Shown piece after piece: positions 1-43,160 of a stretch of 43,160 nucleotides of DNA. A model generated the notes under the pieces. It was not told where the DNA came from. It worked only from the letters and a program-made list of their open reading frames with translations, and ran no database searches. The stretch covers positions 1-43,160 of the forward strand of contig CAIUPP010000009.1 in NCBI GenBank assembly GCA_903901045.1, given 5' to 3'. A program made the translations under genes and the position numbers. The DNA comes from an uncultured Planctomycetota bacterium. GTDB taxonomy: Bacteria > Planctomycetota > Brocadiia > CAIUPP01. Every line of letters starts with the position of its first letter. The first letter of the stretch is position 1.

Positions 1-1284
1 GCCAAGGCGCTGGAGAGCTACTGCAGCGACTATGCCGGTTACTTCCCCTCGTGGGCCGGTTCGGGCACGAATTTCACCTGGTGCAAGAACAGCGGGGGAG
101 CCTGGACCTATGGCAACAATTGCTCCGGCGTGGCGCACAATGCCACGGACTATACCGATCTTCCGATGACCGCCAACAAGAACGATTTGGCAGTGGTTAA
201 CGTCTATTCGCCGGCCAACAGCAGTGTGCCAGCCGGCGAAAGTCCCACCGGCGGGGCCACTCGGTGGATCGATGCTCGCCTGGGCGGATATGCCGGGGGC
301 GATCAGGGCTTTTCCTCGCGCTCCATCGGGCACGGCTTTCCGTGCAAGGACACGGTTGTGGCGGCGGATGCCTGGGGCGTCGTCAGCCATCACGTGTCGG
401 TGCCCAAGACGCCCAAGGGAACCTTCAACTGTGCGCCGGACCAGTTGGGTTACCTGCTTGCGGGAGGTTACATAGGGGACGCGGGTGTGTACTACTGTCC
501 CAGCGCATCGAGCATGCCAGGAGACGCGTCCTCCGGCGCGAGCGGCAGCACCGGTGGAGGCGGCACCGCTTCCGAGGACAGCTACCGGCCCGCCGCCAGC
601 CTGCGCGACTGGCAGACCCTGGGTGGGCGCGACAAGAACGCCCTTCTCTACGGGTACTATGGGCCGGGCACGCCGTATACGGGCAAGACCAACTTCGTCT
701 GCTACGAAGGAATATCGACGGAAGGGGCCGGCGTGGAGACGATGGTGCAGTCCACATACCACTATCGCAACACGCCTCTGGGTATTACGAACCCGTGGCA
801 TCGCTACCAGGACGGCGCTCGCAACGCGTACGCGCTGTCGGGAACCGTGCCGTACATCATCCCGCGCCTTGCCCAGCCGCTCTTCCCGACGCAGAAGATA
901 CTCGGCAGCCGCTCTCTTGTTGCGGACACCTTCAGCAAAGGGGGCAAGTATGACGCCACCGGCAAGGCCTACGTCGCCGGCACCGATGGCACACTGGTCG
1001 CAGGATTCGGCCTGCTGCACCACCGCGATGGGTACAACGTCCTTTATGGCGACTGGAGCGCCAAGTGGTTTGGCGACCCGCAGCAGAAGATCATCTGGCA
1101 CTCCCAGGGCAATGCACTTGGAACCGTGGCGGGGAACTGGGTTGCCAGCATCCTGGCGGCCAACTACTACCCGTACTCAGCGTTCAATTGCAATAGCGTG
1201 AATGACGCCGGGTTCAGCCGGACGCAGCTTGCCATCTGGCACGATTTCGACATCTCCGCCGGCGTGGACGTCACCGCGCCGTAA
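1..1284 (+). CDS. Pseudopilin-like secreted protein with H-X9-D motif (5' partial)
   Basis: The frame is open from the first base of the window, so the gene starts upstream; 427 codons are visible. The first visible residues (AKALESYCSDYAGYFPSW) match the part just after the N-terminal methylation helix in type II pseudopilin-like proteins of PVC bacteria. Near the C-terminus HHRDGYNVLYGDW fits the H-X9-DG processing-associated motif, except that the final Gly is Trp. These proteins occur in dozens of copies per genome in Planctomycetes and Lentisphaerae; their individual roles are unknown, and export through a type II/pilin-like route is presumed from the family. A Gly/Ser-rich low-complexity stretch lies around positions 520-570. 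The gene ends just before a strong hairpin. Family assignment is fairly sure, function is not. Confidence 0.75.
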   Translation, partial: AKALESYCSDYAGYFPSWAGSGTNFTWCKNSGGAWTYGNNCSGVAHNATDYTDLPMTANKNDLAVVNVYSPANSSVPAGESPTGGATRWIDARLGGYAGGDQGFSSRSIGHGFPCKDTVVAADAWGVVSHHVSVPKTPKGTFNCAPDQLGYLLAGGYIGDAGVYYCPSASSMPGDASSGASGSTGGGGTASEDSYRPAASLRDWQTLGGRDKNALLYGYYGPGTPYTGKTNFVCYEGISTEGAGVETMVQSTYHYRNTPLGITNPWHRYQDGARNAYALSGTVPYIIPRLAQPLFPTQKILGSRSLVADTFSKGGKYDATGKAYVAGTDGTLVAGFGLLHHRDGYNVLYGDWSAKWFGDPQQKIIWHSQGNALGTVAGNWVASILAANYYPYSAFNCNSVNDAGFSRTQLAIWHDFDISAGVDVTAP

Positions 1285-1311
1285 TTCGTTTGAATGCGCA
1301 TGCCTATGCAA

Positions 1312-1350
1312 AACAAGGGAGCATGGCACGGTTCGTCATGCTCCCTTGTT
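1312..1350 (+). terminator. Hairpin terminator after the pseudopilin gene
   Basis: The 14-bp arms AACAAGGGAGCATG (1312-1325) and CATGCTCCCTTGTT (1337-1350) are perfectly complementary around an 11-nt loop. The right arm ends in TTGTT followed by CTT, a modest U-tract. It lies 28 bp after the stop codon at 1284, so it most likely ends transcription of that gene. Confidence 0.75.
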
Positions 1351-1424
1351 CTTGACCACGGATGCCAACGGGTGTTCTCTGCGTGCGCGACTGTGCAGAG
1401 TATGACCATCCAGTGAGGAATGCG

Positions 1425-1538
1425 ATGAGATCAGGGCCGATTCGGATTGGGATTGCGGGGGCGGGCTTTATGGGGCAGACCCACGCCACCTGCTACAAGA
1501 TGATGCCGGGCACCCAGGTGGTGGGCATCTCCGATTAG
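1425..1538 (+). pseudogene. N-terminal stub of a Gfo/Idh/MocA-family dehydrogenase
   Basis: An ATG with GAGG upstream opens a 37-residue frame starting MRSGPIRIGIAGAGFMGQTH and stopping at TAG after VVGISD. The GxGxxG nucleotide-binding turn (GIAGAGFMG), the following helix with H, and the second beta strand VVGISD are the first Rossmann unit of NAD(P)-dependent Gfo/Idh/MocA oxidoreductases, which are normally 330-450 residues. Everything after the second strand is missing. The TAG lies 15 bp before the ATG of the next gene and in the same frame. It cannot be an enzyme. It may be the relic of a deletion or a short translated leader for the beta-helix gene. Confidence 0.7.
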
Positions 1539-1553
1539 AAAAGGACAGGAATA

Positions 1554-4500
1554 ATGTACATGAAATCGTTGCGTTGCGCACTTGCGGCGGCGCTGGTGGC
1601 CGGAGGGACGGCGATGGTCTGCGGACAATCCCTCCTGGCGGCCACGGTGCATGTTTCCCCCTCGGGAAGTGACGCGAATCCCGGGACGCTGGAGCAGCCG
1701 GTGGTTACGGTTTCCAAGGCGCTGGGCCTTGTGTTGGGGAAGGAGGAGCCATGCGAGGTGATCCTTCACAAGGGCGTTTACCCCGGCGGGGTTACGGTGG
1801 GCCAGCAGCTTGAGCGAAACAAAGGGCCGCTGCCATTGCTGCTGATTACCGCCGCCAAGAACGCGGACGGGAGTTTCGAGGATGTGCTGTTCGACGGCGG
1901 GCGGAAGATTTCCGAATCCGAGCCGGTGGCGGGCAAGCCGGGAGTCTTCAAGGCGCCCGGCGCGTACGACCTGAACGTCACGAAGGTGAATATGTGGGAA
2001 GCGGACGCGCGCATCCGGTACACGCTGGTGGCCGACCTCACGTCGGTCCAACAATTCCCCGCGAGCTTCTGGTGCGACGGGAGTTCGCTGTTCGTTCATA
2101 CTTCCGACGGACGCGCCCCCGCGACGCATGAGATTGGGATCACCGGTATCCACCGCGATGGGATCACGGTCTGGAGGCAGAACACAACCATCCGCGGCTT
2201 GCACTTTCGCAGTTTTCTGGTGTGGGGATGGTCCGCCGGCGTCACCTTGCGCGCGGCGAATTCCGCCGTGGAGGACTGCCAGGCCTGGAATTGCGAGAAA
2301 GGGTTCCAGTCGCTGGACGAGGGGGTGGCTGATATGCGGATCATCCGCTGCCGTAGCGACGACTGCTTCGTCGGCGCGTACCTGGGCAGCCACCGCGGCG
2401 TGGTGGAAGATTGCCGCTTCATCAAGATTCGCGACCGCTTCATGATCCGGGGGTATCCGCAGGAGGACTGCGGCATCAAGTTCTATTACCCCGGCTCCGA
2501 GGGGACGGCGCGGCGCAATCTCTGCGTCGGCTTCGACAACGGCATCTTCGTCAAGCGCAAGGTCAGCACGTTCACCTGTGAGAACAACACCTCCATCGAC
2601 TGCGCCACCTACGGCATCGGAGGCAGCGGCTATATTCCGCAAAGCCTCTGGCGGCTTAACATCGTTGTCGGCTCCGTCTGGGTGTTCCCGATCCCCGAGA
2701 ATCTCAATGCGGGAACCGTGATGGACTACAACTGCTATTGGCGCAACAGCGAGAAAGCGTCGTTTGAGACTTGCGTCGCCGCCATGCGCAAAGCCGGAAC
2801 GGGGGAACACAATCTCGTGGCGAACCCGCGTTTTGCCGGGCCGGCGACGGGGGATTACCGGCTGCTTCCGGGCAGCCCGTGCCTGAAGATGGGGCCTGGC
2901 GGCGAGAATTGCGGGGCATTTGGCGTGGTGGGGCCGGACTTCAAGGACGTGGAGCCGCCGGTGGTGGCCGTCACCCTGGCCCCGCCGGCGAAACGCTCCG
3001 GGGGCGCGGGCGAACTCTATTTCGAGCGCGACCCGTGGATCGGCGGGGGACGCAACTTGGTGCGGGAACTCTCCGGCGATGAACACGCCGAAGAGTGGCT
3101 CACGAGTGAACCATTCCTGGGATTGATGATCGGCGCTGAAGATGCCGTCAGCAAACCGGCGCAGATGAAGCTGCGTGTCGGCAATGGCGAGTGGAGCAAG
3201 CCGGAGCCGTATGCCACGTGGAAGGAAGTTCCGTTCCCCGCCGGGGCGGCTCTGGCCTCCGTCAGCCTGTCGGTCTCGGATGCCGAAGGCAACTGGAGCG
3301 CGCCCAAGACGATCATGGCCAGGCTTCTCAACAAAAGGCCGGCGCTCAAGGGGAAGCCGGCCATTTACGCCAACAACTCTGGCGTGGTGATCGCCTTCGA
3401 GACCGACTCTGCCTGCCTGGCCAGGATCGAATACGGCCCGGACAGGAAATATGGCTCCGTGCTGGAGCAGCCCAAAGACGTGCAGCATTCCTGGATCTCC
3501 AGCGATGGCGGGGATTACGTGGCAACACGCTCGAACCCCCGCGTCACAAACCATCTGGTGCTGGTGACGCCGGCCGTCGTTACGGGCAAGACCTATCACT
3601 ACCGGCTGGCGCTGGAAGATGAACTCGGCAACAAGAGCGTCACCGAGGATGCCACCTTCACCGTCGGCGGCGAGGGCAAGTCCTATTTCGTTTCCCCCCA
3701 GGGCGAAGACGCGGACGCGCCGCCGACGCGTGAGAAGCCCTGGCGGACGATCCAGTTCGCGGTGGACCGCGCTCTGCCGGGGGACCGGGTCATCCTGCTG
3801 CCGGGGTTCTACGCGGGCGAGACGAAGTTGACCCACGGCGGCATGAAAGATGCGCCGATCACCATCGAAAGCGACCAGCCCGATACGGTGATACTGGACG
3901 CCCGGCACGAGTCCCAGTCCTGCCTGCAATTGGAGAGGGCGCCCGAGATGGTGATCAAAGGGTTGGAGATTCGCTGGTTCGCGCACTCCGGGGTCTATGT
4001 GGTGGACTCCCCGAACGTATCGGTGCTGAACTGCCGGATTTGGAATGACTTCTGGGGCTCGGTCTGGCTGGAAGGCTACGGCATCTTCGCGCACCGTTCC
4101 CCCGGCATGACCGTGGACCATAACGTCATCTATGGGTTCGAGTTCGGGATACTCCTTGTGCAAAGCGCGCACTCGCGGGTCACTTTCAACACCATCCTCC
4201 AGAACTTGTACGGTGCCGTCGGCTACGCCTACTCTGTCGAGGGCACCGTCGCGCGGAACAACTCCTTCGCGTACAGCGGCAACGATCAGTACATCGTGCA
4301 GTACGGCGATCGCAAGGAGATGGCGACGTTTGACAGCGACTACAACAACATCGGCACCCGCATCGGGGAGAGTTATCGTCCGGGGGCCACGTATGACCAG
4401 GGGGCCGTGGGCGCGCCCGAGGAATTCGTCGCCAAGGACGCCTTCATCAACGCGCACCACAACTCCAAGGCGCTCCTGGCGGAGAACGGCAAACGCTACC

Positions 4501-4673
4501 AGAGCCTGAAGGCGTGGCAGGAGGCGACCGGCAAGGACAAGCACACGATCTTTGCCGACCCGACCTATGCGGACGCCGAGCACTTCGACTTCCGCCTCAA
4601 GCCGGGCAGTCCGAACATCGGGGCTGGGGAGAACGGCGCGACGATCGGCGCTCTGGGCGTGAAGGAGAACTGA
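1554..4673 (+). CDS. Secreted right-handed beta-helix protein, copy 1
   Basis: The 1,039-residue product begins with a signal peptide (residues 1 to about 30, ending LLAA before TVHVSPSG). Residues ~30-460 form a parallel beta-helix unit opening with a DUF1565-type start (HVSPSGSDANPGT) and ending with the sugar-enzyme-like LLPGSPCLKMG. Residues ~466-595 are a linker domain (ERDPWIGGG), ~596-705 are fibronectin III-like (ending ALEDELGNKS), and ~708-1039 form a second beta-helix starting YFVSPQGED and ending SPNIGAGENG. Proteins of this build are polysaccharide lyases, epimerases or glycan-binding proteins; no catalytic residues can be fixed by eye. AAGGA lies 8 bases before the ATG (1554); an in-frame ATG at 1560 is the alternative start. 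It is a close paralogue of the gene at 11340. Confidence 0.82.
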   Translation: MYMKSLRCALAAALVAGGTAMVCGQSLLAATVHVSPSGSDANPGTLEQPVVTVSKALGLVLGKEEPCEVILHKGVYPGGVTVGQQLERNKGPLPLLLITAAKNADGSFEDVLFDGGRKISESEPVAGKPGVFKAPGAYDLNVTKVNMWEADARIRYTLVADLTSVQQFPASFWCDGSSLFVHTSDGRAPATHEIGITGIHRDGITVWRQNTTIRGLHFRSFLVWGWSAGVTLRAANSAVEDCQAWNCEKGFQSLDEGVADMRIIRCRSDDCFVGAYLGSHRGVVEDCRFIKIRDRFMIRGYPQEDCGIKFYYPGSEGTARRNLCVGFDNGIFVKRKVSTFTCENNTSIDCATYGIGGSGYIPQSLWRLNIVVGSVWVFPIPENLNAGTVMDYNCYWRNSEKASFETCVAAMRKAGTGEHNLVANPRFAGPATGDYRLLPGSPCLKMGPGGENCGAFGVVGPDFKDVEPPVVAVTLAPPAKRSGGAGELYFERDPWIGGGRNLVRELSGDEHAEEWLTSEPFLGLMIGAEDAVSKPAQMKLRVGNGEWSKPEPYATWKEVPFPAGAALASVSLSVSDAEGNWSAPKTIMARLLNKRPALKGKPAIYANNSGVVIAFETDSACLARIEYGPDRKYGSVLEQPKDVQHSWISSDGGDYVATRSNPRVTNHLVLVTPAVVTGKTYHYRLALEDELGNKSVTEDATFTVGGEGKSYFVSPQGEDADAPPTREKPWRTIQFAVDRALPGDRVILLPGFYAGETKLTHGGMKDAPITIESDQPDTVILDARHESQSCLQLERAPEMVIKGLEIRWFAHSGVYVVDSPNVSVLNCRIWNDFWGSVWLEGYGIFAHRSPGMTVDHNVIYGFEFGILLVQSAHSRVTFNTILQNLYGAVGYAYSVEGTVARNNSFAYSGNDQYIVQYGDRKEMATFDSDYNNIGTRIGESYRPGATYDQGAVGAPEEFVAKDAFINAHHNSKALLAENGKRYQSLKAWQEATGKDKHTIFADPTYADAEHFDFRLKPGSPNIGAGENGATIGALGVKEN

Positions 4674-4854
4674 ACCTCCAGCAGGGGAGAATGAATGCAG
4701 GGAGAGTCTGTCTGTTCTTTGCCGTCGGGCAGTCATCCGAAGATTGGTTTGGCGCGTCATGTGTATCCGCAGGAGTTGCCGGAGAGCAGGCGACAAGGTG
4801 AGCGCGTCGGGTGTGGGTGTCGAAAAGGGCTTATCCACTAACTCGGAGGACAGG

Positions 4855-7800
4855 ATGAAGACCACAGGACAGGTGACGGCGCTGGGCATGGCGATGACGA
4901 TCGTGCGCGGAAGCTGCTGCATGGACAGGGCGGCGCGAGTGGCTGCGGGCCTCGTGCTGGTTCTGTACGCGGGGTTGCTGTTCATCTCAGGTGACGCGCA
5001 GGCGCGCGGGCAGACGACCAAGCCCGATGAACTGCGCGTGACGCGCACCGTGCGCCTGACGCACCCGGATTTCACTTATATCCCGTCGCACCTGTGCCTC
5101 ATTCAGCCGTTCAGCCAGGATAGCAAGCGCATCCTGTTGTACAACGGCTCCACGGGCGTCACGGAATGGGGATTCCTGAGCGACCTGGCCGCCTGGGCAA
5201 CCAAAGCGGAATTCCTGTGCGTCCGGCATGACTTGCCCAAGGCCCCTGACCAGTCCACCGTCCGCCTGCCCATCTGGAGCGTAATCCCCGGCGAGAACGC
5301 CATCCTGTACGGACTCAACGAAATCACCAACTACATCGTGAGGATTGACCTCGACGCGGGCACCTGCACGAATTGGATCCACCTTGATCCGAATGATTTC
5401 ACCAAGGTCGGCGACCAGGAGTTCTCGTACGGGTTCTCGGACGGCGTCGTTACCGACGGCAAGAGGCTCATCGTCTGCGAATACACCGATGACCCGGCCA
5501 AGCACGTCTGCGAGGTGGATGTTACGAAACAGTCGGCTCCTCCGTACTACACTGTGCAGTCCTCCTACCCGGCGTACTGGTCTCCTCGGTGGAAGGATTA
5601 TCCCTCGATTGGGCACGGCCACGGCTGCAACAGCCCGGATGGAACGATGTCGATGACCTCATGCCCGGGCTTGCCGTACGGGATGGGGTGGACCACATAC
5701 CTCAATCGCGAAGACGGGTCGCTGACCGGCATCAGCGTGTCGCCGGCCGCCGCCGACCACGTCAGCTGGTTCTACCAGAACAACTACGCCATCTATGGCA
5801 GTAACATAGACAATAGCATCTTCCAGGCGTGGCCGGACGGGACCTACGTGCAATTGCTGAACCTCCTGCTAAGTATGCCCTTTGACCCGAACGATCAGCG
5901 AACTCATGACCGCGGCGACTCCTGGCCGTTTCTCAGCCCCGACGGCAAGAGCATCCTGTACCATTCCGACAACGGCAACCCGGACGCCACGATTGGCGCA
6001 TTTCTGGCCTTCGTGGAGAATGCCAACGGGGAAAACCCCGTGGGAGTCACCTACTTCCGGAGCAACCCGGTGGCGGTCTTCTCGGGCAATAACGCAACGC
6101 TCTCCTGGTCCACGGTCAACGCCACGGCCGTCAGCATAGATCAGGGCATCGGGACGGTCAGCGCGACCGGCACTTGCACCGTTTCGCCCGCCGCAACCAC
6201 CACCTATACTCTCACAGCCACAGGCACGGGCGGGCCCGTCAGCGCCCAGGTCACCGTCGAGGTAGGCACCGACACCGACTCGCTGATCGTCAACGGCGGC
6301 ATGGAAAGAGGGACCCTCGGCGTCTGTCCGGATAATTGGAGTCTCATCTCCGGTCCCTGTCTTCAGAGCGCCGCGGACCACGCCGACTTCAGCCGTGTGA
6401 TGGAGGTATGGAACGACCCGGCCGTTCCCCTGATGGCCAAGACGGCGCAGGCCTTGACGCCCGCCAACGCCGCCCTGGCGGCGGGTCATCAACTCACTTT
6501 GACGTATTGGATGAAGTCCCCCGGTCTGCCCGGGCACGCAACGAACTCGGCCATATACTCCTACCGGATCAACGGCGTATGGACCAATTGCACCGTACAC
6601 ATGGACTGCGACTACTCTCAGAACTTCATCCCCGGCTACTGGAAGAAGTACACCGTTAACTCCATTGTTATTCCGGGCAATATCAACCCGCAGACCGACC
6701 TTGTGTCCATAAGCATCAATCCCTTCAACGACTGGATAGGGAGCCAGAGCGCCTGCGTTTACCTCGACCGCGTGAAGTTGGTGGTGGACGACACGCCGCG
6801 GAGCGTGTCCATCGACTCATTCAGCGTCACCCCCAGCACGATCGGCCCGGGGGATGCATGCCTGATGACGTGGCGGATGAGCAATGCCACCTCCGCCGGC
6901 ATAGACCACGGCATTGGCGCTGTGGACGCGAACAGCCTGTCTGCCGGCCAGCTCACCGCCGGCGGCGTCTTCCCGGGGCCCGCCACCGACACGACGTACA
7001 CCTTGACCGCGCAGGGCCTCAACGGGCCGGTGACCGCCACTGCGTCGGTGACGATCCGCTGCAACTTGACGATGGCCGCCGACCCCGATGCGGGAGGAAC
7101 TACTACACCCGCAAAGAACGGCACAACGTCCGTGCTGCCCAACACGGCCCAGAATATCAGCGCCACGGCCAACAGCGGTTACACCTTTGTCCGCTGGCAC
7201 GCCGTTCCGGCCCGGTGCGCGACCTTCGGCAACATCAATCTGGCGTCAACTACCGTCAGCCTGACAGGCCACTGCACGGTCACTGCCGAGTTCATGGCTA
7301 ACGGCAGCGAAAGCATCGTCTCCTTGACCACGGCGGCCAATCCCCCCTCCTGCGGCGTAGAAGTTCCCGCCGCCGGGACGTACAACGTCGTCAGCGGCAC
7401 GCCCATAACGATCATGACGGGCCCCGCCGCCGACGACCACATGTTCGACGGCTGGACGGCCCACCCGGCGGGCAATGTGACCTTCGGCGACTGGCGTTTG
7501 CCGACAACCACGGCCACGCTGACCGGAAGCGCCACCGTGACGGCGCGGTACGCGCCGAACTATTTGTACAACGGCAGCCTGGAATATCCCGGGACCGGCT
7601 TCCCCGAGGGGTGGTGCGGCGGCGGCAACATCTTCTTCACCCAGGACCTCGATAGCGCGCATCTGAAGTACTCCTCCAAAGTCGTGGACAACGACACGCT
7701 CGCTGCCGGGAAGATCACGGAGACTCTGACCACCCGCCTGGATGAATTCCGGGGCAAGAGCGTTGTGCTCAGCGCGTGGGTCAAAGGGGATGGCGTGACC

Positions 7801-10140
7801 ACCACCGGCGGGTACATGCAGGTCTATACCGATCTCGGGGCTCGAGGGAGTGACTTTGACACGCCGACCCCCACGACCTGGACACAGTTCCATACGTTGC
7901 CGCTCACGATCGGCGCCAACGACTCGACCCTGTACGTTCAGATCTACCCCGTCGGATATCCTGAAACCGGCACGGGCTGGATTGATGACGTCCGCCTGGT
8001 CGACGCCGACACCATATGCTCTCTGGCAGTGTCCGCCGCTCCGGCAGGCGCAGGGGAAGCGGATCCCGAAGGGACCGTATCTCTTGATAAGGCCGTGCCG
8101 TTCTCCCTCTGGTGCGCCCCTGCCGATGACGGCCACATGTTCGACGGCTGGACGACGACGGGCAATGTGACCCTGGCTGACGCGTGTGTGGAGGCGACCA
8201 CCGCGACTCTAACGGGAGACGCCACCGCGACGGCCCAGTTCGCGTCAAACTATTTGTGCAACGGCAGCCTGGAGAACAACGGAAGCGGCACGCCCGACGG
8301 ATGGATTAGTTCCGGCGGGAGCGTGGCCCTCACGAGAGACACCAACAGCAAACATCTGAAGTACTCCTGCAAGGTTGTGGACAACGACACCTCCGCTGCC
8401 GGGAAGCTCACCCAAATCCTGACCTCCCGCCTGTCGGAATTCCGGGGCAAGCAGGTTGTGCTCAGCGCGTGGATCAAGGGGGACGGGTCGACTAACAGCA
8501 ACGGGGCCGTTCATGTCTACAGCGACCGCGGTGGACCGTGGGCCATGCTTCCCGCCACGAATCCCACGACCTGGACGCAGTACACGACAGCGCCCCTCGT
8601 GGTGACCGGCGAGGACGCCGCCCTGTACGTCCAGGTCTATCCCACCGGATATGCCGAGACCGGAGGCGGCTGGATCGATGATGTGCGGCTGACAGTCAGT
8701 GACGCCACGGTCAGTCTTACGATGGCTGCTTCTCCGGGAGGCGGCGGGACGACGAACCCCGCAGGGACAACGCCGCAGATTGCGAACACGCCGGTCTCCA
8801 TCTCCGCCGCACCCAATGCCGGATATCAATTCCTCAATTGGTCGGCTTCTCCCGCCTGCAACGCCGGCTTCGGCAATGCCAATGCCGCATCCACGACCGT
8901 GACCTTGACGGGGGACTGTACGGTCACGGCCAATTTCAATGACGTGCCGGTCCCGGCCATCACCGCTCCCTCCGCGGGCCAGATGTACAACGCGCCGGTC
9001 ACGCTGACCGAGACGGTGAGCAATACCATCGGTTCGATCAGCAAGGTGCAGTTCTTCGAGGGCGGCACGCAGATCGGGCCGGACCTGACGGCTTCTCCCT
9101 ACACGTATAGCTGGGCCAATCCCGCGACAGGCAGTCATACGATCGTCGCCAAGGCGACCGATAGCTATAGCGCGGTGGGGACTTCCAGCAGCGTGACCTT
9201 CACTGTCAACGACGTGCCATCCGTCACCTTGGGCGTTACTCCCACTTCTCCGGCTACGGCCCCGGCCACGCTCAACCTGACCGCCACTGTGACCGACAGT
9301 ATCGGCTGGCCCGGCCGGGTGGACTTCTACAACAACGGCATGCTCATCGGCTCCGACACGAACAGCGCCGGGGGCTGGACGTACAGTTGGGCGAACGCCG
9401 AAGCCAGCGGCACGAACGGCCTGAGCCTGACCGCCAAGGCCACCGACAGCTACAACGCCGCCGGCACGTCCAGCGCCGTGGCGTACACCGTCAACGACAG
9501 TACATACCTGAAGTGCTACTGGAAGTTCGACGAGAACACTGGAGGCACCGCAGGCGATTCTTCTGGCGCAGGCAATGCCGGCACAATCACCGGTGCGACC
9601 TGGCAGAGCGGCGCCAATGCCAAAGTGATCAACTGCCTCTCCTTCAACGGCAGCAGCAACTACGTGCAGAAGAGCAGCGGCAGCGGCCTCCCGGCGGCCA
9701 ACGCCACGCAAACGGAGTGCTTCTGGTTCTATATCCCCACGAGCAATCCGACCGTCACGAAGACCGCGTTGGCCGTTTCGGGGACCAGTGTGGCCACGAA
9801 GATTGGCTTTATCAGCAGCGGCGGGATGAAGTTCGGCGTGTGGAAGTACAACAACACGGTACTGGTCTCCACTAGCACGCTGCCGGCCTATAACACGTGG
9901 CATTTCGTGGCCTACGTCAAGAACGGCAGCACGAACTACCTGTACATTGACAACAATGCGGCGATCACCTCCACGACCGCCACCGATGGCAGCACCAGCC
10001 GTACGGTGATCAATGCCGGCCGCACGGCCAGCGGCTCGGACTACTGGCCCGGCAAGCTGGATGAAATCCGGATCTATAGCCGAGCTCTATCGGCAACGGA
10101 GATCGGTGCGTTGTATAATGGCGGCAATCCGCGGCAGTAG
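4855..10140 (+). CDS. Giant multi-modular secreted protein (propeller, Ig, CBM-like, bacterial repeats, LamG)
   Basis: The start at 4855 follows GGAGG and gives 1,761 residues; an in-frame ATG at 4921 directly before the hydrophobic signal (AAGLVLVLYAGLLF) is the alternative. Approximate order: residues 55-405, a TolB/oligogalacturonate-lyase-like propeller (FLSPDGKSILYHSD); 395-472 and 649-732, Ig-like; 476-645, 903-1053 and 1133-1285, CBM-like jelly-roll units, the last two opening with YLYNGSLE/YLCNGSLE and ending WIDDVRL; 737-816, 822-902, 1054-1132 and 1286-1365, InlB-type bacterial repeats with a conserved F-x-x-W; 1366-1455 and 1456-1548, Ig-like with KATDSY; 1550-1761, a LamG/concanavalin-like domain (YWKFDEN, ending LSATEIGALYNGG). 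This fits an extracellular glycan-binding protein. Enzymatic activity of the propeller is uncertain because lyase catalytic residues were not verified. It lies between the two beta-helix paralogues. Confidence 0.8.
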   Translation: MKTTGQVTALGMAMTIVRGSCCMDRAARVAAGLVLVLYAGLLFISGDAQARGQTTKPDELRVTRTVRLTHPDFTYIPSHLCLIQPFSQDSKRILLYNGSTGVTEWGFLSDLAAWATKAEFLCVRHDLPKAPDQSTVRLPIWSVIPGENAILYGLNEITNYIVRIDLDAGTCTNWIHLDPNDFTKVGDQEFSYGFSDGVVTDGKRLIVCEYTDDPAKHVCEVDVTKQSAPPYYTVQSSYPAYWSPRWKDYPSIGHGHGCNSPDGTMSMTSCPGLPYGMGWTTYLNREDGSLTGISVSPAAADHVSWFYQNNYAIYGSNIDNSIFQAWPDGTYVQLLNLLLSMPFDPNDQRTHDRGDSWPFLSPDGKSILYHSDNGNPDATIGAFLAFVENANGENPVGVTYFRSNPVAVFSGNNATLSWSTVNATAVSIDQGIGTVSATGTCTVSPAATTTYTLTATGTGGPVSAQVTVEVGTDTDSLIVNGGMERGTLGVCPDNWSLISGPCLQSAADHADFSRVMEVWNDPAVPLMAKTAQALTPANAALAAGHQLTLTYWMKSPGLPGHATNSAIYSYRINGVWTNCTVHMDCDYSQNFIPGYWKKYTVNSIVIPGNINPQTDLVSISINPFNDWIGSQSACVYLDRVKLVVDDTPRSVSIDSFSVTPSTIGPGDACLMTWRMSNATSAGIDHGIGAVDANSLSAGQLTAGGVFPGPATDTTYTLTAQGLNGPVTATASVTIRCNLTMAADPDAGGTTTPAKNGTTSVLPNTAQNISATANSGYTFVRWHAVPARCATFGNINLASTTVSLTGHCTVTAEFMANGSESIVSLTTAANPPSCGVEVPAAGTYNVVSGTPITIMTGPAADDHMFDGWTAHPAGNVTFGDWRLPTTTATLTGSATVTARYAPNYLYNGSLEYPGTGFPEGWCGGGNIFFTQDLDSAHLKYSSKVVDNDTLAAGKITETLTTRLDEFRGKSVVLSAWVKGDGVTTTGGYMQVYTDLGARGSDFDTPTPTTWTQFHTLPLTIGANDSTLYVQIYPVGYPETGTGWIDDVRLVDADTICSLAVSAAPAGAGEADPEGTVSLDKAVPFSLWCAPADDGHMFDGWTTTGNVTLADACVEATTATLTGDATATAQFASNYLCNGSLENNGSGTPDGWISSGGSVALTRDTNSKHLKYSCKVVDNDTSAAGKLTQILTSRLSEFRGKQVVLSAWIKGDGSTNSNGAVHVYSDRGGPWAMLPATNPTTWTQYTTAPLVVTGEDAALYVQVYPTGYAETGGGWIDDVRLTVSDATVSLTMAASPGGGGTTNPAGTTPQIANTPVSISAAPNAGYQFLNWSASPACNAGFGNANAASTTVTLTGDCTVTANFNDVPVPAITAPSAGQMYNAPVTLTETVSNTIGSISKVQFFEGGTQIGPDLTASPYTYSWANPATGSHTIVAKATDSYSAVGTSSSVTFTVNDVPSVTLGVTPTSPATAPATLNLTATVTDSIGWPGRVDFYNNGMLIGSDTNSAGGWTYSWANAEASGTNGLSLTAKATDSYNAAGTSSAVAYTVNDSTYLKCYWKFDENTGGTAGDSSGAGNAGTITGATWQSGANAKVINCLSFNGSSNYVQKSSGSGLPAANATQTECFWFYIPTSNPTVTKTALAVSGTSVATKIGFISSGGMKFGVWKYNNTVLVSTSTLPAYNTWHFVAYVKNGSTNYLYIDNNAAITSTTATDGSTSRTVINAGRTASGSDYWPGKLDEIRIYSRALSATEIGALYNGGNPRQ

Positions 10141-10216
10141 GGCGAGTATGTCATGTTTGGCAACAGGGATCGCGCAGGCTGGGGCCCTGCGGCATCCGAC
10201 ACAAAGGAGGACGGCA

Positions 10217-11257
10217 ATGGTGCGCATATGGGTCGCGATGTTGATGATGACGGCTGTTACGACGATGGCGGCTCCGGCGAACTGGAGCAATGCCGACTGG
10301 GCGTACCGGGCTCAAGTGTCGGCTTGTTCCCTGGAGCAGCGTGAGAACGCGATGGTGGAATGGGACGTGGATTTCGCCGACCTGTTGAATCGCGCCGGGG
10401 CGCAGGGAGCGTTCGACCCGAATTCCCCGCGGGTGATGCTCCTTCAGGACGGGCAGGAAAAAGAGGTGCCCTGCCGCTTCTTTGCCGAGAAGGACAGCCC
10501 GGCCAAGGGAACGCTCTGCTGGCTGCGCATGGGGACCATGCCGGCCAATGCCCTGGAAAGCTATAGCGTCTATTTTGACGCGGGCGCCGCGAAAGCGGCG
10601 AAAGCTTATCCGGAGCTGGCCCGCGCCAAGCCGGCCCTGGCGAAGAACCTGGCGGTCAACGGCGCGCTGATTCTTGCCGACAAGGCCGATCCGGCCAAAC
10701 CGGCGGGATGGACCTACTTCCTATCCGATGCCGACAAGACCCGGGGGGAGTGGGTCAAAGAAGGCACCGCCGACCCCTACTTCAAGCTGACCGATACGGT
10801 CGCAGAAGGCTCCATGGCGTGCGCCATCCAGCCCGGCGTTGCGGTCGAGCCGCTCAAGCGCTATGCCGCAAGCTGCTGGGTGAAGGCGGGGAAGGAGACC
10901 ACGAACGGCTTTGTGATCCTGACGAACTGGTTCAGCGGTTCGGAGGGGCAGCCGGTCGCCAGCCCCGATGGCAACTACGGCAACTATAAGATGCAGGGAG
11001 CGCTGACGATCACCCCCAACGCCGAGACCCCCTGGACCTACAAGGCCTTCACGGCGATCAACTTCTATGATCCCAAGAGCAAGGACAATGGCCCAACTCC
11101 CGAGCAGAAGACCCTACCGGGCACGGCGCAGGTGCGGTTGGAAGTGGGGGCGATCTACGGCACCGCCGTCGCGTGCTTCTCGGACATTGCGTTCCGCGAG
11201 ATGCCGGATGGAACCCCCATCGGCCTGCGCGTGACGGAGGTGCAGAAGAAGCCGTAG
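10217..11257 (+). CDS. Secreted protein with DUF2341-like N-terminus and CBM-like C-terminus
   Basis: The ATG at 10217 has AAAGGAGG upstream and begins a signal peptide (MVRIWVAMLMMTAVTTMAA). The 346-residue product opens with NWSNADWAYRAQV, and residues ~20-130 resemble DUF2341-type surface domains (W-x-YR near the start, SPRVMLL, EVPCRFF, LESYSVYFDAG). From about residue 140 (KNLAVNGALILAD) to 340 it looks like a carbohydrate-binding jelly roll that contains ASCWVKAG. It follows the giant protein by 76 bp and precedes the second beta-helix gene, so it probably belongs to the same secreted glycan-related locus. Substrate and binding partner cannot be inferred. Confidence 0.65.
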   Translation: MVRIWVAMLMMTAVTTMAAPANWSNADWAYRAQVSACSLEQRENAMVEWDVDFADLLNRAGAQGAFDPNSPRVMLLQDGQEKEVPCRFFAEKDSPAKGTLCWLRMGTMPANALESYSVYFDAGAAKAAKAYPELARAKPALAKNLAVNGALILADKADPAKPAGWTYFLSDADKTRGEWVKEGTADPYFKLTDTVAEGSMACAIQPGVAVEPLKRYAASCWVKAGKETTNGFVILTNWFSGSEGQPVASPDGNYGNYKMQGALTITPNAETPWTYKAFTAINFYDPKSKDNGPTPEQKTLPGTAQVRLEVGAIYGTAVACFSDIAFREMPDGTPIGLRVTEVQKKP

Positions 11258-11275
11258 GTCCCGGCGGAAGGGACC
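11257..11275 (+). terminator. Possible weak hairpin terminator
   Basis: GGTCCC and GGGACC pair perfectly around a 7-nt loop, starting inside the stop codon of the preceding gene. The tail TTCTG is poor in T, so termination would be weak; the hairpin may only slow or attenuate transcription into the second beta-helix gene. Confidence 0.35.
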
Positions 11276-11339
11276 TTCTGAATGTCCCTCTCGGCGTCCG
11301 GTAAGACGGGTGACCGGACCCCGTTGGATTTCCACGCAC

Positions 11340-14300
11340 ATGGAGGCGCCGCTGACAATCGTGTGGAAGAAATCGCTGAGTTGCGTATTTGTTCTGGCCC
11401 TGGTGCTCGGAGGCATCGGGATTAGCACGCACTCGCTTCTTGCGGCCACGGTGCATGTTTCCCCCTCGGGAGATGACGCGAACCCCGGGACGCCGGAGCA
11501 GCCGGTGGGGACGGTTTCCAAGGCGCTGGGCCTTGTGGCGGGGAAGGAAGAGCCGTGCGAGATCATCCTTCACAAGGGTGTCTATCCCGGCGGGGTCACG
11601 GTGGGCCGGCAGCTTGAGCGGAACAAAGGGCCGTTGCCGGCGTTGCTGATTACTGCCGCGGAGAATGCCGACGGAAGCTTCGAGGAGGTGGTATTTGACG
11701 GTGGGCGGACGATCTCCGAATCCGAGCCGGTGGCGGGCAAGCCGGGGGTCTTCAAGGCGCCTGGCGCGTATGACCTGAGCGTCACGAAGCTGAATATGTG
11801 GGAAGCGGACGCGCGCATCCGGTACACGCTGGCGGCCGACCGCGCGGCGGTCGAGCAGTTCCCGGCCAGCTTCTGGTGCGACGGGGGTTCGCTGTTCGTT
11901 CATACCTCCGACGGGCGCGCCCCCGCCGCGCACGAGATCGGCATCACCGGCATTCCTTGCGAGGGGATCATGGTCTGGCGGCAAAATACGACGGTGCGCG
12001 GCCTGCGCTTCCGCAACTTCCTGGCTTGGTGGTGGTCCGGCGGCGTCATATTGCGCGCGGCGAACTCCGCTGTCGAGGATTGTCAGGCCTGGAATTGCGA
12101 TAAGGGGTTCGAGGCGCTGGACGAGGGGGTGGCCGGTATGCGGATCATCCGCTGCCGTAGCGACGACTGCTTCGTCGGCGCGTATCTGAGCGGCAGCGGC
12201 ATGGTGGAAGATTGCCGCTTCATCAAGGTCCGCGACCGCTTCATGATCCGGCGGTATCCGCAGGAGGACTGCGGCATCAAGTTCTGCCACCCCGGCCTCG
12301 ATGGGGCGGCGCGGCGCAATCTCTGCGCCGGCTTCGCCAACGGCATCTTCGTCATGCGCAAGGCCAGCGCGTTCACCTGTGAGAACAACAGCTGCATCGA
12401 TTGCGCCGCCTGCGGCATCGGCGGCAACGGCTATATTCCGCAAAGCGTCTGGCGGCTTAACATCGTCGCCGGCTCCACCTGGCCGGTTCCGTCGCCCGAG
12501 AATCTCACCGCGGGGACCGTGATGGACTACAACTGCTATTGGCGCAACCGCGAGAAAGCGTCGTTTGCTGCCTGCGTCGCCGGCATGCGCAAAGCCGCCA
12601 CGGGGGAACACAATCTTGTGGCGGACCCGCGCTTTGCCGGGCCGGCGACGGGGGACTACCGGCTGCTTCCAGAGAGTCCCTGCCTGAAGATAGGGCCTGG
12701 TGGCGAGAACTGTGGCGCGTTCGGCGCGGTGGGGCCGGACTTCAAGGATGTCGAGCCGCCGGTCGTGGCTGTTACCTTGGCGCCGCCTGCAAAACGCGCG
12801 GGGGGCGCGGGCGAACTCTACTTCGAGCGCGACCCGTGGATCGGTGGGGGACGCAATCTGGTGCGGGAACTCTCCGGCGACGAACACGCCGAGGAGTGGC
12901 TCACGAGTGAACCGTTTCTCGGATTGATGATCGGTGTTGAAGACGCCGTCAGCAAGCCCGTTGAGATGAAGCTGCGCATCGGCAACGGCGAATGGAGCAA
13001 GCCGGAACCCTATGCCGTTCGGAAGGAAATCGCCTTCCCCGCCGGCGCGGCCACGGCCTCGGTCAGCCTGACGGTCTCCGACGCCGCAGGCAACTGGAGC
13101 GCGCCCAGGACGGTCATGGCAAGGCTCCTCAATAAAGGCCCCGCGCTCAAGGGGAAGCCGGTCAGCTATGCCAACAACTCCGGCGTGGTGGTCGCCTTTG
13201 AGACGGACACTCCCTGTCTGGCCAGGATCGAATACGGCCCGGACAAGAAATACGGGCCCGTGCTGGAACAGCCCAAAGACGTGCATCACTCCTGGACCTC
13301 CAGCGATGGCGGGGATTACGTAGCGATACGTTCGAACCCCCGTGTCACGCACCATCTGGTGCTGCTGACGCCCGCCGTCGTTGCGGGCAAGACTTATCAC
13401 TATCGGCTGGCGCTGGAAGACGAGCTCGGTAACAAGAGCGCCACTGCCGATGCCACCTTCACCGTCGGCGGCGAGGGCAAGTCTTATTTCGTTTCCCCCC
13501 AGGGCGAAGACACGGATACGCCGTCGACGCGGGAGAAGCCCTGGCGGACGATCCAGTTCGCCGTGGACCGCGCTCTGCCGGGAGACCGGGTCGTCCTGCT
13601 GCCGGGGGTCTATGCGGGCGAGACGAAGTTGACCCACGGCGGGGTGAAGGGCACGCCGATTAGCATCGAGGCCGATCGGGCGGGCACAGCGATCCTCGAC
13701 GGGCGGCGTGAGGTCCAGTCTTGCCTGCAGTTGGAGAGGGCGCCCGAGGTGGCGATCAAAGGATTGGAGATCCGCTGGTTCGAGCACTCGGGCGTGTACG
13801 TGGTCGATTCCCCGAATGTGTCGGTGCTGAACTGCCGGATCTGGAATGACTTCTGGGGCGCGGTCTGGCTGGAAGGTTACGGCATCTTCGCGCATCGTTC
13901 CCCCGGCATGACCGTGGACCATAACGTCATCTACGGGTTCGAGTACGGGATATTCCTTGTGCAGAGCGCGCAGTCGCGGGTCACTTTCAACACCGTCCTT
14001 TACAACCTGTACAGCGCGGCCGGCTACGCCTACTCCGCCGAGGGCACCGTCTCCCGGAACAACTCCTTTGCGTACAGCGGCAACGACCAGTACATCGTCC
14101 AATATGCCGACCGAAAAGAGATGGCGACGTTTGACAGCGACTACAACAACATCGGCACTAACATTGAGGAGAGTTTTCGTCTGGGAGCCGCGTATGGCCA
14201 GGGGGCCGTGGGCGCGCCCGAGGAATTCGTCGTCAAGGACGCCTTCATCAACGCGCACCACAACTCCGCGGCTCTCGTTGCGGAGAACGGCAAGCGTTAC

Positions 14301-14474
14301 CAGAGTCTGAAGGTCTGGCAGGCGGCGACCGGCCAGGACAAGCACACGATCTTTGCCGACCCGATGTACGCGGATGCCGAGCATTTCGACTTCCGCCTCA
14401 AGCCCGGCAGCCCGAACATCGGCGCGGGGGAGAATGGCGCGACGATTGGCGCGCTGGGGGTCAAGGCGCAGTGA
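11340..14474 (+). CDS. Secreted right-handed beta-helix protein, copy 2
   Basis: This is the paralogue of the gene at 1554, with the same domain order (signal peptide, beta-helix, linker domain with ERDPWIGGG, fibronectin III-like segment, second beta-helix starting YFVSPQGED) and long identical stretches at protein and DNA level. I chose ATG 11340 (1,044 residues). No good ribosome site precedes it; an upstream GTG (11310) and a GTG at 11361, which would give a more compact signal peptide (VWKKSLSCVFVLALVLGG), are alternatives. Differences from copy 1 are scattered substitutions plus a shortened turn around 12190 (YLSGSGMVED against YLGSHRGVVED). Function is probably binding or cleaving an acidic or plant-type polysaccharide, as for copy 1; that is inference. 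Confidence 0.82.
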   Translation: MEAPLTIVWKKSLSCVFVLALVLGGIGISTHSLLAATVHVSPSGDDANPGTPEQPVGTVSKALGLVAGKEEPCEIILHKGVYPGGVTVGRQLERNKGPLPALLITAAENADGSFEEVVFDGGRTISESEPVAGKPGVFKAPGAYDLSVTKLNMWEADARIRYTLAADRAAVEQFPASFWCDGGSLFVHTSDGRAPAAHEIGITGIPCEGIMVWRQNTTVRGLRFRNFLAWWWSGGVILRAANSAVEDCQAWNCDKGFEALDEGVAGMRIIRCRSDDCFVGAYLSGSGMVEDCRFIKVRDRFMIRRYPQEDCGIKFCHPGLDGAARRNLCAGFANGIFVMRKASAFTCENNSCIDCAACGIGGNGYIPQSVWRLNIVAGSTWPVPSPENLTAGTVMDYNCYWRNREKASFAACVAGMRKAATGEHNLVADPRFAGPATGDYRLLPESPCLKIGPGGENCGAFGAVGPDFKDVEPPVVAVTLAPPAKRAGGAGELYFERDPWIGGGRNLVRELSGDEHAEEWLTSEPFLGLMIGVEDAVSKPVEMKLRIGNGEWSKPEPYAVRKEIAFPAGAATASVSLTVSDAAGNWSAPRTVMARLLNKGPALKGKPVSYANNSGVVVAFETDTPCLARIEYGPDKKYGPVLEQPKDVHHSWTSSDGGDYVAIRSNPRVTHHLVLLTPAVVAGKTYHYRLALEDELGNKSATADATFTVGGEGKSYFVSPQGEDTDTPSTREKPWRTIQFAVDRALPGDRVVLLPGVYAGETKLTHGGVKGTPISIEADRAGTAILDGRREVQSCLQLERAPEVAIKGLEIRWFEHSGVYVVDSPNVSVLNCRIWNDFWGAVWLEGYGIFAHRSPGMTVDHNVIYGFEYGIFLVQSAQSRVTFNTVLYNLYSAAGYAYSAEGTVSRNNSFAYSGNDQYIVQYADRKEMATFDSDYNNIGTNIEESFRLGAAYGQGAVGAPEEFVVKDAFINAHHNSAALVAENGKRYQSLKVWQAATGQDKHTIFADPMYADAEHFDFRLKPGSPNIGAGENGATIGALGVKAQ

Positions 14475-14630
14475 GTATTGCGCGGCGATAGCGAATTACT
14501 CTTCCTGGCATTGCGGCGGGCGTGCCGTCCGAATAATCATCTGCGCATGTTTTCTGCACTGATGCGAAGCTGATGACTACGTGGTATCCTTGCACTCCTT
14601 CGGGACATTGCACATTGAGGAGGCAACGAC

Positions 14631-14910
14631 GTGGACAAGGATACGAATACGGGTGTCAACTGGACTGGTTTGTCGGTGATCGCAACAGTGGTACGGCTGC
14701 TCTGCAATTAACTCGCGCTCCAGAGCGAATACCTGCGGGCCGAGAACAAGACGCTCAAGTCGAAGATCAAAGGCCGTGTCTGGTTCACGGGTGACGAACG
14801 CCGATCTTTGGTGGCTGCCGCGTCTGCCATAGGGTCGGAAGCTGACGCCGCAAGTGGCGAGCATCGTCAGGCCGGAAACGATTCTGGCTTGGCAGCGCTT
14901 GAAGCTTGAC
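14631..14910 (+). pseudogene. Degraded transposase/integrase N-terminus
   Basis: From a GTG with GGAGG upstream, the frame reads MDKDTNTGVNWTGLSVIATV, hits a TAA after LLCN, then continues LALQSEYLRAENKTLKSKIK and GRVWFTGDERRSL. A one-base shift near 14840 brings the sequence into the frame VASIVRPETILAWQRLKLD. The pattern (EYLRAEN-x-x-LKSKIKGR, ERRSL, then IVRPETILAW) is the N-terminal region of rve-type integrase/transposase proteins common in Planctomycetes and Acidobacteria. The stop, the frameshift and the absence of the DDE catalytic core make it dead. No clear terminal repeats were found. Confidence 0.72.
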
Positions 14911-15135
14911 ATCAAACTCTTCAAGGGCCGCATTGCCGACATCTTGCGGCGCAACAGTCTGGCCTGCGTGGCGTTCATTGCGTGCGTCAAGCGCGCCCTG
15001 CCACCAGGTGGCCTGGGTCTATGCGGATATCAGGGCGGACGATCCGGTGTGGTCCGCGTCGCATCAACGACGACGGATGCGTTGAACGCTGTCCAACATC
15101 GGGACTTCTTCTCAACGTGTGCGGAATTGGTGGTA

Positions 15136-16089
15136 ATGACTCGACGAGTGAGCCCTAGGCGTCTTCGTGACAGACTGATCCTGTTGCAGCGCGACCACGA
15201 GGCGATACCTTGTGGCGAACGCCGCGCGTTGGCGCTGGAGTTGGTTCACCTGCTGGCTGAGGATTGTCATCCCCCCGTGGCCGGGGCGCTGGTCCAAATT
15301 CTGACACGCGATCCGTCCCCCACCGTGCGCCGCGCGGTAGTCAACCTCCTACCCTTGCTGCCTCAACAGGAATTCCACCAACTCGCTCTCCAACTCCTGG
15401 GCGATGAGAGTCCGCGGGTGCGTGGGGCCGTCCAGCGTCTCGTTGACCGACAGTGCCAGAGGCTCTGTCAGTCGCTTGGACGTCAGGACGCGCGCGACCA
15501 CAATGGCATGGGAAGGCCCAACGTGCCGCAGGGCCCAGACCCGATACAGATCGTGGTGCCCGCCGACAGCCAACTCGACGTATGGATGGGTGCCGTCGTG
15601 CGTGACGTGCGGCACATCCTGAGCCCGCTGGAAAAGGGGATCGCCGGGGCTCTTCTGCATGCAGGGAAAGAGCCTCACGGGCGTCAGCTCCTGGGGGCGC
15701 AACTGGCCAAGGTGGGAAGGAAGCTCGCGTACTTGCAAAGATTCGTCAGCGGCTTGAGCGATAGCATGTCGGACCTCGATGGCGCTTTGACCGTGGTCAA
15801 CCGTCGGCTTTTCAAACAGGGTTCTTCGTCGAAGGCCCATGCGCTGGAGGTAACATCCACTATGTCCGAAGACCCTCCCGCGCCCACGTCGACGAAGGCC
15901 CCCAGAATCCCCCGCCGTGGCCGTCCCGCTCACACCGACCCAGCTCATGACGCGAAAGTGCTGGCTGCGTGGAGGACGAAGAGTTACCAGACCTATTCCG
16001 AGTGCGGTCGAGCCATGCAACTCTCTCGCGAGGCAGTCGCGCGTGCTTTGGACCGGGCGAGAAAGCGTGAAAAAGCCATGCCGGAATAA
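15136..16089 (+). CDS. HEAT-repeat-like protein with C-terminal helix-turn-helix
   Basis: I chose ATG 15136 (317 residues), because the open frame further upstream runs through the transposase remnant. Residues ~15-110 are Leu/Arg-rich paired helices of HEAT type (e.g. AVVNLLPLLPQQEF, ESPRVRGAVQRLV). The middle is helical without a recognised domain. The last ~60 residues (DAKVLAAWRTKSYQTYSECG, then LSREAVARALDRARKRE) look like a helix-turn-helix of the type found in small DNA-binding proteins of PVC bacteria. The stop codon lies inside the first copy of a repeated CGGAATAAA box (16082-16235), which could be its binding site. Function is unknown; a regulator is an inference. Confidence 0.55.
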   Translation: MTRRVSPRRLRDRLILLQRDHEAIPCGERRALALELVHLLAEDCHPPVAGALVQILTRDPSPTVRRAVVNLLPLLPQQEFHQLALQLLGDESPRVRGAVQRLVDRQCQRLCQSLGRQDARDHNGMGRPNVPQGPDPIQIVVPADSQLDVWMGAVVRDVRHILSPLEKGIAGALLHAGKEPHGRQLLGAQLAKVGRKLAYLQRFVSGLSDSMSDLDGALTVVNRRLFKQGSSSKAHALEVTSTMSEDPPAPTSTKAPRIPRRGRPAHTDPAHDAKVLAAWRTKSYQTYSECGRAMQLSREAVARALDRARKREKAMPE

Positions 16090-16235
16090 ATCGCCCGAAA
16101 AGGGCTGTCAAGGACAGCTATTTATTCCGACGCACATTTCCTTATGACGTAACTCCTTTCAGCACCTTCCACTATGAAACCCTACCGCCGGAATAAATCG
16201 TCGGAATAATTCAGCGCCGATGTTTATTCCGACGC
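16082..16235. repeat. Cluster of five CGGAATAAA boxes forming nested palindromes
   Basis: The box CCGGAATAAATCG is at 16081-16093 and 16188-16200, a variant CGTCGGAATAAT at 16199-16210, and inverted copies (TTTATTCCGACG) at 16121-16132 and 16223-16234. The first pair makes a 10-bp perfect outer stem (16082-16091 with 16120-16129) enclosing a perfect inner hairpin, GCTGTC-AAG-GACAGC (16104-16118). The interval 16090-16499 contains no convincing gene besides this cluster. Confidence 0.7.
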
Positions 16236-16498
16236 GACCCATACAACTCGTCTTCGTTGATGCCCGATGGCGGCGTTTTCGAACTGTTGGTTCGGAGGAA
16301 GTAGCGCAGCGCGTGAGAAGACGCGCCTCAAGAGTAGCGGGTTGCACCGCCTTCAGCAGCGAAGGTGAGCCTTTGCAGCGTGGGTGGTCGCACGCTACAC
16401 GGTGATGGCGTATGACGATGCCGCCGAATCGCCGCCGCAGATGGCTCTGTTGGACCGGACGTTGGGTGCATCGTAAATTCTTGCCGCGAAGGGCAGTC

Positions 16499-16852
16499 AT
16501 GCCGAACCGCAACAACGTTACGCTGTCGTCTCTTCCGCCGGAAGGGCGCGGGCTGGTCGCACTCATGCAGTACATGAACTTTGGTCGGATCGAAGAACTG
16601 AAGGTCTTGAAAGGACTGCCCGTACTCAATCCCGTGCCGCGGCTGTTCAGGGAGATCAAGCTCGGCGGGGAGAACGGGCCCCACGCCAAAGGAGCGTTGG
16701 GAGAGTTCCTCGTCAGGGCCGAAGTCCGAGAACTCCTGGGAGTCCTGACGCAGATGGGCGAGGGGGTCATCCTGCTCATCGAGGTGCGATACGGACTGCC
16801 CGTGAAGATGGTTTATGAGGAGTGCGGGATGCCCCAACTGAATTACAACTGA
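16499..16852 (+). CDS. Small hypothetical protein, planctomycete type
   Basis: The 117-residue product starts MPNRNNVTLSSLPPEGRGLV and contains LMQYMNFGRIEEL, the PVPRLFREIKLGGENGP segment, and VILLIEVRYGLPVKMVYEE. This pattern (QYMNFGRIE followed by P-x-x-R-x-x-x-x-I-K-L-G-G-x-N-G-P) recurs in small uncharacterised proteins of Planctomycetes that I know only as hypothetical. No signal peptide or membrane segment. ATG 16499 was chosen because the family pattern begins soon after it; the open frame extends further upstream. It stands alone between the repeat cluster and a strong terminator. Confidence 0.6.
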   Translation: MPNRNNVTLSSLPPEGRGLVALMQYMNFGRIEELKVLKGLPVLNPVPRLFREIKLGGENGPHAKGALGEFLVRAEVRELLGVLTQMGEGVILLIEVRYGLPVKMVYEECGMPQLNYN

Positions 16853-16902
16853 CGCTTCGCAAAGACGTTTCACCGACGCTAGATAACTGACTGGCCACAC
16901 AG

Positions 16903-16958
16903 TGGAGGCAGTTGTGAGCGCCGCCGAAAGGCGAGCTCGCACTGCCTCCATTTGTTTT
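16903..16958 (+). terminator. Strong intrinsic terminator
   Basis: TGGAGGCAGT (16903-16912) and ACTGCCTCCA (16941-16950) pair perfectly and are extended inward by GTGAGC/GCTCGC (one G-T pair) and GCC/GGC, then followed by TTTGTTTT. It ends transcription from the gene at 16499 and separates it from the phage sigma-factor gene. Confidence 0.8.
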
Positions 16959-17005
16959 CCCGCCATCGGCCGGCGTCCACACGCCTCCCCAACAAGGAGG
17001 TTCTC

Positions 17006-17599
17006 ATGGACACCCATCGCACACCGCAGACGCTGGACGCCTATGCCGAGAAACTCGTCTGTTGCACCGTGCGGCAACTGATCAATTGGGGGACATTCCC
17101 CGAGTCGGATCGCGAAGACCTTGAGCAGGAGCTCCGGCTCGCCATCCTCACGCGCCTGCCGCAGTTCGATCCCGGCAAGGCCAAGCTGACGACCTTCGTC
17201 GCGCGGGTTGTCGAAAACAGGGTCAAAGACCTGCTGCGACACCGGCAGGCGGAAATGCGGGCGGTCAGCCGGGAGGGACGCTCGCTGGGCGATGCGGTCG
17301 AGACGAATGATGGCGCCGAGCCCTTCGGAAATATGTTGACCGACGCGGACCGAACCCGACGATTCGGCCAATCTCCCCTTTCGGACGAGGAACGCGCCTG
17401 CCTCCTGGTTGACCTGTCGCGAGTCCTGGACACCCTTGCCGGGGAATTGCGGCAGCTTTGCGAAGAACTCAAGACCAGGACGGTCACACAGATCGCCGCA
17501 GAGCGGAAAGTCCAGCGGCTCACGGTTTACCAACGCGTCTGGAGGATACGCAAACTGTTCAGGAGGGCATCCCTCGGAGATTACTTGAAAAAGGGGTGA
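17006..17599 (+). CDS. Phage-encoded sigma-70-like RNA polymerase sigma factor
   Basis: ATG 17006 follows AAGGAGG at ideal spacing; the product is 197 residues, the size of ECF-type or phage sigma factors. Residues ~10-80 resemble region 2 (SDREDLEQELRLAIL, then FVARVVENRVKDLLRHRQAE). Residues ~135-190 resemble region 4, with a helix-turn-helix (VTQIAAERKVQRLTVYQRVW). It is the first gene of the phage segment, right before the replication operon, so it probably directs host polymerase to phage promoters. It could also be only a sigma-like regulator. A repeated box just after it (17618) and again at 35401 is a candidate target. Confidence 0.75.
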   Translation: MDTHRTPQTLDAYAEKLVCCTVRQLINWGTFPESDREDLEQELRLAILTRLPQFDPGKAKLTTFVARVVENRVKDLLRHRQAEMRAVSREGRSLGDAVETNDGAEPFGNMLTDADRTRRFGQSPLSDEERACLLVDLSRVLDTLAGELRQLCEELKTRTVTQIAAERKVQRLTVYQRVWRIRKLFRRASLGDYLKKG

Positions 17600-17617
17600 T
17601 ACACACCGGGCTTCCGA

Positions 17618-17650
17618 TACGTAAGTAAGTAATAGGGACACTTCATGTCC
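17618..17650 (+). promoter_or_regulatory. Repeated 20-bp box plus hairpin, copy upstream of the early operon
   Basis: TACGTAAGTAAGTAATAGGG at 17618-17637 matches 35401-35420 at 19 of 20 positions. It runs into a small hairpin GGACA-CTTCA-TGTCC (17636-17650). The second copy has a different but still paired stem. The position upstream of the replication operon suggests a promoter or regulatory site; a REP-like mobile palindrome is the alternative. Confidence 0.5.
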
Positions 17651-17652
17651 TT

Positions 17653-17721
17653 CGTCCGGGTGGGATGGCGTAGCGCTGCCGGCCACGGCGCTCAGACTCC
17701 CCGCGCCCGCCCGGACGTTTT
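17653..17721 (+). terminator. Two-level stem-loop with T-tract before the replication operon
   Basis: A 12-bp outer stem (17653-17664 with 17706-17717, one G-T pair) encloses a 5-bp inner stem AGCGC/GCGCT (about 17672-17692) and is followed by TTTT. It could terminate sigma-gene transcription or act as an attenuator in the leader of the operon starting at 17752. Confidence 0.5.
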
Positions 17722-17751
17722 CGGTCATCGGTTCAGAAAGGAGAACACGGC

Positions 17752-18510
17752 TTGAAACTTATCGGACAGATTCACAGCGGGAAGCAGCCCGCCCCGCGCC
17801 GCATCATGCTGTACGGCACGCACGGCATCGGCAAATCCACCTGGGGCTCGATGGCGCCGAAATCCATCTTTGTCCAGACCGAGGATGGCCTGGGCGAGAT
17901 CGCCTGCGACAAATTCCCCCTGGCGAAATCCTTCAGCCAGGCCATGCAGGGACTATCGGACCTGTACACCGAGGAACACCCGTACCGCACAATCGTTGTT
18001 GACTCGCTCGACTGGCTCGAACGGCTCATCTGGGAAGAGGTCTGCCGCCAGAAGACCGTCGAGAGCATCGAGGACATCGGCTATGCCAAGGGATACGCCT
18101 TCGCCATCACGCAATGGCGGGAGTTTCTGACCGGCCTGGAGGCGCTGCGCTCGGACCGGGGGATGACTATCATCCTCATCGCCCACGCCAAGATCGAGAA
18201 GTTCGAGAACCCCGAGACAGAGAATTACGACCGCTACGTTCCGGGCATCCACAAACTGGCCAGCCACATCGTCCAGGAGTGGTGCGACGAGGTGCTCTTT
18301 GCGACCTACCGCGTCCACGTCAAACAGACCAAGGAGGGCTTCGACAAGAAGTCCAACAAGGGCGTCGGCACGGGCGAGCGCATCATTCACACCGCCGAAC
18401 GGCCGGCGCACGTGGCGAAGAACCGGCTGAACCTCCCCGAGGATCTCCCCCTGGACTGGAACGCCTATGCGCAGTTCCTGGGCGATGGGAGCGCAACGCC
18501 GTCGAATTAG
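17752..18510 (+). CDS. RecA/Sak4-like phage ATPase (AAA_24 type)
   Basis: The TTG start at 17752 has AAAGGAG eight bases upstream; 252 residues. Walker A is GTHGIGKST (residues 22-30) and a Walker B-like strand is RTIVVDSLDWLE (~79-90). IILIAHAKIEKFENPE matches the sensor strand followed by the His-rich loop of phage AAA_24/Sak4-like proteins. In this family the protein binds single-stranded DNA and supports annealing or recombination together with a single-strand binding protein; the DUF669 gene 35 bp downstream is the usual partner. First gene of the replication operon. High confidence in the family, moderate in the exact role. Confidence 0.82.
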   Translation: MKLIGQIHSGKQPAPRRIMLYGTHGIGKSTWGSMAPKSIFVQTEDGLGEIACDKFPLAKSFSQAMQGLSDLYTEEHPYRTIVVDSLDWLERLIWEEVCRQKTVESIEDIGYAKGYAFAITQWREFLTGLEALRSDRGMTIILIAHAKIEKFENPETENYDRYVPGIHKLASHIVQEWCDEVLFATYRVHVKQTKEGFDKKSNKGVGTGERIIHTAERPAHVAKNRLNLPEDLPLDWNAYAQFLGDGSATPSN

Positions 18511-18544
18511 TCCCCATTTCAATTCCATTCACTAGGAGAATATC

Positions 18545-19000
18545 GTGACGAACCTTAACGGCTTTGACGCGAACACCGTCGAACCGACGACCGAATTCGA
18601 TCCCATCCCCGCGGCGAAGTACCTGGCCGTCATCACCGGAAGCGAAATGAAGCCGACGAAGACCGGCAAGGGGAGTTTCCTCGAGCTTCAGTTCCAGATC
18701 ATCGAGGGCCCATGCGCCAACCGCTGCATCTGGGCGCGCCTGAACCTGGACAACCCCAACCCCACCGCGGTCCAGATCGCGCGTGGCCAGCTCTCGGCGC
18801 TCTGCCGCGCTGTGGGGGTCATGACGCCGAAGGACTCCTGTGAGCTGCACAACCTCCCGCTCGTGATCGACGTGAAGTGCAAGAAGAGGACGGACAACGA
18901 CGAAATCACGAACGAGATCAAGGGATTCTCAAAGAAGGAATCGCCGACCGCTCCGGCTCGTCCAGCAGCCGCCTCAACCCCGCCCTGGGCGAGACGGTGA
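18545..19000 (+). CDS. DUF669-family phage protein (SSB-like)
   Basis: The 151-residue product starts at GTG 18545 after TAGGAGA. PIPAAKYLAVITGSEMKPTK, the strand GSFLELQFQIIEG and CIWARLNLDNPNPTAVQIA are the characteristic pattern of DUF669, an OB-fold-like family found next to recombination ATPases in phages and thought to bind single-stranded DNA. The C-terminal tail is Ala/Pro-rich and lacks the acidic tip of bacterial SSB. The stop TGA overlaps the GTG of the following RusA-like gene. Confidence 0.8.
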   Translation: MTNLNGFDANTVEPTTEFDPIPAAKYLAVITGSEMKPTKTGKGSFLELQFQIIEGPCANRCIWARLNLDNPNPTAVQIARGQLSALCRAVGVMTPKDSCELHNLPLVIDVKCKKRTDNDEITNEIKGFSKKESPTAPARPAAASTPPWARR

Positions 19001-19398
19001 GCGACGCGAGCGCCGTGATCGAACTGGCACTGCCGTACCCGCCGAGCCTGAATCACTATTACCGCATCTGGAGGGGCCGCACGCTGATCAGCCGTGAGGG
19101 GCGCGCCTACCGCGAGGCGGTTTGCGCGCTCTTGGCCCGGCGCGGCGTGCGGCCCATGCTCGGTCCGCTGGCCATGGCCGTCGAAGCCTATCCCCCGGAC
19201 AAGCGGCGTCGGGACCTGGACAACCTGCAAAAGAGCCTGTGGGATTCGCTGCAGCATGCCGGAGCGTATGGGGATGACGGCCAGATTGACCTGCACCTCA
19301 CACGCCGGCATGCGCCGGTCCAGGGCGGTGCGGTCGTGGTCCGAATCGAGGCGCTGCCGCTGCACTGCTGCCCACTGTGCGGCCACAGCCTTACTTAA
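18997..19398 (+). CDS. RusA-family Holliday junction resolvase
   Basis: I chose GTG 18997, which overlaps the stop of the DUF669 gene (GTGA); 133 residues, the usual RusA size. The N-terminal PPSLNHYYR motif, the acidic residues in RRRDLDNLQKSLWD (D73, D75) and the pair in GDDGQI (D93, D94) match the metal-binding catalytic residues of RusA. The family cleaves four-way junctions during phage recombination. The C-terminal LPLHCCPLCGHSLT contains C-C-x-x-C, slightly longer than typical RusA. GTG 19015 is an alternative start. Confidence 0.85.
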   Translation: MSDASAVIELALPYPPSLNHYYRIWRGRTLISREGRAYREAVCALLARRGVRPMLGPLAMAVEAYPPDKRRRDLDNLQKSLWDSLQHAGAYGDDGQIDLHLTRRHAPVQGGAVVVRIEALPLHCCPLCGHSLT

Positions 19399-19420
19399 GA
19401 GACATTCGGGGAATCGTGGG

Positions 19421-19540
19421 ATGGAAAGACGCCTGACGCTTGGCAGCCTGTTCCGCGGCATCGGCGGATTCGACCGGGGCTTCGAGGACGCCGGACGACG
19501 CATCGTGAAGGCGCTGCGCCGGGAGGAGACCCCGGATTGA
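19421..19540 (+). pseudogene. Stub of a C5-cytosine DNA methyltransferase
   Basis: The ATG opens 39 codons reading MERRLTLGSLFRGIGGFDRG then FEDAGRRIVKALRREETPD. The segment LTLGSLF-x-GIGGFD-x-GFE-x-AG is motif I of C5 methyltransferases, where S-adenosylmethionine binds. All later motifs, including the catalytic PC motif, are absent. After RRIV the sequence jumps to an unrelated-looking tail. The stop TGA overlaps the TTG start of the helicase gene, so the stub keeps translational coupling. An internal deletion of a formerly full gene is the simplest explanation. Confidence 0.72.
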
Positions 19541-21261
19541 CGCAGCCGATCTTCTCACCTCCCAAGGCTCCAGCGCTCGTCCTTCGTCCCTATCAGCAGG
19601 AAGCCGTCGACGCCGTCTATCGGCACCTGAGGGAACGGGACGACAACCCCTGCATCGTGATCCCGACAGCTGGGGGAAAAACTCCCATAGCAGCGACGAT
19701 CTGCAAGGACGCGGTCGGTGCGTGGAAGGGGCGCGTCCTGATCCTGGCGCACGTCAAAGAGCTTCTGGAGCAGGCCGCAGAGAAGCTCGACCGCATCGCG
19801 CCTGATCTGCGCGTCGGCATCCATTCCGCCGGACTGCGCCGGCGCGATACGGAGCACCCCGTCATCATCGCCGGAATCCAGAGCGTCTACAGACGGGCCT
19901 GCGACCTGGGGCCGTTCGATCTCGTGCTGGTGGATGAAGCTCACATGATTGCGCCGGAGGGTGACGGGATGTACCGGCAGTTCCTGGCGGACATGAAAGT
20001 GATCAACCCCCGCATGCGTGTCATCGGGCTGACGGCCACGCCGTTCCGGATGAAGTCGGGGATGATCTGCGCGCCGGAGAACTTCCTCAACTCCATCTGC
20101 TATGAGGTCGGTGTCCGGGAGCTCATCCGCGACGGCTACCTCTGCAGGCTGATCACGAAATCCGGCTGCCAGAAGCCCGATACGTCGGAATTGCGCCTGC
20201 GGGCCGGAGAGTTCGTCGCCAGCGAGACGGAAGCGTTGATGGACCAGGACGCCTTGGTGGAGTCCGCTTGCGCGGAGATCGCCGAATACACCAGGGACCG
20301 CAACTCATGCCTTGTATTCGTCAGCGGCGTGAAACACGGCCAGCACGTAACCGACGTCCTGCACCGCAGGACCGGCGTCGAGGTGGGTGAGGTGTATGGA
20401 AACACGCTCGCCTTTGAGCGTACTCGGATGCTCGACGATTTCCGCAGCGGGAAGCTGAAGTACCTCGTCAACGTCAACGTGCTCACCACGGGCTTCGACG
20501 CCCCCAACATCGACTGCGTCGCCATGCTTCGGCCCACCATGTCGCCTGGGCTTTTCTGTCAGTGCTGCGGGAGGGGATTCCGCCTCCACCCCGGCAAGGA
20601 GAACTGTCTCATCCTGGACTTCGGGGGCAACGTCCTTCGCCACGGGCCTGTGGATCAGGTCATGGCGAAAACCTCGCGCGGCGGCAACGGCCCGACGCCG
20701 GTGAAAGAATGCCCGGAGTGCCATTCCGTCATCGCCGCCGGCTATGCCAACTGCCCGGATTGCGGGCACGAATTTCCACCGCCGGAGAAGAAGAAACATG
20801 AGGCGGAGGCGACCACCGCAGGCGTCCTGTCGGGTGAAGTGACGATGACGGAGTACCCGGTCGAGGCGGTGCTCTACGGCGTCCATGCCAAGCGTGGCGC
20901 GCCGGCGGACCATCCCCGGACGTTGCGCGTGGACTACCAGGTGGGGCTGAACGACTTCATCTCGGAATGGGTCTGCCCGGAGCATACCGGCTTTGCGCGA
21001 TGGAAGTTCGAGAAGTGGTGGAGAGCGCGTTCGGACGTGCCGCCGCCGGTCAGAGTTGAAGAGGCCGCGGCGCTGGCTCAGGAGGGTGCATTGGCCCCCG
21101 CGACGGCGATCACCGTCCGGCACGTTGCCGGCGAGAAACATGATCAGGTCGCCGGTTACGTCCTGGGCGGGAAACCGCGCATGGCGGGGTGGGACGAGGC
21201 GCCGATCCAGAAGCCTGCCGGCAACTCCCTGGGCGTGGCGGACGAGGAGATTCCGTTTTGA
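19537..21261 (+). CDS. Superfamily 2 DEAH-box phage helicase with zinc ribbon
   Basis: The 574-residue product starts at TTG 19537, overlapping the preceding stop. Walker A is PTAGGKT (43-49), motif II is DEAH (133-136), motif III GLTATPFR, and the second RecA lobe carries TTGFDAPNIDCV and QCCGRGFR. A CPEC...CPDC zinc ribbon lies around residues 392-409, followed by ~160 residues with a C-terminal domain seen in phage helicases (GFARWKFEKWW). It belongs to the phage group of UvsW/restriction-type helicases and acts in DNA replication or recombination. Its stop overlaps the next TTG start. Confidence 0.88.
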   Translation: MTQPIFSPPKAPALVLRPYQQEAVDAVYRHLRERDDNPCIVIPTAGGKTPIAATICKDAVGAWKGRVLILAHVKELLEQAAEKLDRIAPDLRVGIHSAGLRRRDTEHPVIIAGIQSVYRRACDLGPFDLVLVDEAHMIAPEGDGMYRQFLADMKVINPRMRVIGLTATPFRMKSGMICAPENFLNSICYEVGVRELIRDGYLCRLITKSGCQKPDTSELRLRAGEFVASETEALMDQDALVESACAEIAEYTRDRNSCLVFVSGVKHGQHVTDVLHRRTGVEVGEVYGNTLAFERTRMLDDFRSGKLKYLVNVNVLTTGFDAPNIDCVAMLRPTMSPGLFCQCCGRGFRLHPGKENCLILDFGGNVLRHGPVDQVMAKTSRGGNGPTPVKECPECHSVIAAGYANCPDCGHEFPPPEKKKHEAEATTAGVLSGEVTMTEYPVEAVLYGVHAKRGAPADHPRTLRVDYQVGLNDFISEWVCPEHTGFARWKFEKWWRARSDVPPPVRVEEAAALAQEGALAPATAITVRHVAGEKHDQVAGYVLGGKPRMAGWDEAPIQKPAGNSLGVADEEIPF

Positions 21262-21482
21262 CAGACAACGTCAACCACCCCAGCCACTACACCAGCCATC
21301 CCAGCGGCATCGAGTGCATTCAGGTAACCGAGTGCATGAACTTCTGCATCGGGAACGCCGTGAAATATTTATGGCGCGCTGGCCTCAAAGGTGACGCTCT
21401 GGAAGACCTGAGGAAAGCCCGCTGGTACGTCGACCGTGAAATCAAACGCCTCGAAACCGCCCAATCACGGGAGGCGCGGTGA
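21258..21482 (+). CDS. DUF3310 small phage protein
   Basis: TTG 21258 overlaps the helicase stop (TTGA); 74 residues. NHPSHYTSHPSGIECIQVTE, NFCIGNAVKYLWRAGLKG and DLRKARWYVDREI are the signature of DUF3310, annotated in phages as nucleotide kinase-like although no kinase site is visible here. Probably an accessory to phage nucleotide metabolism; the true role is unknown. The stop overlaps the GTG of the primase gene. Confidence 0.85.
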   Translation: MTDNVNHPSHYTSHPSGIECIQVTECMNFCIGNAVKYLWRAGLKGDALEDLRKARWYVDREIKRLETAQSREAR

Positions 21483-23659
21483 ACGAACTCCTCCAGGCCG
21501 CCCAATACTACCTGAGCCGGGGCTGGATGCCCGTCTACGTGCCGCCCGGGGTGAAGGGACCCAGCCGGCATGGCTGGGAGAAGCTGCGCCTGACCGAATC
21601 GGAGCTGCCCAGGCACTTCAACCGTCCCGGCAACATTGGGATCATCCTGGGGGATGCCAGCCACAACTTGGTGGACGTGGACCTGGACTGCCCTGAGGCG
21701 CTGGAACTGGCCGACCAATACCTCCCGGCCACCCCTGCGGTCACCGGGCGTCCGAGCGCGCCGCGGTCGCACCGCTGGTACGTCTCGGACGTGCCGGCGA
21801 TAAAGCAGTTCCGGGACCCCAGGACCCGGGAGATGATCATCGAGTTACGCAGCAATGGCGGACAGACCCTTGTAGGCCCCAGCCGCCACGATGAGACCGG
21901 CGAACCCTACGACTGCCTTGACGGCGAACCCGCGCACGTGCCGGCGGACGTTCTGGCAGCGGCAGTCCAGGGCATCTATGAAGCAGTCGTTCGCCGCCGG
22001 TATGGCGACATTCCCCAGAAATGCTCATCCGCGCCGCCGACAACCCCGACCCACGTGGCGGACGCCGATTCCGTCGAGCGCCGCGCGCTGGCGTACCTCC
22101 AGGCCATGCCGGCGGCCGTCAGCGGCCAGGGGGGCCACAGCGCCACGTACTCGGCCGCCACGGTCCTGGTGCATGGCTTTGCTCTATCCACTGGTCAGGC
22201 GTTCAGCATGCTCCTGGCGCACTATAACCCCCGCTGCCAGCCGCCCTGGAAGGAGAAGGAACTGCGCCACAAGGTCGAGGACGCCGCGAAGAAGCCGCAT
22301 GACAAACCCCTGGGCTGGTTGCGCGACCAGACCCCAGCCGCTGAACCGGCAGATGGCATGGACCTGTCAGGAATCATGGCAAAGGCTGTTCCACAAGATG
22401 AGCGCCCATTGGCCGCGCCTGAGGATCCCGGTCCTATTCCGGAGTCCATGCTGCGCGTCCCGGGCCTCGTCAGCGAGGTGATGGACTACACACTAGCGAC
22501 GGCGCCTTATCCGAACGTCGCGATGGCGTTCTGCGGGGCGCTGGCGGTGCAGGCCTATCTGGCCGGGCGCAAGGTGCGCGACAGCGGCGACAACCGCACG
22601 AACCTCTATCTCCTGGGCCTGGCCTACTCAGCCGCCGGCAAGGACTGGCCGCGCAAGGTCAACACGCGCATCCTTCACGAGGTCGGTCTCGCCGACGGTC
22701 TGGGAGACCGCTTCGCCTCGGGCGAGGGTATCCAGGACGCGCTCTACGTGACGCCGTCAATGCTCTTTCAGACCGACGAGATCGACGGGATGCTCCAGTC
22801 GATCAACAAGGCCAAGGACGCGCGGCATGAAAACGTCATGGGGACGGTTCTGACGCTCTATTCCGCGAGCAACACGGTCTATCCCATGCGCCGAAAGGCG
22901 GGCAAGGAACCCCCCGGAGCCGTCGACCAGCCCTCGCTAGTGATCTTCGGCACGGCGATCCCCAACCATTACTACGAGTCGCTCTCCGAGCGGATGCTCA
23001 CCAACGGCTTCTTCGCGCGCATGCTCATCGTCGAGAGCGGCCCCCGGCCCAAGGGACAGGAAGCGCGCGTCGAGGAGCTTCCGCAGCGCATCCTGGCCGC
23101 GGCCAAGTGGTGGGCGGACTTCCATCCCGGCACCGGCAACCTGGAGGACTGGCACCCGGTCCCGCGCGTCGTGGAACACACCGAAGAGGGGCGGGACCTG
23201 CTGGTCGAAGTGCGCGAAGAAGCGGACGCCGAGTATGCCAAAGCGGAACAGCGCAAGGATTCCGTCGGCACGACCGTTTGGGGGCGCGTGAACGAGCAGA
23301 CGCGCAAGCTGGCGCTGATCCATGCCCTGAGCGAGAACCACGTGGAACCCGTCATCGGCCTGGCGGCCGTGCAATGGGCGCGGGCGTTCGTCATGCACCA
23401 GACGCGCCGGATGCTCTTCATGGCCCAGAACCACGTCGCCGACAACCCCTTCCACGCCGCGTGCCTCAAGCTCCAGGAGAAGCTGCGCGAAGCGCCCGGC
23501 CGCACCTTACAGCACAGCGTACTGCTGAAACGCATGAAACTGGACGCGAAGACCTTCGCAGAGCTGATCATGACGCTCGATCAGCAGGGGGACATCGAGA
23601 TTCTCATGGCGCCGCGCGCCGGGACACCCAAACGACTCTACCGGCTGCGTGAAGTGTGA
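21479..23659 (+). CDS. Bifunctional primase-polymerase with DUF3987 domain
   Basis: GTG 21479 overlaps the previous stop; 726 residues. The N-terminal ~190 residues are a prim-pol domain: YYLSRGWMPVYVPPGVKGP, the metal-binding VDVDLD (65-70) and GGQTLVGPSRH. A primase C-terminal helical segment follows (QPPWKEKELRHKVEDAAKKP). Residues ~320-600 form a DUF3987 domain (PYPNVAMAFCGALAVQAYLA, TNLYLLGLAYSAAGKDWPRK) that resembles a degraded helicase core with A-A-G-K-D in place of a full P-loop. It is expected to prime phage replication. It is the last gene of the operon, and origin-like repeats begin three bases after its stop. Confidence 0.87.
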   Translation: MNELLQAAQYYLSRGWMPVYVPPGVKGPSRHGWEKLRLTESELPRHFNRPGNIGIILGDASHNLVDVDLDCPEALELADQYLPATPAVTGRPSAPRSHRWYVSDVPAIKQFRDPRTREMIIELRSNGGQTLVGPSRHDETGEPYDCLDGEPAHVPADVLAAAVQGIYEAVVRRRYGDIPQKCSSAPPTTPTHVADADSVERRALAYLQAMPAAVSGQGGHSATYSAATVLVHGFALSTGQAFSMLLAHYNPRCQPPWKEKELRHKVEDAAKKPHDKPLGWLRDQTPAAEPADGMDLSGIMAKAVPQDERPLAAPEDPGPIPESMLRVPGLVSEVMDYTLATAPYPNVAMAFCGALAVQAYLAGRKVRDSGDNRTNLYLLGLAYSAAGKDWPRKVNTRILHEVGLADGLGDRFASGEGIQDALYVTPSMLFQTDEIDGMLQSINKAKDARHENVMGTVLTLYSASNTVYPMRRKAGKEPPGAVDQPSLVIFGTAIPNHYYESLSERMLTNGFFARMLIVESGPRPKGQEARVEELPQRILAAAKWWADFHPGTGNLEDWHPVPRVVEHTEEGRDLLVEVREEADAEYAKAEQRKDSVGTTVWGRVNEQTRKLALIHALSENHVEPVIGLAAVQWARAFVMHQTRRMLFMAQNHVADNPFHAACLKLQEKLREAPGRTLQHSVLLKRMKLDAKTFAELIMTLDQQGDIEILMAPRAGTPKRLYRLREV

Positions 23660-23867
23660 GGGTGAAAAGTGAAACGTGAGGCTGAAATCCGGGTCGCAGG
23701 GGGTGAAAGGAGAGAAACGAGGGTGAAAGGTGAAATGCGGTTTAACCTATATAGAATATATATATCTCTTCTCCTTTCTCTCCTTTCACCCCTATCCCCC
23801 CTCACGATTTTAAGTGTGCTTTTTTGTGTGTATACGCGAGGGGGGGTGAAAGGTGGAAACGTGGGCT
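23660..23867. other. Candidate phage replication origin (repeats, palindrome, AT-rich core)
   Basis: Heptamers of the form GTGAAAN repeat at 23662, 23669, 23676 (GTGAGGC), 23703, 23723, 23730 and 23846, with an inverted CTTTCAC at 23783. An 18-bp perfect inverted repeat (GGGGTGAAAGGAGAGAAA at 23700-23717, complement at 23775-23792) flanks a 57-bp spacer containing a purely AT tract (about 23750-23765). The strand is purine-rich left of the core and pyrimidine-rich right of it. No gene fits the interval 23660-23939. The location next to the primase supports an origin; a large terminator hairpin is the alternative. Confidence 0.55.
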
Positions 23868-23939
23868 GATGCCAGAGCTGCGGCGGGCCGTTCGGCAGGG
23901 CATACCCCCACGCGCGCACAGGGCGCGCGTGTTGAACCG

Positions 23940-24353
23940 TCAGGCAGGTTCCATCTTGAGGAACTCTTCCGGCGTCACAATGGGGATCGGTTCGTTGGGA
24001 AAGTGCCGCGCGTTCCTGGTGAGGATGAAGTCGGCCCCGGCATGGTGCGCGGAGAAGAACTGAATGCCGTCCTCAAAGTCCGAGAACTCCGAGTCAATCG
24101 CACGCTGGATGATCTGTTCGTCCAGAGCCACGACGTGAAATATGTCCCGCAGCAACTTCAGCCCGTCGTGGGCCGTCGGGCGGTTTGCGACGCGCCGCAG
24201 CACGTAGTGGACGTTGTTGAAGCTGATCGCGGAAATGTATCCGTCGAGCGTCCCATGTTCCACGCGGGACCAGACCTCCGACGCCGCGACGCAGTGAGGC
24301 TCGCGCCGGCCCAGCACGTCCAGGAGCACGTTCGTGTCAAGGAACACTTTCAT
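23940..24353 (-). CDS. PIN-domain toxin (VapC-like)
   Basis: The 137-residue product begins MKVFLDTNVLLDVLG, with the first PIN aspartate at residue 6. Acidic residues in DSEFSDFEDGIQFFSAHHAG and the ADFILTRNARHF strand complete the PIN fold metal site. PIN toxins are ribonucleases, often cutting tRNA or rRNA. It overlaps the upstream antitoxin gene by 4 bp, the standard toxin-antitoxin layout. It reads against the phage operons and lies just beyond the origin-like region. Confidence 0.85.
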   Translation of the reverse strand: MKVFLDTNVLLDVLGRREPHCVAASEVWSRVEHGTLDGYISAISFNNVHYVLRRVANRPTAHDGLKLLRDIFHVVALDEQIIQRAIDSEFSDFEDGIQFFSAHHAGADFILTRNARHFPNEPIPIVTPEEFLKMEPA

Positions 24354-24613
24354 TTCTTGAATCCATACTTCTCAAGCAGGGATTCTTCCAGAAGCTCCCG
24401 GTCCGACTTCCCCGGCGGCAGCTTCACCAGGCCGAGCGCCTGGCGCGTGAGCGGGCCGAGTTCAGCAGTGGACTTCGTTTCCGCGCGCTTGGACATCGCC
24501 AGGACCAGCCGGCTGAACATGGCCGAGATGCTCGTCTTGTTCTTGCGCGCCAGTTGCCGGGCCTTCCGGACCACTTTCTCGTCGGCGCTGAGCGTGAGTT
24601 TTACGGTTGCCAT
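24350..24613 (-). CDS. DUF6364-type ribbon-helix-helix antitoxin
   Basis: The 87-residue product (MATVKLTLSADEKVVRKARQ, then LARKNKTSISAMFSRLVLAM) has the strand-helix-helix pattern of ribbon-helix-helix antitoxins annotated DUF6364. The C-terminal half (LPPGKSDRELLEESLLEKYG) resembles toxin-wrapping tails. It precedes the PIN gene with a 4-bp overlap and should neutralise it and repress the shared promoter through the paired palindromes at 24627-24657. Confidence 0.82.
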   Translation of the reverse strand: MATVKLTLSADEKVVRKARQLARKNKTSISAMFSRLVLAMSKRAETKSTAELGPLTRQALGLVKLPPGKSDRELLEESLLEKYGFKK

Positions 24614-24626
24614 AGAGGCTCCTCCT

Positions 24627-24657
24627 ATACGTATGCCAGCACTAATAGTATACGTAT
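24627..24657 (-). promoter_or_regulatory. Paired ATACGTAT operator of the PIN module
   Basis: ATACGTAT, an 8-bp perfect palindrome, occurs at 24627-24634 and 24650-24657, 23 bp apart, directly upstream of the antitoxin start (24613). Two turns of spacing on one DNA face is typical for ribbon-helix-helix autoregulators. The rest of the 24614-24947 interval is GC-rich and shows no gene. Confidence 0.65.
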
Positions 24658-24947
24658 CGTCCGTTTCTTGTCAAGAGCCGGATCGCGTGGGCTGTTCGGC
24701 CCCCACGCTCGCACAGGCGCGTTCGGGGCGCAACGGGCGCGTCACTGCGGGCTCAGGCGCGTGTTTGGCAAAAGGACGCGACGTGCGCGCGCTGTGCGCG
24801 TCGTGGGCGACGCACCAAGTGCCGTATCTCCGAGCAAATCGCTTAGGTACTACCTTGTCATAAGTCCTTTCAAGGCATCGGGAAGCTGTAGCCAATGAGG
24901 AGTGTCTTTCTTTTACGTGTGCATGACCTTGTTTGGAGGAGACGAAG

Positions 24948-26369
24948 ATGCAAATCGAGATGCGCAAAGTCAGTGAAATCAAGCCGTATGAGAAGAACCC
25001 GCGCCTGAACGATGGTGCCGTGGACGCGGTCGCGCGCAGCATTCAGGAGTTCGGATTCAGGCAGCCCATCGTGGTGGACGCCGACGGCGTCATCATCTGC
25101 GGCCACACCCGTTGGAAGGCAGCGCAGAAACTCGGCCTTGAAGAAGTGCCGGTCCACGTGGCCCGCGACATGGCGCCGGAGAAGGTCCGGGCGTACCGGA
25201 TCGCTGACAACAAGCTGGCAGAGATGGCGACGTGGGACATGGACCTGCTGCCGATCGAATTGACGGAACTGCAGGGGATGGACGTGGATCTGTCGCTATT
25301 GGGATTCGATGCCGATGCCTTGGCGAAGATCCTTAACCCGGACGGGACGGACGGTCAGACCGACCCGGATTCCGTGCCCGAACCAGGGGACGCGGCGGTC
25401 TCCAAGACGGGCGAGATTTATCAATTGGGCAACCACCGGCTGATGTGCGGGGACTCCGGAAGTGTGGCCGACCTTGACCTGCTCCTGGGCGGGCAGCCGG
25501 TCCATTTGGCAAACACGGACCCGCCGTACAACGTCAAAGTGGAACCGCGCAGCAACAACGCCATCGCGGCGGGGTTGTCGTCGTTTGGTGAAAACGCTTC
25601 TGCCAAGCGCCGTCACCTTTTCAAGACGATGCGCGACCCGGAGCATGAGGAGGGCGCTCCAGGACTGCGTCACCACCAGGCATTTGACCTGGCGCGCGGC
25701 AAGAGCAAGGCCCACGCCACCACGAAGAAGATGCGGCCCAAGGATCGGCCCCTGGAGAACGACTTCGTCTCCGACGAGCAGTTCGACCGGCTCCTTGATG
25801 CGTGGTTCGGCAACATCGCCCGAGTGCTCCTGCCGGGGCGCGGGTTCTACATTTGGGGCGGCTATGCCAACCTCGGCAACTACCCGCCGTTCTTGAAGAA
25901 ACATGGCCTTTACTTCAGCCAGGGGATCGTCTGGGACAAACTGCACCCGGTCCTCACCCGGAAAGATTTCATGGGCGCTTTTGAGATCTGCTTCTACGGG
26001 TGGAAGGAAGGGGCGGGCCACAAGTATTACGGCCCCAACAACGCCACGGACCTCTGGCACGTGAAGAAGGTCAACCCCGCCAGCATGATTCACCTGACCG
26101 AGAAGGCTGTGGAACTTGCCGTGCGCGCCATTCAATACTCGTCACTGATCGGCGAGAACGTCCTGGACCTCTTCGGCGGGTCGGGTTCGACCTTAATAGG
26201 CTGCGAGCAGACGGGCCGGCATGCGTTCTTGATGGAACTGGACACACTCTACTGCGACGTGATCCGCAAACGATGGGCCGAATTTGCTCATGGAGAAGGC
26301 TGCAATTGGCAAGAACTGACGCCGGTCTGTGGCGAGTCACAGGCCGTCGCCGCAGGGAGTGCCGAATGA
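24948..26369 (+). CDS. ParB-nuclease-like domain fused to DNA N6/N4 methyltransferase
   Basis: ATG 24948 is preceded by GGAGGAG; 473 residues. Residues 1-~110 are a ParB-like domain (IKPYEKNPRLND, FGFRQPIVVD, GHTRWKAAQKLG at ~52, then RAYRIADNKLAE). After a linker, residues ~160-470 are a methyltransferase: NTDPPYN at ~188-194 is the catalytic motif IV, and VLDLFGGSGSTLIG near 405 is the AdoMet site, so the motif order is catalytic-first. Such fusions are common in phages and modify phage DNA, probably against restriction. The central insert rich in K/R (RGKSKAHATTKKMRPK) may contact DNA. It overlaps the radical SAM gene by 4 bp. Confidence 0.88.
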   Translation: MQIEMRKVSEIKPYEKNPRLNDGAVDAVARSIQEFGFRQPIVVDADGVIICGHTRWKAAQKLGLEEVPVHVARDMAPEKVRAYRIADNKLAEMATWDMDLLPIELTELQGMDVDLSLLGFDADALAKILNPDGTDGQTDPDSVPEPGDAAVSKTGEIYQLGNHRLMCGDSGSVADLDLLLGGQPVHLANTDPPYNVKVEPRSNNAIAAGLSSFGENASAKRRHLFKTMRDPEHEEGAPGLRHHQAFDLARGKSKAHATTKKMRPKDRPLENDFVSDEQFDRLLDAWFGNIARVLLPGRGFYIWGGYANLGNYPPFLKKHGLYFSQGIVWDKLHPVLTRKDFMGAFEICFYGWKEGAGHKYYGPNNATDLWHVKKVNPASMIHLTEKAVELAVRAIQYSSLIGENVLDLFGGSGSTLIGCEQTGRHAFLMELDTLYCDVIRKRWAEFAHGEGCNWQELTPVCGESQAVAAGSAE

Positions 26370-27229
26370 ACACCTGGCGCAAAGGGATAGCATCCTGGAA
26401 GTGCGGCGGCACATTGTACCTGAGCGTCCCGTTCACATGGCTGCTGCCGGAAGCGGAAGCGCTGGCCCTGCAGCACAAAGGCAAGGTCATCGCTGGGGGA
26501 CCGGCGGTGGCCTTGATGGGTGCGCCGTGGGCGGACGAGACCCCGGTGGAATGCCCGTTCGACGTACTTGGGATGCACAACCCCTGTGCCACGTTCACGA
26601 CGCGCGGCTGTCCCAACCGTTGTGCATTCTGCGCCGTGCCCCGGATCGAGGGAGAGTTCCGGGAGCTGCCGTCATGGAAGCCCGCACCGCTGGTCTGCGA
26701 CAACAACCTCCTCGCGGCGAGCAAACGGCACTTTCGGCGGGTCATTAAGTCGCTGACGACATTTCCTGAAGTGGACTTCAATCAAGGATTGGACGCTCGG
26801 CTGTTCACCTGCTGGCACGCCGACCAGATCGCCCGGCTGCGGCGGGCCAAGGTGCGGTTCAGCCTGGACCACGTAGGCATGATCGGCGTGGTGGACGACG
26901 CCATTGCCACGGCGCGGGTGGCGGGGCTGAAACACTTCGGCGTGTATGTCCTGACTGGGTTCCAGGACACGCCGGAGGATGCATTCATGCGGTTGGAGCA
27001 CGTCCGGTCGCTCGGCATCCGACCCAACCCGATGCGCTACCAGCCGTTGGACACGCTGGAGCGCGATTCCTACGTCGCCCCGGGCTGGACCGACTTCGAG
27101 TTGAAGCGGATGACACGCTACTACAGTCGGCTGCGCTGGCTGGAACACATTCCGTACGCGGACTATCAACCTTCTGATCAGCCGCTATTTGCCAGCCTGC
27201 GAGGCCCGGCAACAACGGAGGTGCAATGA
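26366..27229 (+). CDS. Phage radical SAM protein
   Basis: ATG 26366 overlaps the methyltransferase stop (ATGA); 287 residues. The cluster-binding motif CPNRCAFC (C82, C86, C89) follows TTRG, a fully conserved C-x3-C-x2-C. FNQGLDARL, FSLDHVGMIG, VYVLTGFQDTPEDAF and RPNPMRYQPLD fit the strands of a small radical SAM barrel, and the ~75-residue N-terminus (SVPFTWLLPEAEAL, GGPAVALMG) resembles the preceding flavodoxin-like half of B12-binding radical SAM proteins. Coupled translation with the methyltransferase suggests a shared job, perhaps hypermodification of nucleic acid; substrate unknown. Confidence 0.78.
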   Translation: MNTWRKGIASWKCGGTLYLSVPFTWLLPEAEALALQHKGKVIAGGPAVALMGAPWADETPVECPFDVLGMHNPCATFTTRGCPNRCAFCAVPRIEGEFRELPSWKPAPLVCDNNLLAASKRHFRRVIKSLTTFPEVDFNQGLDARLFTCWHADQIARLRRAKVRFSLDHVGMIGVVDDAIATARVAGLKHFGVYVLTGFQDTPEDAFMRLEHVRSLGIRPNPMRYQPLDTLERDSYVAPGWTDFELKRMTRYYSRLRWLEHIPYADYQPSDQPLFASLRGPATTEVQ

Positions 27230-27231
27230 AC

Positions 27232-27618
27232 TCATTCCTGAGCAATCGAACGCAGGAAGGCAGCCGCGTCGCCCTTTCCGGCCCGTCCCGACGCGACGCG
27301 CAACGCGATGTCGACCAGGCCGTCTTCGTCCGCTTCCACCGACACGCCGTTCATCGCCAGGAAGATGATCGCGGCGGCCGCCCCCGTTCGCTTGTTGCCG
27401 TCGATGAACGGGTGGTTCTGGACGATGTGGTAGAGATAGGCGGCGGCCATCTCGAACAGATCCGTGTGCAGGAAATGACCGCCGAAGGATGCCTGCGGCA
27501 TGGCAATGGCGGAATGAAGCATACCGGCATCCCGTATGCCCTCTTCTCCGCCGTACTGCTCAATCATGCTGCGATGAATCCGGAGGACGCGCTCGATGTC
27601 GAGAAACAAAGGAGCCAT
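27232..27618 (-). CDS. doc: Doc/Fic-family toxin (death on curing)
   Basis: The 128-residue protein carries HPFIDGNKRTG (residues 69-79), the Doc variant of the Fic motif (H-x-F-x-D-G-N-K) that phosphorylates elongation factor EF-Tu in the family type member. FLDIERVLRIHRSMIEQYGG and GIRDAGMLHSAI are the typical N-terminal Doc helices. It starts 3 bp after the AbrB-type antitoxin stop and ends 2 bp from the stop of the convergent radical SAM gene. Confidence 0.88.
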   Translation of the reverse strand: MAPLFLDIERVLRIHRSMIEQYGGEEGIRDAGMLHSAIAMPQASFGGHFLHTDLFEMAAAYLYHIVQNHPFIDGNKRTGAAAAIIFLAMNGVSVEADEDGLVDIALRVASGRAGKGDAAAFLRSIAQE

Positions 27619-27621
27619 GGC

Positions 27622-27849
27622 TCACTCCGCCAGTTTCTTCAAGGCGCGTCCGAAACGCGTGTGGACCATCGCCAGCGCGTCCTTGAACTTCTTCTCTTCC
27701 CCGGGGTTTCGCACCGGGCTGAGGAGAAGCGACTGGCCGTCGGTCACGACCTCGAATGGGGTCTGCGGAGTGGCGTGGAGAAGCTCCAGGATCGGCTTGT
27801 CGATGACCAGAGCGTAACTGTTCCCGTGCTTGCACAGCGTCTTGCGCAT
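27622..27849 (-). CDS. AbrB/MazE-like antitoxin of the Doc module
   Basis: The 75-residue protein reads MRKTLCKHGNSYALVIDKPI then LELLHATPQTPFEVVTDGQS and LLLSPVR, the swapped-hairpin AbrB/SpoVT DNA-binding pattern. The C-terminal helix (KFKDALAMVHTRFGRALKKL) would mask the Doc active site. Phd is the better known partner of Doc, but AbrB-type partners are common. A 26-bp imperfect palindrome lies 22 bp upstream of its ATG. Confidence 0.82.
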   Translation of the reverse strand: MRKTLCKHGNSYALVIDKPILELLHATPQTPFEVVTDGQSLLLSPVRNPGEEKKFKDALAMVHTRFGRALKKLAE

Positions 27850-27871
27850 GGCTCATTCCTCCAAGAAAGGT

Positions 27872-27897
27872 TCTACCATAGTATATACGATGATAGA
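27872..27897 (-). promoter_or_regulatory. Palindromic operator of the Doc module
   Basis: A 26-bp imperfect palindrome, centred on GTATATAC, with outer arms TCTA/TAGA and inner CAT/ATG; two base pairs are mismatched. It lies just upstream of the antitoxin start and probably binds the AbrB-type dimer for autorepression. Confidence 0.65.
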
Positions 27898-27914
27898 CCC
27901 GCTGGCAAGAGAGA

Positions 27915-27938
27915 ACGCCCCCGCAACGGCGGGGGCGT
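27915..27938 (-). terminator. Terminator of the minus-strand small-gene cassette
   Basis: ACGCCCCCGC and GCGGGGGCGT form a perfect 10-bp stem with a 4-nt loop, 25 bp beyond the stop of the gene at 27964-28608. Read on the minus strand it is followed by TCTCTCTTG, a moderately T-rich tail. Confidence 0.6.
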
Positions 27939-27963
27939 CCAGAGGCAGATGGGCGTGATGAGG

Positions 27964-28608
27964 CTACTTGGACAGTTCAAAATATCCGCGCTGAACTTTC
28001 TTGAAGCGCGCCTGGCCCCCTTTCTTCTGAATTTCGCGCAGGATCGAGGCGTACAGCGTGGCCGCCGGCGTCAGGCCCTTCCCGAACTCATAGAGATGCG
28101 AACTGCGCATCTCGTTGATGATCTGCGGGCAGTTCATCGGGACCTTCATCTTCGTCAGGACGGCCACGGCGGCGTCCAGAAGGCCCGTCTTCTTGGAAGC
28201 GCGTTCCGCCGTCGTTTTGGTGGTCTTGGTCGTCGTGGACTTGGCGGCGGCCGTCGGAGCGATCTCAGCGCCCTTCGCGACTGGTTTGCCTGGGGCCGGG
28301 CTGAGGCGCGCCGGGTCGGCGATCTTGATGGTCTTGTTCGTCGCCACCGTCTTCAGGGTGATCGCCCCGACTGCCGGGGCCGAGACCGCCGTCACGCGCA
28401 CGTCGTTGCGTCCGATCTTGCACAAGTACTCCTGCCCGATCTTGACTTCGCTCTTCTTCACGGCACACTCCTCCTCGTCATTGGGGTTCGCGGGGACCGA
28501 GCGCGCCGCCGCCGCTTCTGCGGCAGCCCTTCGAGCGCGCATGGCCATCTCGAACCGATCCGCCGGCAGCGTCGCAAAATACGCCGGCACGTTCAGCAGT
28601 GTTTCCAC
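27964..28608 (-). CDS. HARE-HTH domain protein
   Basis: The 214-residue product has three parts. Residues 50-~100 (VKKSEVKIGQEYLCKIG, then VRVTAVS) are a small beta-barrel-like domain. A low-complexity Ala/Lys/Thr linker follows (AKSTTTKTTKTTAERASKKT). Residues ~140-214 form a HARE-HTH winged helix (LLDAAVAVLTKMKVPMNCPQ then IINEMRSSHLYEFG and FKKVQRGYFEL), a DNA-binding domain found with chromatin and restriction proteins. A GTG at 28461 with GAGGAG upstream is a good alternative start and would fit related phage proteins better. It is the last gene of the minus-strand cassette; role unknown. Confidence 0.7.
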   Translation of the reverse strand: METLLNVPAYFATLPADRFEMAMRARRAAAEAAAARSVPANPNDEEECAVKKSEVKIGQEYLCKIGRNDVRVTAVSAPAVGAITLKTVATNKTIKIADPARLSPAPGKPVAKGAEIAPTAAAKSTTTKTTKTTAERASKKTGLLDAAVAVLTKMKVPMNCPQIINEMRSSHLYEFGKGLTPAATLYASILREIQKKGGQARFKKVQRGYFELSK

Positions 28609-28623
28609 CAGCCTTCGCTCCTT

Positions 28624-28923
28624 TCAGTTGTTACGACCGTCTACCCACGCCACTACGTATGCTTTGTGCCTGGGGTTAACCGTGCGGTACTCGACTACGT
28701 CGCCCCGAGATGGCTGGTCGCCGTCGAGGGACACCACGTTGGAGAGCAGGATGCCGATGCCCGCGTTATGGTCGCCGTCGGCGATGAGCACCCAGACCCC
28801 CTCGCTCCCTCCCGCCGTGTCTCCAGGACGTTCGAAGAGCAACACCTTTACGATGCGGTCGAGGCCGAGGTTGTTCATGCGCTTCGCGATCTGCTTCTTC
28901 GTCATGTGCGGCCACACTTTCAT
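28624..28923 (-). CDS. Hypothetical protein in minus-strand cassette
   Basis: Ninety-nine residues, MKVWPHMTKKQIAKRMNNLG with a Lys-rich amphipathic N-terminus, then beta-rich sequence (RIVKVLLFER, EGVWVLIADGDH, GDVVEYRTVN, KAYVVAWVDG). I do not recognise a family. Spacing is 15 bp to the downstream HARE-HTH gene and 3 bp from the upstream gene, so it is co-transcribed. Soluble and probably small-fold. Confidence 0.6.
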   Translation of the reverse strand: MKVWPHMTKKQIAKRMNNLGLDRIVKVLLFERPGDTAGGSEGVWVLIADGDHNAGIGILLSNVVSLDGDQPSRGDVVEYRTVNPRHKAYVVAWVDGRNN

Positions 28924-28926
28924 CGT

Positions 28927-29154
28927 TCACCTGCCTTTCTTGGCGGGGATCAGTTGACGGACCTCGTAGTAGTGGAAGGGCCTGCCGGTCCTGGTATAGA
29001 AGCCCGTGATCTCCACGAGGTTCACCAGCGCGCCCTTGGCGCGCAACCGGCGCAGGCCGGTGAGGGCGTCCTTCTCGCTCTTCCTCTTCAGGACGGTCTT
29101 CACCCCGGAGTTGTCCGTTCTGCGCTGCCCATTCCTGACGGCGTTTGCTCTCAT
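28927..29154 (-). CDS. Hypothetical small basic protein
   Basis: Seventy-five residues, strongly basic (MRANAVRNGQRRTDNSGVKT, KSEKDALTGLRRLRAKG) with a beta-hairpin-like end (NLVEITGFYTRTGRPFHYYE then VRQLIPAKKGR). No known family was recognised; the charge suggests nucleic acid contact. It is separated by only 3 bp from each neighbouring stop/start, which supports it as a real cistron. Confidence 0.55.
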   Translation of the reverse strand: MRANAVRNGQRRTDNSGVKTVLKRKSEKDALTGLRRLRAKGALVNLVEITGFYTRTGRPFHYYEVRQLIPAKKGR

Positions 29155-29157
29155 GAC

Positions 29158-29406
29158 TTACTTCCTCCCCCGGCGCACTGCCGCCAGGCGCTTCTCGATA
29201 AACGCCTCGTCCTGCCGGGCGAGGAAGGCCAGCGTCTCGACAAGACCTTCACGAACGTGCGCCATCGAACCCACGTGCGCCCAGTTCACCCCGTCGTTCC
29301 GGGCATGCTCTGCGGCGTGCGTCACCTCCTCACGGAGAAGGTCAAGCAAGCCTTCGATGTCACCCCGGTTCCTCTGATATGCCTCGTTTGCCGTCCGCTT
29401 CGCCAT
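29158..29406 (-). CDS. Hypothetical helical protein
   Basis: Eighty-two residues, almost entirely helical: DIEGLLDLLREEVTHAAEHA, NWAHVGSMAHVREGLVETLA, FLARQDEAFIEKRLAAVRRG. The NW-x-x-V-G-x-x-x-H-V-R-E pattern recurs in uncharacterised small proteins of planctomycete phages as far as I recall. Ribosome site GGAAA precedes the ATG. Function unknown. Confidence 0.6.
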   Translation of the reverse strand: MAKRTANEAYQRNRGDIEGLLDLLREEVTHAAEHARNDGVNWAHVGSMAHVREGLVETLAFLARQDEAFIEKRLAAVRRGRK

Positions 29407-29430
29407 CGTCGTTTCCTTTCGGTTGGTCCT

Positions 29431-29781
29431 TCAAGCGTCCAGCGCGATCGGCTGGCCCTGCTCGTCGCGGACGATGATGCCCTGTCGTTGCGCGAGGCGG
29501 ATCGAGTCCTCGCTCATCATGTTGCCGAACCCCTCTTCCTCGACCGTGACGGCAACATCCGCCAGGGTGGTCACGTCCACCTTCTTCTCGGCGCTATTGA
29601 ACGTCGTCTTCGTCCTGTAGTTGTACGGATCGGCGTAACGCGCATCCCTGAATGCCTGCGCCACTCGCTCGGCCGCTTCCGGACTCAGGTAGCGGCCCAC
29701 GACGCTGGACATGTTGCTCTCGCCGGAGTTGTTGACCACAACCTTCCACGTCTTCACCCAGAGGCGTTCCTTCTTTGCCAT
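29431..29781 (-). CDS. Hypothetical protein in minus-strand cassette
   Basis: One hundred sixteen residues: MAKKERLWVKTWKVVVNNSG, a predicted helix YLSPEAAERVAQAFRDARYA, then TLADVAVTVEEEG and RQGIIVRDEQGQPIALDA. Alpha/beta composition with no membrane segment. No family recognised. GGGAAGG lies at good spacing before the ATG, and it stands 12 bp from the upstream cistron. Confidence 0.6.
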   Translation of the reverse strand: MAKKERLWVKTWKVVVNNSGESNMSSVVGRYLSPEAAERVAQAFRDARYADPYNYRTKTTFNSAEKKVDVTTLADVAVTVEEEGFGNMMSEDSIRLAQRQGIIVRDEQGQPIALDA

Positions 29782-29793
29782 AATCCTTCCCTT

Positions 29794-30054
29794 TCATTCA
29801 GGAACCGAAACCCAGACCTCGCGGCCGTCGCGCGTGACGTGCCGGTACGTCACCACCCAGTAGTTGCGCCCGGCCATGTCGGCCAGCGCGTCCATCGTCC
29901 TCGCCGTGGCGATCACCCCTTTGAGGGAGCGCATGGCGTAGAGGCTTCTCATCCGCGCCGATCCCCTGGCGATGGGCCTATAGATGCGCACCTCCAGGCC
30001 CAGGTATCCCCAAGGCTCCCTCTGGTACTTCCCATCCACGTGCAGGTAGTTCAT
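29794..30054 (-). CDS. Hypothetical protein in minus-strand cassette
   Basis: Eighty-six residues: MNYLHVDGKYQREPWGYLGL, EVRIYRPIARGSARMRSLYA, a helix TMDALADMAG and a final beta pair YWVVTYRHVTRDGREVWVSV. No family recognised. AAAGGAAA precedes the ATG, and 12 bp separate it from both neighbours, the same spacing as the other members of this operon. Confidence 0.58.
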   Translation of the reverse strand: MNYLHVDGKYQREPWGYLGLEVRIYRPIARGSARMRSLYAMRSLKGVIATARTMDALADMAGRNYWVVTYRHVTRDGREVWVSVPE

Positions 30055-30066
30055 CGCGGTTTCCTT

Positions 30067-30315
30067 TCAGAGGCATGCGGTCAGTGTGATCTTGCCCTGG
30101 CGCGCCATCGAGTGTTCGCCGTTGGTCGGATGCCAGCCGACGTAGGCATAACGGCGACCCACCTCAGCCAGCCTTCCGCCGCGAAGCGTCAGAAGGTTCT
30201 CGTCAACGTACACGGTCACGCGGCCATACCTGCGCGGGAGCCTCGCGCCCACCGGAAGGCTGTAGACCTTCCCATTCTTCCTGCGTTCCAGCCATCGTTT
30301 CTGCGCTGCGTTCAT
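30067..30315 (-). CDS. Hypothetical basic protein, first gene of the cassette
   Basis: I chose the ATG at 30315 (82 residues) because AAAGGA precedes it and upstream codons look non-coding. The protein reads MNAAQKRWLERRKNGKVYSL, VYVDENLLTLRGGRLAEVG and RRYAYVGWHPTNGEHSMARQ. It is basic and beta-rich with no recognised domain. As the first cistron of the divergent minus-strand operon it faces the plus-strand packaging genes across a 167-bp intergenic region (30316-30482), which must hold promoters for both directions; no clear consensus was found there. Confidence 0.58.
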   Translation of the reverse strand: MNAAQKRWLERRKNGKVYSLPVGARLPRRYGRVTVYVDENLLTLRGGRLAEVGRRYAYVGWHPTNGEHSMARQGKITLTACL

Positions 30316-30482
30316 TGCGTTGTCCTTTCTGTAACATGCTGTCCAGCAATGCATTACACACATGAGGCCATGATTCCGCAGGAACATCCACTGAATTCCT
30401 GGAAATTCCGCATGCCCCATGCTTCGCAGTCATTGGGAGTTATGACTTCGGTGAAAGATTCCCTGAAAGGGGGCCTGCGTCC

Positions 30483-30680
30483 ATGACCGAGAAACTGCAA
30501 CCCACGTCCCTGAGCATGGAGCATGCGGCGCGGTTATTGAGCGCCGTCGGCGGCAGGACCGTCACGGCGGAGATGATCGCACGCGACACTGACAGCGGCG
30601 CGCCCGTTAATTCCGACGGCACGCTCAACCTGGTCCATTACGCCGCATGGCTGGCGAAAGCGCATGCCCATGGCAGTTGA
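30483..30680 (+). CDS. Small helix-turn-helix-like protein upstream of terminase
   Basis: Sixty-five residues, MTEKLQPTSLSMEHAARLLS then AEMIARDTDSGAPVNSDGTL and NLVHYAAWLAKAH. The spacing of its helices and the ending D-G-T-L-N-L-V-x-Y-x-A-W-L match the N-terminal ~60 residues of the terminase encoded next (LVRLLNSTPLGAVI ... DGKTVDLFRYVAWL). It overlaps the terminase start by 17 bp. It may be a DNA-recognition subunit, i.e. a minimal small terminase; this is an inference. Confidence 0.6.
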   Translation: MTEKLQPTSLSMEHAARLLSAVGGRTVTAEMIARDTDSGAPVNSDGTLNLVHYAAWLAKAHAHGS

Positions 30681-32934
30681 CCCCCGGCAACTCAGACCAT
30701 CGGAACTGGTTCGCCTCCTCAACTCCACCCCGCTGGGCGCGGTGATTGGGGAGCCGCAACTGCGTCGCCACCGCATGGAGGCCGGATTCCGGATCGGGGA
30801 TGGCAAGACGGTGGACCTGTTCCGGTACGTCGCCTGGCTGGTCTGGGAGCGGCACAGCCCCGCGCCGCAGAAAGCCGTGCGCGACTATGAGGCGATCAAG
30901 GAGGCCGCGCGGGCGCGCAGCGACGCGCTCTCCACAGCCGGCCGCGATATCGGTGAACTGCCTGAAGTCGTTGAGCCAGAGCGGAAGCAGAGGGCGTCGC
31001 GGGACTTCCGGTTCTTCTGCGAGCAGTATTTCCCGGAGACCTTTCACCTGGAGTGGTCGCCGGATCACCTGCGGGTCATCCACAAGATCGAACTGGCCGT
31101 CCTGCACGGCGGGCTGTTTGCGATGGCCATGCCGCGCGGGTCCGGCAAGACCAGCCTGTGCGAGACGGCGTGTCTCTGGGCGATCCTGTACGGGCACCGG
31201 GAATTCGTCTGCCTGATCGGGTCGGATGAGAAGTCGGCGCTGGAGATGCTGGAGAGCATCAAGATGGAGTTGGACTCCAACGACCTTCTTCTGTCCGACT
31301 TCCCTGAGGCCGTCTACCCCATTCAGAAGCTCGACGGCATCGCGCACCGCGCCAACGGGCAGCTCTACCAGGGGGAGCGCACGCACATCGGCTGGACGGC
31401 CAAGGAGGTCGTCCTGCCGACGATCCCCGGCAGCGCCGCGAGTGGTGCCATCATCCGCGTGGCGGGGATCACGGGCCGAATCCGCGGGATGAAGTACAAA
31501 CGTCCCGATGGGCGTGGCGCGCGGCCGTCACTGGTCGTGATTGATGACCCGCAGACGGACGAGTCCGCGCGCTCACCATCCCAGTGCCAGAACCGCGAGG
31601 CGGTCCTCGCCGGTGCGGTCCTTGGCCTGGCGGGCCCGGGTCAGAAGATCGCGGGGGTCATGCCCTGCACGGTGATCTGCCGGCACGACATGGCCGATAA
31701 CATCCTCGACCGCGACAAGCACCCGGACTGGCAGGGGGAGCGGACGAAGATGCTGTATTCGTTCCCCAGGAACGACCGGCTCTGGTCGGAGTATGAGCAG
31801 ATACGGTCGGCTGAGCTGAAGGCGGAACACGGCCTGGCGAAGGCCACGGAATTCTACCGCGAGCACCAGGCGCAGATGGACGAGGGGGCCGCAGTCGCCT
31901 GGCTGGCCCGGTACAACCCGGACGAAGCCACCGCCATCCAGCATGCCATGAACCTGAAGTTTCAGGACGAGGCGGCGTTCTTCGCCGAGTACCAGAACGA
32001 GCCCATGGACACGGTGAACGAGGAAGGGGTTCTGACCGCCGATGAGATCGCTTCCAAGACCAACGGGATGGAGCGGGGCGTTCTGTCCATCGGTTGCACA
32101 CACCTGACCGCGTTCATCGACGTGCAGCAGAAGCTGCTTTTCTGGGCCGTCGCGGCGTGGGATGAGGAGTTCACGGGGTTCGTGGTGGACTATGGGGCCT
32201 ATCCGGAGCAGGGGAAGGGGTATTTCACCCTGCGCGACGCCCATCGGACGTTGGAGCGCATGGCACCGCGGGCGGGGATGGAGGGCGCGATCTACGCCGG
32301 GCTGGAATCGCTCACGGACCGCGTCCTCGGCAAGGAGTGGCGGCGCGACGACGGCGCGATGATGCGCGTCGAACGCTGCCTCATCGACGCCAACTGGGGC
32401 CAGAGTACGGACCTGGTGTATCAGTTCTGCAGGCAGAGTCCGTTCGCCCCGATCCTGCTGCCGAGTCACGGGAAGTATGTCGGCGCGTCGAGCGTTCCCT
32501 TCTCAGAGTACACCCGCAAGAAGGGCGAGCACGTCGGCCACAACTGGCGCATCCCCAGCGTGAAGGGGAAACGCGCCGTGCGCCACGTGGTCTATGACAC
32601 CAACTATTGGAAGTCCTTCATCCACAGCCGGCTGTCGGTGCCGATGGGCGATCCCGGCTGCCTGTCCCTCTTCGGGCACAGCCCGGACACGCATCGCCTC
32701 TTCGCGGAGCACCTGGTCGCAGAATACAAGGTCCGCACCGAGGGGCGCGGCCGCGTGGTGGACGAATGGAAGATGAAGCCTAGCCAGATGGACAACCACT
32801 GGCTGGATGGCATTGTGGGGTGTGCCGTGGCGGCGTCGATTCAGGGAGTCTCACTGCCTGGCACGGAATCGCGGGAGATGAAGGTCCGGCAGCGGGTCAA
32901 GCTCTCTGAACTTCGGAAGGGCGGAAGACGTTAG
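30664..32934 (+). CDS. Phage terminase large subunit
   Basis: Residues 1-~65 are the helix-turn-helix-like module shared with the upstream small protein. The ATPase follows: Walker A AMPRGSGKTS near residues 154-163 and Walker B PSLVVIDDPQTDESA near 288-302. The C-terminal nuclease half contains FIDVQQKLLFWAVAAWDEEF, YAGLESLTDRVLG and MRVERCLIDANWGQ, where acidic residues bind metal. The 756-residue length is on the long side for the family. It packages phage DNA into proheads. ATGs at 30664 and 30670 are both possible starts. Confidence 0.9.
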   Translation: MPMAVDPRQLRPSELVRLLNSTPLGAVIGEPQLRRHRMEAGFRIGDGKTVDLFRYVAWLVWERHSPAPQKAVRDYEAIKEAARARSDALSTAGRDIGELPEVVEPERKQRASRDFRFFCEQYFPETFHLEWSPDHLRVIHKIELAVLHGGLFAMAMPRGSGKTSLCETACLWAILYGHREFVCLIGSDEKSALEMLESIKMELDSNDLLLSDFPEAVYPIQKLDGIAHRANGQLYQGERTHIGWTAKEVVLPTIPGSAASGAIIRVAGITGRIRGMKYKRPDGRGARPSLVVIDDPQTDESARSPSQCQNREAVLAGAVLGLAGPGQKIAGVMPCTVICRHDMADNILDRDKHPDWQGERTKMLYSFPRNDRLWSEYEQIRSAELKAEHGLAKATEFYREHQAQMDEGAAVAWLARYNPDEATAIQHAMNLKFQDEAAFFAEYQNEPMDTVNEEGVLTADEIASKTNGMERGVLSIGCTHLTAFIDVQQKLLFWAVAAWDEEFTGFVVDYGAYPEQGKGYFTLRDAHRTLERMAPRAGMEGAIYAGLESLTDRVLGKEWRRDDGAMMRVERCLIDANWGQSTDLVYQFCRQSPFAPILLPSHGKYVGASSVPFSEYTRKKGEHVGHNWRIPSVKGKRAVRHVVYDTNYWKSFIHSRLSVPMGDPGCLSLFGHSPDTHRLFAEHLVAEYKVRTEGRGRVVDEWKMKPSQMDNHWLDGIVGCAVAASIQGVSLPGTESREMKVRQRVKLSELRKGGRR

Positions 32935-32940
32935 GCCACT

Positions 32941-33007
32941 CGTAAGCGTCTTTCTAGCGGGACCGGCATTTGTAATCGTTTTTCTAGAGCCGTAACGGTT
33001 TTTCTTG
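32941..33007 (+). repeat. Three imperfect 17-bp direct repeats after the terminase
   Basis: CGTAAGCGTCTTTCTAG (32941-32957), TGTAATCGTTTTTCTAG (32971-32987) and CGTAACGGTTTTTCTTG (32991-33007) share Y-G-T-A-A-N-S-G-T-Y-T-T-T-C-T-W-G. They start 6 bp after the terminase stop. The interval 32935-33282 has no credible gene; it holds these repeats and the palindrome at 33108. Confidence 0.7.
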
Positions 33008-33107
33008 CCGCAGGCCAGGATTGCGCGCAAGAGATGGCGGGGGCAATCGGGCTCTCGATCGGGGGGAGGCTTTCCAATGGCGCCCGGCCTTGACGACGGG
33101 TGGCGGT

Positions 33108-33155
33108 ATGATAGAAACCTCAATACTTATGCACAAGTATATAGGATTCTATCAT
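33108..33155. repeat. 48-bp near-perfect palindrome
   Basis: Two 21-nt arms (33108-33128 and 33135-33155) pair at 18 of 21 positions around the 6-nt centre ATGCAC. The outer 9 bp (ATGATAGAA / TTCTATCAT) and the inner 6 bp (ATACTT / AAGTAT) are perfect. The element is much richer in A/T than its surroundings. It could be an operator, a recombination site or a cruciform; no T-tract supports a terminator. Confidence 0.8.
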
Positions 33156-33282
33156 GGCCTCGAAGGCGCCACACATCTTGACGAGCCGCTTCAGGGGGTA
33201 TGGCTGCCCCGGGCGCAGGAGAAAATCATACGCATGTGCAGTCCGACACCAACAGCAGCACCAGCAGCATGATGACCGCGTC

Positions 33283-34263
33283 CTACGACTTCTTCTTTCT
33301 CTCTTCATGCTGCTTGGCGTTTAGCGCCTTCCACTGAATAAGCGGATGGGTCTTGATACGTTCGACCATCGCCTTGTCGGACGTCAGGGTGGATGGCTCG
33401 ATCTCCCCGTGGTCCAGGAGGCGGTCGAGGAACTCCCTCTCTCCCGCGGACAAGGGCAGCACGACGTCGAGCTTCCGCCGGCACTCCTCTTGAAGCTGCG
33501 CCGCCCATGCCTTCGGCTTGGCGGCCTTTGCGAGGAAGTCCTTCCGCACCACCGGCACGAGCTGGTTCTCGATCTCGCGAAGGTCAAATGCGACATCCTC
33601 GGGGCTGACCGTCCTCCAGTCCTTGCGGTTCATCGCGCCGTACAGGACAAACCCCAGCCGAAGCTTCCGAGCGTCCAGCTTCCCCTTCGTCAGGAGCAAG
33701 TGCGCGTCAAACAGGTCGCGGCTTGCGTGGCGCGCCAGCAGGGCGGCCAGCTTGCCCGCGGCCAGTTCATGGGCGTCCATGACGGGAATGCCTCTCGCGC
33801 TGTAAGAACCGATGGCGTGGGAATCTCGAACCGTCACGGGCCACAGGGGGACGCGGAACATGAAATTGAGGTCCAGTTCCAGATTGCCGCTTTCGCCGAT
33901 CGCGCTGTCGTAGCGAAGCCGCCACTTGCCTCCGGCGTGGTCGCCCGGCTGCCGAGTGACGTTCAGCCCTTCGCGCGAACAGACCGCCCCTACCGCCTGC
34001 TCGACGAGGGGCCGTTCCGCATTCATCTCTTCCAGCCCCGCGGCCCCGACGTAGTTCAGGTCGACGTCGACGGACAACCGAGGCAGGTTGAACAGGAAGA
34101 GGTTGAGCGCCGTCCCGCCTTTCAGCGCCAGCCGCCCTTTGAGAAACGGGTGGGACTGGAATCCCTCCAGCAGGTTCAACAGGTGGATGACCTTCTCCAG
34201 GACCTCGGGCCGGAAGCCTGTGGCTTCAGCCTCCGCCAGCAACTTCTCGCGAGAGACTTTCAC
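33283..34263 (-). CDS. abiEii: AbiEii nucleotidyltransferase toxin
   Basis: I chose GTG 34263, which overlaps the antitoxin stop (GTGA) and has GGGAGGA upstream; 326 residues. LALKGGTALNLFLFNLPRLS followed by VDVDLN carries the nucleotidyltransferase core (G49-G50 and the metal pair D66/D68). PVMDAHELAAGKLAALLARH and ASRDLFDAHLLL are the family's helical motif with R-D-L-x-D. AbiEii-type toxins modify tRNA or other RNA with nucleotides and give abortive infection. It reads against the phage structural genes. An ATG at 34278 is the alternative start. Confidence 0.88.
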   Translation of the reverse strand: MKVSREKLLAEAEATGFRPEVLEKVIHLLNLLEGFQSHPFLKGRLALKGGTALNLFLFNLPRLSVDVDLNYVGAAGLEEMNAERPLVEQAVGAVCSREGLNVTRQPGDHAGGKWRLRYDSAIGESGNLELDLNFMFRVPLWPVTVRDSHAIGSYSARGIPVMDAHELAAGKLAALLARHASRDLFDAHLLLTKGKLDARKLRLGFVLYGAMNRKDWRTVSPEDVAFDLREIENQLVPVVRKDFLAKAAKPKAWAAQLQEECRRKLDVVLPLSAGEREFLDRLLDHGEIEPSTLTSDKAMVERIKTHPLIQWKALNAKQHEERKKKS

Positions 34264-35066
34264 GATGGTTCCTCCCATGAACGCCCGGCCACGTACGCCG
34301 GCACGACAAGGTTCCATTCTTTCACCAGGCGTCCCGTCGTTCGTTCCCCGCGGTCGAGGTAATGAGGCTGTTTCGGACGACGCTGCTTGAGCGGCTGGAG
34401 ATGCTCCTCCTTGACCATCAGCCTCTCGCGATGCTGGTCGAGGAAATACCCCACCTTGGCCGCCGTCGTCGCGTTCTTCAGGAGCAGCGCATATTCCACG
34501 ACCTGGCCCAGGTCGAAGAACTCCACGGACTCCAAAGAGCGCCAGATTTCTTCCCATCCTCCGCCGAGGAGCGGCCTGTCCATCACGTCAACGAGCGAGC
34601 GCTCTAGGGTGGTCACGCGGACCGTCAGACCGGACCGGTCCAGCGTCATGACGCCGAATCCCTCTTTGTGTTTTCTGCGGAGCGCTAGGGGATGTCGGAC
34701 ACTCTCGAAATGATACGAGCGAAAGGTCGAAGGCCTCATCCTCCGGCTGGTCAGGCAGTAGAACCGCTCGAAGATGGAATGGGCTTTGCCGTGCGCCTCC
34801 AGCGCCGTGTGATAGGCCAGCACGGCGTCGTCGGTCATCTTCGCGGCCAACAGGTAGGGGTCCACAGGGCAGGTTTCCGGCGAAGCGCCTGCCGGGACCG
34901 AAAGATAGAGGCCCCGGCGGACTCGATCCAGGTGTCCCTTGCGCACGTGGTAGGCGAGCAGGGTCTCCCGCGTTCTGGCATTGCGGGAATGCGCCGACGC
35001 CAGACTGGCGCGAAGGTCGGCCTGGGTCAACACCGGCCGCCGCAGGAATAGTTGTTGAAGGCCCAT
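34260..35066 (-). CDS. abiEi: AbiEi-family antitoxin and transcriptional repressor
   Basis: ATG 35066 gives 268 residues starting MGLQQLFLRRPVLTQADLRA. The N-terminal ~80 residues form a winged helix (TRETLLAYHVRKGHLDRVRR followed by GLYLSVP), and the rest is the COG5340/AbiEi C-terminal domain (AAKMTDDAVLAYHTALEAHG, TLERSLVDVM). In characterised AbiE systems this protein binds inverted repeats in its promoter and antagonises the toxin. Toxin and antitoxin genes overlap by 4 bp. Two tandem promoter/operator copies lie upstream. Confidence 0.87.
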   Translation of the reverse strand: MGLQQLFLRRPVLTQADLRASLASAHSRNARTRETLLAYHVRKGHLDRVRRGLYLSVPAGASPETCPVDPYLLAAKMTDDAVLAYHTALEAHGKAHSIFERFYCLTSRRMRPSTFRSYHFESVRHPLALRRKHKEGFGVMTLDRSGLTVRVTTLERSLVDVMDRPLLGGGWEEIWRSLESVEFFDLGQVVEYALLLKNATTAAKVGYFLDQHRERLMVKEEHLQPLKQRRPKQPHYLDRGERTTGRLVKEWNLVVPAYVAGRSWEEPS

Positions 35067-35105
35067 GACTGGCTCACTTGACAAAAACGCACGTAACACA
35101 CCATT

Positions 35106-35134
35106 AGATTACGTGTATCGCGCTTATATGTCAA
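35106..35134 (-). promoter_or_regulatory. Promoter A of the abiE operon
   Basis: Read on the minus strand: TTGACA (35134-35129), a 17-bp spacer and TAATCT (35111-35106), a near-consensus sigma-70 promoter about 40 bp before the antitoxin ATG. It lies inside one copy of a 29-bp repeat (35108-35136). Confidence 0.72.
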
Positions 35135-35189
35135 GTAACAGCGCTTGTCAAAGCAAAATACTTGACATAGTATGCCAATACACTCAATG

Positions 35190-35218
35190 ACATTACGTGT
35201 AGCGCGTTCTTATGTCAA
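35190..35218 (-). promoter_or_regulatory. Promoter B of the abiE operon (second repeat copy)
   Basis: Minus strand TTGACA (35218-35213), 17-bp spacer, TAATGT (35195-35190). The 29-bp repeat 35192-35220 matches 35108-35136 at 25 of 29 positions, 84 bp apart. TGTCAAGT or its complement also occurs at 35076 and 35160, so several repressor half-sites are present. Confidence 0.65.
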
Positions 35219-35400
35219 GTGGCGACGTGTGCTCCCGTTAACCCACGCGCTGATCTGGAATGACCTCGGCGCGCGGCAGGAAGTCCCCTCAGGGCAAGAA
35301 GGTCTTCTCGCTCCTGACACCACGCTTCAAGACTTCCTGTTGCGCAGATTGAACAATCTGACCGTTCCTGGCTTTTCAAGAGAACACCTACCCTCGCCGT

Positions 35401-35432
35401 TACGTAAGTAAGAAATAGGGGACGCGAGTCCC
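35401..35432 (+). promoter_or_regulatory. Repeated 20-bp box plus hairpin, copy upstream of the head/tail operon
   Basis: TACGTAAGTAAGAAATAGGG (35401-35420) followed by the hairpin GGGAC-GCGA-GTCCC (35419-35432). The hairpin sequence differs from the copy at 17618 but pairing is kept. It ends 29 bp before the GTG of the first late gene. The remaining interval 35221-35400 shows no gene. Confidence 0.5.
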
Positions 35433-35461
35433 GCACATTTCCCAGGCGGCGAGGATGGCAC

Positions 35462-35662
35462 GTGGCGAAGGAACTGAACGACGCGACGATCCGTGAGAGT
35501 GCCGCCGGCCCGGCTGAAGTGTCCGGCGATTCCGGGGGCATGAAGCAGCACCCGCTTAAGGACCAGACCGAGGCGGATCGGTATCTGTGCTCCAAAGCCG
35601 CCACTCGCCGTCCCAATCGCGGTCTCAACATCTCCAAATTCAGTCCACCGGGGGCGGCCTGA
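35462..35662 (+). CDS. Small phage protein preceding the portal
   Basis: Sixty-six residues from GTG 35462: GPAEVSGDSGGMKQHPLKDQ, then TEADRYLCSKAATRRPNRGL and SPPGAA. The pattern (A-S-G-D-x-G-x-x-x-Q-H-x-L-x-D-Q-x-x-A-D-R-Y-L) is one I associate with the small hypothetical gene right before lambda-type portals, in the position of the gpW-like head-tail protein. Its stop TGA overlaps the portal ATG (TGATG). Confidence 0.72.
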   Translation: MAKELNDATIRESAAGPAEVSGDSGGMKQHPLKDQTEADRYLCSKAATRRPNRGLNISKFSPPGAA

Positions 35663-37113
35663 TGATCCAGTGGTTGAAAGCGAAGTTCTCGCCGGGCAAA
35701 GCGCGTGAAGCGCGCCGGATGCCGGGACGCGTCCGCGTAGTGCGGGGGCGGTACGACGCGGCCCAGACCACCGAGGACAACCGGCGGCACTGGGCGGCCG
35801 CCGACGCCTTGAGCGCCGATTCGGCCGCCAGCGCCGACGTGCGCCGGACGTTGCGCATGCGGGCGCGGTACGAAGTGGCCAACAACTCCTATGCGCGCGG
35901 GATCGTGTTGACGTTAGCCAACGACACCATCGGCACCGGCCCGCGCCTCCAGATGCTGACGGGTGACGACGCGATCAACAGCGAGGTTGAGCGGGAATTC
36001 GAGCTGTGGGCGCAGGAGGTTTCGCTGGCCGAGAAACTGCGCACCATGCGCATGGCGCGTGCGCAGGACGGCGAGTCGTTCGGCGTCCTGGTCAACAACC
36101 CCGACCTGGACCACCCCGTGAAACTGGACATGCGGCTGATCGAGGCGGACCAGGTCACCAGCCCGCTGACGGCGTCGCTGGACGATGACGAGGTCGACGG
36201 CATTCGGCTGGATTCCTACGGCAACCCCTTCTCCTACAGCATCCTTACGAGCCACCCGGGAGCGGACACCTGGCGTTTCTCGGATGAGTTCATCACCGTG
36301 CCTGCCTCGCACATGGTCCACGTCTTCCGGATGGACCGGCCCTGCCAGCACCGGGGCATCCCGGAGATCACTCCGGCGTTGCCGCTCTTCGCACAGTTGC
36401 GCCGGTTCACGCTGGCGGTGCTCTCGGCCGCCGAGGCGGCGGCTGATTTTGCCGGAATTCTTTACACCGACGCTCCCGCAAATGGCGAGGCGGACTCCGT
36501 CGAGCCGATGGACAGCATCCAGCTCGAACGCAACATGCTCCTGACCATGCCGGGTGGCTGGAAGATGAGCCAGGTCGAGCCGATGCAGCCGGCGACGACC
36601 TATGCGGAGTTCAAGAAGGAAATCCTGAACGAGATCGCCCGCTGCCTCAACATGCCCTACAACGTCGCCGCCGGAAATTCCTCGGGCTACAACTACGCCT
36701 CGGGGCGGCTCGACCACCAGACCTACTTCAAATCCATCCGCGTGGACCAGACGTTCATGGCGCTCAAGGTGCTGGACCGAATCCTGGCCGCTTGGCTCTG
36801 GGAGTACCTGCTCGACCGGGGGCTGGAATTGGACGTTTCGGCTCGGACCATGGGGCGCATTCTTCCCCCTCACCAATGGTTCTGGGACGGGATGGAGCAC
36901 GTCGATCCGTTGAAGGAAGCCAAGGCGCAGGAGACCCGACTCAACAACCATACCACCACGCTGGCCCACGAACACGCGCGTCAGGGGAAGGACTGGGAGG
37001 CCGAACTGCGCCAGCGGGCGCGCGAGCAATCGCTGATGCGCGACCTCGGTCTCTCGACGGCCCTGGCGCTTCCGGCGCCCCCAATAACTGAACAGGACAC
37101 CCCCGATGAATGA
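35662..37113 (+). CDS. Lambda-family phage portal protein
   Basis: ATG 35662 is coupled to the upstream stop; 483 residues. DALSADSAASADVRRTLRMR, ARYEVANNSYARGIVLTLAN and DTIGTGPRLQ form the typical N-terminal portal region. RLIEADQV, VFRMDRPCQHRGIPEITPAL, CLNMPYNVAAGNSSGYNYAS and GRLDHQTYF are core signatures of portal proteins of the lambda gpB group. The dodecameric ring sits at the prohead vertex and binds terminase. The reading frame overlaps the next gene by 8 bp. Confidence 0.92.
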   Translation: MIQWLKAKFSPGKAREARRMPGRVRVVRGRYDAAQTTEDNRRHWAAADALSADSAASADVRRTLRMRARYEVANNSYARGIVLTLANDTIGTGPRLQMLTGDDAINSEVEREFELWAQEVSLAEKLRTMRMARAQDGESFGVLVNNPDLDHPVKLDMRLIEADQVTSPLTASLDDDEVDGIRLDSYGNPFSYSILTSHPGADTWRFSDEFITVPASHMVHVFRMDRPCQHRGIPEITPALPLFAQLRRFTLAVLSAAEAAADFAGILYTDAPANGEADSVEPMDSIQLERNMLLTMPGGWKMSQVEPMQPATTYAEFKKEILNEIARCLNMPYNVAAGNSSGYNYASGRLDHQTYFKSIRVDQTFMALKVLDRILAAWLWEYLLDRGLELDVSARTMGRILPPHQWFWDGMEHVDPLKEAKAQETRLNNHTTTLAHEHARQGKDWEAELRQRAREQSLMRDLGLSTALALPAPPITEQDTPDE

Positions 37114-39187
37114 CGAATTTCTCCTGATCGAAGCGGCCGCGGGCGACGCGCCGAAGGTCCGTGTCATGGGCCTGGCCTATTCCGGCGGCAAGATGAAGAT
37201 CCCGGGCTGGAAGTTCCCGGTGGTGGTGGACTTCGCCGGCCTGGGGATTCCGGGGGCGGTCCCGCTCCTGACCAACCACGAGAACCGGACCGGCAGCCGC
37301 GTGGGGTTGGTCAAGGCGAACATCGAGCAGCACACCCTGGTCATCGAGGGGGAGATTCTCTCCTCCAGCGCCATGGCGCAGGGGATTGTCCAACAGGCCA
37401 AGGCGGGGGCGGACTGGCAGCTCTCCATCGGCGCGGATGTGGTCGAATCCGAACTCGTCCAGGGCCGGCTGATGGTGAACGGCCAGGTACAGAACGGTCC
37501 GTTCTATCACGTGAAGAAGTCCGTTCTCAGGGAAGTGTCCGTCGTGGCCGTCGGCGCCGACGACGGCACGCATCTTCGGTTGGCGGCGAGGTTCTTTTTG
37601 CATGGAGGTGAAGTGATGGAGTTCGAGAAGTGGCTGGAGTCGCACGAGATTGACGCGACGAAGTTGACCGCCGAACAGGCGGCCTTGCTCAAGTTGGCCT
37701 GGGAGAAGGGGGAGGAGCCCCCGGAGCTGGTCGTGAGCGCGCCGGCCCCTGAGCCGAAGCCGGACAAGCCGGGAAAGCCGGTGCAGGCCGCCGCTCCCAA
37801 GCCGGAAGAGGCGGGGGAGAGGAAGACCGTCACGGCGGCGGCAGCGCCAGCCGCGCCGCAACCGACGGCTGATGTGAGAGCGGAAGCGGAGAACGCCATC
37901 CGCGCCGAGCGTGACCGCGTGTCGGCCATTCAGGAGATCTGCGCGGGGGAGTTCCCCGCCATCGAACGCGACGCCGTCCGTCTGGGCTGGAGCCGCGAGG
38001 AGGCCGGGCAGAAGGTGCTCAAGGCCATGCGTGAGGGGCGTCCCCAGGCGGACATCCACCTCTCCGTCAGCCGGGAACGGGGGTTCGACCGCAAGACACT
38101 GGAGGCGGCGCTGTGCCTTCGCGCCGGGATCGCCGGCGAGGCGCTGGTCAAGGACTACGGCGAGCAGGTCGTCGACAGCGCCTGGCAGGACCGCGACCTG
38201 AGCATCCGCCAACTGCTGCTGGAATGCGCCCGGATGGAGGGGGTGACCGTGCCCCGGACGTTCGGGAATGACACCATCCGCGCGGCGTTCTCCACCCTGT
38301 CGCTGCCGGGCATCCTCAACAACGTCGCCAATAAGAAGCTCCTGAAGAGCTTCCAGGCCCAGCCGGTGATCGCCACGAAGCTCTGCTCCGAGGGGGAGCT
38401 CAACGACTTCAAGGAGTCCGAGCGCTATCGCCTGACCGACGTGGGGGACCTGGAACCCATCGCCCCCGACGGCGAGCTCAAACACGGCGCTCTCGCGCAG
38501 GACAAGGCGACCAACCAGCTCGGCACCTTCGGGAAGATCTTCAGCCTGACCCGGCAGATGATCTACAACGACGACCTGGGGGCGTTCCTGAAAGTCCCCG
38601 AGGGGATGGGCGCGCGTGCCGCGCGCAAGATCGACCAGCTCTTCTTCAAGCGCTTGCTGGCCAACCCAGGCAACCTCTTCTCCGAGGCGAACAAGAACTA
38701 CAAGGAGGGCGCGGAGACGGCCCTCTCCGGCGACAGCCTGTCGCTGGCGGTGCAGTTCTTCATGGACCAGAAGGACGCCGACGGTCAGCCGATCAACGTC
38801 AGCGCAAAGTTCCTGCTGGTCTCCACGGCGCTGAAAATGACCGCCCGCGAACTGCTCAACAGCACCTTCTACTTCGCCGCCGGCGCGACGGACAAGCGGC
38901 GCATCCCCACGTACAACGCGCTGGCCGACGAGGACCTGGAGGTCGTGAGCAGCCCGTACCTCTCCAACTCCAACTACCCCGGCTTCTCGGCGAAGGCGTG
39001 GTACCTGTTCGCCGACCCGGCGGTGACCGACACGTTCGAGATCGGGTACCTCAAGGGGCGCAGGACGCCCACCGTCGAGCGCGGCGAGACGGACTTCGAC
39101 ACGCTGGGGATAAAGTTCCGGGTGTACTTCGACCTCGGCGTGCGGGAGCAGGATTACAGAGGGCTGTTCAAGGCGCGCGGTGAGTAA
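37106..39187 (+). CDS. Prohead protease-major capsid protein fusion (Mu gpT-like capsid)
   Basis: The 693-residue product has an N-terminal HK97-type (S78) prohead protease (LLTNHENRTGSRVG with H58, WQLSIGADV with S107), an Ala/Pro/Glu-rich scaffold-like linker (~170-270, EPKPDKPGKPVQAAAPKPEE), and a C-terminal Mu gpT-like major head subunit (TLSLPGILNNVANKKLLKSF, DFKESERYRLT, DGELKHGALAQDKATNQLGT, SLTRQMIYNDDLGAFL). Both halves occur in known protease-capsid fusions. The protease would cleave itself and the linker during maturation. An internal ATG at 37616 with a strong ribosome site may give a capsid-scaffold product alone. Confidence 0.87.
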   Translation: MNDEFLLIEAAAGDAPKVRVMGLAYSGGKMKIPGWKFPVVVDFAGLGIPGAVPLLTNHENRTGSRVGLVKANIEQHTLVIEGEILSSSAMAQGIVQQAKAGADWQLSIGADVVESELVQGRLMVNGQVQNGPFYHVKKSVLREVSVVAVGADDGTHLRLAARFFLHGGEVMEFEKWLESHEIDATKLTAEQAALLKLAWEKGEEPPELVVSAPAPEPKPDKPGKPVQAAAPKPEEAGERKTVTAAAAPAAPQPTADVRAEAENAIRAERDRVSAIQEICAGEFPAIERDAVRLGWSREEAGQKVLKAMREGRPQADIHLSVSRERGFDRKTLEAALCLRAGIAGEALVKDYGEQVVDSAWQDRDLSIRQLLLECARMEGVTVPRTFGNDTIRAAFSTLSLPGILNNVANKKLLKSFQAQPVIATKLCSEGELNDFKESERYRLTDVGDLEPIAPDGELKHGALAQDKATNQLGTFGKIFSLTRQMIYNDDLGAFLKVPEGMGARAARKIDQLFFKRLLANPGNLFSEANKNYKEGAETALSGDSLSLAVQFFMDQKDADGQPINVSAKFLLVSTALKMTARELLNSTFYFAAGATDKRRIPTYNALADEDLEVVSSPYLSNSNYPGFSAKAWYLFADPAVTDTFEIGYLKGRRTPTVERGETDFDTLGIKFRVYFDLGVREQDYRGLFKARGE
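37604..37618 (+). promoter_or_regulatory. Internal ribosome site and ATG inside the protease-capsid gene
   Basis: GGAGGTG at 37604-37610 lies five bases before an in-frame ATG at 37616 (MEFEKWLESHEID). It would start a product of 523 residues holding the scaffold-like linker and capsid domain without the protease, in the manner of lambda C and Nu3. Confidence 0.6.
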
Positions 39188-39261
39188 TCGTTCCGGTGTC
39201 AGGGCGAGGCTAGGCGAGGCTCGGCAAGGCAAGGGGCATTTTTGACTGAAGGAGTGACGAC

Positions 39262-39948
39262 ATGACAGTGAAATACATTCAACGGGGCGACGCTGTCGAT
39301 CACGTCCCGGAAGCCGATGTGGCAGCGGGCGCGGTGGTGGTCCTGGGCGATCTGGTTGCGGTATCCAAGTTGGACATTCCAGCCGGCAAGCTGGGCGCTC
39401 TGGCGGTGACCGGCGTGTTCGACTTCCCGAAGGCGACCGGTGAAGGGACGTCCATCACGGCAGGCGCCAGGCTGTACTGGGACGTGGCTGAGGGCGTTGC
39501 CAAGACAGACGCCGAAGCCGGCGCGAACAAGTACATCGGCAAGGCCGTGAAAGCGGCCGCCGCGACCGACGCCGTGGTGCGCGTGATCATCGACCACGCC
39601 ATCCTCGGCGCGGCGGGTGCGACCGGCGCCGCCGGTCCCCAGGGCGTTGTCGGTCCGGAAGGCCCCGTGGGGCCGGAAGGCGACCCCGGCGAGCAGGGTG
39701 AAATCGGGCCGCAGGGTCCGGCTGGCCCGCAAGGTCCCGCCGGCACGGATGCCGAGATTACCCCGGGGGTTGCCGTCCCCGACCTCGATGACGACACCAA
39801 CGGGGTGGTGGACGCACAGGGCGACATCATCGACGCCGCCGGCGCGGACTACACCGTCGCCGAACTGCGCGCGAATTTCGCCACGCTTGTGGCCGGCCAC
39901 AACGCCCTCCTGGCATCGTTGCGCACGGCGGGGCTTCTGGCGGAGTAA
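39262..39948 (+). CDS. Capsid decoration protein (DUF2190-like) with collagen-like stalk
   Basis: ATG 39262 follows GAAGGAG; 228 residues. Residues 1-~115 are a DUF2190-type decoration domain ([60 protein letters not shown]). Residues ~115-160 are about 14 uninterrupted G-x-y triplets ([16 protein letters not shown] and following). The C-terminal ~70 residues end in a helix ([20 protein letters not shown]) that could trimerise. It would trimerise on the capsid and project a fibre; carbohydrate or host-surface binding is a guess. Confidence 0.8.
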
Positions 39949-39954
39949 TCCCCG

Positions 39955-40329
39955 ATGCCTGACCTGCTCGAACAGTCCCAGGAGTGGCTGACCTCCATGA
40001 ACCGTCTTTACCGATCGCGCCGGGTCATCTATGCGCGCGGTGCGCTGGAGAAAGAAATCCCCGCGTCGGTCGGCAAGACGGTCTTCAAGGTGGAGACGGG
40101 CTATGGGCTGTTCGAGCGGGTCGAGGCGCGGGACTACCTGATCGAGGTGGCCGACTTGGCTCAGTTCGGCGAACCGGTGCGCGGCGACCGGGTGAAGGAC
40201 GGGCTGAACGGCCAGGTGGAGATCTTCGAAGTCATGGCCCCCGGCGGCGAGGCGCACTTTCGCTACTCGGACTCGTACAGAAAAGTATTTCGCATCCACG
40301 TAAAGCACGTAGGGACACAGGAATCATGA
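39955..40329 (+). CDS. Putative head-tail joining protein
   Basis: One hundred twenty-four residues: LLEQSQEWLTSMNRLYRSRR, VEARDYLIEVADLAQFGEPV, RGDRV and YEVMAPGGEAHFRY-like end (FEVMAPGGEAHFRYSDSYRK). The arrangement (start helix, D-Y-L-I-x-x-x-D-L, E-V-M-A-P-G-G-E) fits the small adaptor family seen after decoration proteins in siphophages with Mu-like capsids. No catalytic motif. The stop overlaps the next ATG by 4 bp. Confidence 0.62.
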   Translation: MPDLLEQSQEWLTSMNRLYRSRRVIYARGALEKEIPASVGKTVFKVETGYGLFERVEARDYLIEVADLAQFGEPVRGDRVKDGLNGQVEIFEVMAPGGEAHFRYSDSYRKVFRIHVKHVGTQES

Positions 40330-40547
40330 CCGGCGAAACCGAACAGTACAAGACGGTCTGTAAGAGCGAGTTTCAGTCCATGCACGGGAAGCTGGACAAA
40401 CTCGATGAGGCGATCCGCGGCAATGGCAAGCCGGGCATCCAGATTCGCCTGGACCGGCTGGAGCGGTTCCAGCACGTCATATGGTTCCTGTGCGGGGCGG
40501 GGATCACGGCAGGGATCGCCGCCGCGTTCCGCTGGATCGGGGGCTGA
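40326..40547 (+). CDS. Small coiled-coil membrane protein (XhlA/holin-accessory-like)
   Basis: Seventy-three residues from ATG 40326, coupled to the upstream gene (ATGA). An N-terminal helix with charged heptads (EFQSMHGKLDKLDEAIRGNG) is followed by IQIRLDRLERFQ and one membrane helix (VIWFLCGAGITAGIAAAF). This matches the XhlA-type accessory proteins of phage lysis. The location inside the head-tail block is unusual for a lysis gene, so it could have another membrane role. Confidence 0.62.
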   Translation: MTGETEQYKTVCKSEFQSMHGKLDKLDEAIRGNGKPGIQIRLDRLERFQHVIWFLCGAGITAGIAAAFRWIGG

Positions 40548-40548
40548 C

Positions 40549-40983
40549 ATGCACACCACCGTTGCAGTAGCGCAGGCCGTGACGGATGCGCTGAACGGTC
40601 ACACGTTCTCCATGCCATTCACGGCGCAACGCATGGCGCTGCCGCTGTTCACGCTGGAGGAAATGAAGACGCTGCACGTCACCGTCGTGCCGCGCGAGGT
40701 CGCCAGCAGCGTCCTCGACCGCTCCAGGGATGAGGAGGAGGTCAAGGTGGACGTGGCCGTGCAGAAGAAGGTCGCCTCCGCGGTCGTGAGTGAAGTGGAC
40801 CCGCTGTTGGCGCTCGTTCAGGAGATTTCAGACTTCTTGAATCGCAGGGCCATGAACGCCGCGACGTGGAAGCGGACTGAAAGCAAACCGGTCTATGCGC
40901 CGGAGCATCTGCACGAGAAACAGCAGTTCACGAGCGTGTTGACGATTACGTACCGGGCGGTCAAACCGCCTGCCAATTCTTAG
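40549..40983 (+). CDS. Putative tail completion/minor tail protein
   Basis: One hundred forty-four residues starting MHTTVAVAQAVTDALNGHTF. Conserved-looking elements are LPLFTLEEMKTLHVTVVPRE, RDEEEVKVDVAVQKKV and YAPEHLHEKQQFTSVLTITY. A basic beta-sandwich after an N-terminal helix is typical of tail completion proteins located just before the tail tube gene. Assignment rests mostly on position. Confidence 0.6.
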   Translation: MHTTVAVAQAVTDALNGHTFSMPFTAQRMALPLFTLEEMKTLHVTVVPREVASSVLDRSRDEEEVKVDVAVQKKVASAVVSEVDPLLALVQEISDFLNRRAMNAATWKRTESKPVYAPEHLHEKQQFTSVLTITYRAVKPPANS

Positions 40984-40993
40984 GAGACTCACC

Positions 40994-41476
40994 ATGGGTG
41001 TCAAGACGGGGTTGGAGGCCAAGCTTTACTACAAAGCCGGGGGCGTAGCCGCCGAAGGGGCGTGGGCGGAGCTCACCGACATCAAGGACAACACCCTCAA
41101 CCTCGAGAAGGGGGAGGCCGACGCCACCACGCGCGGCAACAGCGGCTGGAAGGCGACCGTCGGCACGCTGAAGTCCGGCAGCATCGAGTTCGAGATGGTG
41201 TGGGATCCGGAAGACGCGGGGGTGGCGGCGATCAGCGACGCCTATTTCGAAGGCACGGTGATCGGCCTGGCCATCCTCGACGGCGCCAAGGAGACCGGCA
41301 CCGGTCTGGTCGCCGACTTCGCGATCACCAAGTTCTCCAGGAAGGAAGCGTTGGAGGACGTCCAAAGCTGCAGCGTTACCTGCAAACCCACCTATTCCGC
41401 CACGGCGCCGGTCTGGATGGAAGGGGGGCAGCCTCCGCTGGAAGAGCCGGAAGCGCCCGCCGGCGGCGGCGCATGA
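40994..41476 (+). CDS. Phage major tail tube protein
   Basis: One hundred sixty residues from ATG 40994 after TTAGGAGA. GLEAKLYYKAGG, WAELTDIKDNTLNLEKGEAD, ATTRGNSGWKATVGTLKSGS and IEFEMVWDPEDAGVAAI are the beta-barrel signatures of TP901-1/lambda V-type tail tube proteins. The tail ends in a Pro/Gly-rich segment. It is the last intact tail gene of the window; the following genes are a toxin-antitoxin module and lysis-type genes. Confidence 0.85.
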   Translation: MGVKTGLEAKLYYKAGGVAAEGAWAELTDIKDNTLNLEKGEADATTRGNSGWKATVGTLKSGSIEFEMVWDPEDAGVAAISDAYFEGTVIGLAILDGAKETGTGLVADFAITKFSRKEALEDVQSCSVTCKPTYSATAPVWMEGGQPPLEEPEAPAGGGA

Positions 41477-41490
41477 GCGTACAGCGCCTT

Positions 41491-41913
41491 TCAGGAGATG
41501 AGCTTGTGCTTGACGCCGAAATGTTTCGCCGATGCGGCGAACACCTTGTCGGCGGTCACGACAGCAAGACCATTGGAAAAGGCTATTGCCAGATGGAGCG
41601 CATCGAGTGTCCGCAAGGATGTGTGGAACGTGGCGAGCCAATCGCGCGCCAGCACATAGTCGCGCTGCTCAACGGCAATCATGTGGTAATGATTGCCGTC
41701 CACGTGAACCTTGAACTGCGACAGCACCTTGACCGCGTCCTCTTTCGTGAGTTCGTTCATGCGGACACGCCGTGCGACGGCGGAATGAAATTCGACCTCC
41801 GACAGGCCGCTGATCGCTATTGCGTCGAACCCGGAATAGAGCTTCTGGACCTTCTCGTTCATCGCTTCAGGGAGATAGAAGGCGACGATGACGCTGGTGT
41901 CGAGGTAGTGCAT
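41491..41913 (-). CDS. vapC: VapC-type PIN toxin
   Basis: One hundred forty residues: MHYLDTSVIVAFYLPE (D5), AISGLSEVEFHSAVARR, SLRTLDALHLAIAF and VVTADKVFAASAKHF. The four acidic positions of a full VapC ribonuclease site are present. It starts one base into the antitoxin stop region and runs against the tail operon, ending 14 bp from the tail tube stop. Confidence 0.9.
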   Translation of the reverse strand: MHYLDTSVIVAFYLPEAMNEKVQKLYSGFDAIAISGLSEVEFHSAVARRVRMNELTKEDAVKVLSQFKVHVDGNHYHMIAVEQRDYVLARDWLATFHTSLRTLDALHLAIAFSNGLAVVTADKVFAASAKHFGVKHKLIS

Positions 41914-42152
41914 CAGTATCGCTCCTCGCGGCGCATCTCGATCACGGTTTCGCTCATCGGCTTGCCCTTGAGTTTGATGGATTTGCGGAATTCCGTCAGA
42001 TCGGGGAACCGCTTGAGCGGCTTCCGTTCAATCGGTCCGATGCGGGCGGTCTCCTTGCCGCGGAGGGTGATGACCACGGATTCACCGCGTGCGGCCGCGC
42101 GCACCAAGGTGCCCAGACGTCTTCGCGCTTCTTTCAGATTGACGGGGCCCAT
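41913..42152 (-). CDS. Phd/YefM-type antitoxin
   Basis: I chose the ATG at 42152 (79 residues) because GGAGG lies eight bases upstream; a longer form from 42176 is possible. VNLKEARRRLGTLVRAAARG and ESVVITLRGKETARIGPIER are the Phd/YefM DNA-binding fold. The C-terminal FRKSIKLKGKPMSETVIEMR should bind the PIN partner, with which it shares a one-base overlap. Confidence 0.87.
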   Translation of the reverse strand: MGPVNLKEARRRLGTLVRAAARGESVVITLRGKETARIGPIERKPLKRFPDLTEFRKSIKLKGKPMSETVIEMRREERY

Positions 42153-42166
42153 GTGCTTTCCTCCAT

Positions 42167-42191
42167 AAGGGTACATATGAAGTGTACCCTT
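42167..42191 (-). promoter_or_regulatory. Palindromic operator of the Phd/VapC module
   Basis: AAGGGTACA and TGTACCCTT form a perfect 9-bp inverted repeat with a 7-nt spacer, 15 bp upstream of the antitoxin ATG. It is placed to be bound by the Phd-type antitoxin for autoregulation. Confidence 0.75.
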
Positions 42192-42223
42192 TCGCCAAGT
42201 GCCCGTCAAGAGGAGAAATAGAT

Positions 42224-42340
42224 GTGAACACTTTCACCGGCAACGCTGGTCGCACCTGGACGGTCGTTCTGAAAGGCGTCTTTGCGGTTCTCTGTAATGC
42301 TGGCCCGGCAATGGGCAAAGGAAGGGAGAAGATCTCATGA
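42224..42340 (+). pseudogene. Stub resembling a phage tail assembly chaperone N-terminus
   Basis: From GTG 42224 (AGGAGAAA upstream) 38 codons read MNTFTGNAGRTWTVVLKGVF then AVLCNAGPAMGKGREKIS. The start F-T-x-N-A-G-R-T-W-T-V is what I recall from tail assembly chaperone-like proteins that follow the tail tube gene in related phages; from about residue 17 the resemblance ends. The stop overlaps the next ATG (ATGA). This looks like the left end of a deletion that removed the tape-measure and distal tail genes. Confidence 0.5.
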
Positions 42341-42714
42341 GCAACACGCAGGTCGCATTGGGTTTGGTCTGGTCGGTTCTCAACAGTCCCGCGGGGATCG
42401 CCGCGTTGGCCGGCGTCATCCTCTGGGTCCTCAACAAACTCTACGCCGCCAAGCCGACGTGGGCGAAGTACGAGGGGGCGATCATCTCGGCGGTGCGCTT
42501 CGCTGAGAAGGAGATTCCTGATAACACGCCCAGCACCGGGATGGCGCGGCTGGACCAGGCGCTGAAGTACGTGCTGGCGACGTTCGAGCAGGTCAACGGT
42601 CGGCGCGCGACGGATGCCGAGGCGGCTTCCCTCAAAGAGGGCATCCAGATCGTCCACAACAACCTCGATGTCCAAGGCGCTCTGGCCAAGCCTCCCGCGG
42701 AGGCTGCCCAGTGA
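42337..42714 (+). CDS. Putative holin-like membrane protein
   Basis: One hundred twenty-five residues from ATG 42337. The N-terminus (GLVWSVLNSPAGIAALAGVI, LWVLNKLYAAKP) holds one or two membrane helices, and the rest is a soluble helical part (YEGAIISAVRFAEKEIPDNT, LDQALKYVLATFEQVNGRRA). The family usually precedes the spanin-like gene at the end of phage operons. Holin is a positional inference. It is coupled to neighbours at both ends by 4-bp overlaps. Confidence 0.65.
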   Translation: MSNTQVALGLVWSVLNSPAGIAALAGVILWVLNKLYAAKPTWAKYEGAIISAVRFAEKEIPDNTPSTGMARLDQALKYVLATFEQVNGRRATDAEAASLKEGIQIVHNNLDVQGALAKPPAEAAQ

Positions 42715-43070
42715 CCTTCTGGGTCGAACTGATCATCAGCGTCCTGCGCATCCTCTTCCCGGCTGTTATCACCGAGGCGACGCCGCGTCAGGAGGATGCG
42801 CGGCCGCAACCGGAACTGCGCCGTGGTTTGCAGAACCGCATCCGGCGCACGTGGGGGAACCCGGCAGTCCGGCTTCTGCCGCTCCTCCTGTGCGCCGGAC
42901 TGCTCTGCGGATGTGCGCGCACGATCTACATCCCCCACGGCGAGCCGGTGCGCCTGCGCGAGACGGTGAAGGACGTGAAGGTCTGGGTCATGGGGGCGGA
43001 TGGCCAGGCGGTCGCTGGGGTCATGGACCTGCCCGAGGGGTGGTATGCCCTGCCCGCAGAGGAGAACTGA
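42711..43070 (+). CDS. Spanin-like lipoprotein with extra N-terminal membrane helix
   Basis: GTG 42711 overlaps the preceding stop; 119 residues. Residues 3-20 (FWVELIISVLRILFPAVI) are hydrophobic. A charged, Pro/Arg-rich linker follows, and a second hydrophobic run with a lipobox, LLLCAGLLCGC, lies around residues 56-67. After it come TIYIPHGEPVRLRETVKDVK and VWVMGADG, typical of Rz1-like outer spanins in these phages. An ordinary lipoprotein has the lipobox near residue 20, so this looks like two lysis genes fused. I saw no start codon directly before the second signal. Confidence 0.62.
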   Translation: MTFWVELIISVLRILFPAVITEATPRQEDARPQPELRRGLQNRIRRTWGNPAVRLLPLLLCAGLLCGCARTIYIPHGEPVRLRETVKDVKVWVMGADGQAVAGVMDLPEGWYALPAEEN

Positions 43071-43160
43071 ATGAGCGGCAGCAGCACGAAAGTGGACTGG
43101 GGCAAGGTCCGGCAGGGCGTCAAGCGCGCCTTGCCGGAAGTCCTGATGCGCCAGGGCGCC
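43071..43160 (+). CDS. Unknown phage protein (3' partial)
   Basis: ATG 43071, directly after the preceding stop and with GGAG upstream, opens a frame running off the window: MSGSSTKVDWGKVRQGVKRA then LPEVLMRQGA (30 codons). Too short to assign. Its place after the spanin-like gene suggests another lysis or tail-end gene. Confidence 0.5.
   Translation, partial: MSGSSTKVDWGKVRQGVKRALPEVLMRQGA

Follow-up and report, generated by a model that had tools for sequence, protein, structure and literature searches.

What two nearly identical 20-bp boxes are doing in front of two separate gene sets of one phage is the question that this locus raises. The window, i.e., the whole stretch of DNA that was analysed, comprises 43,160 nucleotides and is the entire contig C9 of an uncultured Planctomycetota bacterium; a search for a terminal repeat in it found none. 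The box (TACGTAAGTAAGNAATAGGG) occurs twice, both times on the + strand, the copies being identical at 19 of 20 positions where shuffled sequences are expected to give none, and a 5-bp hairpin lies at each copy (Table 1). Box 1 lies 18 nt behind the stop codon of a sigma factor gene and precedes replication genes (Sak4-like, SSB, helicase and primase), and box 2 precedes genes for gpW-like, portal and head-protease proteins. The original prediction had described this arrangement, which holds in all these respects, and had proposed either a phage-specific promoter or RNA element, or a REP-type palindrome that moved in twice. Most probably, the boxes belong to phage promoters that are read by the host RNA polymerase together with the phage's own ECF-type sigma factor.

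Table 1. Features of the window that bear on the two boxes.
Feature	Position	Strand	Remarks
Phage ECF-type sigma gene, 215 aa	16952-17599	+	PF04542 (Sigma70_r2), phrog_1740, TIGR02937
-35-like element, promoter 1	17598-17606	+	GATACACAC; overlaps the sigma stop codon; putative, assigned from the spacing
Box 1	17618-17637	+	-10 block ACGTAAGTAA (17619-17628) and start region TAATAGGG; transcription would start near 17634-17637
Hairpin at box 1	17636-17650	+	GGACA-CTTCA-TGTCC
Conserved structured leader	17654-17720	+	between promoter 1 and Sak4; common to L003, L006 and L010
Sak4-like single-strand annealing ATPase	17752-18510	+	PF13479, E 6.5e-54; phrog_124; first gene behind promoter 1
AbiE type IV toxin-antitoxin cassette	33283-35099	-	AbiEii 33283-34557, AbiEi-like 34260-35099
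-35-like element, promoter 2	35381-35389	+	AGAACACCT; top-scoring site in the window with the gpW-trained model
Box 2	35401-35420	+	-10 block ACGTAAGTAA (35402-35411) and start region AAATAGGG
Hairpin at box 2	35419-35432	+	GGGAC-GCGA-GTCCC
gpW-like head-tail joining protein	35462-35662	+	identified by its place in front of portal and its resemblance to relatives; opens the late operon
Portal protein, open reading frame	35587-37113	+	PF05136, E 2.4e-58; true start probably about 35662

Relatives of the phage were collected through a Sak4 search, which gave 74 viral loci, and a portal search, which gave 80 viral loci and 80 genome loci, the latter mostly labelled Planctomycetota, with some Lentisphaerae, Verrucomicrobia and others. 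Prophages of this family were also seen in the cultured Rhodopirellula rubra CECT 8075 (L252). Versions of the box became visible once the regions behind the sigma gene and in front of gpW were lined up. An expectation-maximisation model trained only on the regions upstream of gpW in 58 non-redundant relatives, with the window excluded, is carried by about 38 of those 58 regions. It comprises a -35-like block CCGCCATTT (consensus CCGYCATTT), a 12-nt gap, a -10-like block GGGTAAGTAA, 1-2 nt and then CAGTAGA; the gap measures 12 nt in ~78% of the gpW sites and 11 nt in ~14%. These are two conserved blocks at near-fixed spacing, as in sigma-dependent promoters, and they stand upstream of genes in coding orientation, both before gpW and after the sigma gene. 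The promoter proposed originally thus recurs in relatives as a two-part motif at the same two gene positions.

The post-sigma regions had been held out from training, and the model sites found there begin no more than about 10 nt from the stop codon of the sigma gene. A score of at least 13 is reached by 12 of 32 non-redundant post-sigma regions versus 14 of 4440 random 200-nt windows (0.3%; p about 2e-22). Several sigma-bearing relatives (L003/L005, the L064 group, G030 and G027) have no family-like site after the sigma gene. Scans of whole contigs usually give two phage-specific sites, sometimes three or four, all on one strand. Among the phages with additional copies, record G020 (L192-L194) has sites at 834, 17510 and 27038, and the copy at 17510 also opens with a 6-bp hairpin (GGGCGC...GCGCCC).

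In the window, site 2 has the best score (12.4; p 0.0025 against shuffles of the 250 nt ahead of gpW), a value that alone would be unremarkable in a 43-kb scan, and the post-sigma site 1 scores 6.5 (shuffle p 0.037). Both scores are only moderate because the -35 block of this phage has drifted to nACAC, and for the same reason it is the position, the -10 block and the start region, more than the -35, that place the window in the family. A matching ACAC motif is found at an equal distance upstream of both boxes, and the distance from the -35-like element of promoter 1 to its -10 block equals that at site 2 and in the relatives. The gpW-like protein has a counterpart before the portal in L078-L082, with 50-62% identity.

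An exact search of IMG/VR for the box gave no match, since every phage has its own version of it. Among ten phages with both sites, mismatches in the -10 block average 0.60 of 10 within a phage versus 4.33 of 10 between phages (permutation p = 5e-6), and those in the -35 block 2.40 of 9 versus 4.36 of 9, while the first half of the spacer shows no within-phage match (4.00 of 6 versus 4.22 of 6). Phage G037 carries an unusual GGAAAGCTCT at both positions. A phage-specific promoter is therefore common to several operons of one phage, as is expected of a phage sigma factor with cognate promoters. Across 19 phages, promoter distance and sigma distance are correlated once Sak4 distance has been corrected for, both for the -35 (partial r 0.32, p 0.0016) and for the -10 (partial r 0.39, p 0.0008), bearing in mind that these comparisons cover 10-19 partly related phages and control only partly for shared ancestry. 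In the same 19 phages, -35 distance does not correlate with Sak4 distance (r 0.01). Judged from the sequences, this co-divergence is the pattern that a promoter co-evolving with its own sigma factor would show, and it adds to the case for the phage-specific promoter.

The sigma factor itself scores 45.5 bits against TIGR02937 (sigma70-ECF), over a cut-off of 42.9, along residues 47-203 of 215. It has regions 2 and 4 only, without regions 1 or 3, which is the layout of the ECF type, and its family profile matches ECF sigma structures weakly. The region-4 helix reads KVQRLTV here and GVPRTTL in relatives; that this helix departs from the family, as does the -35 of the same phage, is suggestive only.

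The model that would interconnect these elements is one in which the full promoter consists of a -35 (CCGYCATTT in the family, nACAC here), 12 nt, a -10 (GGGTAAGTAA in the family, ACGTAAGTAA here) and, after 1-2 nt, a start region (CAGTAGA in the family, AATAGG here), with transcription presumably starting near TAGGG. Promoter 1, just behind the sigma gene, would drive the Sak4-SSB-helicase-primase replication operon, and promoter 2 the gpW-portal-head operon, so that, once the sigma factor is made, replication and virion genes would be turned on through a signal private to the phage. It is conceivable, but unlikely, that the promoters are read instead by host sigma factors with the help of another DNA-binding activator of the phage. 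This would accommodate the sigma-bearing relatives that lack the motif after the sigma gene, as well as the gpW contigs in which no sigma gene was detected, though these are fragments. However, the motif adjoins the sigma gene in many lineages, the -35 and the -10 both co-diverge with sigma, and a sigma-70-type -35/-10 pair is absent at both boxes, all of which speaks against such an activator.

The original prediction needs correction on two points. The box forms only the -10 and start half of the promoter, and the hairpin is no part of the promoter. Folding energy in 24-nt windows peaks at the presumed +1, with a mean of -6.4 compared to about -2 to -4.8 elsewhere downstream. In 49 sites, the window omitted, stem scores at +1 average 3.58 versus 2.22 (sd 0.31) in shuffles, 0 of 500 of which reach that mean, and stems of at least 5 bp are present at 33% of sites versus 13% in shuffles. 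About one in three late sites has a hairpin. In the GCGTAGATG class, 3 of the 6 pairs have changed on both sides, i.e., by compensatory changes within that clade, and 90.9% of cells pair, compared to 53% at most in slid controls.

The excess of stems at +1 and the compensatory changes in one clade could also be taken to mean that the functional unit is an RNA element, such as a regulatory leader made of transcribed box and hairpin, rather than a DNA promoter. We consider this very improbable: at many post-sigma sites (e.g., L060, L049 and G023) the hairpin is missing and the start region runs directly into the ribosome-binding site, and any such RNA would begin downstream of the conserved -35, whose spacing is near-fixed. 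Because of these hairpin-free post-sigma sites, the hairpin is regarded as a real but optional element of the transcript 5' end, separate from the promoter. By analogy with what is generally known of 5' stem-loops, its most likely role would be in mRNA stabilisation. The Rfam search returned nothing at gathering score.

Two further readings are very improbable. As a contiguous element of ~20 bp ending in ATAGGG, the box resembles the -17 to +3 layout of promoters for T7-like single-subunit phage RNA polymerases, but the likeness is superficial and this reading was set aside because in relatives the -35 is a distinct block at near-fixed distance and the search turned up no such polymerase; PF00940 has no match in the genome, which counts for little as control genomes lack a match too, and the gene adjoining the box encodes a phage sigma factor. 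Equally improbable is a REP-type palindrome or other mobile element inserted twice, to which the hairpin at both copies might point: the hairpin sequences differ between the copies, the 4.77-Mb genome holds only these two, both in this contig, with none elsewhere at up to three mismatches, and in many phages the diverged motif stands at the same two gene positions, so that neither the dispersed copies expected of such an element nor the scattered host copies that would have spoken against a promoter are seen. The idea of an attachment or boundary site for inserted segments arose from the lower-GC insertion that precedes box 2, and was dropped because relatives lacking the AbiE insert have the motif in the same place. 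Promoters read by the phage's own sigma factor thus remain the preferred reading.

Among annotated phages, the only significant relatives of the sigma factor are in records of the Wolbachia phage WO. In MN180251 the sigma gene is followed by an AAA_24 gene, and a box composed of GCGGACGAATT, 10-11 nt and CGTACATATATATT is located at the sigma/AAA_24 junction, before the operon with methylase/ParB and terminase, and before a DUF4815 gene. The sequence CGTACATATATAT is present at the WO sigma gene and again ahead of the methylase-terminase operon. In WOVitA1, whose annotation lists gwv_1123 as a sigma factor, two sites carry a variant peculiar to that phage (GGACGAATT and CCGTGTATATAT). Exact scanning of IMG/VR with the WO box gave no match. 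WO (gwv_1123) resembles this phage in having a related sigma gene adjoining AAA_24, with a phage-specific box there and before other modules, and differs from it in the box sequence, which is AT-rich. According to a review, it is undetermined what the sigma factors of Wolbachia target (PMC7397232), and a Cappable-seq study of Wolbachia reports sigma-70-like motifs only and no lytic cycle (PMC12558409). As a separate observation, a fused ParB_N/N6-N4 methylase at 24933-26369 of the window has a counterpart at 28518-29744 of WO MN180251 (L299), which belongs to the late operon following the WO box.

Phage sigma factors with promoters of their own are a known kind of regulator. Xpf (positive control factor) switches on the late operon of the Bacillus subtilis prophage PBSX. 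It is a sigma-2/sigma-4 (Group IV, ECF-like) factor that has been linked to the control of PBSX (PMC10141391). Like the sigma factor described here, Xpf is ECF-like and (pro)phage-encoded; in the present phage, by contrast, a promoter is also found beside the sigma gene itself, before the replication operon, hosts and sequence differ, and the function is predicted. T4 and SPO1 use many promoters together with helper proteins. Their sigma factors, gp55 in T4 and gp28/gp34 in SPO1, are essential and control middle or late genes (PMC9429907). Here, on the other hand, a phage usually has two to four sites, and their layout is two-part and ECF-like.

The present family is a new and widespread case of this kind, and its record of sigma-promoter co-divergence is unusually clear. 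The papers searched on phage ECF sigma factors and PVC phages contain no description of the system, nor was a description of late-gene control in these phages found in them. The paired layout with what looks like a phage-specific 'password' recurs in many phages of Planctomycetota-like bacteria and in the Wolbachia phage. More tentatively, and with somewhat more doubt than confidence, one switch could be common to tailed phages of Planctomycetota, Verrucomicrobia and Lentisphaerae and to Wolbachia WO, in which an ECF-type sigma encoded before Sak4 and a promoter password co-evolving with it turn on the replication and virion modules; as the password would differ between phages, co-resident prophages would not fire each other's late genes. 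The family provides a concrete set of promoters with a likely cognate sigma factor for a large group of mostly uncultured phages, and the extension to WO puts forward candidates for what the small extra sigma factors of Wolbachia target (PMC7397232). In addition, natural changes in sigma specificity could be studied with the many matched pairs of sigma factor and promoter.

Several other features of the window deserve mention. The leader between promoter 1 and Sak4 has a long outer stem of changing sequence and a constant core (GGRTGGCGTA ... GGACTCCC); it has no significant match in Rfam and is possibly an undescribed RNA element. The AbiE cassette between the terminase gene and box 2/gpW is present only in this phage among the few compared, and inverted and direct repeats at about 35080-35220 look like its operator. 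On the minus strand, an operon-like run of about ten small genes (27232-30628) includes a Fic-domain protein (27232-27618) and a HARE-HTH protein (27964-28608). A 1086-aa frame at 27226-30486, considered as a polymerase, was rejected, as it has no family match and looks antisense to this run. Also on the minus strand, a PIN-domain protein beside a DUF6364/ribbon-helix-helix-like protein (23940-24613) is likely a toxin-antitoxin pair. Finally, two paralogous beta-helix proteins of ~1050 aa (1554-4673 and 11310-14474), whose DNA blocks are 86-88% identical and lie 9.8 kb apart, flank a 1798-aa laminin-G/repeat protein, and are possibly tail-fibre or surface-binding proteins.

Follow-up and report, generated by a model that had tools for sequence, protein, structure and literature searches.

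What is the function of the repeat array that stands between a primase gene and a convergent toxin gene in this phage genome, and which protein reads it? The window, by which we mean the whole stretch of 43,160 nucleotides that was analysed, is a tailed-phage contig encoding terminase, portal, head, decoration and major tail proteins, which rules out a satellite without virion genes of its own. Its replication module comprises a Sak4-like annealing protein, RusA, a helicase and a Prim-Pol/DUF3987 primase, and no terminal repeat was found in the window. The array spans roughly 200 nt behind the primase gene. Directly behind the array and convergent with the primase are the genes of a PIN-domain toxin and a DUF6364 antitoxin (23940-24613, minus strand), and a ParB_N domain fused to an N6/N4 DNA methyltransferase is encoded at 24933-26369. 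A 1086-aa open frame (27226-30486) between the methyltransferase and the terminase has no Pfam, PHROG or PADLOC match. Overall, the array very probably serves as the phage's replication origin and is read by the product of the primase gene directly upstream; this interpretation is well supported, short of proof.

The primase, annotated by PHROG as a DNA primase, carries a Prim-Pol domain at residues 8-155 (Pfam PF09250, 2e-15) and DUF3987 (Pfam PF13148, 7.5e-9). Pfam gives these two domains only, and a Rep_3-type initiator was ruled out for this gene. An MCM-like AAA+ ATPase occupies residues 328-647 of the AlphaFold2 model (pLDDT 89). The best structural match of this part is an MCM AAA+ domain (Z 17), while the SF3 helicase AAV Rep40 is a weak Foldseek match to the primase model. 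The last 70 residues are confidently modelled as a winged helix consisting of helices H1 (657-671), H2 (679-686) and H3 (690-703) and a wing (712-717), and this modelled domain matches many DNA-binding winged helices with Z scores of about 10-11. A search of PDB sequences with the primase family profile returned no match at E up to 0.1. As modelled, the one-chain combination of Prim-Pol, AAA+ and winged helix resembles MCM with its C-terminal winged helix. The assembly contains another Prim-Pol gene (G000:C80:2294-3262, L103), which shares 66% identity across the N-terminal 323 residues and has a different C-terminal part. A helicase role has been predicted for DUF3987, and origin recognition has been proposed for the winged helices of Prim-Pol proteins (PMC5862659).

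The array is composed of direct and inverted iterons, an AT core and two inverted repeats (Table 1). A sequence-only reading of this DNA had placed three GTGAAAN heptamers at 23662-23682, just past the primase stop. Their position is confirmed, with the stop codon (23657-23659) ending two bases before 23662, but the third heptamer is degenerate (GTGAAAA-GTGAAAC-GTGAGGC) and the first iterons already fall within the 3' end of the gene. The perfect inverted repeat of 18 bp described at 23700-23717/23775-23792 (GGGGTGAAAGGAGAGAAA) is exact and reaches 22 nt at 95%. The tract between its arms had been called AT-only; it is AT-rich, but a single G breaks the AT run, which reads TATATA-G-AATATATATAT. 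The coordinates given there were otherwise correct, although a further C/G-rich inverted repeat (arms 23796-23806/23835-23845, conserved in sequence) and a right iteron follow beyond the inverted repeat noted there. GC skew, to which the same reading had pointed as a check, has no extremum at 23.75 kb and lends the origin reading no support.

Table 1. Coordinates of the primase gene, the array and their parts in the window.
Feature	Position	Strand	Basis or remark
Primase initiator gene, Prim-Pol + DUF3987 + C-terminal winged helix	21479..23659	+	Pfam, PHROG, AlphaFold2
Winged-helix coding part, residues 657-723	23447..23647	+	AlphaFold2; structure matches
Codon of residue 680 (S), co-varies with iteron bases 5-6	23516..23518	+	
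Codons of wing residues 713-716 (RAGT), co-vary with iteron bases 7-9	23615..23626	+	
Left iteron block	23649..23685	+	sequence
Left-block iteron GTGAAGTGTG	23649	+	inside primase gene
Left-block iteron GTGAGGGTGA	23656-23665	+	degenerate; includes primase stop codon
Left-block iteron GTGAAAAGTG	23662	+	
Left-block iteron GTGAAACGTG	23669	+	
Left-block iteron GTGAGGCTGA	23676	+	degenerate
Left arm of 22-nt inverted repeat (23700-23721) plus iterons	23700..23739	+	
Iteron GTGAAAGGAG of segment 23700..23739	23703	+	
Iteron GTGAAAGGTG of segment 23700..23739	23723	+	
Iteron GTGAAATGCG of segment 23700..23739	23730	+	
AT core TATATAGAATATATATAT, presumed melting site	23748..23765		
Pyrimidine tract CTCTTCTCCTTTC, conserved as CTCTCTCTTCTT	23766..23778		scaffold consensus
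Right arm of inverted repeat with inverted iteron GTGAAAGGAG (23789-23780)	23771..23792	-	
C/G-rich inverted repeat CCCCCCTCACG ... CGCGAGGGGGG	23796..23845		loop containing GTGTGT
Right direct iterons GTGAAAGGTGGAAACGTGG	23846..23864	+	

The repeats and the inverted repeat are unlikely to be chance products. GTGAAA is present in seven copies within 215 nt, the top count for any 6-mer in any 215-nt stretch of the whole window, and 1000 dinucleotide shuffles yielded at most five copies and inverted repeats of at most 11 bp versus the 18 bp observed. The 4.77-Mb host assembly contains a single copy of the array. An exact scan of the genome contigs for 37 core bases gave no match, and relatives of the array were revealed only by protein-guided searches.

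Primase searches of viral and bacterial contigs returned several hundred loci, the bacterial hosts being mostly Planctomycetota, and 216 unique loci in which both the primase C-terminus and downstream DNA are present were retained. Their recurrent layout has the consensus order direct iterons, GCGTAA-like link, AT core, pyrimidine tract (CTCTCTCTT), inverted iteron, C/G hairpin (CCCCCTCGCG ... CGCGAGGGGG) and direct iteron. A scaffold HMM seeded with 31 loci matched 151 of the 185 non-seed loci scanned (E<1e-3), and 179 of 182 matches lie no more than 450 nt past the primase stop. The match is weak or absent in 34 loci, in many of them because the iteron word differs, and the HMM finds nothing in L050 or L276 within the DNA examined, the winged helices of these two being typical. 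Independently of the HMM, at least four copies of one 7-mer follow the primase in 179 of 216 loci compared with 354 of 3399 control windows (10%). The density of iteron cores is 18.3 per kb in the array and 0.33 per kb elsewhere in the same loci, a 55-fold difference, and the core has an average AT fraction of 0.72 as opposed to 0.37 in the gene (133 loci). Exact copies of the left direct, inverted and right direct iterons occur together in 97 of 133 loci. In three loci the array is displaced by 1.6-1.95 kb, past intervening open frames. The inverted and right iterons of most loci form a 20-nt double unit, GGTGAAAG-N3-GAAAGAAG (alignment columns 63-82 and 131-148), with a spacing of about 10 nt, as if one helix face bound two winged helices. 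The suggestion that iterons flanking an unwinding element mark a replication origin is supported, the layout being kept beside most primase homologues. The expectation of finding the same repeats there was borne out for the layout but not for the heptamer, which differs from locus to locus.

An alternative function is that of a primase-bound cis site like crr of P4, at which the winged helix would load the helicase while synthesis starts elsewhere. The crr of P4, with its GGTGAACA repeats, lies 45 nt past the alpha stop, and the annotated ori is found about 2 kb past the opposite end of the alpha gene. However, P4 possesses two iteron clusters and the window one. The scaffold scan shows no second site, nor is a second distinct site present in any of the 72 loci with a second scaffold HMM match, and the array includes an AT core. 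We consider such a site unlikely and, by analogy with known systems, infer origin function rather than that of a loading or cis-required site.

Each locus or clade has an iteron word of its own (for example GTGAAACGTG, GTGAAAGAAG, GTGAAACTTG, GTGAAGGAAG, GTGAAAGATT and GTGACGGATT), and quite different words such as CAATAAG and GGACAAAAGG are found as well, with the copies in one locus sharing the word in both orientations. Covariation with the primase was analysed in 140 loci with a robust iteron; extraction favoured GTGA-initial words, and k-mer counts were inspected by eye for words that start differently. Iteron bases 5-6 go with residue 680, at the beginning of helix 2, while bases 7-9 go with wing residue 716 and, alongside it, residue 713. 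Serine at 680 is associated with GTGAAA, glutamine with AG (GTGAAG, 11/11) and arginine or asparagine with CG (GTGACG, 17/18). At position 716, arginine is associated with GAAG/GAGG-type iterons, lysine with GATT/GATC (21/21), tryptophan with C(T/A)T (17/17) and serine or threonine with xGTG. The window obeys both rules, combining T716 and S680 with GTGAAA(A/C/G)GTG, and so do several non-GTGA words, for example AAGGATT in Q680/K716 loci. Among loci fetched later, most of which are close relatives, the rules hold in 10/10 cases for residue 680 and in 8/10 for residue 716.

The signal is located at the C-terminus, where the last 52 of about 440 aligned residues contain 68 of the 72 columns ranked highest for iteron bases 5-10. 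Excess mutual information between residue 716 and bases 7-9 amounts to 1.36 bits, whereas none of 201 variable columns outside the winged-helix domain exceeds 0.49 bits. Phylogenetically independent pairs were drawn from a core tree built with FastTree without the winged helix. They gave 14 same and 0 opposite for R716 (p=1.2e-4), 10/0 informative pairs for W716 and 8/0 for R/N680, with Q680-AG alone short of significance (p=0.125), all of these p-values being exploratory because the rules were chosen after the data were seen. Among 105 columns put through the independent-pair test, residue 716 scores highest and residue 713 next. On the 140-locus tree, residue 716 and iteron bases 8-9 change about 44 and 48 times, respectively. 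The heptamer changes together with the adjacent primase winged helix, which points to the primase as the binder, and the covariation strongly suggests that the winged helix binds the iterons. For the present primase family, it also lends support to the proposal that the Prim-Pol winged helix recognises the origin (PMC5862659). Elements residing together in one genome mostly have different iterons (7/8 groups), a difference not counted as evidence because random pairs would mostly differ too.

The winged helix and the array are no more than about 300 nt apart and might be inherited or recombined as neighbours, leading to correlation without contact. All three iteron groups (left, inverted and right) co-vary with residues 680 and 716, whereas the AT core and hairpin that separate them do so to a much smaller degree, and the scaffold bases between iteron copies correlate far less with these residues. 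Helix 1 of the same winged-helix domain shows little association with the iteron, and particular residues track particular bases, in order. Simple linkage is disfavoured because conserved bases between iteron copies do not co-vary; the pattern argues against linkage as the main cause of the covariation, and we judge linkage on its own very improbable.

An RNA hairpin, terminator or attenuator closing the primase transcript would fit the placement of the array between convergent genes and the good folding of the array strand (z -5.3). Yet the terminator scan detected no intrinsic terminator, and Rfam returned only sub-threshold microRNA models that are typical of any hairpin. The arms of the C/G hairpin pair at 0.647 within a locus versus 0.635 when swapped between loci, with no pair covariation, and direct copies, which do not pair mutually, change together too, making an RNA function highly unlikely. 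Two weak promoter-like matches were also noted. In plasmids, repeat arrays occur beside ParB-domain genes, and a ParB_N domain is encoded 1.1 kb from the array, but a centromere-like partition array read by the methyltransferase carrying that domain is hardly credible given repeats that co-vary residue by base with the primase winged helix and follow the primase in relatives.

For the array as an origin, initiation would start with binding of the iterons by the C-terminal winged helix, residue 680 reading bases 5-6 and residues 713 and 716 reading bases 7-9. The primase would then load its MCM-like AAA+ ring, with the direct and inverted iterons flanking the AT core perhaps placing two opposed assemblies of this domain, upon which the AT core would melt and the exposed strands would be primed by the Prim-Pol domain. 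Initiator and iterons probably diverge together because they are neighbours, which would provide each element with a private origin specificity. On balance, we favour the view that a small number of residues in the winged helix determine the origin word, that the pair has switched dozens of times and that the origin can be predicted from the protein and vice versa. If this is true, the Prim-Pol/MCM-like family represents a natural experiment in replication-origin specificity. The analysis offers a sequence-based assignment of the probable origin, with a named candidate reader protein, for a large and experimentally little-studied group of phages with mostly Planctomycetota hosts, and the residue-to-base covariation provides a testable code for joint initiator and origin divergence, which is usually studied on a handful of plasmids.

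This mode of replication is already known from the PICI/SaPI rep-ori systems, P4 alpha and pRN1, while the primase family, the scaffold and the residue-to-base code look new. In PICIs and SaPIs the origin follows the 3' end of rep and has an AT-rich region flanked by two sets of iterons (PMC6092414); these iterons are recognised by the C-terminal domain of Rep according to a summary of SaPI Rep in PMC7581432. Similarly, the candidate origin lies directly 3' of the initiator gene, in the window as in relatives, two iteron sets flank an AT-rich region, and a C-terminal domain is the iteron reader, here predicted from covariation. In contrast, PICIs and SaPIs are satellites with DUF927 or D5-type Rep helicases, whereas the present system belongs to a tailed-phage genome, combines Prim-Pol and DUF3987 in one chain and additionally possesses a C/G hairpin and a readable residue-base code.

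P4 alpha is likewise a winged-helix initiator, whose GGTGAACA iterons surround AT-rich DNA and run in both orientations (PMC4234260), and crr is found directly behind its gene. The alpha primase is described as Toprim-type, while the window primase is a Prim-Pol (AEP) of PF09250, and the separate ori and crr clusters of P4 contrast with a single cluster here. The similarity in iteron word (GGTGAA) may be a coincidence, as the C-terminal sequences look unrelated. A literature search on the P4 iteron string and on Planctomycetes prophage origins yielded nothing useful. Joint divergence of an initiator DNA-binding domain and its iterons is also found in PLE RepA, for which the part of PMC8263062 on this system reports that the domain and the origin iterons change together and that only cognate pairs replicate. 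That account concerns another initiator family with an N-terminal RepA_N domain and semi-palindromic iterons of about 30 bp, and it describes no residue-base code.

Among named phages with distant primases, Synechococcus phage Ssp-JY40 has the same kind of array directly behind a distant DUF3987 protein (L450 3720-3970), with many CTAACCGAC/GTCGGTTAG words accompanied by TATATAAGG and CTATATATTG; no obvious array stands directly downstream of the primase in Roseobacter CRP-902 or Vibrio 1.030.O. ORF904 of the Sulfolobus plasmid pRN1 is a single protein with Prim-Pol, helicase and winged-helix parts, and pRN1 needs an element just downstream of the Prim-Pol gene that is conserved in layout and poorly so in sequence (PMC4234260). 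The window primase shares with it the one-protein combination of Prim-Pol, helicase-like ATPase and C-terminal winged helix as well as a candidate origin just downstream. The pRN1 system probably differs in its SF3 helicase, the window primase model matching MCM AAA+ best, and it has a large stem-loop without iterons, whereas the inverted repeats described here look like opposed iterons. A stem-loop has also been proposed for BIP-1, a relative of Bordetella phage BPP-1 (PMC4234260). About 500 nt past its primase, BPP-1 carries an inverted pair of tandem words, TTGCCTCGTTTGCCTCGTTTC/GAAACGAGGCAAACGAGGCAA (L452 2600-2730), that could be iterons rather than a stem-loop only. These comparisons suggest that opposed iterons may account for part of the stem-loop origins put forward for other Prim-Pol replicons.
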